This document shows positions 1 to 64,000 of a stretch of DNA of 64,000 bases, piece by piece. Below the pieces are notes generated by a model, which was given only the letters and a program-made list of their open reading frames with translations, did not search any database and was not told the origin of the DNA. Source of the stretch: Sphaerolaimus hirsutus. Taxonomy: Eukaryota; Nematoda; Chromadorea; Monhysterida; Sphaerolaimidae. The stretch spans positions 3,166,529 to 3,230,528 of the forward strand of contig OZ038451.1 of assembly GCA_964036195.1 (NCBI GenBank), given 5' to 3'. Each line of letters opens with the position of its first letter. The first letter of the stretch is position 1. Both the position numbers and the translations under genes were made by a program.

Positions 1-4
1 TAAG

Positions 5-150
5 ATATTGGTTGGAAAGTGGTGCAGTTGAGTGGGCACCAGACATGATTGGACCAGCTGTTTGGACTGCAACTCATGCAATGGCCTATTATCATGGAAG
101 GATATACTCTATTGCGGGATGGACTGGTGCATCTAGTGGTGATTCTAGTG
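5..150 (+). CDS. Kelch-repeat exon (copy A)
   Basis: This is an internal exon of a kelch-repeat protein, a beta-propeller that usually binds substrates of Cullin-3 ubiquitin ligases or actin. It opens after an AG at 3-4 and reads Y-W-L-E-S-G-A-V-E-W-A-P, then AMAYYHGRIYSIAGWTG, a typical kelch strand order (small residues, aromatic pair, G-R-I-Y, G-W in place of the usual G-G). It ends at a GTTAGT donor (151) after one base of a codon. That base joins the AT at the start of the exon at 973 to make Asp, so phases agree. Which kelch protein this is cannot be told. Copy B (19953-20098) has Thr where this copy has Ile in the P-D-M-I-G-P stretch. Confidence 0.75.
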
Positions 151-972
151 GTTAGTGCATAGAAATGCAATGAATGTGCTCACAACAGTTGGCGAGTGAG
201 GATTAGTGATGGGAAATGCTAAGGGTGCCATGTGGTGTCATTAGTAACATATTGGCAGGCACCAAGGGAACTATTGAACATATTTAGGCATTTAAAACCA
301 ATTTCATCATTACACTCCATAGTTGTTAAAACATATTTACATTTACTCAATAAATACATATGCTCAACTAGTGCATAAATACACTCACATTTCCTCTTGA
401 AAAATTCCATTACTCACCATCTTGCATACCTTTTGATAGTATGTATTTCAGATAGGCTTTTATATAGGCTTTTTCAAGGCATAAATGGAACAAAGGGATA
501 AACAAGCATAGGGAAATAGAGAACAATATCGAATGTTTACCTAAAAGTTGATTTAAATCTGGCGACCCAGTGTCAAGTTTTTCAAAATCTAAAGCATTGA
601 TCTAAATTGCTGCATCCTGAGTTGTCAAAGTACCAAACTTTTTTCAAAGTTTATGTAAACGTAAAGTATTTATTTTTTACTCACCCCTTGAGTACAGAAA
701 ACGTAAAGTAATTTCTTTTCACTTTTACTTATGAGTAAACATGAGTAAACGTACTTTTCCCTGCAGAAAACGTCAACGTGAGTACTTTTGAGTACTTCAC
801 TTATTTTCATAACCTGTAAAAGTTGGCACCACAGCAGCACTGGTGATATTTTGACAAAAATTGCACCAGCACCACTGAAAATAACAAATGGTGCCCCACC
901 AGGGATCATTGTATTTCTCACAAATGGAAAGGTCATAAATATTAGTTTGCTCTTATTGGAAATTTTTTACAG
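151..972 (+). repeat. Intron with degenerate CATAGTTGTTAAAAC-type element
   Basis: This intron joins two kelch exons. It contains a decayed member of the family whose ends read CATAGTTGTTAAAACGTATT (here from 318, CATAGTTGTTAAAACATATT) and whose interior repeats ACGTAAA and GAGTAC words (about 610-790). I could not fix the right end or a target duplication. A short stretch at about 820-950 (around TTGCACCAGCACCACTG) shows no feature I recognise. Confidence 0.5.
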
Positions 973-1136
973 ATGTGACATCACTGGATGTAAATTTGCA
1001 AGCATGGCGTACTGAACCTTCCCTCAAACAAGGCAGACACCAAGTTGGTGGGGGTGCAGAAGTGTATCATGATAAACTGTTTATCTGCGGCGATTGGTAT
1101 GCTGATGGAGCTCAGGGCAACACATGTGAAATGTTG
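973..1136 (+). CDS. Kelch-repeat exon (copy A), next exon
   Basis: The exon opens after TTTTTTACAG and completes the Asp codon left by the exon ending at 150. It reads V-T-S-L-D-V-N-L-Q-A-W-R-T-E, then HQVGGGAEVYHDKLFICG and D-W-Y-A-D-G. The R-H-Q-V-G-G-G-A-E-V-Y-H-D-K-L-F-I-C-G pattern is a kelch blade. The likely donor is GTTTGA at 1137 in phase 0; frame TGA follows at once if unspliced. The exon at 6996 expects phase 1, so at least one intervening exon is missing or the donor is misjudged. Copy B is 20921-21084, of the same length. Confidence 0.7.
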
Positions 1137-1315
1137 GTTTGATAGCAGATTTGTTAAAATATCGGTATTTTTGGAAAGCGTAACTGTACACCTTTTTCCA
1201 ATTTAAATTGTTGATGATAAACATGTTTAATGTACCTGGGTAAATGTAAATAATGTGTTGTACTCCAAGTATTTATAAAAAAGTTACAACACTGGAGAAC
1301 AACTACCGTATTTCC

Positions 1316-1724
1316 TCGAAATACCCCCCCTTGAATTGACCCCCCTTGAATTGACCCCCCTCGAAATACCCCCAGGTGTTTTTTTAGCTGGGGAAAAAAT
1401 ACACCCCCTCGAAAAAACCCCCATCTGAAATGATGTACATCATGTATGCAATGTACATTATGTATATATTGGTTGCAGTTTGCATCGCAGCTACACATAT
1501 AAATACTAGTTTGTGTAGCGATGCACGTTGATATGTCCAAATACACCCTACTTGAACACGTTTATTACCAGTTTTGGGTACATAAAACCATACTCCTTAC
1601 TATGAATTTCGTGAAAATTTCTGACGAAATAATAAACCCCCCTCGAAAAAGCCCTCCCTTCGAATTACCCTCTCAAAATTTCCTCTCTGAAAAAACCCCC
1701 TGGGGGTATTTCGAGGTAATACGG
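1316..1724. mobile_element. CCGTATT/TCGAA element, TA duplication
   Basis: The terminal inverted repeats are CCGTATTTCCTCGAAATACC on the left and its inverse on the right, with TA at both flanks. The interior is runs of C joined by TCGAAATA or TTGAATTA words, with a non-repetitive middle (ATGTACATCATGTATGCAAT). It is present in both copies (B 21254-21660), so it predates the duplication or haplotype split. No coding capacity. Confidence 0.8.
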
Positions 1725-1832
1725 TACCTGGGTAAATGTAAGTAATGTGTTGTACTCCAAGTATTTACCTATACAAACGTTACACCACTGCAGAACAACC
1801 TGTTTTTTTTACATTTTGGAGATTTCCACATG

Positions 1833-2229
1833 CCGTATTACATCGAAATACACACAGCAAATTATTATTATTTATTATTTTGCCAGAAAAGTTTAGGGGG
1901 TGGGGGGTATTTCGAGGGGGGGTCTATTATTTCGCCAGAAATTTTTCGAAATTCCCCATTCTCAGACGTAGAAAAATCAAACAGTTACATAGATGTATGT
2001 GTGTTTGTAGGCATATATAGCTGTATATACACATAAGCCCTTCCCTAATGTCACTCAATAATTGGTTTTAACCTGTGTTCTGCATTGTACACATCACAAA
2101 CTGCGGTATTTGTCATGTAAATACGTTTGCTTTTTAGCGGTGTATTTCGAGGGGGGTTTATTATTTCCTCAGCCCAATTTTGGGGGGTGTATTTCGAGGG
2201 GGGGGGGGGGTTAATTCGAGGTAACACGG
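1833..2229. mobile_element. CCGTATT/TCGAA element with decayed left flank
   Basis: Left end CCGTATTACATCGAAATAC follows TG rather than TA, so one flank has mutated; the right end CGAGGTAACACGG is followed by TA. The interior has G-rich TCGAGGGG runs and the middle segment shared by the family (CAGACGTAGAAAAATC, GGCATATATA). Present in both copies (B about 21769-22158). Confidence 0.7.
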
Positions 2230-2325
2230 TACTATTATTCATGAAATAATTATTATTTGTGTATGTCATAAAGACAAAAATTCTAAATTCCGCTCAGCTA
2301 TCTATCTATCACGGATAGATAGATA

Positions 2326-3189
2326 CCGTATTACCTCGAAATACCCCCAGGGGGTTTATTATTTCGCCAGCAAAATTTTAGGGGGGTAATTCGAGGGGGG
2401 GTTTATTCGAGGGGGGGGTCTATTATTTCGCCAGAAATTTTCGGGAATTCCCCATACGCAGATGTAGAAAAATCGAACAATCACATAGATTTATATGTGT
2501 TTATAGGCATATATTACTGTATACCGTATTACCTCGAAATACCCCCAGGGGGTTTATTATTTCGCCAGCAAAATTTGAGGGGGGATAATTCGAGGGGGGG
2601 TTTATTCGAGGGGGGGGTCTATTTTTTCGCCAGAAATTTTCGGAAATTCCCTATACTCAGACGTACGAAAATCATACAATTACATCGATGTAGATGTGTT
2701 TATAAGCATATATAACTGTTTATATACATAAACCCTTCCCTAACATCACTCAATCATCGGTTTTAACGTGTGTTCTGCATTGTACAGATCACAAACTGCG
2801 GTATTTGTCATGCACGTTCTCTTTACACTCAATCTTAGGGGGGGGGTATTTCGAGGGGGGGGGGGTTATTATTTCCTCAGCCGAATTTTAGGGGGGGTAT
2901 TTCGAGGGGGGGGGGTTAATTCAAGGGGGGGGGGGGTTAATTCGAGGTAATACGGTATACACAAAAACCCTTCCCTGACGTCACTTAATCATCAGTTTTA
3001 ACGTGTGTTTTGCATAGTACAGATCACAAACTGCGGTATTTGTCATGTACGTTCACGTTACACTCAATTTTAGGGGGGGTATTTCGAGGGGGGGTTTATT
3101 ATTTCCTCAGCCGAAATTTAGGGGGGTTATTTCGAGGGGCGGGGGGGGGGGGGGTTAATTCAAGGGGGGGAAAATTCGAGGTAATACGG
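2326..3189. mobile_element. CCGTATT/TCGAA element with a second copy nested inside
   Basis: The outer element starts CCGTATTACCTCGAAATACC after TA and ends CGAGGTAATACGG before TA (3190-3191). In copy B it is only 375 bases (22256-22630), because B lacks the inner copy at 2524-2955. The outer element lies beside a small inverted repeat, TATCTATCTATC / GATAGATAGATA. Confidence 0.85.
2524..2955. mobile_element. Nested CCGTATT/TCGAA element unique to copy A
   Basis: It is flanked by TA on both sides. Copy B reads ACTGTATATACAC straight through at about 22446-22458, which is this sequence with the element and one TA removed. This empty site shows the boundaries and the TA duplication directly. 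Confidence 0.9.
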
Positions 3190-3239
3190 TAGCTGACTGT
3201 TTTAGGCAAAATTTTCAACTACAATCCCCTGAAGTGCAA

Positions 3240-6130
3240 TCCCTTTCAGTGAATTTTCAACTACAATCCCCCTATTATACCCAACGATGGCAATAACACA
3301 CATATTAAATACAGAAACTCATTGAGTTTCCGTGTTTTTGTTTAATACAGAAACTCGGAAACTCAACAATTTTGAAAAACACACAAAACTCAAATGAGTT
3401 CTTTTTTGGAGAACACGGAAATATGGAAACACAGAAATGTTCTTCGAGTTTTTTATCCAAGCAATTGAAGGCACAAGATTTGAACTGAACAATGTGTGTA
3501 TGAGATACAAGATATGCATGTATGTGTAGTGTGTAAATATGTACATAGTATCCAAGTTTAACGATGAAATAAGTATCCAAAAAATAATAGTGTCCGCATC
3601 TCCCGGTGGTTTCGACAGTATTAGGGACTGTGATCAAAGTGTTGAGGAGTGTCCACCAGGGTCTGCTAGCTCACACAATTGAGCTGAGTGCTCCTCACCT
3701 CCCAAGCTGCCAAAGGTATTGGTCACCCATTTGGAACTACCTCCAGTGAACTAATGGAAATTTTCCAATACACAACAAAACGTATGCAAAACCAATATTT
3801 GATAAGAAAACCACTGTTTCAACAGTAAAATGCTGTAAAATGCAATTTTTTGTAAAACAACTTGAGTTTTTACCAAAAAAAAAACTTGAGTTTTTTCAAA
3901 AAAACTTGAGTTTTTACCAAAAACTCACATTTTTTCAAAAAACACAGAAATAAAACAGAAACTCAAGTTTTTTTCGTGAAAAAAACTCAAAACACAGGTA
4001 TTCATTTTTGAAAAACTCAAAATACAGAAAGTGTTTTTATTTTGAGAACTCACCCATCGTTGATTATACCAGCTACCATTGGAACGATTTGTGATGAGCA
4101 ACGATGAAAAAAACACAGAAATTGAACAGAGAAACTCATTGAGTTTCTGTGTTTTTGTTTTACACATAAACACAGAAACTCAAAAATTTTGAAAAACTCA
4201 AAACTCAAATGAGTTTTTTTATTGCAGAACACAGAATCACAGAAACACGGAAAAACAGAAAAGTGTTTCCATGTTTCTGAGTTTTTTCATTGGACTGGAG
4301 GAATACTGTGCTGTGTTTAACTGAACAAAATAAGAAAATGTGCACAAGTGCATATCAACAGATCGGTCCAAATTTAATAACAAGTAACAAAATACAACCT
4401 TAGTAACAATATAGCACCTGGTCATTATGACAATGATTGGAATTGTTATTGTAACTGACTGATTGACTCACACCCACCAGGTCACTCCACAGAGTTGAAA
4501 GCTACCCCCAAAGTTGCCAAAAGCATAACCTGGTCACTTTTAAGGTATTTTTACAACTTTAGTGGGTCAAAAGATGAGTTAGTCAAGTGAAACCAGTAGC
4601 GTAAAATGTCATCAAAAATACAAAATGTTCAAACCTTTTGTTTACATTTTGCATGACTGTTCACTTTGTTCAGCGCAATTTTACAGGGTCCCTGGACATA
4701 CATAAACAAATTTGTAATGAGAACACCACTGTTTTTGCATTTAACCACTGTATTTGAGTAAAAACTTGCATTTTATGAAAAAACTCAAGTTTTAATGAAA
4801 AAACTTGAGTTTTTACAAAAAAAAACACAGAAAAAATAACAGAGTTACTCAAGTTTTTTTCATGAAAAAAACTATAAAAAAACTCTCAAAAAGGTATTCA
4901 TTAGGTAAACACAGAAAGTGTTTTTTTCTGGAGAACTTACCCATTGTTGGTGACAAGTTATACCCAACGATGGCAAAAACACACATATCAAATACGGAAA
5001 CTCATTGAGTTTCCGTGTTTTTGTTTCACACAGAAACACGGAAACTCAACAATTTTGAAAAACATGGAAACTCAAATGAGTTCTTTTTTGGAGAACACAG
5101 AAAATACGGAAATGTTCTTTGAGTTTTTTATTCAAGCAATTGAAGGCACAAGATTTGAACTGTACAATGTGTGTATGTGCATACATAAGGTATGCATGTA
5201 CCGTATTACCTCGAATTATCCCCCCCCCTTGAATTAACCCCCCCCTCGAATTAACCCCACCCCCCCCCCTCAAAATGGGCTGGGGAAATAATAAACCCCC
5301 CCCTCGAATACCCCCCAAATACCGTGTAGACAGCATGTACACAACAAATACCACAGTGTGTGAACTGTATTATGCAGAACACACGTTAAAACTGATGACT
5401 GAGTGATGTTAGGGAAGGGTTTATGTGTATATACAGTAGTATATGCCTATAAACACTCATACGCCTCTGACAATGTTGTATTTTTCTACGTCTGAGTACG
5501 GGAAATTTTGTAAAATTTCTGGCGAAATAATCGACCCCCCCCCCCTCGAGTTAACCCCCCCTCAAAATTTGCTGGCGAAATAATAAACCCCCATGGCGGT
5601 ATTTCGAGGTAATACGGTATGTATAGTGTGTAAATATGTGCATAGTATCCAAGTTTAACTATGAAATAAGTATCCAAAAAATAACGGTGTCCACAGCTCC
5701 TGGTGGGTTCGACAATATTATGGACTGTGATCAAAGTGTTGAGGAGTGTCCATCAGGGTCTGCTAGCTCACACAATTGAGCTGAGGGCTCCTCACCTCCC
5801 AAGCTGTCAAAGGTATTGGTCACCCATTTGGAACTACCTCCAGTGAACTAATGAAAATTTTCCAATACATGACAAAATGTATGCAAAACCAATATTTGAT
5901 AAGAAAACCACTGTTTCAAAAGTAAAATGCTGTAAAATGCAACTTTTCGTAAAACAATTCGAGTTTTTACCAAAACAAAACTTGAGTTTTTACTAAAAAA
6001 CTCAAGTTTAAAAAAACACATAAATAAAACACAGTAACTCAGGGTTTTTTTTGTGAAAAAAACTGAAAACACAGATATTCATTTTTGAAAAACTCAAAAT
6101 ACAGAAAGTGTTTTTATTTTATGAACTCAT
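3240..6130. repeat. Twice-duplicated AACTCAAA / AACACAGAAAC word region
   Basis: Two paralogous units (about 3260-4130 and 4960-6130) share long stretches, for example GTCTGCTAGCTCACACAATT at about 3661 and 5758. Both are loaded with AACTCAAA, AACTTGAG and AACACAGAAAC words and with CAACGATGG ends. The intact element at 11844-12992 shows that this family has CAACGATGG termini and 8-base target duplications. The same region is in copy B (22650-28060) and, inverted and partial, at 45900-46620. I see no gene here. Confidence 0.75.
5201..5617. mobile_element. CCGTATT/TCGAA element inside the second AACTCAAA unit
   Basis: It is flanked by TA. The first paralogous unit reads GCATGTATGTGTAGTGTG uninterrupted at about 3516, so the local duplication itself supplies an empty site. 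Present in copy B at 27074-27483. Confidence 0.85.
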
Positions 6131-6143
6131 CCATCGTTGGTAA

Positions 6144-6759
6144 CGTCGGCAGACGTATCGCCCTACAAACATTTGCGTCAATCTCGCCAGTGGAGAGTGC
6201 ATGATGGCATTAGGTATTGTGACACAATATTTTAACGATTGGAATGGATCGGGTCACGTATGAAAACTTGGCCCTTATCCCAGTTACCAGTTGCGTATTA
6301 TGCAAATGAGAGTGAAAACTGAAAGTTAGCTGAAAATCGTTAAAATTTGCTTCGCTTTGCCAATTTCCACCTTCATAATCGCTATTTTTTAGATACATGG
6401 TTATATAGCTATTGTGAGCCTATTTTATTCATATTAATAGCGGATTTCGAAATTTTGGCTGGCTGCCAAGTTCTCTTCTGTTGGAATGGAGCCAACGAAT
6501 GAAAAATAAAATAAAAACAAAAATGGTAGTTTGAACAGTAAAACGGTAGTTTGAACGGTCAAATTCTTTACGAGCAACGTTGAAAATGTAGATAACTAGG
6601 GTGCAGCACGCACGGGCGCAGCGAAACGTCAATTTTTTTTAAAATATGATTTTCTTTTTCAATTTCTAGCGTCCGCGTGGGATCCAAGTTTCGTTGTTCG
6701 CTCTATTCACGAGCGAATTCTAACTCTCCGATTTTGTAGGGTGAAATGTCGGCCGACTT
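6144..6759. mobile_element. 616-base insertion with TAA duplication, copy A only
   Basis: Copy B reads CATCGTTGGTAATACCCAC (about 28062-28080). Copy A reads CATCGTTGG-TAA-insert-TAA-TACCCAC. The ends are CGTCGGCAGACG and GTCGGCCGACTT, which share an inverted GTCGGC core only. A three-base TAA duplication is what PIF/Harbinger elements make; the family assignment is an inference. No coding frame stands out. Confidence 0.65.
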
Positions 6760-6995
6760 TAATACCCACATTTTTGCTCAAAATTACTAACTTTCATGCC
6801 TTTTAATCGTTTTCCAGCTTAAAAATCACGAATTCATGGCGCTTATTGCCTATTTTTAGCTATTTGATATACTTAATGTGATTATATACCTATTTTTAGC
6901 TATTTGATATACTTAATGTGATTATATACCCATTTTTAGCTATTGTTCACCCACCCGTAATGAGTTTCCTCCTTTTACCTTCTACCCTTTTTCAG

Positions 6996-7549
6996 CTGTC
7001 TTTCTCTCTGGAGGAGTGATTTGCTATCCATCCAACAACCCGGTGTCAAAATCTAGAATACCTAGTAAAAACAAGTGTAGAATTCTACCATTCAATCCGT
7101 ACAGCCTACAGCCACTGCCATGCCACAGGTTCGACACAATCTCGTGGGAATTCGCACCTGGCATACTGCCAAGAAACATGTACGCTGGTGCGCTGACTAC
7201 AATCGACGACTCGCTGTACTATATTGGCGGGGCAACTACGACACTCCATTTGGATGAAATTGCCAAATACAATGCGAGCAGTGGCACGTGGGCCAATGTC
7301 CCTGGTGCCAGTCCCAGACCCTGTAAAATGCCCTGTCAAATGTCAAATGTCATGCAAAGTGTCAAATGTCATGGAAAATGCCCGGCAAAATGACATATTT
7401 ACGTGCGTTTGCCATTTTGTGGGGCATTTTACGTGACGTTGGACACTTTGCATGTCATTTGACACCTTACAGGGCATTTTACAATGTCTGGGACTGCCCC
7501 CAGAGCGGCTCGTCGGACCGCTGAGCAAGCCAGGTGTTATACATGTTTG
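6996..7549 (+). pseudogene. Kelch-repeat exon interrupted by a palindromic element (copy A)
   Basis: After CTACCCTTTTTCAG the frame reads V-F-L-S-G-G-V-I-C-Y, then C-H-R-F-D-T-I-S-W-E-F-A-P-G, NMYAGALTTIDDSLYYIGG and E-I-A-K-Y-N, a kelch blade. At the T-W-A-N-V-P codons it is split by a roughly 195-base palindromic insertion (about 7304-7497). The frame resumes as P-E-R-L-V-G-P-L-S and ends V-I-H-V before a GTGATG donor at 7550. Two uninterrupted relatives on the - strand (46702-46976, 59728-59955) read straight through V-P-E-R-L. Unless the insertion is spliced or removed, it adds stops, so the exon is probably broken. Copy B has the same break at the same place. Confidence 0.75.
7304..7497. 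mobile_element. Palindromic GTCCCAGACC..TGTAAAATG element in kelch exon
   Basis: The left arm GTCCCAGACCCTGTAAAATG pairs with the right arm CATTTTACAATGTCTGGGAC. Further inward, ATGTCATGCAAAGTGTC pairs with GACACTTTGCATGTCAT. Boundaries are inferred from the uninterrupted kelch relatives and are good to a few bases. Similar hairpins lie at 38403-38580, about 61490-61590 and 63640-63835. Confidence 0.75.
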
Positions 7550-7655
7550 GTGATGCAGCTGAGGCATTGAACATAGTGGCCAGTGGGCCTGGAAAAATAC
7601 ACTGTCGTGAATGGCATTGCGATAATCTCGGGAGATTACACAGGGAATAGTAAAT

Positions 7656-7976
7656 ACCTTACTGATAACTCGCTGCCAGCTAGGAGACAACAAGCTGACA
7701 AGCAGTTGTTTACACTTGGCAGCGAGCTGTCAGCGTGCAGCAGCGAGCTGGCAGCGAGTTGTCAGCGTGTGGCAGCGAGCTGGCAGCTAGCTGTAAAAGG
7801 CTGCAGTGTAGTTGGCAGCGAGCTGTCAGCTTGCTGAAAGCACATATTTAATAAACACTTTACAGCATTTAAAGAACATGTCAGTGAGCTGGCAGTGAGG
7901 TGCAAAAAAGTTGTCAGCTAGCAAGACCCGATTTTTGCTGCTTGGCATATGAAAAGGCAGCGAGTTGTCAGCAAGG
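7656..7976. repeat. TGTCAGCGAGCTGGCAGC word array
   Basis: The ends are TACCTTACTGATAACTCGCT and AGCGAGTTGTCAGCAAGGTA, imperfect inverses. The interior repeats (T/G)GTCAGC and GAGCTGGCAGC words. Copy B (about 29003-29155) has a contracted version missing most of the array. Confidence 0.65.
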
Positions 7977-8313
7977 TACCTTTCCCTGTGAAAATTAAAA
8001 TGATTTTTTTAAATTTAATCACTGCAAAGTCAAATATCTTATTCGTGATTTGATCTTATAGCCAATATCTCATTTGTGTTTTCCCTTCATTTTTTTCTCA
8101 AAACTGTCAATAGTTTAATATTTTAGTGAAATATTTATAGTTTAATTAGACGATGGTTGTGTAACCGGAAACTACTGTGTCTCAACAACTGCTATAAGAA
8201 CTGTAAATTAAATGTCTTAATTTACTTGAGACACTGTTAAAGACAGTGTTGAAACTAGGCAAATCATTTCTTAATGCATCAGTTGCTTTTTGTGTTGTAC
8301 CTAAATATTTATG
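7977..8313. other. Unannotated AT-rich stretch
   Basis: This stretch is shared with copy B (about 29158-29485) and is AT-rich. It contains ATTTCTTAATGCATCAG. No exon, element end or repeat that I can support. Confidence 0.5.
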
Positions 8314-8315
8314 TA

Positions 8316-8750
8316 CCGTGTTACCTCAAAATACCCCCAGGGGTTTTATTATTTCGCCAGCAAAATTTGAGGGGGGGGATAATTCGAGGGGGGGGTTTAT
8401 TCGAGGGGGGGGGGTCTGTTATTTTGCCAGAAATTTTCAGAAATTCCCCATACTCAGACGTAGAACAATCAAACAATTACATAGATGTATATGTGTTTAT
8501 AGGCATATATAACTGTATCTACACATAAACCATTCCCTAACATCACTAAATCATCATTTTTTTACGTGTGTTCCGCATTGTACAGATGACAAACTGCGGT
8601 ATTTGTCATGTACGTTCTCTTTACACTCAATTTTAGGGGGGGTATTTCGAGGGGGGGGGGGTTATTATTTCCTCAGCCGAATTTAGGGGGGGGTATTTCG
8701 AGGAGGGGGGGGGTTAATTCAAGGGGGGGGGGTAATTCGAGGTAATACGG
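8316..8750. mobile_element. CCGTATT/TCGAA element unique to copy A
   Basis: It is flanked by TA at 8314-8315 and 8751-8752. Copy B has AAATATTTATGTAGTTCAT with a single TA at about 29485, a clean empty site. The left end has drifted (CCGTGTTACCTCAAAATACC). Confidence 0.92.
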
Positions 8751-8819
8751 TAGTTCATTTATCTGTTGTTGTGCTGAAGTGATTTGTAACAGTGTTACCA
8801 GAATCCCAGATTCAATGTA

Positions 8820-9268
8820 CCGTATTTCCTCGAAATACCCCCCCCCCCCCTCGAAAAACCCCCCCTCGAAATACCCCCCTCAAAATGGACATTATGAACT
8901 TATAAACCCCCCCCCTCGAAATACCCCCCCCCAAATTTAGTGTATAGAGAACGTGCATGACAAAGCCTGCGGTTTTGTCATCCCGGCAATGCAGAACACA
9001 CGTTAAAAACGATGACTCTGTTATGTGAGAACAGTGTTTGTACGTCTACACACTTATAAATGTCGTTAGAGTCTTATAAATGGCGATCTTTGTTGCATTT
9101 TTCGACGTCTGCGTACGTTTCAGACGACATTTTAGTACTGGGATTTCAAAAAATTTCTGGCGAAATCATAAACCTCCCCCCCTCGAAATACCCCCCCTCG
9201 TTTAACCCCCCCTCAAAATTCTCACTCTGAAAAAATAAACCCCCCGGGGGTATTTCGAGGAAATACGG
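8820..9268. mobile_element. CCGTATTTCC/TCGAA element unique to copy A
   Basis: TA flanks are at 8818-8819 and 9269-9270. Copy B reads ATTCAATGTACAATTTTTG at about 29545-29563 with one TA. Ends CCGTATTTCCTCGAAATACC and its inverse. It stands only 67 bases from the element ending at 8750. Confidence 0.9.
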
Positions 9269-9600
9269 TATAATTTTTTGTGTTTCTTTTCCATCATGTT
9301 ATTGATAGATGTGATTTTTGCAAACATTAAATATAGGTATACGCGGCGGACATCACACTTGTATAACAACCTACCATAACCAATCTGAATAATGGACCAA
9401 ACATTATACAGTTTTTATCATCATTTTATTTCGTTTTACTATGGAATACTTTACTTCAAAAATACTCCTCATGTGGCTAATTACGAAATTTATCACAATA
9501 TTTTATTTATTAAATTAAAGTAGGATTCAGCAAATACTTTGCGGCCCGCCGAGTATACCTTTTTATGTTTTTACTAAAAACTTTATCCAAATACATTCTA

Positions 9601-10641
9601 CCGTATTTCCTCGAAATCCCCCCCCCCCCTTGAAATACCCCCCCCCCTCAAAATGGGCACTATTAATATGTTGCCCGGTAAATGCATAACAGACGTTCAA
9701 AACACTTATTGTGTTACATTAGAACATCGTTTATACCATCTACAGCCTTATAACAGAGTTGTTAAAATACTGGTATTTTTGGAAAGTGTTAGTGTAAGTG
9801 TAAATACGCTTTCCAATTTTTGAGTATGGATACCAAAAGTGTAAGGTATTTTAAAAATACCTAGGAAAGTGTAAAAAAAGTGTAAGTGTAAAAATTTTTT
9901 TTAGAAAGAGCTCTCACTGTTGAGCATTAGAAAACACCACTGTTATCACCTTTAAATCAATTTATTTATCATTTTCATGCATTATTTCACATTTTACAGC
10001 CTTTTATGAAGCATTTCAGACTGTAACAAATACTGTAGTGGTATGTTCCCTAATAATGTAAGTTCCCTAATAATAGCACTTTTTCAGTGTTGATATTTTA
10101 CTGATTGAGCAATGCGATACACACTGTTAAAATGCAAGAATGGACATGCAGCAAATGTCAATGCAAAAGTTGACTTTGTGTCCAACTGGTGAATTTCCAT
10201 TGATCTTGTCCTTTTTACAAAAGTATGATGAAACTGTAGAATACCATGAGTACTGACCAAAGGTTGTAGATTAAATGCTAGTTTGTACATTTCCATATTT
10301 TCTACATTCAATGCATTTTTTGTACATGACCCTATTTTATGCTTTTTCAAAAGCATAAAACAGGGCCATCTAAAAGAAAAAATACAGTTTCTGTACCCGG
10401 GTATTTTGCCCAGGAAAGTGTAAAAAAAGTGTATGGGTATTTTTTGAAAGTGTAAGTGTAAGTGTAAATATAAATACCCATTTACTCAGGTATTTTGGGT
10501 AAGTGTAAATACACTTTCGCAACTCTGCCTTTTAAAAGGCTGTAAAAACTTATAAATGGTGGTTATTGTCGCATTTTTCACATTTTTCTTTCAAAATTTT
10601 CACTCTGAAAAAAAACCCAGGGGTAATTCGAGGAAATATGG
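9601..10641. mobile_element. CCGTATT/TCGAA element carrying a nested hAT-like insertion
   Basis: Left end CCGTATTTCCTCGAAATCCC after TA; right end CGAGGAAATATGG before TA. In copy B the same element is 261 bases (30524-30784) because it lacks the nested element at 9754-10527. Confidence 0.85.
9754..10527. mobile_element. hAT-like CAGAGTTG element with GTGTAA words, copy A only
   Basis: Ends CAGAGTTGTTAAAATACTGG and TTTCGCAACTCTG. Flanks CCTTATAA and CCTTTTAA match 7 of 8 bases, and copy B has the unoccupied CCTTATAT at about 30667. GTGTAAGTGTAAGTGTAAAT words fill both ends, and the middle carries a non-repetitive segment (GTCCAACTGGTGAATTTCC). Other members are at 16740-17530 and 49067-49826. 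Eight-base duplications are typical of hAT. No transposase. Confidence 0.88.
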
Positions 10642-10789
10642 TATGTTCTTATGTTGTAAACTGAAACGTCAGGGGCCAGTTCCGCAAATTGAGAAGTGAT
10701 AAGTTTAATGGCAAATGCGAAGTGAAGTGCCAAAAGCGATTTTCATATTTTGGACTTGTCGACTTTTAGAATTGGACGCCTCATTTGTA

Positions 10790-11102
10790 AACAGCGTTCG
10801 GATCAGGTCCGGCAGTCAGTATCTGACCAGACTGCTGTCGCCATAACTCCCGCTGTGGGGGGAATTAAGAGATGAAATTTGGGTGGGACGTAGCCGACAT
10901 TCCCCCCTACTATACTCCAACGCAGGGGCGACGGCGACCCCCCTAAGTGTGGGTCGCCGTCGCCCCTGCGTTGGAGTATAGTAGGGGGGGAATGTCGGCT
11001 ATGTCCCACCAAAATTTCATCTCTTAATTCACCCCACAGCGGGAGTTATAGCGCCAGCAGTCAGGTCAGAAACTGACTGCCGGACCTGATCCGAACGCTG
11101 TT
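10790..11102. mobile_element. 313-base near-perfect fold-back element, TA duplication, copy A only
   Basis: The element is one long hairpin. AACAGCGTTCGGATCAGGTC pairs with its inverse at 11083-11102, and the apex is at GGGGCGACGGCGACCCCCCT / GGGTCGCCGTCGCCCCTGCG. TA at 10788-10789 and 11103-11104. Copy B reads CTCATTTGTATTTTCAGC at about 30923-30940, the empty site. Its ends resemble those of the fold-backs at 49890-50780 and 54869-56341 (AACA..., GATCA.GTCCGGC). Confidence 0.92.
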
Positions 11103-11104
11103 TA

Positions 11105-11574
11105 TTTTCAGCAGCTCAACATAAAAATGCTGATTTGACCCAACCTTTCAACGCGAAAATATGATATCATGTTCAGAAAAAATGTTTTTTTTGTGCTGAA
11201 AAAGCGGTAAAATCGGCATGACAAATAAAGACATCATTAACCTCTGAAATGGAATCTAGACATTGTGTCATTCATTCATTGGAATCTAGTCATTTTCATG
11301 TTCAGTCGTTCAAATCGATCCAAAAATGGCTGTGTGATTGACCTACAAATTCTAGCTGCCAGATCTGCCATGTAAAATGACAATGTTTTTTAGACCCATT
11401 TTATCTTGGGAGTGGGGAATTATTCATATGCAACCCGCAATTTACGATATAAGTTTGTAAATGTATAAAAAATTGGCACAAAAAGCTATTGCAGCCACGT
11501 TCCAACGTGCATAACATTGCGTCACTTTTTTAAGTGTACACAAGCACGTCCTGAAAAGTGGCAGATTGCGAACC
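11105..11574. repeat. Arm of the TTAGGTTGTAAAC fold-back family, decayed
   Basis: The segment at about 11120-11440 matches one arm of the fold-back at 33231-34430 (ATGGAATCTAGACATTG, CCAAAAATGGCTGTGTGATT, TAGACCCATTTTATCTTGGG). The rest, to 11574, is AT-rich with nothing I can assign. Confidence 0.55.
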
Positions 11575-11815
11575 ATTGAAATCCTGCCGGTGCCTTTCCC
11601 AGTGCCCCACTTTTTCCGGCAGGTGCCAGCACCTAAAGGCAGCCTTGAAAAATGGCACCGCACCGCACCGGCACCGGTGCTATCGTGAAAAAAATGGCAC
11701 CGGCACCGGCAGGGCACCTCTGGAAACTTCAATGGCACCGCACCAGCACCGGTGCTGGTGCCCTTCGGTGCCCAGCACCGGGGCACCGGTGCCCCGGTGC
11801 CTTTACATCACTAAA
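11575..11815. repeat. GCACCGGTGC word cluster
   Basis: Reiterated GGCACCGGTGC words of both orientations give an array of small palindromes, ending in GCCTTTACATCACTA. A second member is at about 44105-44375. Its reading frames on both strands are rich in Cys/His/Thr only because of the word and are not genes. Confidence 0.6.
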
Positions 11816-11843
11816 CCCCTGCAGTCCCATGAAGACCCAGTAC

Positions 11844-12992
11844 CAACGATGGGTAAGTTCTCCAAAAAAAAACACTTTCTGTGTTTTGAGTTTTTTAAAA
11901 ATGAATACCTGTGTTTTGAGTTTTTTTCTTGAAAAAAACTTGAGTAACTCTGTTTTTATTTCTGTGTTTTTTGTAAAAACCTGAGTTTTTTGAGTTTTTT
12001 TCTAAAAAAACTCGAGTTTTTTTCCAAAAAATTCGAGTTTTTCCCCAAAAAATTTTGATTTACAGCATTTCGATCTGGAAACAGTGGTTTTCTTATAAAA
12101 TATTGGTTTTGCACATGTTTTAACCCCACATAACATTTGTGTATTCATTCAAGTGTCAAAAAAGTCCATAAAAATGTCCACAATGAGGACATCAACATCA
12201 CAACACCAGCAACAATATGCCCAGAAATGACAATTTACGCAGTACTCCAAAATTCTTCAATGGATGTGCACTGTATGGAAGACTACGGAATTGATTTGAA
12301 CTACAACTACCATATTACCTCAAAATACCCCCATGGGCATTATAATTTCGTCAGAAAGTTTTGTAAGGATCATAGAAAATAGTAGGCATTTATGTACCCA
12401 AAACAGGTTATAAATGCGTACAAACAGGATATATTTGAAATAAACATGTAGATAGCTACACAACCTAGTACAGTCTATGTGTAGCTGCAATGCAAATTAG
12501 CAGTAATATACATGATATACATCATCCCGGAGGGGGGTATTTCGAGGGGGGGGGGCTTATTATTTCACCAGTCCATTTTGAGGGGAGTTAATTCAAGGGG
12601 GGTTAATTCAAGGGGGGTTAATTCAAGATAATAAGGTATACTTAAATGTCTAAACTGAAATTGTCAAATCCACCATGAGATGTGCATGCCATCTTGAATT
12701 TCTTTTTTGACCATCATAAAATGTGAATACATTATGTACATATTTACATACTATAGATGCTTATCTTATCTTGTTTAGTTTAACTGAATTAATGTGCATT
12801 CAACCGCTTTGCTGAAAACTCAAAAAACTTTTCTGTGTTTCCGTGTTTCTGTGTTTCTGTGTTCTCCAAAAACAAACTCATTTGAGTTTTGAGTTTTTCA
12901 AAATTTATGGGTTTCTGTGTTTCTGTGTAAAACAAAAACACAGAAACTCAATGAGTTTCTGTGTTCAATTTCTGTGTTTTTTTCCATCGTTG
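11844..12992. mobile_element. hAT-like CAACGATGG element with AACTCAAA words
   Basis: Ends CAACGATGGGTAAGTTCTCC and TTTCCATCGTTG. The 8-base duplication CCCAGTAC flanks it at 11836-11843 and 12993-13000. Subterminal stretches are AAAACTCAAAA / TTGAGTTTTT words. It contains a nested CCATATT element (12310-12636). This is the complete member that explains the degenerate clusters at 3240-6130. Confidence 0.88.
12310..12636. mobile_element. Decayed CCGTATT/TCGAA element nested in the hAT-like element
   Basis: Left CCATATTACCTCAAAATACC after TA; right TTCAAGATAATAAGG before TA. C/G runs with TTGAATTA or TCGAAATA joints. Confidence 0.75.
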
Positions 12993-13000
12993 CCCAGTAC

Positions 13001-13225
13001 TCAAAAGTATGGGGGCTGTATCGGAGGTCTACAAGGCACTGGAGGTTGCTGTTTACTCGTGATTTACATTGCTGTTTACTTACATGTTTACCGGGTAAAT
13101 TTGTGCACTGGGTTCTAGCTATTTTAACAACTTTAAGAGCTGACATTTTAAGAGTTGACAGCATGCTTTGGAAAAATAGTTACCAAATTTTGGTGAAAAG
13201 GTTGTCTGATAAATTCTGTGGGGAT
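13001..13225. other. Unannotated stretch between elements
   Basis: Mixed-composition sequence with AAGAGTTGACAGCATGC. No exon or repeat end can be supported. Confidence 0.4.
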
Positions 13226-13581
13226 CATAGGCGGCGCAATATCCCAATTTGCGCTTGTGACATTCACATTAACCAAAAGTTCACCTTGTGACACCTTTTA
13301 TCGGAGCCCTTTTATGTGAAGTTGGCAGTCAGCCAAAAATTTTGCAATCGCTGTAAATATAAGTAAAATTGGCTAAAAATCGGTATGTAACCATGTATAT
13401 AAGGGTGAAAATTGGCAAAATAGAGCCGATTGTAGCGATTTTGAGCTAATTTTGAGCTTTCACTCTCATTTGTAGAATACACGCTTGTGAATGTCACAAT
13501 GTGACAGTGAAATTTCTGTTTGTGACACCAAAAATTACGCTTGTGACATTCACAAGCGCACAAGCATTTACGCCGTCTATG
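13226..13581. mobile_element. hAT-like CATAGGCGGCGCAA element
   Basis: Ends CATAGGCGGCGCAATATCCC and TTTACGCCGTCTATG. The 8-base duplication GTGGGGAT is at 13218-13225 and 13582-13589. The interior repeats TTGTGACATTCACAAGCG words. A second member, with its own 8-base duplication, is at 32384-32747. Confidence 0.92.
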
Positions 13582-13595
13582 GTGGGGATCATCAC

Positions 13596-14865
13596 TAACG
13601 ATGGCAAACCTCCCAGAAAAAAGTATTTAAATTTTTAAGTGTTTTTTCTTAAATGAATTTTCGAATTTTCGAATTTTTTCCCAAATTAATTTTCGAATTT
13701 CGAATTTAATTTTCGAATTTTCGAATTTTCGAATCTTTTTTGGCAATTTTCGAATTTTTTTAGAAAAACATTGAATTTGAAGCTTAAAACACGGTATTTG
13801 GACTGTTTTCATGTTTTGAGCCCCTTTTAACCTTAATTTCACTGTAAGTGAAGCATGACATGACAATTTCACGTCACTTTAACATGACAAATGGTTGAAA
13901 CATTTATGTGGATCAGTTAGCATCATTTTCACTGGGGCAGAATGCCTTCCAAAAAACGTTTGTGCGACTGCCCCTCGGAAGACCCGCGAGCGATTTTTTT
14001 GATGGACCGTAGTCTCTATCCGCCAAGGACGTATCCAGGGGGGGGCGGGGGGGGGGCTGCAGCCCCCCCGCTCCCGGGGTGAGACCTAAAATATCCTGGG
14101 AAATGCAACTTTTCCAATACATTTTTCACGGTAGGTGCAAAAATTTCGCTCGCTAGCGCGCGATGCTCCCTTCCAACACCTAATTATCAGCGGATCGGTC
14201 CCGGGTGACACAAATCCATGAAATCGTGTGCCCGCCACAGTATATGAACGTGTATTTACATACATATACAGCGGTTTCTGGCGCTGGCGCCAGCGCCAAC
14301 GGCGTCATGGCGCGGCGCCCATTAATGGCGCCAGCGCCATGGCGCCATTCCGTCACTATGTAGGCGAAATTTCAAGGGGGGGGGGGGCTGAGCCCCCCCG
14401 TTCGCCGGGCTCCGTAAACAAGCAGCCCCCCCCCCCGCTCGAAAATCCTGGATACGTCCCTGCTATCCGCGGAAGTAGAGCGCCTGGATTCTAATTGTTT
14501 GGGCGGCTCCCTGTATTCCTAAATAGATGTCATAAATAGATGGAGTCCGCCGCTGCCGTCGCGGATGCCATTTCAAAGTTTTTAATGTTTTTTTTCGTTA
14601 CATTAGACTATTTCAGACCCACCGCATATCAATTGTTGCTTTATTTAGTACGCTGAACTTAAGATAGCTTTTTGTCACCTTGAATTCCCTGAAAAATTCG
14701 AAAACTATTTTCGAATTTTTGAATTTTCGAATTTTCGAATTTTTTAAAAAATAAATCGATTTTTAAGTGTTTTTTCCAGGGGTGGAATAAAAATTCGAAA
14801 ATTATAAAAAAATTCGAAAATTCGAAAATATTTTCGAATTTTCGAATCTTTTTTTGCCATCGTTA
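13596..14865. mobile_element. hAT-like TAACGATGGCAAA element with TTCGAA words
   Basis: Ends TAACGATGGCAAACCTCCC and TTTTTGCCATCGTTA. The 8-base duplication ATCATCAC is at 13588-13595 and 14866-14873. TTTTCGAATTTTCGAA words lie near both ends. It contains a complete nested element (14024-14462). A shorter relative is at 41247-41693. Confidence 0.92.
14024..14462. mobile_element. hAT-like CAAGGACGTATCCAGG element, nested
   Basis: Ends CAAGGACGTATCCAGGGGGG and CCTGGATACGTCCCTG. The 8-base duplication CTATCCGC is at 14016-14023 and 14463-14470. G/C runs adjoin both ends (GGGGGGGGCTGCAGCCCCCC), and GGCGCC words lie at 14280-14350. This end resembles hAT termini common in many animals. Confidence 0.92.
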
Positions 14866-14873
14866 ATCATCAC

Positions 14874-15679
14874 ACGTGAAAGCCATGTATTCTTCTACAA
14901 GGAAAAATGTACTTAAATCATATTTTTGTTCGGTATTCAGATACTACATGGTAGTACAAAATGCTGTAGGTAGACAATATGTTGATATCATATGTCATTG
15001 TGAATGAAAAGGTTTAAAAGCACATAATGTGCGTAATATCTACTCTCAATGGTTCAAACACCTTGAAATATTGATTAAATCATACTTAAAGTTGAGAGAT
15101 TTTATGAGATTTTGTTGAACTGCAAGAGATTTTCTCAGAGATTTAATTATATTTTTGAAAATAACCCAAGATATTTAATTATATTTTTTTCTTGAGAGAT
15201 TTTCTGAGATAATATTTAATTATATTTTCTCAAAATCGGTCGTTTTTTCAATGCTATACGTGATAGACAGTTCATAGAATGAATAAATTCATAAATAGAG
15301 TTCATTCGGCATTTGATAAAAAATAATAGCACAAAATTAATGGACCGAAGCCACTAGATAAATCACAGCGTCCGGTGATATTTTTTAAATGCATTTGGCA
15401 CAGTTTGAGCACTTTCTGTACCTTCTATTGGAGAGTTTACCCTTCTATTCATTTCATGGCCCAAATTAAGTCGAAAACGTGCCGTTTTGGAGACGCCCTT
15501 CTATTGGAGACCTGACCTTTTATTAAAAGAGATACGGTGAATAAAAAGAGAAATCTAAAAATGCCGAAAAAATCTGAAAAAAATCGAAAATTGAGAAAGT
15601 GAAAATTACTTTACTTCAAAAATACTCCATATGTGCGCGCGTGTGTCCGATTGAAAGTTCGGTACTCGCTGCTCTACAG
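14874..15679. other. AT-rich stretch with GAGATTTTCTGAGA words
   Basis: Shared with copy B (about 31640-32380). At 15090-15240 it repeats GAGATTTTCTGAGATAATAT. At 15420-15540 there are CCTTCTATTGGAGA words ending in GATACGGT, which looks like a worn relative of the CCGTATT class with another internal word. No gene seen. Confidence 0.5.
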
Positions 15680-16171
15680 CATAGTTGTTAAAACGTATTT
15701 ACGTTTACTTAAATACTCGAGTACTAAGTAAATACGTTAACGTATACTTTGAAAAAAGTACGTGTACTCCCTTCGTACTGTATACTTTTTGAAAGTACTC
15801 GAGTACAGAAAACGTATTTCAGACGGTTTTGTTATAGGCTTTTCAAGGGATAGATGGGGGAAAAAGGAGAAAAAAGCGAAAAATAGAGAAAAAAATAGCT
15901 TTAAATGGCAAATTACACTTGAACTAGCTAATTTGAAGATTAAAATGGTCAAAAAAGTAAAAAGTTAGTGATTTTTAGTGAAAATTGGTTCAAAATACCT
16001 AAAAAACATACTCACTTTTATGTTTCCTGGGCGAAAAGTATTTTACTCAGGTTTACTCATGAGTAAAAGTAAAAAAAATACTTTACGTTATCTGTACTCA
16101 GGGGGAGTAAAAAATAAATACTTTACGTTTACATATACTTTGAAAAAAGTTCAGTACTTTTAACTACCCTG
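15680..16171. mobile_element. hAT-like CATAGTTGTTAAAAC element with ACGTAAA words
   Basis: Ends CATAGTTGTTAAAACGTATT and TACTTTTAACTACCCTG. Flanks CTCTACAG (15672-15679) and CTCTACAA (16172-16179) match 7 of 8. The interior repeats ACGTAAA and ACTCGAGTA words. Copy B's counterpart (about 32756-34462) contains the fold-back at 33231-34430. Confidence 0.82.
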
Positions 16172-16378
16172 CTCTACAACTGTTAAAAGCTTCCATTACC
16201 TAAATTGATATTGATCGGTAAAATTAGAATAAATCCTGTAGTTCAGGACAGGTGCCTCACCCGATTTCGAGGTTGAGAAGATTAAGACATCGAAATCCGC
16301 TCTCGCCATAAATCATAGTCCGCGGCACTCAGCTGAAATGAAGTTTTTTTTAAACTGCCACAAATAGATTCAAATGTA

Positions 16379-17567
16379 CCGTATTACCTCGAATTATCCC
16401 CCCTTGAATTAACCCCCCTCAAAATGGGCTGGGGAAATAATAACCCCCCCTCGAAATACCCCCCCTCCCGAATGATGTACATCATGTATGCAATGTACAT
16501 GATGTATTTATTACTACTAATTTGCATCGCAGCTACACTTATACGCTCATTTGTGTACATGTGTACATCTATAGCCCCTATTTTATCACATTTATTACCG
16601 TTTTTATCTAAGAAAAAGCGTATTCATTACTATGAAATTCACGAAAATTTCTGGCGAAATAATAACCCCCCCCCTCGAATAAACCCCCCCCCCACCTCGA
16701 ATTAACCCTCCCACAAATTTTGTTGGCGAAATAATAAACCAGAGTTGCGAAAGTGTATTTACACTTACCCGAAATACCCGGGTAAATGGGTATTTATATT
16801 TACACTTACACTTACACTTTCATAAAATACCCATACACTTTTTTTACACTTTCCTGAGCAAAATACCCGGGTACAGAAAGTGTATTTTTTTTCTTTCAGA
16901 TGGCCCTGTTTTATGCTTTTGAGAAAGCATAAAAGGGTCATATACAAAAAATAACTGCACAGTGCACACATGCAGTTATGCATTGAATGTAGAAAATATG
17001 GCAAATGTACAAACTGGCCTTTGATCTCTAACCTTTGATCAGTACTCATGGTATTCTACAGTTTCATCATACTTTTGTAAAAAGGACAAGATCAATGGAA
17101 ATTCACCAGCTGGACACAAAGTCAACTGGCTTTTGCATTGACATTTGCTGCATGTCCAATCTTGCATTTAAGCTGTGTGTATCGCATTGCTTAATCAGTA
17201 AATATCAACACTGAAAAAGTGCCATTATTAGTGAACTTCATACCACTACACTATTTGCTGCAGTCTGAAATGTTTCATAAAAGGCAGTAAAATGTGAAAT
17301 GATGCATAAAAAATGACAAATATATTGATCTAAAGGTGAAAACAGTGGTGCATTCTAATGCTCAACAGTGAGAGCTCTTTCTAAAAAAATTTTTACACTT
17401 ACACTTTTTTTACACTTTCCTAGGTATTTTTAAAATACCTTACACTTTTTGTATCCATACTCAAAATTTGGAAAGTGTATTTACACTTACACTTACACTT
17501 CCCAAAAATACCGGTATTTTAACAACTCTGTAATAAACCCCCATGGGGGTATTTCAAGGTAATACGG
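16379..17567. mobile_element. CCGTATT/TCGAA element split by a hAT-like element, copy A only
   Basis: TA flanks are at 16377-16378 and 17568-17569. Copy B has AAATATAGATCGGTT at about 34661, empty. The middle includes the family segment ATGTACATCATGTATGCAAT. The nested element is at 16740-17530. Confidence 0.9.
16740..17530. mobile_element. hAT-like CAGAGTTG element with GTGTAA words
   Basis: Ends CAGAGTTGCGAAAGTGTATT and ATACCGGTATTTTAACAACTCTG (shown in part). The perfect 8-base duplication TAATAAAC is at 16732-16739 and 17531-17538. Non-autonomous. It lies in the opposite orientation to the copy at 9754-10527. Confidence 0.95.
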
Positions 17568-17591
17568 TAGATCGGTTCAAACATAATTGTA

Positions 17592-17700
17592 CCGTATTAT
17601 CTGCAATATAAAGTACCCCCTTTTATAAGTTAGAGGGTAAAACGCTCAGAAAAAATGACGAAATCAATATAAGGTATACCTTACATTGGAGGTAATACGG
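17592..17700. mobile_element. Small CCGTATTA / CAATATAAAG element
   Basis: Left end CCGTATTATCTGCAATATAA; right end TTGGAGGTAATACGG. The copy B version at 34689-34815 carries the word twice (CTCCAATATAAGGTATACCT then CTCCAATATAAAG). This is a third internal word used by the TA class. Confidence 0.65.
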
Positions 17701-17702
17701 CT

Positions 17703-17840
17703 CTTGACGCTAGTGACAAAGGAAAAAGCCATGGCGCTTCTGGCGCTTGGCGCTATTTTGCTCTGGCGCTATTGGCGATTAGCGCTTTTGCCGCTTGACG
17801 CCAGAGTTCAGGCACTTTTTACATCACTAGACAAAGCCCT
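17703..17840. repeat. GGCGC(T/C) word cluster
   Basis: TTGGCGCTATTTTGCTCTGG-type words ending in TTTTTACATCACTA. Related GGCGCCA clusters: 34830-34945, 35540-35640, 48825-49015, 60273-60485, 61278-61450 and the window end. Confidence 0.6.
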
Positions 17841-18222
17841 TTCTAAATGGAAGTACGTGCCAGCTGCCACTTAACGTGTCACTTAACAACACTTGACGCA
17901 AATATCACTTAACACTTTCTCGTTCAATGTCCACTTAAGGATTTAGATTCAAAACGCTACTGACTCGTGTAATTCCAATCTAATCTACCATGAAAACATG
18001 TGCACACTGCACAGTAAACACGACTTGATTATGGTAAATATTAAGCCAGCAGGAATTATTTTGGTCCGCCCCGGCGACCGGTTATTTTTGAATCCGCCCC
18101 GGCGATCGACTTAACATCTCTTTGATTGGATGGATGCTTATAGTTTATTAGACCCCCCCCCCCCCCCAGCGATCAAACACTTAAAAGGCGCGAAATTATT
18201 TTGGTCTCACTGAAGGAAACAG
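17841..18222. other. Unannotated stretch before BACK exon
   Basis: Shared with copy B (about 34946-35363). It has a paired CCGCCCCGGCGACCGG / CCGCCCCGGCGATCGAC motif at about 18066-18111 and a C tract at 18152-18167. Copy B replaces the last part with a (TTA)n tract at about 35314-35331. No feature assigned. Confidence 0.5.
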
Positions 18223-18371
18223 GCTTTTTAAATATGACATTGCAATCGCAGTGTTCAATTTTACTGTTGGCAGTGTGCCAGGTATTGCCTATGGCAAATC
18301 TTGAAGAGTTGTCAGCTGAAACGTTCGACTTTTTAGAGACGCATGAACATGTAGCTGACCAGTACAACAAG
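18223..18371 (+). CDS. BACK-like domain exon (copy A)
   Basis: The exon opens after GGAAACAG and ends AAC-AAG before a consensus GTCAGT donor (18372). The frame reads Q-S-Q-C, then SILLLAVCQVLPMANLEELS, A-E-T-F-D-F-L-E-T-H-E-H-V-A. A Cys, a hydrophobic helix, L-E-E-L and F-D-F-L-E-x-H-E-x-V-A fit the alpha-helical BACK domain that follows BTB in kelch proteins; this is a pattern match and the weakest of the domain calls. The exon lies downstream of the kelch exons of its own block but upstream of those of copy B, which is the order a BTB-BACK-kelch gene needs. No BTB exon was found. Confidence 0.55.
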
Positions 18372-18439
18372 GTCAGTTATGTATGCCATGGGCTAAAAGT
18401 GTCATTTTGGCTAAAGGGCTAAAAAATTTTGCCCCAATT

Positions 18440-18734
18440 TTCACTCAAAATCACTAATTATCATACCTTTTTGACAATTTTTACCTTCAAATTCATTACC
18501 TAGTTCGTGTGTTTTGCACCTTTTTTCAGCAATTTTTTCCCTATTTTTCGATTTTTTTCTCCTTTCCCCATCTATGCCTTGAAAAAGCCCATCTGAAATA
18601 CATTTTCTGTACTCGAGTACTTTTAAAAAGTATACGTAAAAGCTAGTAAAGGTACTTTTCCAAACCATACGTAAACGTATTTACTCGAGTATACGTACTT
18701 TTTGTGTAAACGTAAATACGTATTAACGTTTACT
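18440..18734. repeat. ACGTAAA / CTCGAGTA element end
   Basis: ACGTAAACGTATTTACTCGA words running up to the first bases of the guanylate cyclase exon. Copy B counterpart about 36185-36500. Same family as 15680-16171. Confidence 0.6.
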
Positions 18735-18773
18735 ACGCACTACCCCAACAAAAAAAGCTACACGGCACTTTTG
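18735..18773 (+). CDS. Truncated first guanylate cyclase exon (copy A), cut by gap
   Basis: The sequence up to the gap reads H-Y-P-N-K-K-S-Y-T-A-L-L, matching H-Y-T-N-K-K-S-Y-T-T-L-L in copy B. The codon that is ATG in B (36497) is ACG here, so if ATG 36497 is the true start this copy lacks it. The remainder is lost in the N run. Confidence 0.55.
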
Positions 18774-18973
18774 NNNNNNNNNNNNNNNNNNNNNNNNNNN
18801 NNNNNNNNNNNNNNNNNNNNNNNNNNNNNNNNNNNNNNNNNNNNNNNNNNNNNNNNNNNNNNNNNNNNNNNNNNNNNNNNNNNNNNNNNNNNNNNNNNNN
18901 NNNNNNNNNNNNNNNNNNNNNNNNNNNNNNNNNNNNNNNNNNNNNNNNNNNNNNNNNNNNNNNNNNNNNNNNN
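18774..18973. other. Assembly gap of exactly 200 N
   Basis: Two hundred unresolved bases. The round length suggests a placeholder rather than a measured gap. It falls where copy A would continue into the first guanylate cyclase exon. Confidence 0.99.
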
Positions 18974-19039
18974 ATTTACTTTCCATTTTTTATTTTTTAT
19001 TTTATAAGTCAATTTTCCATTTTTTTAAATTTTATTTTT

Positions 19040-19917
19040 TGTTTTTGCCAACTCTGGGTTAAACATTTTTTTTAACGGAAAACGGAAAGGTAAAATGTTT
19101 TGTTATTTACAGAAAACGGAAAACGGAAAGGTAAAAAAAAATTATCGACCGGAAAACGGAAAACGGAAAGGTAAAAACATTTCACTCAGCGGAAAACCGA
19201 AAGGTAAAAAAAAATTATCAGCCAGAAAATGGAAAAATGAAATGCCGGAAAACGGAAAACGGAAAGCAAAATTTTCACGGAAACGGAAAAAATAAAGTGA
19301 AATTTGCATGGAAATGGACAAATTTGCAGGAGGAAAACCTGCATGCAAGTTTGCCTGTTTGGCTTTGATTGTGGTAGCTGTACATTCTGCAACTATTAAT
19401 CATGCCAGTAACTTCACTTGTAGTTCAAGCTTAACTGAACCAACAAAAAATCATCAAAAGGTAGCAAAATTACACTACAACAACAATAAGAATTTAGCAA
19501 AAGTGAACGTCAATGTATCTGAACAGTAAAAAGTATACTCAGCAGACTGCAAAGTATGTGTCCAAAATTACTTTGTATTTTTTACAGATTTGGACACAGA
19601 TAAAAATTATGAACGACACAAGAACCTAGTAGTTAAAAACACCATGGTGAAAAAAGATAAATACAGATTGTAAAAATAATGAAAAAAATGCCAGAAAACT
19701 GAAAATCGAGCTAGAAAATGGAAAAATGGAAACGGAAGGGTAAAAAATTTTCAGCCGGAAAACGGAAAAATGGGCTGGAACAATGGAAACGGAAGGGTAA
19801 AAATTTTTCGGCTGCCGGAAAACGGAAAACGGAAAGGTAAAAAATTTTCAGCTGTTGGAAAACGGAAAGCTAAAGATTTTTCCTGCGGAACAGCGGAAAC
19901 AGAAATTTGACACCCTA
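19040..19917 (+). mobile_element. hAT-like TAGGGTGTCAA-family element, internally deleted
   Basis: The right end TTTGACACCCTA is clear; the left end is not seen (gap or decay). Both arms are CGGAAAACGGAAAGGTAAAA word arrays. The body at about 19300-19455 matches the body of the element at 24494-26450 in the opposite orientation (frame KFACLALIVVAVHSATINHA) and then jumps to GATAAATACAGATTG near the other arm. It is therefore the same family with the reverse-transcriptase part missing. Confidence 0.75.
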
Positions 19918-19952
19918 GATGTAACTACCTTACACATACACTGAATTTTAAG

Positions 19953-20098
19953 ATATTGGTTGGAAAGTGGTGCAGTTGAGTGGGCACCAGACATGACTGG
20001 ACCAGCTGTTTGGACTGCAACTCATGCAATGGCCTATTATCATGGAAGGATATACTCTATTGCGGGATGGACTGGTGCATCTAGTGGTGATTCTAGTG
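19953..20098 (+). CDS. Kelch-repeat exon (copy B)
   Basis: Same exon as 5-150. Here the acceptor context is visible (ACTGAATTTTAAG before the exon). One residue differs (Thr for Ile after P-D-M). Donor GTTAGT at 20099, phase 1, joins the exon at 20921. Confidence 0.75.
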
Positions 20099-20920
20099 GT
20101 TAGTGCATAGAAATGCAATGAATGTGCTCACAACAGTTGGCGAGTGAGGATTAGTGATGGGAAATGCTAAGGGTGCCATGTGGTGTCATTAGTAACATAT
20201 TGGCAGGCACCAAGGGAACTATTGAACATATTTAGGCATTTAAAACCAATTTCATCATTACACTCCATAGTTGTTAAAACATATTTACATTTACTCAATA
20301 AATACATATGCTCAACTACTGCATAAATACACTCACATTTCCTCTTGAAAAATTCCATTACTCACCATCTTGCATACCTTTTGAAAGTATGTATTTCAGA
20401 TAGGCTTTTATATAGGCTTTTTCAAGGCATAAATGGAACAAAGGGATAAACAAGCATAGGGAAATAGAGAACAATATCGAATGTTTACCTAAAAGTTGAT
20501 TTAAATCTGGCGACCCAGTGTCAAGTTTTTCAAAATCTAAAGCATTGATCTAAATTGCTGCATCCTGAGTTGTCAAAGTACCAAACTTTTTTCAAAGTTT
20601 ATGTAAACGTAAAGTATTTATTTTTTACTCACCCCTTGAGTACAGAAAACGTAAAGTAATTTCTTTTCACTTTTACTTATGAGTAAACATGAGTAAACGT
20701 ACTTTTCCCTGCAGAAAACGTAAACGTGAGTACTTTTGAGTACTTCACTTATTTTCATAACCTGTAAAAGTTGGCACCACAGCAGCACTGGTGATATTTT
20801 GACAAAAATTGCACCAGCACCACTGAAAATAACAAATGGTGCCCCACCAGGGATCATTGTATTTCTCACAAATGGAAAGGTCATGAATATTAGTTTGCTC
20901 TTATTGGAATTTTTTTACAG

Positions 20921-21084
20921 ATGTGACATCACTGGATGTAAATTTGCAAGCATGGCGTACTGAACCTTCCCTCAAACAAGGCAGACACCAAGTTGGTGGG
21001 GGTGCAGAAGTGTATCATGATAAACTGTTTATCTGCGGCGATTGGTATGCTGATGGAGCTCAGGGCAACACATGTGAAATGTTG
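20921..21084 (+). CDS. Kelch-repeat exon (copy B), next exon
   Basis: Same length and reading as 973-1136, with acceptor TTTTTTTACAG. The protein HQVGGGAEVYHDKLFICG stretch is unchanged between copies, so the reading frame has been kept. Confidence 0.7.
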
Positions 21085-21253
21085 GTTTGATAGCAGATTT
21101 GTTGAAATATCGGTATTTTTGGAAAGCGTAACTGTACACCTTTTTCCAATTTAAATTGCTGATGATAAACATGTTTAATGTACCTGGGTAAATGTAAATA
21201 ATGTGTTGTACTCCAAGTATTTATACAAAAGTTACAACACTGGAGAACAACTA

Positions 21254-21660
21254 CCGTATTTCCTCGAAATACCCCCCCCTTGAATTGACCCCCCTCAAAA
21301 TACCCCCAGGTGTTTTTTAGCTGGGGAAAAAATACACCCCCTCGAAAACCCCCCATCTGAAATGATGTACATCATGTATGCAATGTACATTATGTATATA
21401 TTGGTCGCAGTTTGCATCGCTGCTACACATATAAATATTACTAGTTTGTGTAGCGATGCACGTTGATATGTCCAAATACACCATACTTGAACACGTTTAT
21501 TACCAGTTTTGGGTACATAAAACCATACTCCTTACTATGAATTTCGTGAAAATTTCTGACGAAATAATAAACCCCCCTCGAATAAGCCCTCCCTTCGAAT
21601 TACCCTCTCAAAATTTCCTCTCTGAAAAAAACCCCCTGGGGGTATTTCGAGGTAATACGG
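21254..21660. mobile_element. CCGTATT/TCGAA element (copy B of 1316-1724)
   Basis: Same site and TA flanks as in copy A, with C/G-run length differences. Confidence 0.8.
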
Positions 21661-22255
21661 TACCTGGGTAAATGTAAGTAATGTGTTGTACTCCAAGTAT
21701 TTACCTATACAAACGTTACGGCACTGCAGAACAACCTGTTTTTTTTACATTTTGGAGATTTCCACATGCCGTATTACATCGAAATACACTCAGCAAATTA
21801 TTATTATTTATTATTTTGCCAGAAAAGTTTAGGGGGGGGGGTATTTCGAGGGGGGTCTATTATTTCGCCAGAAATTTTTCGAAATTCCCCATTCTCAGAC
21901 GTAGAAAAATCAAACAGTTACATAGATGTATGTGTGTTTGTAGGCATATATAGCTGTATATACACATAAGCCCTTCCCTAATGTCACTCAATAATTGGTT
22001 TTAACCTGTGTTCTGCATTGTACACATCACAAACTGCGGTATTTGTCATGTAAATACGTTTGCTTTTTAGCGGTGTATTTCGAGGGGGGTTTATTATTTC
22101 CTCAGCCCAATTTTGGGGGGTGTATTTCGAGGGGGGGGGGTTTATTCGAGGTAACACGGTACTATTATTCATGAAATAATTATTATTTGTGTATGTCATA
22201 AAGACAAAAATTCTAAATTCCGCTCAGCTATCTATCTATCACGGATAGATAGATA

Positions 22256-22630
22256 CCGTATTACCTCGAAATACCCCCAGGGGGTTTATTATTTCGCCAG
22301 CAAAATTTTAGGGGGGTAATTCGAGGGGGGGTTTATTCGAGGGGGGGTCTATTATTTCGCCAGAAATTTTCGGGAATTCCCCATACGCAGATGTAGAAAA
22401 ATCGAACAATCACATAGATTTATATGTGTTTATAGGCATATATTACTGTATATACACAAAAACCCTTCCCTGACGTCACTTAATCATCAGTTTTAACATG
22501 TGTTTTGCATAGTATAGATCACAAACTGCGGTATTTGTCATGTACGTTCACGTTACACTCAATTTTAGGGGGGGTATTTCGAGGGGGGGGGGGGGTTAAT
22601 TCAAGGGGGGGATAATTCGAGGTAATACGG
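22256..22630. mobile_element. CCGTATT/TCGAA element, uninterrupted form
   Basis: Counterpart of 2326-3189 without the inner copy; gives the empty site for 2524-2955. Confidence 0.85.
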
Positions 22631-22649
22631 TAGCTGAATGTTTTAGGCA

Positions 22650-24493
22650 AAATTTCAACAACAATCCCCTGAAATGCAATCCCTTTCAGTGAATTTTCAA
22701 CTACAATCCCCCTATTATACCCAACGATGGCAATAACACACATATTAAATACAGAAACTCATTGAGTTTCCGTGTTTTTGTTTAACACAGAAACTCGGAA
22801 ACTCAACAATTTTGAAAAACACACAAAACTCAAATGAGTTCTTTTTTGGAGAACACGGAAATATGGAAACACAGAAATGTTCTTCGAGTTTTTTATCCAA
22901 GCAATTGAAGGCACAAGATTTGAACTGAACAATGTGTGTATGAGATACAAGATATGCATGTATGTGTAGTGTGTAAATATGTACATAGTATCCAAGTTTA
23001 ACGATGAAATAAGTATCCAAAAAATAATAGTGTCCGCATCTCCTGGTGGTTTCGACAGTATTAGGGACTGTGATCAAAGTGTTGAGGAGTGTCCACCAGG
23101 GTCTGCTAGCTCACACAATTGAGCTGAGGGCTCCTCACCTCCCAAGCTGCCAAAGGTATTGGTCACCCATTTGGAACTACCTCCAGTGAACTAATGGAAA
23201 TTTTCCAATACACAACAAAATGTATGCAAAACCAATATTTGATAAGAAAACCACTGTTTCAACAGTAAAATGCTGTAAAATGCAATTTTTTGTAAAACAA
23301 CTTGAGTTTTTACCAAAAAAAAACTTGAGTTTTTTCAAAAAAAACTTGAGTTTTTACCAAAAACGCACATTTTTTCAAAAAACACAGAAATAAAACAGAA
23401 ACTCAAGTTTTTTTCGTGAAAAAAACTCAAATCACAGGTACCGTATTTCCTCGAAATACCCCCCCCCCCTTGAAATACCTCCCTCGTTTGACCCCCCCCC
23501 TCTCGAGACCACTATGAAACAATCACCCCCCCCCCCTCGAAATACCCCCCCCAAATTGAGTGTAAAGGGAACGTACATGACAATAACTGTAGTTTGTGTT
23601 CAGTGTACTGCAGAACACACGTTAAAACAATGTCGGTGTCACGTTAGAACAGTGTACATACCATCTACATACTAATATTAGTCTACAGAACCTTATAAAT
23701 GGCGGTTTTTGTTGCATTTTTCGACGTCTGCGTACGTTTCAGACGACAATTTCGTACTTGGTTTTCAAAAATTTTCTTGTGAAATAATAACCCCCCCCCC
23801 CTCGAAATACCCCCCCCCCCTCGTTTAACCCCCCCCCCCCCCTCTCGGGACCACTATGAAACAATCACCCCCCGGGGGGTATTTCGAGGAAATACGGTAT
23901 TCATTTTTGAAAAACTCAAAATCCAGAAAGTGTTTTTAATCTGAGAACTCACCCATCGTTGATTATACCAGCTACCATTGGAACGATTTGTGATGAGCAA
24001 CGATGAAAAAAACACAGAAATTGAACACAGAAACTCATTGAGTTTCTGTGTTTTTGTTTTACACATAAACACAGAAACTCAAAAATTTTGAAAAACTCAA
24101 AACTCAAATGAGTTTTTTATTGCAGAACACAGAATCACAGAAACACAAAAAAAAACAGAAAAGTGTTTCCGTGTTTCTGAGTTTTTTCATTGGACTGGAG
24201 GAATACTGTGCTGTGTTTAACTGAACAAAATAAGAAAATGTGCACAAGTGCATATCAACAGATCGGTCCAAATTTAATAACAAGTAACAAAATACAACCT
24301 AAGTAACAAAATAGCACCTGGTCATTATGACAATGATTGGAATTGTTATTGTAACTGACTGATTGACTTGCACCCACCAGCTCACTCCACAGAGTTGAAA
24401 GCTACCCCCAAAGTTGCCAAAAGCATAACCTGGTCACTTGTAAGGTATTTTTACAACTTTAGTGGGTCAAAAGATGAGTTAGTCAAGTGAAAC
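22650..24493. repeat. AACTCAAA word region, copy B left unit
   Basis: Counterpart of about 3210-4593, interrupted by a TA element at 23441-23897. No gene. Confidence 0.75.
23441..23897. mobile_element. CCGTATTTCC/TCGAA element unique to copy B
   Basis: TA flanks are at 23439-23440 and 23898-23899. Copy A reads CACAGGTATTCATTTTTG at about 3994-4010, empty. Long C runs; internal GCGTACGTTTCAGACGAC segment shared with 8820-9268. Confidence 0.92.
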
Positions 24494-26450
24494 TAGGGTG
24501 TCAAATTTCCGTTTCCGTTTTCCGTTTCCGCAGGAAAATTTTTTACCTTTCCGTTTTCCGTTTTCCGGCAGCTGAAACATTTTTACCTTTCCGTTTTCCG
24601 TTTTCCGGCAGCTGAAAATTTTTTACCTTTCCGTTTTCCGTTTTCCGGCAGCTGAAAATTTTTTACCTTTCCGTTTCCGTTTTTCCGGCCCATTTTTCCG
24701 TTTTCCGACTGAAAATTTTTACCTTTCCGTTTCCGTTTTACCAGGCCATTTTTCCATTTTCTGGCTCGATTTTCAGTTTTCTGGCATTTTTCCATTGTTT
24801 TTCCAATCTGTATTTATCTTCAATTGGCTCATCCCATTGTGTTGTTTTTGTCTCTTGGAGCAGCATTGACAACTGGGATTTCAGGGTCAGTGAAACAGGT
24901 GCTGTGAACCCAATTGGGTCATATGCTGACACCAATAATTTATTCAAGTTTTGTCTGGTTGGTGTTGTGATGCTGTCAATTTGCAATTTTGGTGTTGATA
25001 TTGCCAGCATGTCCGTTCAGTGATTTTATTTCATGCCCATTACTGCGACAATTTTATTCACTTTTGGACTCCTGTCATTTTTTGCTATTTCATTCATGAC
25101 TGATCTGGAGTTTGACAGCCATTCCCTCATGTTCATAGAACATTGGTTAAATAAAGCTTTGACTTTGTAATATAGTTCTAAAGCTTCAACTTCATTCGTG
25201 ACACTCATGATGAAGTTATCGACGTAAATGTTGTTTATTATCATTGCCAACTGGTTTTGTTCCCCTTCATTTTCTTCATATTCATTCATGTTGTTTATTG
25301 TCACATTTAAATGGTATTTTATGACTGCTCCCAAAATTGCTGGGCTGCAGACAAGTCCAAACAGTACGCATTTAAAACGAAGTACTATTAAGTTATTTTC
25401 AGTTACTGGTTTTGAGGCATCTTTCAGCCAGAAAAATCGTGTGTAGTCTCTAGCTTGGTCATGCAATCCTATTTGCAAAAATGCCTTTTCAATATTGGCA
25501 ATTAATGCTAGATTGCCTGCCCTGAACCTCAGGAGTAGGCCCAGTGCTAATGGTGTTGTAATTGGTCCTCTAAAAAGGCACTTGTTGAAACTGGGCTTAC
25601 CTCCATTGTACATGATTCTGCATGATGTCGATTTGTCAGGTGTGATTACTGGCTGGTGTGGCAGGTAATGAATCCCCTTGTTGTCTGTTTTGTCGTCACA
25701 GATCTCAATTATTCCCTTTTCTAGTTGGTCGTCCAAAACTTTCTGGTATTGTTCAAATAAGTTTGGATCTTTGTTGAATCTTCTTATCAGTGATTTAAAC
25801 TGCACCAAGGCTTCTGCTTTTCCCATGGGCAGGTCACTGATACTCTCTTTATACGGCCAGTCAATATAGTATTGTTTGTTGTTGTCGTTGAATTTTATGC
25901 TATTTATTATCATCTCCTCTGCAATGTTGTCATCAATTGCATAGGGGTCATCAGTGATTCCCACTGCTTCTAGACTGTGAAATTGTCATAGTGTTTCCTT
26001 TCCTATGGCCACTATGGCTACTTTTTGATGATTTTTTGTTGGTCCAGTTAAGCTTGAACTACAAGTGAAGTTACAGGCATGATCCATAGTTGCAGAATTT
26101 ACAGCTACCACAATCAAAGCCAAACAGGCAAACCTGCATGCAGGTTTTCCTTCTGCAAATTTGTCTATTACCGTGCTAATTTCACTTCTTTTTTTCCGTT
26201 TCCGTGAAAATTTTCCTTTCCGTTTTCCGTTTTCCGGCATTTCATTTTTCCGTTTTCCGTTTTCCGGCCGACAATTTTTTTTTACCTTTCCGTTTTCCGT
26301 TTTCCGCTGAGTGAAATTTTTTTACCTTTCCGTTTTCCGTTTTCCGGCAGAAATTTTTTTTTTACCTTTCCGTTTTCCGTTTTCCGTAAAGTGAAAAAAT
26401 TTTACCTTTCCGTTTTCCGTTTTCCGTAAAAAAAATTTTTTGACACCCTA
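24494..26450 (-). mobile_element. hAT-like TAGGGTGTCAAA element enclosing a BEL/Pao fragment, copy B only
   Basis: Ends TAGGGTGTCAAATTTCC and AATTTTTTGACACCCTA. The perfect 8-base duplication AGTGAAAC is at 24486-24493 and 26451-26458, and copy A has the single site at 4586-4593. Both arms are CGGAAAA word arrays (about 300 bases each). The body between the arms is retrotransposon-derived, on the - strand. A TAGGG..TGTCAAA end with 8-base duplication is hAT-type; no hAT transposase is seen, so mobility would need a transposase from elsewhere. Confidence 0.9.
24738..26165 (-). pseudogene. BEL/Pao retrotransposon polyprotein fragment (reverse transcriptase region)
   Basis: One frame on the - strand runs through this span, broken by only three stops (near 25986, 25026 and 25020). 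From 25985 it reads S-L-E-A-V-G-I, then K-G-I-I-E, Y-L-P-H-Q-P-V, G-P-I-T-T-P-L, FRAGNLALIANIEKAFLQIG, R-D-Y-T-R-F-F-W, F-G-L-V-C-S-P and I-Y-V-D-N, the order of a BEL/Pao reverse transcriptase. After 25010 comes S-A-Y-D-P-I-G-F-T-A-P-V and W-D-E-P-I, the linker typical of that clade. Two catalytic positions have Asn where family members have Asp (in A-N-I-E-K-A-F and Y-V-D-N), so the enzyme is inactive by inspection. LTRs, integrase and most of gag are absent. A short upstream segment (26010-26165) in the same frame has a hydrophobic stretch, CRFACLALIVVAVNSA. Confidence 0.85.
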
Positions 26451-26458
26451 AGTGAAAC

Positions 26459-28075
26459 CAGTAGCGTAAAATGTCATCAAAAATACAAAATGTTCAAACC
26501 TTTTTTTTACATTTTGCATGACTGTTCACTTTGTTCAGCGCAATTTTACAGGGTCCCTGGACATGCATAAACAAATTTGTAATGTGAACACCACTGTTTT
26601 TGCATTTAACCACTGTATTTGAGTAAAAACATGCATTTTATGAAAAAACTCAAGTTTTAATGAAAAAACTTGAGTTTTTACAAAAAAAACACAGAAATAA
26701 TAACAGAGTTACTCAAGTTTTTTTTCATGAAAAAACTTTAAAAAAACTCTCAAAAAGGTATTCATTTTGGAAAAATTCAAAACACAGAAAGTGTTTTTTT
26801 CTGGAGAACTTACCCATCGTTGGTGACGAGTTATACCCAACGATGGCAAAAACACACATATCAAATACGGAAACTCATTGAGTTTCCGTGTTTTTGTTTC
26901 ACACAGAAACACGGAAACTCAACAATTTTGAAAAACATAGAAACTCAAATGAGTTCTTTTTTGGAGAACACAGAAAATACGGAAATGTTCTTTGAGTTTT
27001 TTATTCAAGCAATTGAAGGCACAAGATTTGAACTGAACAATGTGTGTATGTGCATACATAAGGTATGCATGTACCGTATTACCTCGAATTATCCCCCCTT
27101 GAATTAACCCCCCCCCCTCGAATTAACCCCCCCCCCTCAAAATGGGCTGGGGGAATAATAAACCCCCATTCGAATACCCCCCAAATACCGTGTAAACAGC
27201 ATGTACACAACAAATACCACAGTGTGTGAACTGTATTATGCAGAACACACGTTAAAACTGATGACTGAGTGATGTTAGGGAAGGGTTTATGTGTATATAC
27301 AGTAGTATATGCCTATAAACACTCATACGCCTCTGACAATGTTGTATTTTTCTACGTCTGAGTACGGGAAGTTTTGTAAAATTTCTGGCGAAATAATCGA
27401 CCCCCCCCCCTCGAATTAACCCCCCCCTCAAAATTTGCTGGCGAAATAATAAACCCCCATGGGGGTATTTCGAGGTAATACGGTATGTATAGTGTGTAAA
27501 TATGTGCATAGTATCCAAGTTTAACTATGAAATAAGTATCCAAAAAACAACGGTGTCCACAGCTCCTGGTGGGTTCGACAATATTAGGGACTGTGATCAA
27601 AGTGTTGAGGAGTGTCCACCAGGGTCTGCTAGCTCACACAATTGAGCTGAGGGCTCCTCACCTCCCAAGCTGCCAAAGGTATTGGTCACCCATTTGGAAC
27701 TACCTCCAGTGAACTAATGGAAATTTTCCAATACACAACAAAACGTATGCAAAACCAATATTTGATAAGAAAACCACTGTTTCAACAGTAAAATGCTGTA
27801 AAATGCAATTTTTTGTAAAACAACTTGAGTTTTTACCAAAAAAAACTTGAGTTTTTTCAAAAAAAAACTTGAGTTTTTATCAAAAAACTTGAGTTTTTAT
27901 TGAAAAACTTGAGTTTTTACCAAAAAACTCAAGTTTAAAAAAACACATAAATAAAACACAGTAACTCAGGGGGTTTTTTTCGTGAAAAAAAACTGAAAAC
28001 ACAGATATTCATTTTTGAAAAACTCAAAATACAGAAAGTGTTTTTATTTTATGAACTCATCCATCGTTGGTAATA
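26459..28075. repeat. AACTCAAA word region, copy B right unit
   Basis: Counterpart of 4594-6135 with the TA element 27074-27483 inside. Ends at CATCGTTGGTAA, the empty site of 6144-6759. No gene. Confidence 0.7.
27074..27483. mobile_element. CCGTATT/TCGAA element (copy B of 5201-5617)
   Basis: Same site as copy A, TA flanks, right end CGAGGTAATACGG. Confidence 0.82.
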
Positions 28076-28139
28076 CCCACATTTTTGCTCAAAATTACTA
28101 ACTTTCATGCCTTGCAATCGTTTTCCACCTTAAAAATCA

Positions 28140-28300
28140 CGAATTCATGGCGCTTATTGCCTATTTTTAGCTATTTGATATACTTAATGTGATTATATAC
28201 CTATTTTTAGCTATTTGATATACTTAATGTGATTATATACCTATTTTTAGCTATTTGATATACTTAATGTGATTATATACCCATTTTTAGCTATTGTTCA
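28140..28300 (+). repeat. Tandem repeat of about 42 bases, copy number differs between blocks
   Basis: The unit beginning CCTATTTTTAGCTATTTGAT is repeated about three and a half times here. In copy A (about 6849-6945) there is one unit fewer. It lies in the intron just before the kelch exon. Confidence 0.8.
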
Positions 28301-28346
28301 CCTACCCGTAATGAGTTTCCTCCTTTTACCGTCTACCCTTTTTCAG

Positions 28347-28900
28347 CTGTCTTTCTCTCTGGTGGAGTGATTTGCTATCCATCCAACAACCCGGTGTCAA
28401 AATCTAGAATACCTAGTAAAAACAAGTGTAGAATTCTACCATTCAATCCGTACAGCCTACAGCCACTGCCATGCCACAGGTTCGACACAATCTCGTGGGA
28501 ATTCGCACCTGGCATACTGCCAAGAAACATGTACGCTGGTGCGCTGACTACAATCGACGACTCGCTGTACTATATTGGCGGGGCAACTACGACACTCCAT
28601 TTGGATGAAATTGCCAAATACAATGCGAGCAGTGGCACGTGGGCCAATGTCCCTGGTGCCAGTCCCAGACCCTGTAAAATGCCCTGTCAAATGTCAAATG
28701 TCATGCAAAGTGTCAAATGTCATGGAAAATGCCCGGCAAAATGACATATTTACGTGCGTTTGCCATTTTGTGGGGCATTTTACGTGACGTTGGACACTTT
28801 GCATGTCATTTGACACCTTACAGGGCATTTTACAAGGTCTGGGACTGCCCCCAGAGCGGCTCGTCGGACCGCTGAGCAAGCCAGGTGTTATACATGTTTG
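28347..28900 (+). pseudogene. Kelch-repeat exon interrupted by a palindromic element (copy B)
   Basis: Counterpart of 6996-7549 with the same acceptor, the same V-F-L-S-G-G opening and the same palindromic insertion (about 28655-28848) at the V-P codons. The element therefore entered before the two blocks diverged. The coding part before the insertion is unchanged between copies. Confidence 0.75.
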
Positions 28901-29159
28901 GTGATGCAGGTGAGGCATTGAACATAGTGGCCAGTGGGCCTGGAGAAATACACTGTCGTGAATGGCATTGCGATAATCTTGGGAGATTACACAGGGAATA
29001 GTAAATACCTTACTGACAACTCGCTGCCAGCTAGGAGACAACAAGCTTACAAGAACATGTCAGCGAGCTGGCAGTGAGGTGGAAAAAAGTTGTCAGCTAG
29101 CAAGGCCTGATTTTTGCTGCTTGCCAAGTGAACTGGCAGCGAGTTGTCAGCAAGGTACC

Positions 29160-29617
29160 CTGTGAAAATTAAATGATTTTTGAAAATTTAACCACTGCAA
29201 AGTCAAATATCTTATTCGTGATTTGATCTTATAGCCAATATCTCATTTGTGTTTTCCCTTCATTTTTTTCTCAAAACTGTCAATAGTTTAATATTTTAGT
29301 GAAATATTTATAGTTTAATTAGACGATGGTTGTGTAACCAGAAACTACTGTGTCTCAACAACTGCTATAAGAACTGTAAATTAAATGTCTTAATTTACTT
29401 GACACTTTTAAAGACAGTGTTGAAACTAGACAAATCATTTCTTAATGCATCAGTTGCTTTTTGTGTTGTACCTAAATATTTATGTAGTTCATTTATATGT
29501 TGTTGTGCTGAAGTGATTTGTAACAGATTTCCCAGAATCCCAGATTCAATGTACAATTTTTGTGTTTCTTTTCCATCATGTTATTGATAGATGTGATTTT
29601 TGCAAACATTAAATATA
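29160..29617. other. Shared AT-rich stretch holding two empty TA sites
   Basis: Aligns with copy A 7980-9333. It contains the unoccupied targets of the elements at 8316-8750 (about 29485) and 8820-9268 (29552-29553). No gene. Confidence 0.6.
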
Positions 29618-30057
29618 CCGAAAATGCTCTAATAATACAACAGGTCTCCAATAATACGACATCTCCAATAGTGCGACAGGTTTGGGCACGTTGTGTGAAA
29701 ATAATCCGACACTCTCCAATAATGCGACACTCTTCAATAGTGCGACACCTGAGAAATAAAAAGAAAAAGCGCCGTAACGATGTGGCAATATGCGGAAGCC
29801 GCGGATTCGGCGCTTTTGGACAAAGCGTCGGCTGGCGGCAGTTCACAAGAGTCGCTCAGCAGTTCACAAGAGTTGCACGGCAGTTCGCAAGGGCGCCAGC
29901 CGCCTCACAACCGCCACTATTCACTGGCCGAGAAGTTGTTGATTCGACGAAAACAATAATGCGACACTCTCTAATAATGCGACATCTCCAATAGTACGAC
30001 ACCTAAAAATGTGCTGAAAAAAATAGTACGACTGTCGTATTATTAGAGCATTTACGG
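29618..30057. mobile_element. CCG(T)AAATGCTCTAATAATACGAC element, TA duplication, copy B only
   Basis: Ends CCGAAAATGCTCTAATAATA and TATTATTAGAGCATTTACGG, with TA at 29616-29617 and 30058-30059. Copy A reads TTAAATATAGGTATACG at 9328-9344, empty. Subterminal words CTCTAATAATGCGACA and CTCCAATAGTGCGACA are repeated at both ends, mirroring the plan of the CCGTATT/TCGAA class. The middle has a 59-codon frame (29780-29959). Confidence 0.9.
29780..29959 (+). CDS. 59-codon open frame inside a TA element, unknown
   Basis: This is the only GC-rich, non-word part of the element. The frame begins M-W-Q-Y-A-E-A-A-D-S and contains three S-S-Q repeats (G-S-S-Q-E-S, S-S-S-Q-E-L, G-S-S-Q-G-R). It ends HYSLAEKLLIRRKQ at TAA. 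The last part faintly resembles the start of CENP-B/pogo helix-turn-helix regions, and pogo-type elements also duplicate TA; that link is a guess. It could equally be a chance frame or a piece of a longer deleted transposase. Confidence 0.3.
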   Translation: MWQYAEAADSALLDKASAGGSSQESLSSSQELHGSSQGRQPPHNRHYSLAEKLLIRRKQ

Positions 30058-30059
30058 TA

Positions 30060-30523
30060 GGTATACGCGGCGGACATCACACTTACCGTATTTCCTCGAT
30101 TAACAATGTAAATACGTGATGTATTTAGTGGTGCCAGTTTCCATCGCACACATATAGGTACATCAATTTATGTACAGATGTACGTCTGTATGCGCCGATA
30201 TGTCCCATTACTTACCTTTATTACCGGTTTTGTGTATGAAAAGCGTATTCTTTACTATGAATTTCACGAAAATTTCTGACGAAAAAATAAACCCCCCTCG
30301 AATAAGCCCCCTCCCCTCGAAAACCCCCCTCAAAATTTCCACTCTGAAAAAATAAGTTTTTACTATGGAATACTTTACTTCAAAAATACTCCTCATGTGG
30401 CTAATTACAAAATTTATCACAATATTTTTTTATACAATTATAGTAGGATTCTGCACATACTTTGCGTTCCGCCGAGTATACCTTTTTATGTTTTTACTAA
30501 AAACTTTATCCAAATACATTCTA
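30060..30523. repeat. Remnant of CCGTATT/TCGAA element and flanks
   Basis: At 30086 CCGTATTTCCTCGATTAAC opens a left end whose right end is missing; C-run words lie at 30290-30335. A matching inverted remnant is at 45700-45778. The rest aligns with copy A 9430-9600. Confidence 0.55.
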
Positions 30524-30784
30524 CCATATTTCCTTGAAATACCCCCACCCCCCTCGAGTTAACCCCCTAAAAATGGGCACTATGAATTTGTCATCTGGTA
30601 AATGCATAACAGACGTTCAAAACACTTACTGTGTTACGTTAGAACATCGTTTATACCATCTACATCCTTATATAAGGCTGTAAAAGCTTATAAATGGTGG
30701 TTATTGTTGCATTTTTCACGTTTTTCTTACAAAATTTTCACTCTGAAAAAATAAACCCCCCGGGGGTAATTGGAGGAAATACGG
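30524..30784. mobile_element. CCGTATT/TCGAA element, empty of the hAT-like insertion
   Basis: Counterpart of 9601-10641. It reads CATCCTTATATAAGGCTG where A has the 774-base CAGAGTTG element. Confidence 0.85.
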
Positions 30785-31299
30785 TATGTTCTTATGTTGT
30801 AAACTGAAACGTCAGGGGCCAGTTCCGCAAATTGAGAAGTGATAAGTTAAATGGCAAATGCGAAGTGAAGTGCCAAAAGCGATTTTAATATTTTGAACTT
30901 GTCAACTTTTAGAATTGTACGCCTCATTTGTATTTTCAGCAGTGTTCTAACTGAATGAAATGAAATGACTTTGCTCTGTGCAATTTTACAATGACAAACA
31001 GAAATCTGATGCCAGTTCCGCAAATTGAGAAGTGAGAAGTAAAATGGCAAAAGCGAAGTAAAAGGCAATATTGAAGTGAAATCGCAAGTAAACTCGGGGC
31101 ATGAAACGAGTCAGTGATTCGGCCCTTGGTTACCAATGAGGCATGTTTTTTAATTCGAATTTGAATGGATGGATTCCATTCGGTTCACGATACATTTGAT
31201 TCAATCCGACTTTTTATGCGAGAACGATAGGAGTTTAATACGCAAATCGTTATTGAAAATTGGATTGTAAGGTCTTAGGTCGGGTCTTATCGTCGCAGC
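30785..31299. other. Unique AT-rich stretch with empty fold-back site
   Basis: Contains the single TA (30931-30932) occupied in copy A by 10790-11102. A GCCAGTTCCGCAAATTGAGA motif occurs twice (about 30817 and 31012). No gene. Confidence 0.5.
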
Positions 31300-31650
31300 G
31301 AAGAAATAAACATCACTAATCCAACTGCAAAAATGGAATCTACATGTTGTCCCGATAATTTTAAGTGTCGAATGATCCAAATCGACCCAGAAATGGGCAA
31401 GTTATTAAGCTTGAAAGTCAATGTGCAGATCATCTGTGCAAAATGACCACCTTTTTATAGACACCCATTATCTCGGGACTGGGGAATTTTTCGAGCGAAC
31501 AAAAACAGTTCGCTATAGCCCAGACCCTAAACCCCAACATACTAGAAGGGCACAAAATTCGGCCAATGTACAACAAAATGGGACGCAGGAATGTGCGTTT
31601 CTATGAGATTTCAAAAAATATAAGAAACTTAGTTTACAGCCTGATACTAC
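31300..31650. repeat. Solo arm of the TTAGGTTGTAAAC fold-back family
   Basis: Matches the right arm of 33231-34430 (TAGACACCCATTATCTCGGG, GCCCAGACCCTAAACCCCAA) and ends AACTTAGTTTACAGCCTGA. Left arm absent. Confidence 0.7.
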
Positions 31651-32383
31651 ATGGTAGTACAAAATGCTGTCGGTAGACAATATGCTGTTAATCATATGTC
31701 ATTGTGAATGAAAAGGTTTAACAACACTCTGCTTAATATCTACTCTCAATGGTTTAAACACTTTGAAATATTGATTAAATCATACTTAAAGTTGAGAGAT
31801 TTGATGAGATTTTGTTGAACTGCAAGAGATTTTCTCAGAGATTTAAGGATATTTTCGAAAATGACCCAAGAGATTTAATTATATTGTTTTCTTGAGAGAT
31901 TTTCTGAGATAATATTTAATTATATTTTCTCAAAATCAGTCGTTTTTTCAATGCTATACGTGATAGACAGTTCATAGAATAAATAAATTCATAAATAGAG
32001 TTCATTCAACATTTGATACAAAAATATCACAAAATTAATGGACCGAGGCCACTAGATAAATCACAGCGTCCGCTGATATTTTTTAAAGGCACAATTCTGG
32101 CACTTTCTGTACCTTCTATTGGAGAGTTTACCCTTCTATTCATTTTATGGCCCAAATTAAGTCGAAAAAGTGTACGTTCTATTTGAGATGCCCTTATATT
32201 GGAGACCTGACCTTTTATTAGAAGAAATACGGTTAATAAAAAGAGAAATCTAAAAATGCCAAAAAAAATCTGAAAAAAATAAAAAATTCGGAAAATGAGA
32301 AAATGAAAATTACATTACTTCAAAAATACTCCGTATGTGCGCGTGTGTGTCCGATTGAAAGTTCGGTGCTCGCTGCTCTACAG

Positions 32384-32747
32384 CATAGGCGGCGCAAGGT
32401 TCCAATTTGCGCTTGTGACATTCACATTGGCCAAAATTTCACCTTGTGACACTTTTTTATCAGAGCTCTTACATGAATTTGGCAGCTAGCCAAAAACTTT
32501 GAAATCGCTAAAAATACATATAAAATTGGCTAAAAATAGGTATATAACCATGTATAAAGTTGAAAACAGTGATTATAAAGGTGAAATGGAGCAAATTTCA
32601 ATGATTTTGAGCTAATTTTGAGCATTCGCTCTCATTATTACAATACATGCTTGTGAATGTCACAATGTGACAGCGAAATTTCTGCTTGTGACACCAAAAA
32701 TCTTGCTTGTGACATTCACAAGCGCACAAGCACTTACGCCGCCTATG
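32384..32747. mobile_element. hAT-like CATAGGCGGCGCAA element, copy B only
   Basis: Ends CATAGGCGGCGCAAGGTTCC and ACTTACGCCGCCTATG. The perfect duplication CTCTACAG is at 32376-32383 and 32748-32755. Copy A has the site once at 15672-15679, already used as the left duplication of the next element. Confidence 0.93.
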
Positions 32748-32755
32748 CTCTACAG

Positions 32756-34462
32756 TATACCTAGTTGTTAAAACGTCTTTACGTTTACTCAAATACTCGA
32801 TTACTGAGTAAAAACGTTAACGTATACTTTGAGAAAAGTAAGTGTACTCCCTTCGTACTGTATACTTTTTGAAAGTACTCGAGTACAGAAAACGTATTTC
32901 AGACGGTTTTGTTATAGGCTTTTTCAAGGGATAGATGGATTAAAAGGGAGACAAAAAGCGAAAAATAGAGGGAAAAATAGCTTTAAATGGCAAATAACAC
33001 AGGAACTAGCTAATTTGAAGATTAAAATAGTCAAAAAGGTAAAAAATTAGTGATTTTCAGTGAAAATTGTTGCAAAATACCTAAAAAAACATACTCACCT
33101 TTACGTTTCCTGGGCGGAAAAGTATTTTACCCATGTTTACTCATGAGTAAAAGGAAAAAAATTTACTTTACATTTTCTGTACTCGGGGCCCAGGGGGGAG
33201 TAAAAAATAAATACTTAACGTTTACATATATTAGGTTGTAAACTAATGAACTGTCATTTTTCGCCATCTCATACAAATATACATTTGTGCTTTCCATTGT
33301 GTTGTACGTTGACCGATTTTGATGCCATTTGAGTATGTTGTGGTTTGGGGTCTGGGCTATGATGAAATGTTTTTGTTTGCTTAAATAATCCCCCAGTCCC
33401 GAGATAAGGGGGGTCTATAAAGAGGTGGTCATTTGACGTGGCCAATATGCACATTGACTTTGAAGCTTAATAACTCAGCCATTTCTGGGCCGATTCGGAT
33501 CGTTCAACACTTAAAATAACCAGGACAATCCGCAGATTCAATTTTTGTGGTCGAGTTAGTGATGTCGTTATCCCGTATGCCGATTTGACCCGGTTTTTGA
33601 ACATGAAAAATAATCGTAATTATAATTTTTCAAGACGATTTTTTTGAAGTTGCTATCATATACTAGAGACAAAAATAATAAATCTGGCCCAAAAATTTTT
33701 TCAATATCTCTCTCCAGTCAAAAGTTTTATCACTTTAAACATTGGCCTCCCAACAATAAATAGAAAAATCTGCATGACGAGCAAATGCATGTGACTTCAG
33801 AAATCCATATCTCGGCCATTTCTCAGCCAATTTTCACCAATGCACACTTAAAATGATCAGAAAAACCTGTAAGTTTCATTTTTATGCTCAGGTTATCTGT
33901 ATTCATCGTTCTTGATTAGTTATTTACATGTATGGGAGGCGGAAGTTTAAAGTTCTATTACTTTTGATTGGAAAGAGATATTGAAATAATTTTTTTGGTA
34001 TATGAATCCCCATTGTCTAAAGTATATGATAGCATGTTTAGAAAAATTTATTTTTGGTGTTTAAAAACCGGGTCAAATCAGCATACGGGATTAAGACATC
34101 ACTAACTCGACCACAAAAATGGAATCTACTGGTTGTGCTGATCATTTTAAGTGTCGAACGATCCAAATTGGCCCAGAAATGGCTGAGTGAGTAAGGTTCA
34201 AAGTGAATGTGTAGATCGGCCATGCAAAATGACCACCTCTTTATAGACCCCCCTTATCTCGGGACTGGGGGATTATTCGAGGGAACAAAAACATTTCTTC
34301 ATAGCCCAGACCCCAAACCCCAACATACTCAAATGGCATCAAAATCGGTCAACGTACAAAAGAATGTGGGATGCACAAATGTATATTTGTATGAAATCGA
34401 AAAAAGACACTTCATTAGTTTACAACCTAATACTTTGAAAAAAGTTCAGTACTTTTAACTAC
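32756..34462. mobile_element. hAT-like CATAGTTGTTAAAAC element carrying a fold-back
   Basis: Counterpart of 15680-16171. The left end has picked up extra bases (TATACCTAGTTGTTAAAACG); the right end ACTTTTAACTACCCTG is followed by CTCTACAG. The 1200-base fold-back 33231-34430 sits inside. Confidence 0.78.
33231..34430. mobile_element. 1200-base fold-back element with TTAGGTTGTAAAC ends, TA duplication, copy B only
   Basis: Terminal repeats TTAGGTTGTAAACTAATGAA and its inverse; TA at 33229-33230 and 34431-34432. Copy A reads TTTACATATACTTTG at about 16128-16142, empty. The whole element folds: for example CCGAGATAAGGGGGGTCTAT (about 33398) pairs with ATAGACCCCCCTTATCTCGG (about 34243). The ends resemble mariner ends (TTAGGTTG, TA target), but the palindromic body has no transposase frame. 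Confidence 0.9.
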
Positions 34463-34688
34463 CCTGCTCTACAGCTGTTGAAAGCTTCCATAAAATTGAT
34501 ATTGGTCGGTAAAATTAGAATAAATCCTGTAGTTCAGGTGCCTCACCCGATTTCGAGTTTGAGCAGATTAAGACATCGAAATCCGCTCTCGCCATAAATC
34601 ATAGTCCGCGGCACTCGGCTGAAATGAAGTTTTTCTTTTTCACTGCCACAAATGGATTCAAATATAGATCGGTTCAAATATAATTGTA

Positions 34689-34815
34689 CCGTATTACCTC
34701 CAATATAAGGTATACCTCCAATATAAAGTACCCCCTTTTATAAGTTAGAGGGTAAAAAGCTCAGAAAAAATGACGAAATCAATAAAAGGTATACCTTACA
34801 TTGGAGGTAATACGG
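34689..34815. mobile_element. Small CCGTATTA / CAATATAA element (copy B)
   Basis: Counterpart of 17592-17700 with one extra internal word; a CCTCCAATATAAGGTATACC segment is present here and deleted in A. Confidence 0.65.
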
Positions 34816-35363
34816 CTCTTGACGCTAGCGACAAAGGAAAAAGCCATGGCGCTTCTGGCGGTTGGCGCTATTTTGCTCTGGCGCTATTGGCGATTAGCGC
34901 TTTTGGCGCTTGACGCCAGAGTTCAGGCACTTTTTACATCACTAGACAAAGCCCTTTCTAAATGGAAGTACGTGCCAGCCGCCACTTAACGTGTCACTTA
35001 ACAACACTTGACGTAAATATCACTTAACACTTTCTCGTTCAATGTCCACTTAAGGATTTAGATTCAAAACGCTACTGACTCGTGTAATTCCAATCTTATC
35101 TTCCATGAAAACATGTACACAGCAAACACGACTTGATTATGGTAAATATTAAGCCAGCAGGAATTATTTTGGTCCGCCCCGGCGACCGGTTATTTTTGAA
35201 TCCGCCCCGGCGATCGACTTAACATCTCTTTGATTGGATGGATGCTTATAGTTTATTAGACCCCCCCTCCCCCCCAGCGATGAAACACTTAAAAGCATTT
35301 TTTGTTTTGGTTATTATTATTATTATTATTACCAAATTATTTTGGTCTCACTGAAGGAAACAG
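34816..35363. other. GGCGC word cluster and unannotated stretch (copy B)
   Basis: 34830-34945 is the GGCGCT cluster (counterpart of 17703-17840). The remainder matches 17841-18222 and holds a short ATT microsatellite at about 35314-35331. Confidence 0.55.
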
Positions 35364-35512
35364 GCTTTTTAGATATGACATTGCAATCGCTGTGCTCAAT
35401 TTTACTGTTGGCAGTATGCCAGGTATTGCACATGGCAGATTTTGAAGAGTTGTCAGCTGAAACGTTCGACTTTTTAGAGACGCATGAACATGTAGCTGAC
35501 CAGTACAACAAG
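35364..35512 (+). CDS. BACK-like domain exon (copy B)
   Basis: Same exon as 18223-18371 with acceptor GGAAACAG and donor GTCAGT. Amino-acid differences are few (D for N before M-T-L, L for Q after Q-S, H for P and D-F for N-L near L-E-E-L/F-E-E-L), with no stops. Open frame with mild divergence is consistent with a working exon. No other BTB or kelch exon follows in this orientation before the guanylate cyclase exons begin. Confidence 0.55.
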
Positions 35513-35744
35513 GTCAGTTCTTTATGCCATGGGCTAAAAGTGTCATGGCGCTTCTTGTGCTTGGCGCCATTTTGTTGTGGCGCTATAGGCGCTTCCGTTT
35601 GGCGCCAACATGCTCAGGAAGAGCACCATGGCGCCATTTTTTACTTATCCCCTGAGTACAGAAAACGTAAAGTAAGTTTTTTCTTTAACTCATTAGTAAA
35701 TATGAGTAAAATAATTTTTGCCCTAGAAAACGTAAAAGTAACTA

Positions 35745-36168
35745 CCGTATTACCTCGAATTAACCCCCCCTTGAATTAACCCCCCCCCTCGAAATACCCC
35801 CCCCTAAATTTCGGCTGAGGAAATAATAAACCCCCCCCTCGAAATACCCCGCCTAAAATTGAGTGTAAGGTGAACGTACATGACAGATACCGCAGTTTGT
35901 GATCTGTACAATGCAGAACATACGTTAAAACTGATGATTGAGTGACGATAGGGAAGGGTTTTTGTGTATTTACAGTTATATATGCCTATAAACACATATA
36001 CATCTATGTAATTGTTTGATTTTTCTACGTCTGCGTATGGGGAATTTCCGAAATTTTCTGGCGAAATAATAGACCCCCCCCTCGAATAAACCCCCCCTCG
36101 AATTATCCCCCCCTCAAATTTTGCTGGCGAAATAATAAACCCCCTGGGGGTATTTCGAGGTAATACGG
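35745..36168. mobile_element. CCGTATT/TCGAA element
   Basis: TA at 35743-35744 and 36169-36170, left CCGTATTACCTCGAATTAAC, right CGAGGTAATACGG. It lies in a GGCGCCA / ACGTAAA cluster that differs from copy A. Confidence 0.85.
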
Positions 36169-36496
36169 TATTTTTTATACGAATTTTGCCCCAATTTTCA
36201 CTCAAAATCACTAATTTTCATACCTTTTTGACAATTTTTACCTTCAAATTCATTACCTAGTTCGTGTGTTTTGCACCTAGGTATTTTCAGCAATTTTTTC
36301 CCTTTTTTTCGCTTTTTTTCTCCTTTCCCCATCTATGTCTTGAAAAAGCCTATCTGAAATACGTTTTCTGTACTCGAGTACTTTAAAAAAGTATACGTAA
36401 AAGCTAGTACAGGTACTTTTTCCAAAGTATACGTAAACGTATTTACTCGAGTATACGTACTTTTTGAGTAAACGTAAATACGTATTAACGTTAACT

Positions 36497-36780
36497 ATGC
36501 ACTACACCAACAAAAAAAGCTACACGACACTTTTGGCAGTGGGCGCCATTGGCCTCGTTTGCGGTATTGCGCTCTCCTTCATTTTCAATGTTTCCGCAAC
36601 CCGCCCCTCCCCCCAGGACGCTCTGGGCAAGACGCGCATCCGGGTGGGCATGCTGCTGCCGGGGCCGGGCGCGCCCGCCTCCATGATGGACACCATGGCG
36701 TTCCCCACCAGCGCCGGCGCCGTCACCAAGGCGCTCGCAGACATCAAGCGCATGCGCCTGCTCGAACACTACCACATGGA
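36497..36780 (+). CDS. Receptor guanylate cyclase-like gene, exon 1 (membrane/signal segment and start of ANF-receptor domain)
   Basis: From ATG 36497 the frame reads M-H-Y-T-N-K-K-S-Y, then a hydrophobic run TLLAVGAIGLVCGIALSFIF (about residues 11-30, signal peptide or anchor). It continues N-V-S-A-T-R-P, then K-T-R-I-R-V-G-M-L-L-P-G, the opening beta strand of type I periplasmic-binding-like receptors. It ends L-L-E-H-Y-H-M at a GTCGGT donor (36781) with two bases over, which suits the next exon. Composition shifts sharply to GC-rich. The ATG itself lies in sequence matching the end of the CATAGTTGTTAAAAC transposon family (AACTATGC) and is ACG in copy A, so the true start may differ. Natriuretic-type guanylate cyclases are the best match; the ligand is unknown. 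Confidence 0.75.
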
Positions 36781-36858
36781 GTCGGTTTCGGCTTTGTGCA
36801 AACGTTGTATCGTGCTTGTTGAAATGTACCTAGTTAGGTTTAGAAGAATAAATATGTA

Positions 36859-37006
36859 CCGTAATTCCTCGATATACCCCCCTTGAAATACCCCCCTCAA
36901 AATGGACACTATGAGTTTATAACCCCCCCCCCCTCGAAATACCGCCCCCCTCAATAATCTCACTCTGAAAAAATAACCCCCCTGGGGGTATTTCGAGGAA
37001 ATACAG
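36859..37006. mobile_element. Short CCGTATT/TCGAA element in intron 1
   Basis: Left CCGTAATTCCTCGATATACC after TA; right CGAGGAAATACAG before TA. Only 148 bases, 78 bases past the exon 1 donor. Confidence 0.75.
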
Positions 37007-37353
37007 TATACTCAAGTTCTGAATTATTACATTTACATTTCCTCTGAAGACGTACCTATACTCGCCTTTATGTATACTTTTTGGAAGTATTTTTGGAGTA
37101 CAGTAAACGTATTCAAGATGGGCTTTTATGTAGGCTTTATCAAGGAATAGAATGGAAAACGAGAAAAAAGTATTTTACTCACGAGTAAAAGTAAAAAACT
37201 TTTACTTTATGTTTTCTGCACTCTGACTGGGGGTGAGTAAAACTTTTACTGAACGTTTACATATACCGTTACTTTGAAAAAAGTTCAGTTCTTTTAACAA
37301 CTTTCGGTTTAGTTCAGTATTTTACTTTTTGTGTTGAAAAACGTGTAAAATAG
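37007..37353. repeat. Intron 1 remainder with GAGTAC/ACGTAAA element remnant
   Basis: AAACGTATTCAAGATGGGCT and ACTTTGAAAAAAGTTCAG mark a worn member of the CATAGTTGTTAAAAC family. Confidence 0.55.
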
Positions 37354-37477
37354 CACCTGGACACGCAGTTTCTACGTGACGTTCCCGCAGTGCAACGAGC
37401 AGCTGGCGGCGTACGCGGCCCAGTATCTGCTCTTCCTGCAGCAGGTCGACGTGCTGCTCGGACCCCCCTGCAGTCTG
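37354..37477 (+). CDS. Receptor guanylate cyclase-like gene, exon 2
   Basis: After AAATAG the exon gives one base to complete Asp with exon 1, then reads T-W-T-R-S-F-Y-V-T-F-P-Q-C-N-E-Q, followed by AAYAAQYLLFLQQVDVLLGP and P-C-S-L. The V-D-V-L-L-G-P-P-C-S motif is the conserved (I/L)-G-P-x-C-S of natriuretic peptide receptor ectodomains, where the Cys makes a disulphide. It ends at GTGCGC in phase 0. A second AG at 37366-37367 would give the same phase with a shorter exon. Confidence 0.85.
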
Positions 37478-38227
37478 GTGCGCCGTTTGATTCACCCCGC
37501 ACGTTTTTTCGGAACTTTTGTGATGAAAACTGATTGATGTGGAATGTATATAAATACCTACCTATGTACGTACCTTACATCATCGAATAAGCCCACCTTG
37601 AATAACTCCCCCTGCTGGCTGGGTTAAGAAAAACAATTCCCCCACAGGAATAATTCTGTCAGAGAACGTATTAAATATGTAAAAGCAGGCTGTATTTTTA
37701 TGTTATTTAGTATCACTGGGATCCAGGGCCCTACCCCTTTGCAGGGTTTCGCCCTTCCCTAACCATCTCCAGCTGAGAGGATCAGCCCTATTCGTTGCTG
37801 CTTGTAATGACAGTGTTTTGACATGTCTATCTGTCGTACAAATGGCTGGTCCCGTAGACTAATAATTTGTCAAGCTCTCTCCTGTGATTATGACATACCG
37901 ATTTACCTAGCGGGTTACTCTTCCAACTGCATGGAATGGAACAATTGACATGTGTTATCTTTTTTCTAATTTCATCTGTACCCCTGCACACATAAAGTAT
38001 AAAGGCTGTATAATTCAATGCCTGTAGTTTACACCGATTGGTTACGCATTTGTTGGAATTTTGTTGCACCCAGGTGTGTTTATGCAATCACATATCATGG
38101 ACTTCATTAACAAAAAGAACCCTCGAATTGACCCCCCCCCTCAAATTTTGCGATCTGGCGAAATACCTAATGAAAACTTTATTGGGTATTTCAAACAAAT
38201 GGTGTGTTCATTCGAAAGCTCGCCCAG
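37478..38227. other. Intron 2 of the guanylate cyclase-like gene
   Basis: Contains a worn CCGTATT-class remnant (TTACATCATCGAATAAGCCC at about 37575 and TCGAATTGACCCCCCCCC at about 38123). Otherwise low-copy sequence with no recognised feature. Confidence 0.5.
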
Positions 38228-38358
38228 GCGGCGATGGTGATCTCGCCGAGCGCGCAGTTCAAGCAGGTGCCAGTGGTGTCGTGGGCGGCGTCGAGCGCCA
38301 GCCTGGACGACCGCACCAGGTTCTCCACCTTCGTCAGGACCGTCGCCAGTCAGGGCAG
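38228..38358 (+). CDS. Receptor guanylate cyclase-like gene, exon 3
   Basis: After CGCCCAG it reads A-A-M-V-I-S-P-S-A-Q-F, then KQVPVVSWAASSASLDDRTR and F-S-T-F-V-R-T-V-A-S-Q-G. P-V-V-S-W and the F-V-R-T-V (family F-x-R-T-x-P) motif are hallmarks of the ANF_receptor fold. Entry phase 0 matches exon 2. Exit with two bases over at GTCGCT. Confidence 0.88.
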
Positions 38359-38402
38359 GTCGCTTTGAGAACCTTTTATGTATATATTCGAATTTCTGGG
38401 GC

Positions 38403-38580
38403 CACTACCAGACTCTGTAAAATGACAATTGTCAAGCAAGTTTCAAAAGTCATGCAAAATGTCAACTGTGATTCAAAGTGAATACCCTGGAAAGATACAA
38501 TTTGACATTTGTCATGACCTTTTTCAATTTGCATGGCATTTGACATTTCCAGGGTATTTTATAGGGTCTGTCTGGCGGAC
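38403..38580. mobile_element. Palindromic ACCAGACTCTGTAAAATG element
   Basis: The left arm CCAGACTCTGTAAAATG pairs with CATTTCCAGGGTATTTTATA / AGGGTCTG on the right. It is the same family as the insertion in the kelch exon and begins about 45 bases after exon 3. Confidence 0.65.
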
Positions 38581-38692
38581 TGGCCCTTGATTGGAACTGG
38601 CACCCGTACTCCATGATGTAGCCGATTCTTGACAAGTGACAATTCAGTTGTCACTCAACATTATCTTGTCATCCATTCAGCCAAGCCATGCT

Positions 38693-40359
38693 TAGCATTC
38701 AAAAAAATCACTGATTTTTTTGGAAAATATATACAAATATATCACTTAAACTTAAAAAAATATATATATATAAATCACTCTAGGTCTCCAGAAAATATAA
38801 TTAAATTACTAAAAAAACACTCTAAGCTCGAAAAAAATTACAAAAAATCACTTGCCCTTTATTTCATTTTCAAGCGATATTATGGGCTTTGTTTACCATT
38901 TGCAAGCAAAAAAATGTACTTAAATATCCCACAGTTATTTTTTACATTTGAAAACATCAAGCAAATATCAGAACAGTAAAATTCAACCTACAACCTCAAT
39001 CACAACTTAAAAACATTTTGCGGTGCAAACATTTCCACTCAACCTTAAGCGCCTGGTTGTTGCGATGGAGATTTGGCTAAATAGGTGCTCAGCACTTGCA
39101 GCAGTGCCAGGTATGCTGAGCAAGTTTTAGTCAATGCAACCATAATTTTTCATCCAATTCAATTTAATACGCTTTTAATTTTTAATTTTCAACAGCAAAA
39201 CTGAAAGCAGGCACACAGCCATCAGGGGTCGTCATCCACTCCAGAATTTGTTGTCTCACAGTCTAGACATCAAGTGAACCTTTTCAGCCAGCACTGATTT
39301 CAGGCTTTCAAAAATTTTACAATAAAATTTACTGTTGGAAATATTCATCTCGAATAAAGTTTTCTTATCACATACGAATAAAGTTTTCTTGCTTTTTTGC
39401 ATGCTGTCTGGGCAACCATTAAATAAAGCATAAAATTCATAGGATGACATAAAATATATATACTAAAAACAGTTTACATCTTTGCCACACACAAAATGAA
39501 AACTAAGTGATGGTGATATCACCATTTGTCATCATTTGAGTTTTCACAGCAAAAAATGGATCCATGAAGGTTTGGGAGCAGGCTGGATGTGCGTGAAGCA
39601 GCACACTTCCACACGCTTCCACACGATTTCACCTGCTTCCACCAACATCACAAAAGTCTTGGTGAAGTGTCTTCCACCTGCTTCACCTAGCTTCACCATG
39701 TGCTCCACGCACATCCAAACATGTGGAAGACACTTCACGGCGCTAGAGCTTCCACATGGATCCCCTATGTATACATTTGTCTGGGAGTGCCATATTAAGA
39801 AGCGTGAAGTGTCTTCACACAGATTTTTGAGATGTGTGGAAGCTCCAGCATTCTTGGTGAATTGTCAGGAAGTGTTGGCATGATTACACTTCATGACGCT
39901 TCACCGCGCATCCCCACAACTATTTTTTGCTGTGTTAAACATTAGGTAAACACAAGGGCAAACTAGTGACTTGCCAACACCACCTGACAAAAATTCATGC
40001 CATTTGTGAAACCTGACCATATAAATACAGCATTCAATAGTGGAAACTGGATAATCTCATCATTTTTGGCCATTTCAGTTTTCAAAAAAGTAATAATGAA
40101 AGTGTAGGCACAATATCTTAACTCAAAAATGCTCTACATGAACAGAAAGATTACATGTTTTAGTCATAAAGTACAATCATTGATCCACAATGTATCTAGT
40201 ACAAGTGATTTTCTCAGTGATTTTTTTTAATTTGAAAAATATATATATAAATATATCACTTAGAATTTGGAAAAAATATAAATATATATAAATCACAGGT
40301 TATTTATATCTATTGTGATTTTTCGAAAATATAAATCACGGGTTATTTTTCGAATGCTA
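38693..40359. mobile_element. 1667-base hAT-like TAGCATTC element in intron 3
   Basis: Ends TAGCATTCAAAAAAATCACT and TTTTTCGAATGCTA. The perfect 8-base duplication GCCATGCT is at 38685-38692 and 40360-40367. ATAAATATATAAATCAC words lie near both ends. At about 39560-39900 a GTGAAGTGTCTTCCACCTGC word cluster is embedded. It ends 22 bases before exon 4. Relatives: 58285-59567 and 47069-48820. No transposase frame recognised. Confidence 0.93.
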
Positions 40360-40381
40360 GCCATGCTCTCCCAAAGCGCAG

Positions 40382-40487
40382 GTTTGCACTGGCGCTGCTG
40401 GACTGGATGGACCAGTACAATTGGAACCGCATCGGCTGGCTGAGCACCGACGACAAGGCGCGCGCAGAGTGCAAACTGCTCACCAAT
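40382..40487 (+). CDS. Receptor guanylate cyclase-like gene, exon 4
   Basis: The AG+G across the junction gives Arg, then FALALLDWMDQYNWNRIGWL and S-T-D-D-K-A-R-A-E-C-K-L-L-T-N. The A-x-x-x-L-L-x-x-x-x-W-x-x-I/V pattern is conserved in natriuretic receptor ectodomains, with the second Cys of the lobe at E-C-K. Phase in 2, phase out 0 (GTGCGT donor). Confidence 0.88.
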
Positions 40488-40588
40488 GTGCGTGCTTCAC
40501 GCTTCACTCGCTTCACGCTTCACTCACTTCACACCCTCACCGTGAAAGTTGTTCAAATAAAGGAACTTGTTTATAAAAAGTAGATGTA

Positions 40589-40874
40589 CCGTATATCGTC
40601 GAAGAAGACCCCAGGGGAGTTATTTTCTTGTCAGAGTTTTTGAGGGGGAAGTTATTTGAGGGGAGGAGTTATTTTTTTGTCAGAACTGGTAGCAATTAAT
40701 AAATCATGTACATACATTGCATACATGAGGTATATTTTTCCAGATGGGGGTATTTCAATGAGGTATATTTTTCCAGATAGGGGGGCGTTTATTTTACATC
40801 AACACATTCAGTCAGACTAAGGGGATGTTTCGAGAGGCGTCAATTCAACGGGGTTGTTATTCGAGGAAATACAG
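40589..40874. mobile_element. Diverged CCGTATA element with TCGAAGAAGACCCC word
   Basis: Left CCGTATATCGTCGAAGAAGA after TA; right CGAGGAAATACAG before TA. Confidence 0.65.
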
Positions 40875-40883
40875 TATACCATA

Positions 40884-41077
40884 CCGTATTTCTTCTAATA
40901 GAACGGCATACCTCCAATAGAACGGCACCTCCACAAGAACGGCAGGTTTTGGCAGATTTTACACCCACGAAAAGAATAGAACGGCAGCCTCCAATAGAAC
41001 GGCACCTCCAATAGAACGGCAGGTAAAAAAGTTGACGAAAAAAATAGAACGGCGCCGTTCTAATGGAAGAAATACGG
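40884..41077. mobile_element. CCGTATTTCTTCTAATAGAACGGC element
   Basis: Left CCGTATTTCTTCTAATAGAA after TA; right TTCTAATGGAAGAAATACGG before TA. The interior repeats CTCCAATAGAACGGCACCTC. It is the third word-family of the CCGTATT class and ends 18 bases before exon 5. Confidence 0.85.
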
Positions 41078-41095
41078 TATTTCATATTCCCACAG

Positions 41096-41225
41096 GCAGT
41101 GGACACACTAATAACGGAAATGGGCCGCAGTCAGATCATGACTACTAGAAAGATGGTAGATGCCGCTTCGCCCACCGATGAACAGATTGGCGAGTTCATT
41201 GATGATGCAAAAGAAAATGTCAGAG
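41096..41225 (+). CDS. Receptor guanylate cyclase-like gene, exon 5
   Basis: After ATTCCCACAG it reads AVDTLITEMGRSQIMTTRKM, V-D-A-A-S-P-T-D-E-Q-I-G-E-F-I-D-D-A-K-E-N-V-R. Entry phase 0 suits exon 4. The GTGTGT donor leaves one base over, but the next recognised exon starts in phase 0. Either the donor is GTCAGA at 41219, or an exon is missing. The conserved strand with Cys (about 25 residues) expected here in this family has not been found. Confidence 0.82.
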
Positions 41226-41246
41226 GTGTGTCGCTTCTGTGCCAAT

Positions 41247-41693
41247 TAACAATGGCAAAAAAAGATTCGAAAATTCGAAAATATTTTCGAATTTTTGAAT
41301 TTTTGAGCACACGGTGAAAAAATACATAAAAAATTATTTTTTCAAAAGATTCAAAAAGTCTTTTTGAATTTTTTTAGGGAATTGAATACATTGGTATTGA
41401 TATATGAAAATAAGGTATAAAACGTTCTACGAACTGATCCACCCACCCACCCAAATACTGCATTTAAAGCTTTAAATCCAATTTTTTCCAAAAAATTCAA
41501 AAACTACCCAAAAAAATTCGAAAACTACCAAAATTTTTTGAAAACTACAAAAAAATTTGAAAATTATAAAATTCAAAAACTAAATTCGAAATTCAAAAAG
41601 TATTTTGAGGAAAAATTTGAAAATTCAAAAAGTCATTTTAGAAAAAATACTTAAAAATTTAAATACCTTTTTCAGGAGGGTTTGCCATTGTTA
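41247..41693. mobile_element. hAT-like TAACAATGGC element with TTCGAA words
   Basis: Ends TAACAATGGCAAAAAAAGAT and GGTTTGCCATTGTTA. The perfect 8-base duplication GTGCCAAT is at 41239-41246 and 41694-41701. It is a short relative of 13596-14865, starting 21 bases after exon 5. Confidence 0.93.
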
Positions 41694-41717
41694 GTGCCAA
41701 TGCACAGTTTAAATGTA

Positions 41718-42005
41718 CCGTATTTCTCTGTGTAAAGGACCCCCGTGCACAACACCCGGGGTGTTACACAGCTGCATAGCACCCCAGGGTGCTATGCTAG
41801 GTTTCAAAAAATCACCCTAAATATGTAGGGACGTGTATTTGAAGGCATTTTGGAAGTTGAATCCGCTGAATTTGGAGGTGTTTCCGTGTATAACACCCCC
41901 TGCCCTGACCTAACACCCGGTGTTATACAAGTTTTGAAAATTTTGTTGGAAAGGGTCTCAAATTTGTATAGCACCCGGGTGCTTTACACGGAGAAATGTC
42001 AGATA
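41718..42005. mobile_element. CCGTATTTCTCTGTGTAAAG element remnant
   Basis: Left CCGTATTTCTCTGTGTAAAG after TA, inner words GGGTGTTACAC and GGGTGCTATG. The right end CTTTACACGGAGAAATG is worn and lacks the final CGGTA. A further word-family of the CCGTATT class. Confidence 0.6.
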
Positions 42006-44094
42006 TTTTACGTTTTTACTAATTTTACTAGTTTCCGTTTTTTACCACAAAAATACGCCACTCGTCGAATTTTGCCGCGGCGGAGAATTTTAAATTCCGG
42101 TCCCTTTGCGCTTTTAATTGCGTGCGTAATTAGATAAATGTTTGTTTTTATGGTACGGGGATTTTACACGCAAATCAGGAACAGCGCCAGTACCCCTTGG
42201 GGTCCTGACAAGTTCCCGAGGACGGACACGGCAACTTACCAATCCCTTTCGTAACTGCAGCCGGCGGTTTACTTCGAGTGACTGTTAATAAGCCGTAAAT
42301 AATATAAAGCCGTAATTAATAAAATTCAAATCAAAATTCAACCAGTTAGTATGCTTCAGGGGGACCAAGTTGGATTCACGGGAACTTTATTTAGCAATGT
42401 AATCAGAGTCAATTTCACAATAGCTCAAGTGAGTCGTATAGCCTCTAGTGGGTGAAAAACTGTAAAATCAGCGCGTTTTATAATCACCAAAAGTCTACCA
42501 TAATAGAAATGAATACTAAATCTGAGACACAACAATTAACCGTAATTAGAGAATTACAAGGCAAAATCAAAGATCACTGGAAAACAATTAACATAGCATA
42601 CAAGGCATGGGAAAATTAATTGAATGCGGTAAATAAGAAATTACAACGTAAACTATACCAAGCGTAAAGTAACTGTGATTAATATGACGTAATTAAACAA
42701 AATGTTCTCAGAGGTGAGTGTCATGAACTGGGTTTTTATTCAGAGTTTACGGTACAATTTAGAGCAGGTGGTGTGACACGTGTTATCAACCTGCGCCCCT
42801 TTAGGTGAAAAATATTTTATAGCGCGCCCGACCAAGGCCACAGAAAGAACGCTCATTTGCGGGGGTTTGTTCAAGGCTATTGCATTGCCGGGTAAGGGTT
42901 GGAACTTCGGGCATGAACACACGCTACAAAGACACTAGCACTTGCGAGTTCACCAATCACCCTGGGTGATGGGAATAATTAATTGGCACTGCTGTGTTCT
43001 TCACTGTAAACTGTGCTCTGCACGTGTCTTGCAGTCGCATGTCGACAATGATTGCCGTTTGCCACTTTTCCACCCATTACCTAGTCCTACGTAAAAATGC
43101 ACTTGGTCGGGGAATTTTCTGAATGTTATCTATCGGGGCGTCTAGGTGTTCAACAGAGTCGACACCTTTTAGCTTAACAGGAAACTTCAAAGCTTTTCTA
43201 ACCCATTCCCAGACACTGCACCCTTTTGACCAAATATGTAAACTTGCTAGAAACCTAAAAAATATAACATTCGAAAGTACATATCGGAAAATGCATTTGA
43301 AAAATGAAAGTAATCACTTAATTAACTTAAAATATGGGTAACTTAATTAGTTTAATTAATTAAAACAGGGAATGACACAATTAAAATCACACGGGAAGTA
43401 GTTACATAATTAACGGAAAGGAAAAAATACTTAATAAAATCATGGCCGCAGTAGTGTCCATTCAGGCATACCGTCCTGGGGCTGCGGCCTCGTTGGCGGA
43501 TTTGCAGTGCACAGCGAACCGCACGTTCACTGTGACTTCCCTGTGCACCGCGGGCCGTCATTCGGTCACACACGGTCGTCCTCGAGTCGTCGGAGTGTCT
43601 GCACAAAATTGTCGTTACGTTTTTATGCATGACTGGCTAGCCATATTTCCACCTACAGAAATACGGTACACTTCACAAGAATCCATTGGTTGTGAAGAAC
43701 AATGGCAAACAAAAATACGAAAATTCAGAATCATTTGGAAAAAATCCCAATTTTAATGATTCTTAACTCAGATGCTTAATTATGCGTAACAAACAGTGGC
43801 AAACAAAAATTTGTAAATTTTAAAACGTTGTTATAATTGTTATTTCACCACAATAGAACACAAAAAGAACACTTTAAAATTAATTTTTCTAGAATTTTTT
43901 TTCGAAAATCGGATCACTTTTTCGCGGGTGTTCACTCAGTGATCTTCGCGTGCGTGGATCGTCCTATCGATTTTCGACGAATTCTGCTCGCCAGTTCGGC
44001 GCGCGGCATGCACCAGGAACCAGATTTAATTAGCCCCTCACATTTTTGTGTGACCCGGTTTATTGTGCTGCATGTCATAGTCACAGTTAAATAA
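42006..44094. other. Low-copy intron sequence, no feature recognised
   Basis: This is the longest stretch without recognisable repeat ends. There are scattered AATTAATTAA tracts, a GC-richer segment at 43440-43620 open on both strands (only about 100 codons, no domain seen) and short AAATACGAAAATTC words at 43710. The missing guanylate cyclase exon, if it exists, should lie between 41226 and 44571; I could not see it. Confidence 0.4.
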
Positions 44095-44104
44095 TTGGGT
44101 GACT

Positions 44105-44375
44105 TCGAAGAGCACCAGCACCGGTACTGGTGCGGTGTGGTGCCCTCTTTCGAGGCACTTTGGCACATTTTTAGAATATCACCGGTGTCGGTGCGGTGCG
44201 GTGCGGTGCGGTGCGGTGCGGTGCGGTGCGGTGCGGGGCGGTGTGGTAACATTTTTTTGCCTGTGCCTAAGGTGCCAGCCAGGTGCTCTTTTTTAGGAAT
44301 GAGACCGTCGGTGCCGGCTGCCGGTGCGGTGCGGTGCGGTGCCATATTTCCCGGTGCCTTCTCCATCACTACTTG
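44105..44375. repeat. GGTGCGGTGCGGTGC / GCACCGGT word cluster
   Basis: The perfect GGTGC-type pentanucleotide run at 44187-44240 is flanked by GCACCAGCACCGGTACTGGT and GTGCCGGCTGCCGGTGCGGT. It ends in CCATCACTA. Same family as 11575-11815. Confidence 0.65.
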
Positions 44376-44571
44376 CGACGTGCTGCCGTAAATTTTTGAT
44401 CCAGTTAGGTAGATAAATACAAATACTTATATGTAAATTCAAGATTCGAATTTACCTAGTCTACCTAAAACTTGACTTTTAAATATGGAAATTAATGGCA
44501 ATAATTCCTCACATTTATAATAAACCGGGCTACCCAAACGTACATGCAGGGCTAATTAAATCCACCCCCAG

Positions 44572-44703
44572 GGCGGCTATATGCTCGTCTTTGTGAAGTA
44601 CATGCTGATGGTGACCGTCGTGGAAGAGAACCCATTCTGGCTGGACGACTCGGACTCGAAGAACAACGATGCCGCCATGCAAGCCATGAAACACACCATG
44701 CTC
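44572..44703 (+). CDS. Receptor guanylate cyclase-like gene, exon 6
   Basis: After ACCCCCAG it reads GGYMLVFVKYMLMVTVVEEN, P-F-W-L-D-D-S-D-S-K-N-N-D, A-A-M-Q-A-M-K-H-T-M-L. G-x-Y-x-x-(F/V) followed by an acidic loop and A-x-x-A-x-(K) is the corresponding segment of natriuretic receptors. Donor GTTGGT at 44704 keeps phase 0 for exon 7; an alternative GTGGGA three codons on would not. Confidence 0.82.
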
Positions 44704-44775
44704 GTTGGTGGGAATTTTTAAAATGTTTTTAACAGTGAGATAGTCATTTGCTTCAGTAAATAAGCTTGCGTATCA

Positions 44776-44868
44776 TATTTCCTCGACATACCCGCAAGGG
44801 GGTTTATTATTCCCCGGTAAATTTTGAGGGGGGTTAATTCGATGGCAGAATTACACGGAAATACGGTG
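44776..44868. mobile_element. Short worn CCGTATT/TCGAA remnant
   Basis: CATATTTCCTCGACATACCC left and CACGGAAATACGG right with a GTTTATTATTCC centre. A second remnant at 44940-45155 has TTGAATGAACC and TTCGACGAAATACGG. Confidence 0.5.
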
Positions 44869-45214
44869 TAAATGTTAATGTTACAAACAATGGATCAATT
44901 ACGTATTTTCTGAAAAAGTCAGGCAAAATGGCAAACCCCTTCAAATAAGCCCCCTTGAATGAACCCTCCTCAAAATTTACTTACAAAAAATAACCCCCAG
45001 GGTAACCACAATTTTCTTGTCACGCAAACCGCACTTCACACGGTGCTTTCATCTGGCAAAGACACTTTAAAATACACTTTACACTTTATTTCAATAAAGA
45101 CACATTTTGACGGGGGTATTTCTCGGGGGGGGGGGGTGTATTTCGACGAAATACGGTAGTTTTTATGCACCTAATATCGCCCGTAAACAATTGCCAATGC
45201 AACCCTTGTGGCAG

Positions 45215-45355
45215 TTCCACCAGTACGTGGCCGACGAGGCTTACGAGCTGGAGTTCCGGCGGGAGATCGTCCAGCCGCGGATCATGAACGCGCCCCCTTG
45301 GAACTACTCGACGCGCTACAACGCCTCCAGGTGGCCGCTGGACACCTTCCCCTTG
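45215..45355 (+). CDS. Receptor guanylate cyclase-like gene, exon 7
   Basis: After CTTGTGGCAG it reads FHQYVADEAYELEFRREIVQ, P-R-I-M-N-A-P-P-W-N-Y-S and R-W-P-L-D-T-F-P-L, ending at a consensus GTTAGT donor in phase 0. F-x-x-x-V and a P-P-W/F-N stretch suit the membrane-proximal half of the ANF_receptor domain. N-Y-S and N-A-S are possible N-glycosylation sites. Further exons (rest of the ectodomain, transmembrane helix, kinase homology and cyclase domains) were not found in the following 18 kb and may lie beyond the window. Confidence 0.8.
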
Positions 45356-45408
45356 GTTAGTGGTCTGGGGCGCCCTTTTGTAGGGTCGGAGTCGACTTGT
45401 GAGTTGAC

Positions 45409-45699
45409 TAGGGTGTCAACTTTCCGTTTTCCGTTTCTGCTTTCGGCAGGCACATTCTTTTCATTTCTGGATAAATTTCTGCAATTTTTTTCCGTTTCCG
45501 GCCAAATTTCAGCATTTTTTTCTCCATTTCTGGCAGAATTTCAACAAAAATTTTCCGTTTCCGTTTTCTGGCCTTACATTTTTCCATTTTCCGTTTTCTG
45601 GCAAGTGCAAACTTTTTCCATTTCTGTTTTCTGACAAGTGCAAATTTTCTTTCCAGTTCCGTTTTCGTTTTCCGTGAAAAAGTTTGTGTTGACACCTTA
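45409..45699. mobile_element. Short TAGGGTGTCAA element with CGGAAA words in intron 7
   Basis: Ends TAGGGTGTCAACTTTCCG and TGTGTTGACACCTTA. Flanks GAGTTGAC and TTATACCT do not match, so one side has been rearranged. The interior is TTTTCCGTTTTCTGGC words only. Confidence 0.75.
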
Positions 45700-46640
45700 T
45701 TATACCTATATGTGTGCGATGGAAACTGGTACCACTAAATACATCACGTATTTACATTGTTAATCGAGGAAATACGGTAAGTGTGATGTCCGCCGCGTAT
45801 ACCTATGTTTAATGTTTGCAAAAATGTTTGCAAAAATCACATCTATCAATAACATGATGGAAAAGAAACACAAAAAATTATACATTGAATCTGGGCTCAA
45901 TTGTATGAGCTAGCAGACCCTAATGGACACTCCTCAACACTTTGATCACAGTCCATAATATTGTTGAAACCACCAGGAGCTGTGGACACCGTTATTTTTT
46001 TGGATACTTATTTACACACCATACATAAATACATGCATACCTAATGTACCGTATTTGATTGAATAGTTCCCCTTTTGAATAATTCCCCCCCTCAAAAAAT
46101 CCCCCCCCTGTAAGATGAGTTGGGGAAATAATAATTCTCCCCCTCGAATAATCCCCCCTTTAAAGATTTGAATTATTTGTTATACCTAATTTTAACAAAA
46201 ATGGCATGTTATTGTGTTTATGAAGCATATTTCGTGAAATGAGTTGATGGACACATGCTTGAATATTTTGACGAAATAATAATTCCCCCCCTTGAATAAT
46301 TCCCCCCCCTCGAATAGTTCCCCCCTCAAAAATACCTGACGAAATAATAATCCCCCAGGGGGATTATTCAAGCAAATACGGTATGCACATACACACATTG
46401 TTCATCAGTTCAAATCTTGTGCCTTCAATTGCTTGAATAAAAAACTTAAAAAACATTTCTGTATTTTCTGTGTTTCCGTGTTTCCGTGTTCTCCAAAAAA
46501 TAACTCTTTTGAGTTTCCGTGTTTTTCAAAATTGTTGAGTTTCCGTGTTTCTATGTATCACAAAAACACAGAAACTCAATGAGTTTCCGTATTTAATGTG
46601 TGTTTTTGCCATCGTTGGCTGTAATCGTAGCATAAAAAGG
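45700..46640 (-). repeat. Inverted partial copy of the kelch-locus repeats
   Basis: On the - strand this matches parts of the A/B blocks: TCCATCATGTTATTGATAGA (about 45850), the GTCTGCTAGCTCATACAA stretch (about 45902) and the AACTCAAA / CGTGTTTTTGT end (46440-46610). It runs straight into a - strand kelch exon. It marks an inverted duplication of the kelch neighbourhood. Confidence 0.75.
46049..46381. mobile_element. CCGTATTTGATTGAATAGTTCC element
   Basis: TA at 46047-46048 and 46382-46383. Right end TTATTCAAGCAAATACGG. The internal word is TTGAATAATTCCCCCC, a distinct variant of the TCGAATAA word. Confidence 0.85.
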
Positions 46641-46701
46641 CTGTTACGCCTGCTCATCATGTTGAATATCCGTCTATGTCAGAAAAACTCACCTGCATCA
46701 C

Positions 46702-46976
46702 CAAACATTTATTACACTGTGTCTGTGCGATGCATTGACAAGCCGCTCAGGGACATCTGCCCATGTGCCAGTGGTGATGTTGTATTTGGCAATTTCAGCC
46801 CTGTGGAAACCATTCCATCCCCCAATGTAGTACAGTGAGCCATCGATTGCAGTCAGTGCACCACAGCACATGCTCCTTGGCAATATGCCAGGTACAATTT
46901 CCCATGAGATTGTGTTGAACCTATGGCATGTAGGACTAGTGTTAAAATGGTAAAAAATGGAAATTCTACACATCAT
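46702..46976 (-). CDS. Kelch-repeat exon, uninterrupted paralogue
   Basis: On the - strand it reads C-H-R-F-N-T-I-S-W-E-I-V-P-G-I-L-P-R, SMCCGALTAIDGSLYYIGGW, E-I-A-K-Y-N, T-W-A-D-V-P-E-R-L and H-S-V-I-N-V before a GTGATG donor. It is about as long as the + strand exon minus its insertion and lacks the palindrome. Upstream (above 46976) the V-F-L-S-G-G part is replaced by stops, so the 5' portion is decayed or lies in another exon. Confidence 0.72.
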
Positions 46977-47068
46977 TTTTTACTCCTGTCTGTATTGCTG
47001 TCAGTGTGGACCCAAAATATTGATGAAAAATGTTCATTGTATTTTATTTCATTCATTTATTACACAGT
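46977..47068. other. Unannotated spacer
   Basis: AT-rich sequence between the kelch exon and a TAGCATTC element end. Nothing recognised. Confidence 0.4.
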
Positions 47069-47184
47069 TAGCATTCAAAAAATAACCGTTGATTTATATT
47101 TTCAAAAATCACAATAAATATTAATAACCCGTGATTTATATATATTTATATTTTTTTTCAAATTCTGAGTGTCATATTTATATA

Positions 47185-47601
47185 CCGCAAATTCTCGAAT
47201 AAGACCCCCCTCGAATAACCCCCCCCCCCCTTGAATAACTGCCCCCTGTTTACTAGGTGAGGAAAAAATAACTCCCTCCCTTGAATAACTCCCCCCTCTT
47301 GAATCACTCCCCCCTCTGTGTGAAACCGATATAATACAAAAATGCAAAACAGTATTAGTATTAGCCTACCACATAGAGATGATGTGTGTGCAGTGTATAC
47401 ACATCTTTTCGTTGTTGGACAGTGAAATACCTAAATAAGATGAGTTGACAGACGGCATCCATACAATGAATTAAGTCTAAGTTTTCCGAGGAAAAAATAA
47501 GTCCCCCCCCACAAATAACTCCCCCCCCCTAGAATGACTCCCCCCTCCAAAACGTCTGACAAAAAAATAACTCCCCCGGGGTCTTATTTGAGGATTTAGG
47601 G
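47185..47601. mobile_element. CCGCAAATTCTCGAATAAGACC element
   Basis: TA at 47183-47184 and 47602-47603. Right end TTATTTGAGGATTTAGGG. Word TTGAATAACTCCCCCC. Another variant of the CCGTATT class. Confidence 0.82.
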
Positions 47602-47669
47602 TATATTTTTGAAATTCGAAAAAAATCACTGAGAAAATCACTCACAAAAAATACTAGATACATTGTGGT

Positions 47670-48553
47670 TAGGGTGCAAACGGGACCAGTTTTTCGGACC
47701 GGGACCGGGACCGGGACCAGAAATTTTCTAATGTCGGGACCGGGACCGGGACCGGGACTGGGGGGTCGGACCGGGACCGGGACCGGGACTAGCTTGTTTC
47801 AATTGTCGGGACCGGGACCGGGACCGGGACTGGGGGGTCCGGACCGGGACTGGGATTTGCCGAACCAGGTACCGGCACCGCGGTATTGTTTGAACCTTAT
47901 TGGTATGTAATATCCAGCCAATGTTGTTCCACACACCTCCACTTTGTGAAGGACCACTCTCAATGTATATATGACTTTTCTTATAACATTATTCAAGCAG
48001 TATTCCATTACCGTCTTCACTTGAAGTTGTGAATATATGATGAAACGCAATTTACGCAGGATTTTTTTGGGAGGGGGGGCGGCGCCAGTTGTAGGTGCCA
48101 ACGCCATGCCAGTATTGGCGCTGGCGTTGGCACCAACGTCTACAATATAGGTATCTTTATATACCTATATTTTGTACTAGAATCATGTTGGGGACCTTTC
48201 TAACGCTGTCACATTATGGAAAAATACATAGTAATCATTGGCTGGGTATTTGCGCGCTTGCGCGCAAAAAAATTTTAGATGTTCCTACAAAATCGCTTTA
48301 GAAAAGTGCCATTTCTGGCAAATTTTCTTGATAAATACGTTTTTTCCATCCCTTGTCGGGACCGCTATAAAATTACGGGACCGGGACCGGGACTGGGTGG
48401 TCGGGACCGGGACCAGGACTGGCTTTTTGTAATTGTCGGGACCGGGACTGGGACCGGGACTGGGGTGTCGGGACCGGGACCGGGACCGGGACCGCCCCAG
48501 TCCCGACTTTTTGCTGAACCATGTACCGGGACCGCGGTCCTGTTTGAACCCTA
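47670..48553. mobile_element. hAT-like TAGGGTGCAAAC element with CGGGAC words
   Basis: Ends TAGGGTGCAAACGGGACCAG and GGTCCTGTTTGAACCCTA. The perfect 8-base duplication ATTGTGGT is at 47662-47669 and 48554-48561. CGGGACCGGGACCGGGACTG runs lie near both ends (47690-47880, 48355-48500), with a GGCGCCA palindrome in the middle (48072-48140). Frames within the runs are low-complexity and not genes. Confidence 0.94.
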
Positions 48554-48824
48554 ATTGTGGTGCAAACATTGCGCTTGATGACTAAAACATGTAATTTGTG
48601 CAAGAGAATTTTGCTAGTGATTTTCTCCAGAAAAGCTCTCTGTTCTGTTCATGTAGAGCATTATTGAGTTAAAATAGTGTTCAAAGCAGGTAAATAAATA
48701 TTGTGCCCACGCACACACACACACCAGTTTTCACCATTTCTTTTTTGAACACTGAAATGGCCAAAAATGGTGACATTTCACAATCCAGTTTTCCACAATT
48801 GAATGCTGTATATTTGGTCTTCAA

Positions 48825-49015
48825 TGGCGCCAAAGAACGCCAGCGCCATGGCGCCATTGGCGCTTGGTGCCTTTTTTTCTGGCGCCATCTGGCGCCTGGC
48901 GCCATTACTTCGAATGGCGCCATGACGCCCTTGGGGCTTGGCGCCATTTTCGCTGGCGCCAATTTGGCGCCCGGCGTCATTGTTTTGGATGGCGCCAGAA
49001 AAGGCGCCAAAAATC
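48825..49015. repeat. GGCGCCA word cluster
   Basis: GGCGCCATGGCGCCATTGGC-type words, palindromic NarI-like cores every 10-20 bases. Confidence 0.65.
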
Positions 49016-49066
49016 GCAAATAAATGTGACCAAATAGGACATTTTTGGACATTTTATTGTAGATCG

Positions 49067-49826
49067 CAGAGTCGTTAAAATACTGGTATTTTTGGAAAGT
49101 GTAAGTGTAAGTGTAAATACACTTTCCAAATTTTGAGCATGGATACCAAAAGTGAAAGGTATTTTAGAAATACCTAGGTAAGTGTAAAAAATGTAAGTGT
49201 AAAAATTTTTTTTAGAAAGAGCTCTCACTGATGAGCATTAGAAAATACCGCTGTTCTCACCTTTAGATCAATTTATTTATCATTTTCATGCATTATTTCA
49301 CATTTTACAGCCTTTTATGAAACATTTCAGACTGTAACAAATACTGTAGTGGTATGAAGTTCTCTAATAATGGCACTTTTTCAGTGTTGATATTTTACTG
49401 ATTAAGCAATGTGATACACACTCTTTAAATGCAAGAATGGACATGCAGCAAATGTCAATGCATAAGTTGACTTTGTGTCCAGCTGGTGAATTTCCATTGA
49501 TCTTGTCTTTTTTTACAAAAGTACAATGAAACTGTAGAATACCATGAGTACTGATCAAAGGTTGTAGATCAAAGGCTAGTTTGTACATCTGCCATATTTT
49601 CTACATTCAATGCATTTTTTGTACATGACCCTATTTTATGCTTTCTCAAAAGCATAAAACAGGGCCATCTGAAAGAAAAAAATACACTTTCTGTACCCAG
49701 GTATTTTGCCCAGGAAAGTGTAAAAAAGTGTATGGGTATTTTATGAAAGTGTAAGTGTAAGTGTAAATATAAATACCCATTTACCCAGGTATTTTGGGTA
49801 AGTGTAAATACACTTTTGCAATTCTG
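49067..49826. mobile_element. hAT-like CAGAGTCG element with GTGTAA words
   Basis: Ends CAGAGTCGTTAAAATACTGG and TTTTGCAATTCTG. The perfect 8-base duplication GTAGATCG is at 49059-49066 and 49827-49834. Same family as 9754-10527 and 16740-17530. Confidence 0.94.
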
Positions 49827-49889
49827 GTAGATCGTTACACAAAGTTTTCAATGTATTTTACTATATTAGGTAATTTGGTAATCTACATA

Positions 49890-50780
49890 AACACCTTCCC
49901 AGTCATGTCCGGCACCCTATTTTTGATCGTACTTGTGACACCCTATCTCCAGTTCTAGGGCGCGCCAGAAGCTGAAACTTGGGGGAGGTATTGGTGCAAC
50001 CCCCTTCTACTTTGCATTAATTTGGGGGGTCGCCTTAAACCCTCTCAGGATGCGCCGCCCTAAGTGTAAATCATTTTCTGGCTTTTATGGTGTCCCACAG
50101 CAGGTCCGGCACCCGCTGATTTCTGAGCTGTGGAAGGGGTAAAAATCTAAATTTTTTGTGATGTGTTACCAACACCACTCCCCTACTATACACTATTCAA
50201 TAATGTGAGATAAATGTGAAAAATTTCTAAAAAATTATCTTATTCTCTAAAAAAACACCACCCCCCAATAGATGAATGACAAAGAATTCACTTTTTGGAA
50301 CTTTTCTATTAGACACAGGAAGAGATGGTTTACGATACTTTAAAGGGAAGGGTTTGATGTTTAAATTTATGTAAAGAACCACACCTCTAAAATGCATACA
50401 TTGCAAAATTTACTTGGGGGGAATTTCAAAGCATAAATTTTGTAAATTTTTGTTCATGCAATGATGTCATTGTGATGTCATAAAAGTAGGGGAGTGGTTT
50501 TGGTAACACATCCCCAAAATTTTAGATTTATACCCCTCCCACAGCTCAGAAATCACCGGGTGCCGGACCTGCTGGGGGACACCAAAAAAGCCAAAAAAAA
50601 TTTGCACTTTGGGCGACCCACCCTGAGAGGGGTCGCCGCGACCCCCCAATTCATGCGAAGTAGAGGGGGGTTGCGCCAATATCTCCCCCAAGTTTCAGCC
50701 TCTGGAGCGCCCTAGAACTGGGGATAGGATGTAAGATGTAATATCAAAAAATGGGTGCCGGACGTGACCGGGAAGGTGTT
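49890..50780. mobile_element. Fold-back element, AACACCTTCCC ends, TA duplication
   Basis: Left AACACCTTCCCAGTCATGTC and right GACCGGGAAGGTGTT are inverse; TA at 49888-49889 and 50781-50782. The two halves pair along most of their length (for example GGGGAGTGGTTTTGGTAACA against TGTTACCAACACCACTCCCC). No coding frame. Confidence 0.9.
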
Positions 50781-50782
50781 TA

Positions 50783-51055
50783 GTTGATACATCTAAATAT
50801 AGAAATCCTGTTTTGTCACTTTTTTATTAGTTTTGGGTGGGTAAAAGTCCATATTTACCACAGTCTGTCTTGAAAATTTCTGGGGAAACAGCCACCTTTC
50901 GAATAAACCCCATCCCCCTCAAAATGCCCTCCCCCTCGAAATTTGCACTCTGAAAAATAAACCACCTATGAGTATTTTGAGGAAATACATATAACTGCAA
51001 TGTAAATTGCGGCATCCATAGAAACATCATGTTCATTGCAAACATGATGCACCTT
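50783..51055. repeat. Worn CCGTATT/TCGAA remnant
   Basis: TTTCGAATAAACCCCATCCC and TTTTGAGGAAATACAT at 50890-50992. No clear left end. Confidence 0.5.
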
Positions 51056-52880
51056 AATAGTGCCATTTTTATGGAGTGGTGCTAGGGGCACCAAAATAGT
51101 GCTATTTTTATGGAGTGGTGCTAGGGGCACCAAAATAGTACCATTTTTATGAAGTGGCGCTAGGGGCACCAAAATAGTGCTATTTTTTATGGAGTGGTGC
51201 TAGGGGTGCCAAAATCGCACCACTTTTATGGTGTGGCTCCAAGAACTCCAAAATGGCACCATTTTTATGGAGTGGAGCCATGACCTCCAAAACAAAGCCA
51301 TTTTTATGGAGTGGTGCCATGGACTCCAAAATAGTGCCATTTTTATAGAGTGGTGCTAGGGGCACCAAAATCGCACCATTGCTATGGAGTGGTGCTAGGG
51401 GCACCAAAATAGCACCATTTTTATATAGTGGTTCTAGGGGCGCCAAAATCGCACCATTTTTATGGTGTGGCACCAAGAACTCCAAAATGGCACCATTTTT
51501 ATGGAGTGGCACCATGGACTCCAAAATGGAGCCATTTTTATGGAGTGGTGCCATGGACTCCAAAATGGAGCCATTTTTATGGAGTGGTGCCATGGACTCC
51601 AAAATATTGCCATTTTTATAGAGAGGTGCTAGGGGCGCCAAAATCACACCATTTTTATGGTGTGGCACCATGGACTCCAAAATGGAGCCATTTTTGTGGA
51701 GTGGTGCCATGGACTCCAAAATATTGCCATTTTTATAGAGAGGTGCTAGGGGCACCAAAATCACACCATTTCTATGGAGTGGTGCTAGGGGCACCAAAAT
51801 AGCACCATTTTTATAGAGTGGCGCTAGGGGCGCCAAAATCGCACCATTTTTATGGAGTGGCACCCACAACTCCAAAATGGCGCCATTTTTATAGAGTGGT
51901 GCCATGAACACCAAAACAGAGCCACTTTTATGGAGTGGCACCATGGATGCCAAAACAGAGCCATGGAGTGACGCCATGGACTCCAAAATAGCACCATTTT
52001 TATAGAGTGGTGCTAGGGGCACCAAAATCACACCATTTCTATGGAGTGGTGCTAGGGGCACCAAAATAGTGCTATTTTTATGGAGTGGTGCTAGGGGCAC
52101 CAAAATTGCACCATTTTTATGGTGTGGCACCGAGAACTCCAAAATGGCACCATGAACTCCAAAACGGAGCCACTTCTATGGAGTGGCACCATGGACTCAA
52201 AAACGGAGCAGTTTTTATGGAGTGGCGCCATGGACTCCAAAATAGCGCCATTTTTATAGAGTGCTAGGGGCGCCAAAATAGTGCCATTTTTATGGAGTGG
52301 TGCTACGGGCACCAAAATAGTGCCATTTTTATGGAGTGGTGCTAGGGGCACCAAGATAGTGCCATTTTTATGAAGTGGTGCTAGAGGCACCAAAATAGTG
52401 CCATTTTTATGGAGTGGTGCTACAGGCACCAAAATAGTGCCATTTTTATGGAATGGTGCAAGGGGCACCAAGATAGTGCCATTTTTATGAAGTGGTGCTA
52501 GGGGCACCAAAATAGTGCCATTTTTATGGAGTGGTGCTACGGGCACCAAAATAGTGCCATTTTTATGAAGTGGTGCTAGGGGCACCAAAATAGTGCCATT
52601 TTTATGGAGTGGTGCTACGGGCATATTGGAGTTCATGGCATCTCTCCATTTAAATGGCGCCATTTTTATGGAGTGCACCATGACCTCCAAAACAGAGCCA
52701 CTTTTATGGAGTGGCACCATGGACTCCAAAACGGTACCATTTTTATGGAGTGGTGCCATGGACTCCAAAACAAAGCCATTTTTATGGCTTGGTGCCATGA
52801 AATAAAAATGGCGCCATTTTAATGGAGAGATGCCATGAACTCCAAAATGGTGCCATTTTTATGGAGTGGCACCAAGAATT
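51056..52880. repeat. 39-base-period minisatellite, main block
   Basis: The unit is ATAGTGCCATTTTTATGGAG plus TGGTGCTAGGGGCACCAAA, 39 bases. It comes in two flavours, GCTAGGGGCACCAAAATAGT and CCATGGACTCCAAAATGGAG, interspersed in runs. Because 39 is divisible by 3, frames stay open for hundreds of codons on both strands (- strand 51180-52142 and 52091-52798). The peptide would repeat every 13 residues (H-K-N-G-T-I-L-V-P-L-A-P-L). I judge these frames a by-product of the period, not genes. Confidence 0.93.
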
Positions 52881-52910
52881 GAGTGGTGCCATTGACTCGG
52901 AAACCAAATG

Positions 52911-53300
52911 TGAACATTTTTTTTCAAAAAAAGTCTTCAATTTTTTTTATAAATTAATTATTTTTTTTTGTATTTTTTTCTTTTTTTATATTTTTTATTA
53001 AAATTTTTTTGAATTGTTTTTAAATTTTTTATAAATTTTCAATTTCATCAAAACAAATTTTTTTTTCAATGAAATAAATGAAATTTTTTTTATTTTTTAT
53101 TAATTATAAAAAAATTGTTCTTTTAAAAAAAATTTTATTTGTAAAAAAAATAAAAAAAAATTTAAAATTCATTTTCAAATGTTAAAAAAAAAAATTGTCT
53201 ATTTAATTCAAAAAAAAAAAATAATAAATAAAAAATGAAATAAATTTTTTTTTAAATTGGTTATTATTTTTTTAATGTGAAAGAAACAAAAAATTTAAAT
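52911..53300. repeat. Very AT-rich low-complexity tract
   Basis: Runs of A and T of 4-12 bases, almost no G or C. Lies between the two minisatellite blocks. Confidence 0.9.
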
Positions 53301-53562
53301 AAACCCCCGGGGGGTAATCCAAGGAGTTACGGTTGGTATGTAAATATCTACACAAACTGGTAATGTGTAGTTGGCGATGCAAATTTGCAGTGTTGTTAAC
53401 ACATAGGTATTTACATTTACTTAATAAATATGTATACCATAAATACTCTATTGGTATGACTCCCCTCCAATAAAGCAAGCCCTCCAATAGTGTGACACCC
53501 TTGGGCACATTGTGTAAGTATAATGCAACCCTCTCCAGTAATGCGACCCCCTCCAAGCAGCA
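53301..53562. repeat. Remnants of CCGTATT-class elements
   Basis: GGGGGGTAATCCAAGGAGTT at 53309 and the words CTCCAATAGTGTGACACCCT and CTCCAGTAATGCGACCCCCT at 53481-53555, the same words as the element at 29618-30057. Ends worn. Confidence 0.55.
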
Positions 53563-53822
53563 CCAAGAACTCCAAAATGGTGCCATTTTTATGGAGTGGC
53601 GCCATGACCTCCAAAACGGAGCCACTTTTATGGAGTGGCACCATGGACTCCAACACTGAGCCATTTTTATGGAGTGGTGCCATGGACTCCAAAATGGAGC
53701 CATTTCTATGGAGTGGCGCCATGGACTCCAAAATAGCGCCATTTTTATAGAGTGGTGCTAGGGGCACCAAAATCATACCATTTTTATGGAGTGGCAGCAA
53801 GAACCCTAAATGGCGCCATGGA
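53563..53822. repeat. 39-base-period minisatellite, second block
   Basis: About six units of the flavours found in the main block, with the same phase of GGAGTGG and CCATTTTTATGG. Separated from the main block by 680 bases of AT-rich sequence and TE remnants. Confidence 0.9.
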
Positions 53823-53829
53823 CTCATTT

Positions 53830-54360
53830 TTGTGGTATGTGAACATTTTTTTTCAAAATAATTTTTTTTTTTTTTTTTATAACTTTTTTATAACTTTTTT
53901 TTAGAAATTTTTTTTATATATTTTTTTAATATTTTGATATTTTTTATTTTTTTTATTAAATTTTTTTTTATTTTTTTAGAAATTTTCAATTCAATTAAAA
54001 AATAAATTTGAAAAAAAATAAAAAAATAAAAAAAAATTTCTTTTTTTTTAGAAATTTATTTTTATTTTTTTTTTTTTTTTAAATTTTTTTTCATTTTTTT
54101 GTTGATTTTTTATTAATTTTTTTTATTTGTTATGAATGTTTAAAATAAATTTATAAAAAATGAAAAAAATGAAGAAGAAAAATTCTTAATTTTTTAAATT
54201 ATTTTTTTATATTTTTTAAATTTTTTTTGTACTTTTTACAATTTTTAAAAAAAATGTTTTTTTAAATTGTCAATTTCATGCCAAAAAGGAAAAATTTAAA
54301 AAAATTTTTTTTTAATTTTTTTTTTAATTTGTTTTTTTTTAGTGAAGAAAAAATTTTAAA
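53830..54360. repeat. Second very AT-rich low-complexity tract
   Basis: Like 52911-53300. The sequence after both minisatellite blocks thus repeats the same order: 39-base units, AT tract, then AATAAACCCCC.GGGGGGTAAT. This suggests a larger duplicated unit. Confidence 0.85.
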
Positions 54361-54743
54361 ATAAACCCCCAGGGGGGTAATTTGAGGAAATACGGTATAA
54401 AAATCTGCACAAACTGGTAATGTGTAGTTGGCGATGCAATTTTGCATTGTTGTTAAGACATAGGTATTTACATTTACTTAATAAATATGTATACCGTAAA
54501 TACTCTATTAGTACGACCCCTCTCCAATAAAGCAACTCCTCCAATAGTGTGACACCCTTGGGCACATTGTGTAAGTATAATGCAACCCTCTCCAATAATG
54601 CGAACCCCAAAGAAAAATAAAACAAAAACAAAAAATGGACGTAAGAAAATGACATGTTCGGACACCGAGTATTCAGCGGAGAAAGTGGCGGCCAGTTCGC
54701 CAGAGCTTGACAATATTGCTTTACTGCAATAAATTTACAACAT
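54361..54743. repeat. Remnants of TCGAA and TCTAATAGTACGAC word elements
   Basis: CCGTAAATACTCTATTAGTA at 54494 begins a left end of the 29618-type family (words CTCCAATAGTGTGACACC, CTCCAATAATGCGAACC). Preceded by TTTGAGGAAATACGG at 54381. Parallel to 53301-53562. Confidence 0.6.
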
Positions 54744-54745
54744 AC

Positions 54746-56572
54746 CGTATTTCCTTGAATTAACCCCCCCCCCCTCGAAATACCCCCAGGTGTTTTCAAG
54801 CTGAGGAAAAAATAACCCCCCCTCAAAATACCCCTGTCTCGAATGAGGTACATAATGTATACAATGTAAACACCTTCCCGATCAAGTCCGGCCGCCTATT
54901 TTTTTTTTCACTTCGCAGGCTATATCTCCGGTTGCGGGAGGGGTGGGAAACTAAAACTTGGGTGGTATATAGGCGCAACCCCCCACTACCCCGCATGAAT
55001 AAATGGGGCAGCGGCGACTCACTATAGAGGGGGTCGCCATATATGTGAAAAAAATTTGCAGCGTTTTCACTGTCCCGCACAGGTCCGGCCCCCCGGTTGA
55101 TTTCTTACACTGCGGGTCCCGTATCTCCAGCTGTGGGAGGGGTATAGATCTAAAATTTGTGGGGATGTGTCGCCAACACCCATCCCCTACTATACACTGG
55201 CCAGGTGGTTTTTGGCAACTCACCACAGTGTGGGGTGCAAAGTTTAAAACTTATTAAAATGTTACTGATCCACACAAGTCCAGCATCCAATTGAATTTCG
55301 AAAAATGGACACTTTTGTGTTGTTTTAACACTAATGTGGTTGACAATGTGAAATAAGCATGAAATATCCTCTAAAAAATATCTTATCTGACCTAAAACTG
55401 GCCACCACATGAACCCCTTCCCCCAAGTGGGTGACAAAAAAATCACTTTTTACAACTTTTTTATTAGACACTTGAACGGCTGGTTTGCAATAATTTATAG
55501 GGGAGGGTTAAAGGTCTCAAGTTGTGTAAAAAATCTTACCTCAAAAATGCCTTCATAAGAAAATTTGCTGGGGCTGAATTTCAAATTGTAAAAATGACAT
55601 CATTGCAGGAACAAAAATAGGCAAAATTCACAATTTTAAATTTACCCCCAGCAAATTTTCTTATGAAGGAATTTTTGAGGTAAGGTTTTTTACACAATTT
55701 GAAACCTCTAACCATCCTCTATAAATCATTGTAAACCAGCAGTTCAAGTGTCTGATGAAAAAGTTGTAAAAAGTAATTTTTTGTCACCCACTTGGGGGGA
55801 AGGGTTCATGTGGTGGGCAGTTTTAGGTTGGATAAGATATTTTTAGAGGATATTTCATGCTTATTTCACATTGTCAACCACATAAGTGTTAAAACAACAC
55901 AAAAGTGTCCATTTTTTGAAATTCAATTGGATGCTGTACTTGTGTGGGACAGTAACATTTTAATAAATTTTAAACTTTGCACCCCAGTGTGGTGAGTTGC
56001 CAAAGACCGCCTGGCAAGTGTATAGTAGGGGAGGGGTGTTGGCAACACATCCCCAAAATTTTAGATTTATACCCCTCCCACAGGTGGAGGTACGGCACCC
56101 GCAGTGAAAGAAATCAGTAGGGGCCGGACATGTGTGGGACACTAAAAAAGCTGCAAATTTTTTTTGCACTCGGCAACCCACCCTGTAGGGGGTCGCCGCG
56201 ACCCCTTCAATTCATGCGAAGTAGAGGGGGGTTGCGCCAATATCTACCCCACGTTTCAGCTTCTGGCGCGTCCTAGAACAGGAGATATGATGTCAGAAGT
56301 AAAATAAAAAATGGGGGGCCGGACTTGATCGGGAAGGTGTTTACATGATGTATTAATAGGTGTCAATTTGCACTGCAGCTACACTTAGCATTGTTTGTGT
56401 AGTTATGTACATTCATACATACTTATATATCCCGTTTAGTCTAGTGAACTACCAGTTTTGGGTATGTAAAAGCACATTATTTACTGCTGTTTTTACGAAA
56501 ATTTCTGGCAAAATAATAACCCCCCTCGAATAAGCCCCCCCCCCCCCTCGAATAAGCCCCCCCCCCCTACAT
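54746..56572. mobile_element. CCGTATT/TCGAA element split by a fold-back, right end lost
   Basis: Left CCGTATTTCCTTGAATTAAC after TA. The family middle segment is interrupted at ACAATG-TA by the 1473-base fold-back. It resumes CATGATGTATTAATAGGTG and C-run words to 56572, then breaks off into ATTTTGAAAAAAGTTCAG of another family. Confidence 0.75.
54869..56341. mobile_element. 1473-base fold-back element, AACACCTTCCCGATCA ends, TA duplication
   Basis: Ends AACACCTTCCCGATCAAGTC and its inverse; TA at 54867-54868 and 56342-56343. The host segment in other family members reads GCAATGTACATGATG (for example about 16490), an empty site by comparison. The two halves pair over most of the length, the apex lying near CATCATTGCAGGAAC (about 55590-55610). 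Confidence 0.9.
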
Positions 56573-57486
56573 TTATTTTGAAAAAAGTTCAGTACTTTTG
56601 ACAACTCTGCTTTACAATGCCATGCTCATACTAGAGTTACATGAACAGTTGAGTTGTTGAAAAATACAATGCGACCCCCTCCAGTAAAGCGACCCCTCCA
56701 ATAATGCGACCCCCAAAAATGTGCTGAAAACAATTGGTACTCGGTAATGCGGTAATCGGTTAGGTGATAGTCGCCTTAATAGAGTATTTACATGTATAAA
56801 TGTAAATATGTAAACGGTACATGTATAAATATGAGTACAGAGTACATTTGCATTTACATTTCCTCTGAAAACTTTCCTACATAAAGCATTTGGAAAAACT
56901 TTCCTTTTTCAAATTCAAATTTATATTTTTTAATTACCATTGAAATTTGCAGTGCTTCTACCAGTTTCTGGAGACAGTGCGGTATGATTCATAATTGTTA
57001 ACACATGTTTAACATAACTCAAAAATACATATACCCGAGCACTGAGTAAAAATGTTTACCTACGTTTCTACTGAAAAAATAAATGTGCTCACCTTTACAC
57101 ATTCCTTTTGAAAGTATGCAGGCATAGAAAATGTAAATGAAAAGATTGAATGGGGAAAAACCACTAAAAATGCTGTGAAAATAGCAGCAGCTGTGAAGTT
57201 ATGATGGGAAAAGCAACAATTCTCACTTTGTTTTACTTACTTTTATGCTATCCTGGGTAAGAAATACAAAATACTCACTTTAGCTTATTCCTTGAGTAAG
57301 AATACTAGTGTGTAACACTACATTTTATGTAGTGTAAAACTAAAAATTCACTTTACATTCTCTGTATACTCAGCATACATGATACTCTGCCCTCGCACTG
57401 ATTTATGTCTCATGTTGGAAGCGTGCCAATGATTATTAAATCATGCGATTTCTGTAAAAAGGTCAAAAAATTCATTGATGTGAATA
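56573..57486. repeat. Worn element remnants
   Basis: Word fragments CTCCAATAATGCGACCCCCA (56695) and ACATAACTCAAAAATACATA-type GAGTAC/TAAA families (56990-57380). No gene or complete element. Confidence 0.5.
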
Positions 57487-57902
57487 CCGTATTACCTCGA
57501 ATTATCCCCCCCCCCTTGAATTAACCCCTCCTTGAATTAACCCCCCCTCAAAATGGGCTGGGGAAATAATAAACCCCCCCTCGAAATACCCCCCCTCCCG
57601 AATGATGGACATCGTGTATGCAATGTACATGATGTATTTATTACTACTAACTTGGATTGCAGTGACACTTTTACGCTCATTTGTGTACAGATGTACACCT
57701 ATAGCCCAAATATGACCTACTTTCTCACGTTTATTACCGTTTTTGTGATGAAAAAGCGTATTCTTTACTATGAATATCACGAAAATTTCTGACGAAATAA
57801 TAAAAACCCCCCTCGAATAAACCCCCCCCCTCGAATTAACCCCCCCTCAAATTTTGCTGGCGAAATAATAAACCCCCATGGGGGTATTTCGAGGTAATAC
57901 GG
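57487..57902. mobile_element. CCGTATT/TCGAA element
   Basis: TA at 57485-57486 and 57903-57904. Left CCGTATTACCTCGAATTATC, right CGAGGTAATACGG. The middle carries ATGATGGACATCGTGTATGC. Confidence 0.88.
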
Positions 57903-57904
57903 TA

Positions 57905-58276
57905 TGTTGATGAATAACATTATAACAACAATCAACTTTGTCATCTTTTTTTGTGAAACTCGCACGCGCTAACCATCATTGGCACACTTCCAGCGGGAAC
58001 CACGCGTGCAAGGTGTAAAGTAACCGGAGTATACTCAGGTGGGAGTAAAAATAAAATACTTCACATTTACTTTGAAAAAAGTTGAGTACTTTAAACAACT
58101 CTGGTATGGTTGAGGAAACACTTTCACTTCCTAATTGAAACTATTTAAGTATTGGACCTTGACATGCGGAAAAGGAAAAACCTCAATGAGAGGTCAAATC
58201 ACAAATCACATATTTGGCTTTGCAGTGTCCTTTCAGTTGTTGTAAAGAGCATTCTCTTAAATACAAAAGTCAATTA
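57905..58276. other. Unannotated stretch
   Basis: Includes a short ACTTTGAAAAAAGTTGAG remnant at 58070. No gene recognised. Confidence 0.4.
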
Positions 58277-58284
58277 TGTGCCAT

Positions 58285-59567
58285 TAGCATTCAAAAAAAT
58301 CACCGATTTTTTGGAAAATATATATAAATATATCACTCCAACATTGGAAAAAATATAAATATATATAAATCACTCTAGGTCTCCAGAAAATATAATTAAA
58401 TTACTGAAAAAATAACTCTAAGCTTGAAAAAAATCTCAAAAAATCACTTGCACTTTATTTCAATTTCAAGTGATATTCTGGGCTCTATTTACCATTTACA
58501 AGCTCAAAAAAATGTACTCTAATATACCACAGTTTATTTATTATCATTCCACAAACAGTATTCATTTATACTATATTTTACAAGTTAAAACATCAAGCAA
58601 ATATCACAGAAAAATTCAACCTTCAGTTCAACCTCAATGACAACTTCAAAAATATTTTGCACTGCAAACATTTAGCACTCAAGCGCCTGGTTGTGGCAAT
58701 GGATGTTTGACTAGGTGCTCATGCTCAGCACTTTTTCTATGGTGGTGTGCTGTGAAAACTCATTTTTGGGCACATGGCTACATTTTGGTGACATTGTGAT
58801 GACACCATGGTGACAGTTTTCCACAGTGTTCTCCATATTTGAAAACAGCTGACATTGCTGCACATGTCACCAAGCATCATCAGTTTTCAAAAATGGTGAA
58901 CTGAGCTCTCAATCACTGTAGATAAATTTTGATCACACCAAATTGGTATTTTTTGATTCAGTCATTTTTTATTTCAGAAAAGTATCTTATAAGATAGAGA
59001 GATGCTTTATACCAAAAACATAACCATAGAATTCATAGCAGGATGACATAAATAAAAAGTTACTAAAACAGTTTACATCTTTGTCACATACAAAATGAAA
59101 ACTAATTGCTGGTGATATCACCATTTGTCATCATTTGAGTTTGAGTTGTGATCAAACTAGTGATTTGCCAACACCACCCCACCAAAATTCATGGCATTTG
59201 TGAAAACTGAACATATTTATACAGCATTCAGTAGTGGAAAACTTGATGGAAATATTTACCTGCTTCATATACCATTTAAACCCAATAATGCTCTACATGA
59301 GCAGAGAGATTTTCTGGAGAATATTTCTCAAAATTTTTTTAAATTTCTCTTGCACAGATTACATGTTTTAGTCATAAAGCGCAATCACTGCACAACAATG
59401 TATCAAGTATGGGTGATTTTCTCAGTGATTTTTTTCGCAAATTTAAAAAATATATATAAATATATCACTCAGAATTTGGAAAAAATATAAATATATATAA
59501 ATCACGGGTTATTTATATTTATTGTGATTTTTGAAAATATAAATCACGGGTTATTTTTCGAATGCTA
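58285..59567. mobile_element. 1283-base hAT-like TAGCATTC element
   Basis: Ends TAGCATTCAAAAAAATCACC and TTTTTCGAATGCTA. The perfect 8-base duplication TGTGCCAT is at 58277-58284 and 59568-59575. ATATATAAATCAC words at both ends. Relative of 38693-40359. Confidence 0.94.
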
Positions 59568-59727
59568 TGTGCCATTTCAGTGCCAATGCAGATGGGGAAA
59601 TCAATTTCCGCAGTCAGTTTCAACAGTGTCAAATGGAGTATGGGTGCCCGCATTCTGAATGATTGTTTTTTATTCTGTTCACACTTATTTGAACCAGACA
59701 TACTGTTAAATGGCTTACCTGTTTCAC

Positions 59728-59955
59728 CAAACATGTATTACACTGTGTCTGTGCGATGCATTGGCAAGCCGCTCAGGGACATCTGCCCATGTGCCAGTGG
59801 TGACGTTGTATTTGGCAATTTCTGCCCTGTTGACTCCAGTCCATCCCCCAACATAGTACAGTGAGTCATCGATTGCAGTCAGCGCACCGCAGCACATGCT
59901 CCTTGGCAATATGCCAGGTACAATTTCCCATGAGATTGTGTTGAACCTATGGCAT
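59728..59955 (-). pseudogene. Kelch-repeat exon, cut upstream by a hAT-like element
   Basis: On the - strand it reads H-R-F-N-T-I-S-W-E-I-V-P-G-I-L-P-R, SMCCGALTAIDDSLYYVGGW, E-I-A-K-Y-N-V and V-P-E-R-L-A-N-A-S before a GTGAAA donor. Closest to 46702-46976, and like it free of the palindrome. Its upstream side stops at the CAT of the C-H-R-F codons, where a CAGAGTTG element end begins (59957), so the exon is truncated there. Confidence 0.72.
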
Positions 59956-59956
59956 G

Positions 59957-60180
59957 CAGAGTTGTTAAAGTACCGGTATTTTTAAAAAGCGTAAGCATAC
60001 ACATAAATACACTTTCCAATTTTTGAGTATGGATACAAAAAGCATAAGGTATTTTTAAAATACCTAGGAAAGCGTAAAAAAGCGTAAGCATAAAATTTTT
60101 AAGAGAGTGCTCTTGCTGTTGGGTTGAGCATTGGACAACGTCCTTCTCTTTTAGATGAATTTATCGATCACTTCTATTGA
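59957..60180. mobile_element. CAGAGTTG element, left part only, with GCGTAA words
   Basis: Left end CAGAGTTGTTAAAGTACCGG. The usual GTGTAA word is GCGTAA/GCATAA here. GAGAGTGCTCTTGCTGTTGG corresponds to the GAGCTCTCACTGTTGAGC segment of the family. No right end. Confidence 0.7.
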
Positions 60181-60272
60181 TTATTGCACATTTTTTTCAT
60201 CAAACACAATCATCACATAACAAAACAACAATTCACATTGTACAAAACAGGGGTCTCGTAGGGTGATTGGGG

Positions 60273-60485
60273 GTAGTGATGTAAAAAGTACCAGGATTTT
60301 AGCGCCAAGCGCCAAAAGCGCCATGGCGCTTTTCAAAGTCCAGCGCCAAGCGCCAATGGCGCCACGACAAAATAGCGCCAAGCGCCAAAAGCGCCATGGC
60401 GCTTTTCCAGACCACGGCGCCAAGCGCCAATGGCGCCAGGAGGCTATGGCGCCAAGCGCCAATGGCGCCAGCGCCAAAATATTTT
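60273..60485. repeat. GGCGCCA / AGCGCC word cluster
   Basis: Begins TAGTGATGTAAAAAGTACC. Then AGCGCCAAGCGCCAAAAGCG words in both orientations. Confidence 0.65.
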
Positions 60486-60641
60486 CCTTTTATGACGCAG
60501 GCACAGTTCACCTATCGGTTTCATCACCTTATGACTTCCATTGTCTCCCAGAATGTAATAATAGCCAAATGAAAGCCAAAAAGCTTTCTTACATAACACT
60601 AAAGGTAGAAATTCTACCTGGGGACCAGGCTGTCCGGGAGG

Positions 60642-60912
60642 GGCACATACGTATGTGCCCCTGCATGTGCCCAGTATGTATGTTCCCCATATTTGGGAAC
60701 ATACATGTGATCAAATCAATGTATGTTTCCAGCTTCGGGCACATACAACTTTTGAAAAAAGTGCATGTGCCCGCGCTTGGAAACATACACGCGTGTATGT
60801 TCCCCATGATTTCGGGCACATACATTTCAGAAAAACGTGTATGTGCCCAGTTTGGGGAACATACAAGTTCTTCAAAATTTGCATGTTTCCAAATCGGGGA
60901 ACATGCACCGTA
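60642..60912. repeat. Array of short hairpins TATGT(T/G)(C/T)CC..GG(G/A)(A/C)ACATA
   Basis: Six consecutive imperfect palindromes of 24-27 bases, each TATGTTCCC or TATGTGCCC facing GGGAACATA or GGGCACATA, with 15-25-base spacers of unrelated sequence. Enclosed by GGGGACCAGGCTGTCCGGGA on the left and a CCGTATTTGCCGC on the right. A second array is at 63395-63630. Regular spacing is not a CRISPR signature here: spacers vary, repeats are imperfect and the genome is eukaryotic. Confidence 0.8.
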
Positions 60913-61277
60913 TTTGCCGCTGAAAATCAATTAGGGTCAAGTTAATTTTACGGTATTTGTCGCATGAACATGCTGACCAATCACCGTTATTGTTTGCACA
61001 AGATATTTGTGCAGCCACATTAATCTGCAGTGGATCATATTTAACGTGTTCATTTGGATCAGTGTGGGCCATATACATGAAAATATAAATCACTTTCATG
61101 ACAATTCATTTTACGTTTCACCTGCCAAGCTGTAAACGTTGTAATTAATCCATCAATGCATTTATCTGTGAATCAAGCACCCGGTGTTTTCATAACTATT
61201 GCGAGCAACGATAATGACGCCGATAATGCCACATTCTTGCATTTCCGCACCCCGTAAAGTGTAAAGTCAAGTGTCCG
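60913..61277. other. Unannotated stretch
   Basis: TTTACGGTATTTGTCGCATG at 60950 may be an inverted end matching CCGTATTTGCCGCTG at 60908. Otherwise nothing recognised. Confidence 0.4.
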
Positions 61278-61590
61278 ATGTAGTGATGTAAAGGCGCCAT
61301 GGCGCTGGCACCTGGCGCTAGCGCCAAAACAAAAAGTGCCATGGCGCTTTTGGCACTTGGCGCTTTTTTGCTGTGGCGCCATTGGCGCTTGACGCTATGG
61401 CCATGAAAAGCGCCATGGCGCCTTTGGCACTTGGCGCTATTTTTGACTGGGACCAGGAACAAAATGTCTGGCGCTGGCGCTTGGCACTTGCCTTCCATGA
61501 CTTTTGACACTTTGCATGACATTTGACATTTTACACAGTCCAAAAGTCATGTAAAATGCCCTGCAAAATGGCAACCGAGGTTCCAACCGG
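61278..61590. repeat. GGCGC cluster joined to a TGTAAAATG palindromic element
   Basis: TAGTGATGTAAAGGCGCC at the left, GGCGCTTTTGGCACTTGGCG words, then CATGACTTTTGACACTTTGC and CATGTAAAATGCCCTG, half of the kelch-exon palindrome family. Confidence 0.55.
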
Positions 61591-61604
61591 TATTTACAAA
61601 TGCT

Positions 61605-61945
61605 AGTGATGCACTATTCTGCGAACAACGCGGCACTATAGGCTTGGGAAACCAGAACCGAACTTCGGTACCCAATCCAGTTTCGGGTTTAGTATAATTT
61701 ATCAACGCTAGTGCATTTAGAACATGGAAAGTGCACTAGCATTATTAAACTAAACTAAACCCGAAACTGTTTCGGGTACGGAAGTTAGGTTCTCGTTTCC
61801 CAACCCCAGTGCCGCATTGTTTGCAGAACAACACAGCACTAGCGTTGGTAAATGCCGACCCGAATACCGGGACACGAAAACCAGGTATTCGGGTTGACTT
61901 TACCAACGCTAGTGCCGTGTTCCGCGACGGCATTTTCCATGACTA
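61605..61945. repeat. Large imperfect inverted repeat (AACGCTAGTGC)
   Basis: AACGCTAGTGCATTTAG and ACTAGCGTTGGTAAA arms, with CCCGAAACTGTTTCGGGTAC and CCAGTTTCGGGTTTAG pairing. Probably a fold-back element; ends not resolved. Confidence 0.6.
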
Positions 61946-62580
61946 GAATTGACTTTGATTATTGGTTTTTATTATTGAGTAGTTTACCAGGTGACCCACT
62001 GATAGTGAAATTTAGAAAAAAATTTGCCTTGATGAGCATGAATACTTTTTGAAAAAATGTTTTTTATATCATTATTCATACCTAGATTTTTTAAAAATTA
62101 AATGTAAAAATGTAAATACTTCAAATGTCATTTTTGGGCCACCATGCATGCACAAACGTTGCAGGTGCTCAAAGTGAGACTTATGCTCTCTACACACTAG
62201 TTGATATTGACACAAGTGTTCACATTGCATTGTACACATATTTACACAGTGGCCTACACGCATCCCCAAATAACCTTTTCATTTCATGTTTCCCTGTATT
62301 TTAATTTTTCTTCTGATATCTGAATTTGGTGAAAATGTTACATAAAATAAAAATAAGTGATGTTACATTTTTTTGTGTTAAGTCATAATAAAACCTATAA
62401 AAACCGCATAAAAACCCTATCAGAAATATGTTTTCTAAACCCAATTACTTTCAAAAGGTATATGTAAAAGCGAGTACAGGTACTTCTGCATATGAAACAT
62501 ACAAGCATTTACTCTGTACTCAAGTATACATAGGTATTTTTCTAGTAAATGTAAAACAGGTATGCTTGACATCTGACATT
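61946..62580. other. Unannotated AT-rich stretch
   Basis: AT-rich, with GAAACATACAAGCATTTACT and AGTATACATAGG worn words at 62490-62530. No gene recognised. Confidence 0.4.
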
Positions 62581-62599
62581 CAAATCATCCGACATGTTA

Positions 62600-62780
62600 A
62601 TTATCTGTCAATTAACAGATTTCTAATTATCCAGCTGACACGCGCTGATAACTAGAAATCTGCCCGCATGATCAAAGAATGCATGGATAATTATGTCTGT
62701 CAATTATCTCAATGTGCAGATTTCTAATTATCAGCGCGTGTCAGCTGGACAATTAGAAATATGTTAATCGACAGATTATT
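62600..62780. repeat. Inverted repeat around GCTGACACGCGCTGATAA
   Basis: TTCTAATTATCCAGCTGACA with ACGCGCTGATAACTAGAAAT (about 62620-62662) pairs with TTTCTAATTATCAGCGCGTG and TCAGCTGGACAATTAGAAAT (about 62712-62760). Confidence 0.8.
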
Positions 62781-62796
62781 GCATGTGCAAATTTCA

Positions 62797-63060
62797 CAGA
62801 GCAAGTTCACACAGTGGTGCGGCGCGGTGGCGGCAAACACAAAGTAATCACCGTGTTGCCGCGCGGCTCTGTGAAGATGCGGTAGCTACTGCAGCCAGCG
62901 CAATGGCGCTGAAAACATGTATGAGTCTGTACGAGTTTGAGCACTGTTGCGCTGGCTGCAAGTAGCTGCTGCACGTTCACAGAGCTGCGCGGTAACTCGG
63001 CGGCAGCTTTGTGTTTGCCGCCAGGTTGTCGCATCGCTCTGTGAATCAATGGTGCAGTCG
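62797..63060. repeat. Inverted repeat with TTCACAGAG..GGCGGCAAACACAAAG arms
   Basis: GTGGCGGCAAACACAAAG (left) pairs with CTTTGTGTTTGCCGCCAG (right). GCAGCCAGCGCAATGG pairs with TTGCGCTGGCTGC around the centre. TTCACA/TGTGAA ends. A half copy is at about 63169-63205. The open frames inside come from the palindrome. Confidence 0.75.
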
Positions 63061-63394
63061 GATATAGGTACTTGAAAAGGCATGCGGTTTGATAAAACTA
63101 GGCTACTAGGAAAAAATTATTGTCACTCATCATAAATACTATTTACTTTACAACTGTACATGGAATGAGTTCACAGTGGTGTGGCGCCTTGGAGGCAAAC
63201 ACTCCAGACTCCAAAATGTGTGTTGATTATTAAATTAAATTATTGCCAATTATCACACAGTGATTTGCAATCATTTTGTTGTACTCGCCTCGTTGCACAT
63301 TCATGCACATTCATTTACCTAGAGAATGATTCAAAGTGAATTTAGGCGCCCGCTGATATCCCGTTTTTCTTTACCTAATTTTTTTTCTTCAAAA

Positions 63395-63632
63395 TATGTA
63401 TGTGCCCGCGATAGGGAACATACAGAGTTCTTAAAAATTGTATGTGCCCGCGTTTTGGAAACATACACGCGCACACGCGCATGTATGTGCCCAGCCGCGG
63501 GAACATACAAACATGCATGTGCCTGGTGGTTTGGGCACATACAAACTGTAAACAAAATGTATGTTTCCAGGTTTGGGCACATGCAAATTTGTATGTGCCC
63601 AGTGTACCCCAGTTTGTATGTGCCCCTCCCTG
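63395..63632. repeat. Second array of TATGTGCCC hairpins
   Basis: Five imperfect palindromes of the same kind as 60642-60912 (for example TATGTGCCCGCG facing GGGAACATA), then two lone TATGTGCCC half-sites. Ends against CCCTCCCTGCTGGGG. Confidence 0.8.
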
Positions 63633-63639
63633 CTGGGGA

Positions 63640-63840
63640 CACTCCCAGACCTTGTAAAACTCTGTTAAGTGTCAAATTACCAGTAAAATGCCAAAAGTTT
63701 TGTAAAAAAACACCTGTAAAATGTCAAATGTCATGTAAAATATTCTGTAAAATGTCATCTGAAAGACCCCATAGAATGTCAAATTTCAATATGTTTCATA
63801 TTTTACAGGGCATTTTACATGACTTTTAAGACTTTTACGA
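63640..63840. mobile_element. CCCAGACCTTGTAAAAC palindromic element
   Basis: CCCAGACCTTGTAAAACTCT left; TTTTACAGGGCATTTTACAT right; GTAAAATGTCAAATGTCATG inside. Same family as the element in the kelch exon; the right terminus is not sharp. Confidence 0.6.
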
Positions 63841-64000
63841 CAGGTAGTATGATGCACACTTCATTCATAAGAATAAAAATAGCCATAAAATGAATTGGCC
63901 ATCGAGCTTACACAATTTGCAGTCAGTTATCACAGCGTAAATTTTTCATTCTCTGGCACTTTTTTGGCGCTTTTTAAAATGCTAGCGGCAAGCGCCAATG
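63841..64000. other. Window end, start of another GGCGC cluster
   Basis: TTTTTGGCGCTTTTTAAAAT and AGCGCCAATG at the last bases. Nothing else recognised. Confidence 0.4.

What the first reader, a model, noticed from the sequence alone, without database searches (positions are those of the whole stretch)
1..36535. Two near-identical 17-19 kb blocks in series across a 200-N gap: real tandem duplication or stacked haplotypes
Blocks 1-18773 and 19949-36535 share order, orientation, exons and most transposons, but differ by at least eleven whole-element insertions with clean empty sites. The gap has the round size of a scaffolding placeholder, and copy A stops at the very point where copy B enters the guanylate cyclase gene. 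Allelic haplotypes of a highly heterozygous animal, joined in series, would look like this; so would a young tandem duplication. Every gene count in this region depends on the answer.
Basis: partly seen in the sequence, partly recalled or inferred. Interest (0 to 1): 0.85.

Follow-up and report, generated by a model that had tools for sequence, protein, structure and literature searches.

The report
Two haplotypes stacked across scaffold gap
A stretch of an animal chromosome appears twice in a row, most likely because the maternal and paternal versions of one region were both kept and joined end to end by the assembly software; it is probably an ordinary assembly error rather than a new duplication.

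Summary
The repeat is real, but its left border was only the window edge. Homology starts at contig 2's first base (18974), which matches position -959, left of the window. It ends at contig 1's last base (18773), which matches 36535. So the end of one contig overlaps the start of the next, exactly to both tips, across a 200-N spacer.

Aligned columns are 97.4% identical; divergence rises from about 0.3% to about 5% along the block. A third, inverted copy ("C"), about 256 kb to the right, runs from left flank to receptor exons without a gap and has one block, not two. It is the outgroup: 180 sites AB|C, 27 A-private, 27 B-private. Relative to C, A and B are closer on the left than on the right (Fisher p 2e-5), as expected of recombining alleles.

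Best reading: unpurged haplotype (heterotype) false duplication, 0.8. A true tandem copy with its junction lost in the gap is not excluded (0.13). Read depth would decide; none was available. Only 1 of 4 gaps seen has overlapping flanks. Genome-wide copy number was not tested (search machine down). "Guanylate cyclase" is unproven.

The parts
1..18773 (+). Block A: end of contig 1. The homologous stretch begins 959 bases left of the window and runs to the last base before the gap.
18774..18973 (.). Scaffolding spacer of exactly 200 N between contig 1 and contig 2.
   Evidence: Four 200-N gaps were seen in the fetched parts of this chromosome.
18974..36535 (+). Block B: start of contig 2, homologous to -959 to 18773.
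6917..7390 (+). Kelch-like open frame in A (Kelch_6 E 1.8e-5, 25.0 bits, just below the curated cut-off of 25.3).
28268..28741 (+). The same Kelch-like open frame in B; 3 of 474 bases differ from A.
36497..45367 (+). Exon-like frames of a receptor with an ANF-receptor ligand-binding region; present once in contig 2 and once, inverted, in copy C. Only the frame at 38174-38365 has a Pfam match; the other borders are approximate.
24494..26450 (-). Element present in B only: inverted-repeat ends, 8-bp target duplication; contains a reverse-transcriptase-like frame at 25029-25985 (below Pfam cut-off).
8315..8751 (.). Element present in A only; empty site in both B and C, so inserted on the A lineage.
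8821..9274 (.). Second A-only insert with empty site in both B and C.

Best explanation
The two blocks are the two haplotypes of one locus in a diploid, heterozygous animal. The assembler followed one haplotype into contig 1, which ends in block A, and the other into contig 2, which begins with block B. Mobile-element insertions leave only about 60% of the block alignable, so any purging of duplicates failed to trim the overlap, and a scaffolder set the two contigs in series with a 200-N spacer. Shown: exact tip-to-tip overlap, 200-N gap, a single block in outgroup copy C, A and B as sisters, uneven divergence. Inferred: allelism, failure of purging, type of scaffolder. Not testable here: half read depth.
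For: Homology begins at contig 2's first base and ends at contig 1's last base, across exactly 200 N. Copy C spans left flank to receptor exons inside one contig with one block (no N in C2:3445529-3505418). Tree ((A,B),C) with equal private counts, 27 and 27, against 180 AB|C of 3,166 columns. Divergence is lowest at contig 2's start (2 of the first 750 columns) and about 5% over the last 2,750; Spearman 0.75, 45 windows; private to AB|C ratio 11:95 left against 43:85 right, Fisher p 2e-5. [quoted passage not shown]
Against: Only 1 of 4 gaps examined has overlapping flanks, so a systematic failure is not shown. Divergence does not fall again at A's right end, as a simple closed bubble would predict. 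The region has another duplicate, C, so real duplication happens here. A tandem pair whose junction is lost in the gap would give the same tip-to-tip overlap. No heterozygosity baseline, read depth or k-mer data were available.
Confidence: 0.8

Rival explanations
1. A true tandem duplication. Unequal crossing-over made a second copy next to the first; the contigs broke at the junction, and whatever lay between A's end and B's start is lost in the gap.
For: Same order and orientation in series. The gap size is a placeholder, so the missing part can be any length. A third copy C shows that this stretch has been duplicated before. Gene conversion between tandem copies could give the uneven divergence.
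Against: Both homology borders fall exactly on contig tips and no junction is sequenced; C has one block; a single duplication event does not give a split of such different depth along the block without conversion.
Confidence: 0.13
2. A and B are a tandem duplication on one haplotype, and C is the other haplotype of the same region, which lacks it and was placed elsewhere in inverted orientation.
For: C has one block and is colinear with window -21652 to 45702; its homology still holds where its contig ends at a 200-N gap.
Against: It needs about 6.5% allelic divergence. C's low-copy homology stops at 45702 although 13.8 kb more of its contig and 26 kb more of contig 2 were compared; beyond that only short colinear matches occur, mostly repeat-like.
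Confidence: 0.05
3. Homotype duplication: the same molecule assembled twice because of read errors.
For: The first 3,500 aligned columns differ at only 25 sites.
Against: 12 one-sided insertions or deletions over 60 bp, 8 of 11 examined with inverted-repeat ends, and about 5% substitutions on the right are not read errors.
Confidence: 0.02

Closest known systems
Heterotype (haplotype) false duplication at contig ends, as described by the Vertebrate Genomes Project (PMC8081667, PMC9516828; passages read)
   Same: Two diverged homologous copies on one scaffold, adjacent, in one orientation, separated by an assembly gap, overlapping end to end; lowest divergence at one border.
   Different: Half depth, discordant or missing spanning reads and single-copy k-mers are untested. 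A-B divergence (2.6% of aligned columns, about 40% of each block unalignable) is above the 1.6% heterozygosity given as the highest among the genomes of PMC8081667.
Tandem segmental duplication (general knowledge)
   Same: Head-to-tail order, same orientation; another duplicate of the region exists on the chromosome.
   Different: No sequenced junction; both homology borders lie exactly at contig tips; the outgroup copy has one block.

Membership tests
Heterotype false duplication | Homologous, diverged pair on the same scaffold | tested here: met
   97.4% identity over 11,324 columns, plus whole-element differences.
Heterotype false duplication | Assembly gap between the pair | tested here: met
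   200 N at 18774-18973.
Heterotype false duplication | End-to-end overlap at the contig boundary | tested here: met
   18974 matches -959 and 18773 matches 36535. A tandem pair with a lost junction would also meet this.
Heterotype false duplication | Haploid read depth over both copies | not testable with these tools
   No reads available.
Heterotype false duplication | Discordant or missing spanning reads; single-copy haplotype-specific k-mers | not testable with these tools
   No reads available.
True tandem duplication | A contiguous sequenced junction between the copies | tested here: not met
   Only N between 18773 and 18974.
True tandem duplication | Full diploid depth over both copies | not testable with these tools
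   No reads available.
   PF01094, E 1.6e-7, 38174-38365. Shared with class C receptors.
   No motif found by recalled patterns in the 244-kb region or 60 kb around C; exon borders could split motifs; a family search did not complete.

The most novel reading that the evidence does not exclude
A, B and C are three real copies on one chromosome: an older inverted duplication of a stretch corresponding to about 67 kb of this region and carrying a receptor gene, followed by a recent tandem duplication of the block upstream of that gene, partly overwritten since by gene conversion.
Probability: 0.13. Interest if true: 0.3.

Novelty: not a real feature. Interest (0 to 1): 0.12.

Why it matters
If the blocks are alleles, about 17.6 kb of this chromosome is counted twice, with one Kelch-like frame and several mobile elements over-counted; the true locus is left flank, one block, then the receptor gene, without a gap. 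The exact tip-to-tip overlap of contigs across a placeholder gap is a cheap flag that needs no reads and could be applied to every such gap of this assembly.

Tried and rejected
Homotype (read-error) duplication: rejected because of 12 one-sided insertions or deletions over 60 bp, 8 of 11 examined with inverted-repeat ends.

C as the direct continuation of A's haplotype: rejected. A and C differ where they overlap by about 4-11% in blocks of more than 60 columns compared three ways, except one block of 96 columns at 3%.

Overlap as a common feature of gaps: not found. Of four gaps (window coordinates -80193, 18774, 71974 and chromosome position 3505419) only 18774 has overlapping flanks. Flanks read were 20-40 kb per side for three of them; at 3505419 about 7.9 kb on the right.

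Naming the animal: not achieved. Two searches for the assembly span found Alvinella pompejana (367.4 Mb in all, 348.5 Mb in 17 pseudo-chromosomes; passages read), which does not match 348,482,957 bases in all, and a clearwing moth at 348.4 Mb with 31 chromosomes (listing and abstract only), which does not fit contigs of 28-34 Mb (C1, C2, C3, C4, C9; inference).

Whole-genome copy number, unplaced haplotigs and a heterozygosity baseline: planned, not done, because the genome search was answered only.

Full report
CLAIM. Blocks 1-18773 and 19949-36535 are near-identical, in series across a 200-N gap: alleles stacked by the assembler, or a young tandem duplication.

CHECK OF THE OBSERVATION. The window is C2:3166529-3230528 of a genome of 348,482,957 bases in 762 contigs. 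It holds one N run, 18774-18973, exactly 200 bases. I fetched 100 kb to the left and 80 kb to the right. At the other end, contig 1's last base, 18773, aligns to 36535. The overlap is a suffix of contig 1 against a prefix of contig 2, exact to both tips. The chained alignment has 16 pieces, 11,324 columns and 97.4% identity without gaps, and covers 57% of A and 64% of B. There are 12 one-sided differences over 60 bp and 3 further places. Of 11 one-sided inserts whose ends were examined, 8 have terminal inverted repeats and 3 do not; two show target duplications of 8 and 4 bp. Two A inserts (8315-8751 and 8821-9274) have empty sites in both B and C and so arose on the A lineage; for most of the 13 sites put to C, one or both flanks have no readable match in the expected place.

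A THIRD COPY. Both the receptor exons of contig 2 and the flank in contig 1 match, inverted, a stretch at C2:3459378-3505418, about 256 kb to the right of B's end. It is colinear with window -21652 to 45702. No N was seen in C2:3445529-3505418, and homology still holds where its contig ends at another 200-N gap, 3505419-3505618. It has one block between left flank and receptor exons, so left flank, one block, receptor gene is the likely ancestral order. In 3,166 columns where the three pairwise alignments agree, 2,923 are identical, 180 group A with B, 27 are A-private, 27 B-private and 9 all different. The tree is ((A,B),C). C differs from contig 1 by 6.5% on average, without a trend along the sequence (59 windows, rho 0.15, p 0.26; variance/mean 2.8). 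C is either a true inverted paralogous segment, which I favour, or a misplaced, very divergent haplotig. Its low-copy homology to contig 2 stops at 45702 although 13.8 kb more of its contig was compared; further short colinear matches exist out to 68498 and look repeat-like, which is not proven.

DIVERGENCE ALONG THE BLOCK. A and B differ at 298 of 11,288 columns: 2 of the first 750, 25 of the first 3,500, 141 of the last 2,750 counted in full windows. Spearman against position is 0.75 over 45 windows, p 3.5e-9; variance/mean is 5.2. Measured against C, private to AB|C counts are 11:95 left of position 8000 and 43:85 right of it, Fisher p 2e-5. The split of A and B is therefore younger on the left than on the right. 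For alleles this is ordinary, since recombination gives each stretch its own age. For tandem copies it needs gene conversion.

INTERPRETATION. The tip-to-tip overlap alone does not prove haplotypes: a tandem pair whose junction was lost in the gap would look the same. It is the combination that favours stacked haplotypes: exact tips, placeholder gap, one block in the outgroup, uneven age, and lowest divergence at contig 2's start. In the published description of heterotype false duplications a gap between the pair is a main characteristic, and borders of homozygous and heterozygous sequence are prone to them (PMC9516828, passages read); [quoted passage not shown] With about 60% of the block alignable, failure of an alignment-based purge is plausible (inference; whether this assembly was purged is unknown). 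One published assembly scaffolded with YaHS has 54 gaps of 200 N (PMC12134992, passages read); that this assembly used YaHS is inference.

AGAINST THIS READING. Only 1 of 4 gaps examined has overlapping flanks. Divergence does not fall again at A's right end. The stretch has another duplicate, C. There was no read depth, no k-mer data and no heterozygosity baseline. The whole-genome search answered once and not in the 30 later calls.

GENES. I found one Kelch-like open frame in the block (A 6917-7390, B 28268-28741; 3 of 474 bases differ; Kelch_6 just below its cut-off). C has the Kelch-like part too, with two stops in the frame upstream of it. The gene that A just reaches is a receptor with an ANF-receptor ligand-binding region (exon 38174-38365, E 1.6e-7). 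Nothing found here makes it a guanylate cyclase. The ATG at 36497 in B is ACG in A and C.

VERDICT. Probably an ordinary assembly artefact (0.8), of low interest. A true tandem duplication stays possible (0.13) until reads are mapped.

Noticed in passing
C2:3459378-3505418 (loci L027, L028, L029, L030, L032); matches window -21652 to 45702: A third, inverted copy of the left flank, one block and the receptor exons, about 256 kb to the right, 6.5% diverged from contig 1 on average; some receptor exon frames are closely conserved in protein, the exon 1 frame has small gaps and ACG instead of ATG.
   Followed up: partly
C15:14820755-14821536: A more distant relative of the receptor exons: 116 bp at 91% and 130 bp at 86% match window 37364-37479 and 38225-38354.
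   Followed up: no
window coordinates -61757 to -49195 and 112176 to 124717 (outside the window): Two copies of a 12.5-kb element, 95.7% alike, each with terminal direct repeats of about 1.29 kb (100% and 99.8% identical): looks like a recently active LTR element.
   Followed up: no
24494-26450: B-only element with inverted-repeat ends and an 8-bp target duplication that contains a reverse-transcriptase-like frame (RVT_1 E 9.4e-5, below cut-off); an odd mix of DNA-transposon ends and a retroelement fragment, with a relative at -90170 to -88583.
   Followed up: partly
46749-46928 and 59775-59954, minus strand: Further Kelch-like frames, 69% identical in protein to the one in A and B: a dispersed Kelch-like exon.
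   Followed up: no
51049-52623: Minisatellite of 39-bp units, about 40 copies, with further arrays at 52652-52878 and 53569-53795.
   Followed up: no
2523-2956, 8315-8751, 16378-17568 and elsewhere: Small elements with ends like ACCGTATTACCTCGAA and C-run/TCGAA repeats inside are abundant here and cause several of the A/B length differences.
   Followed up: partly
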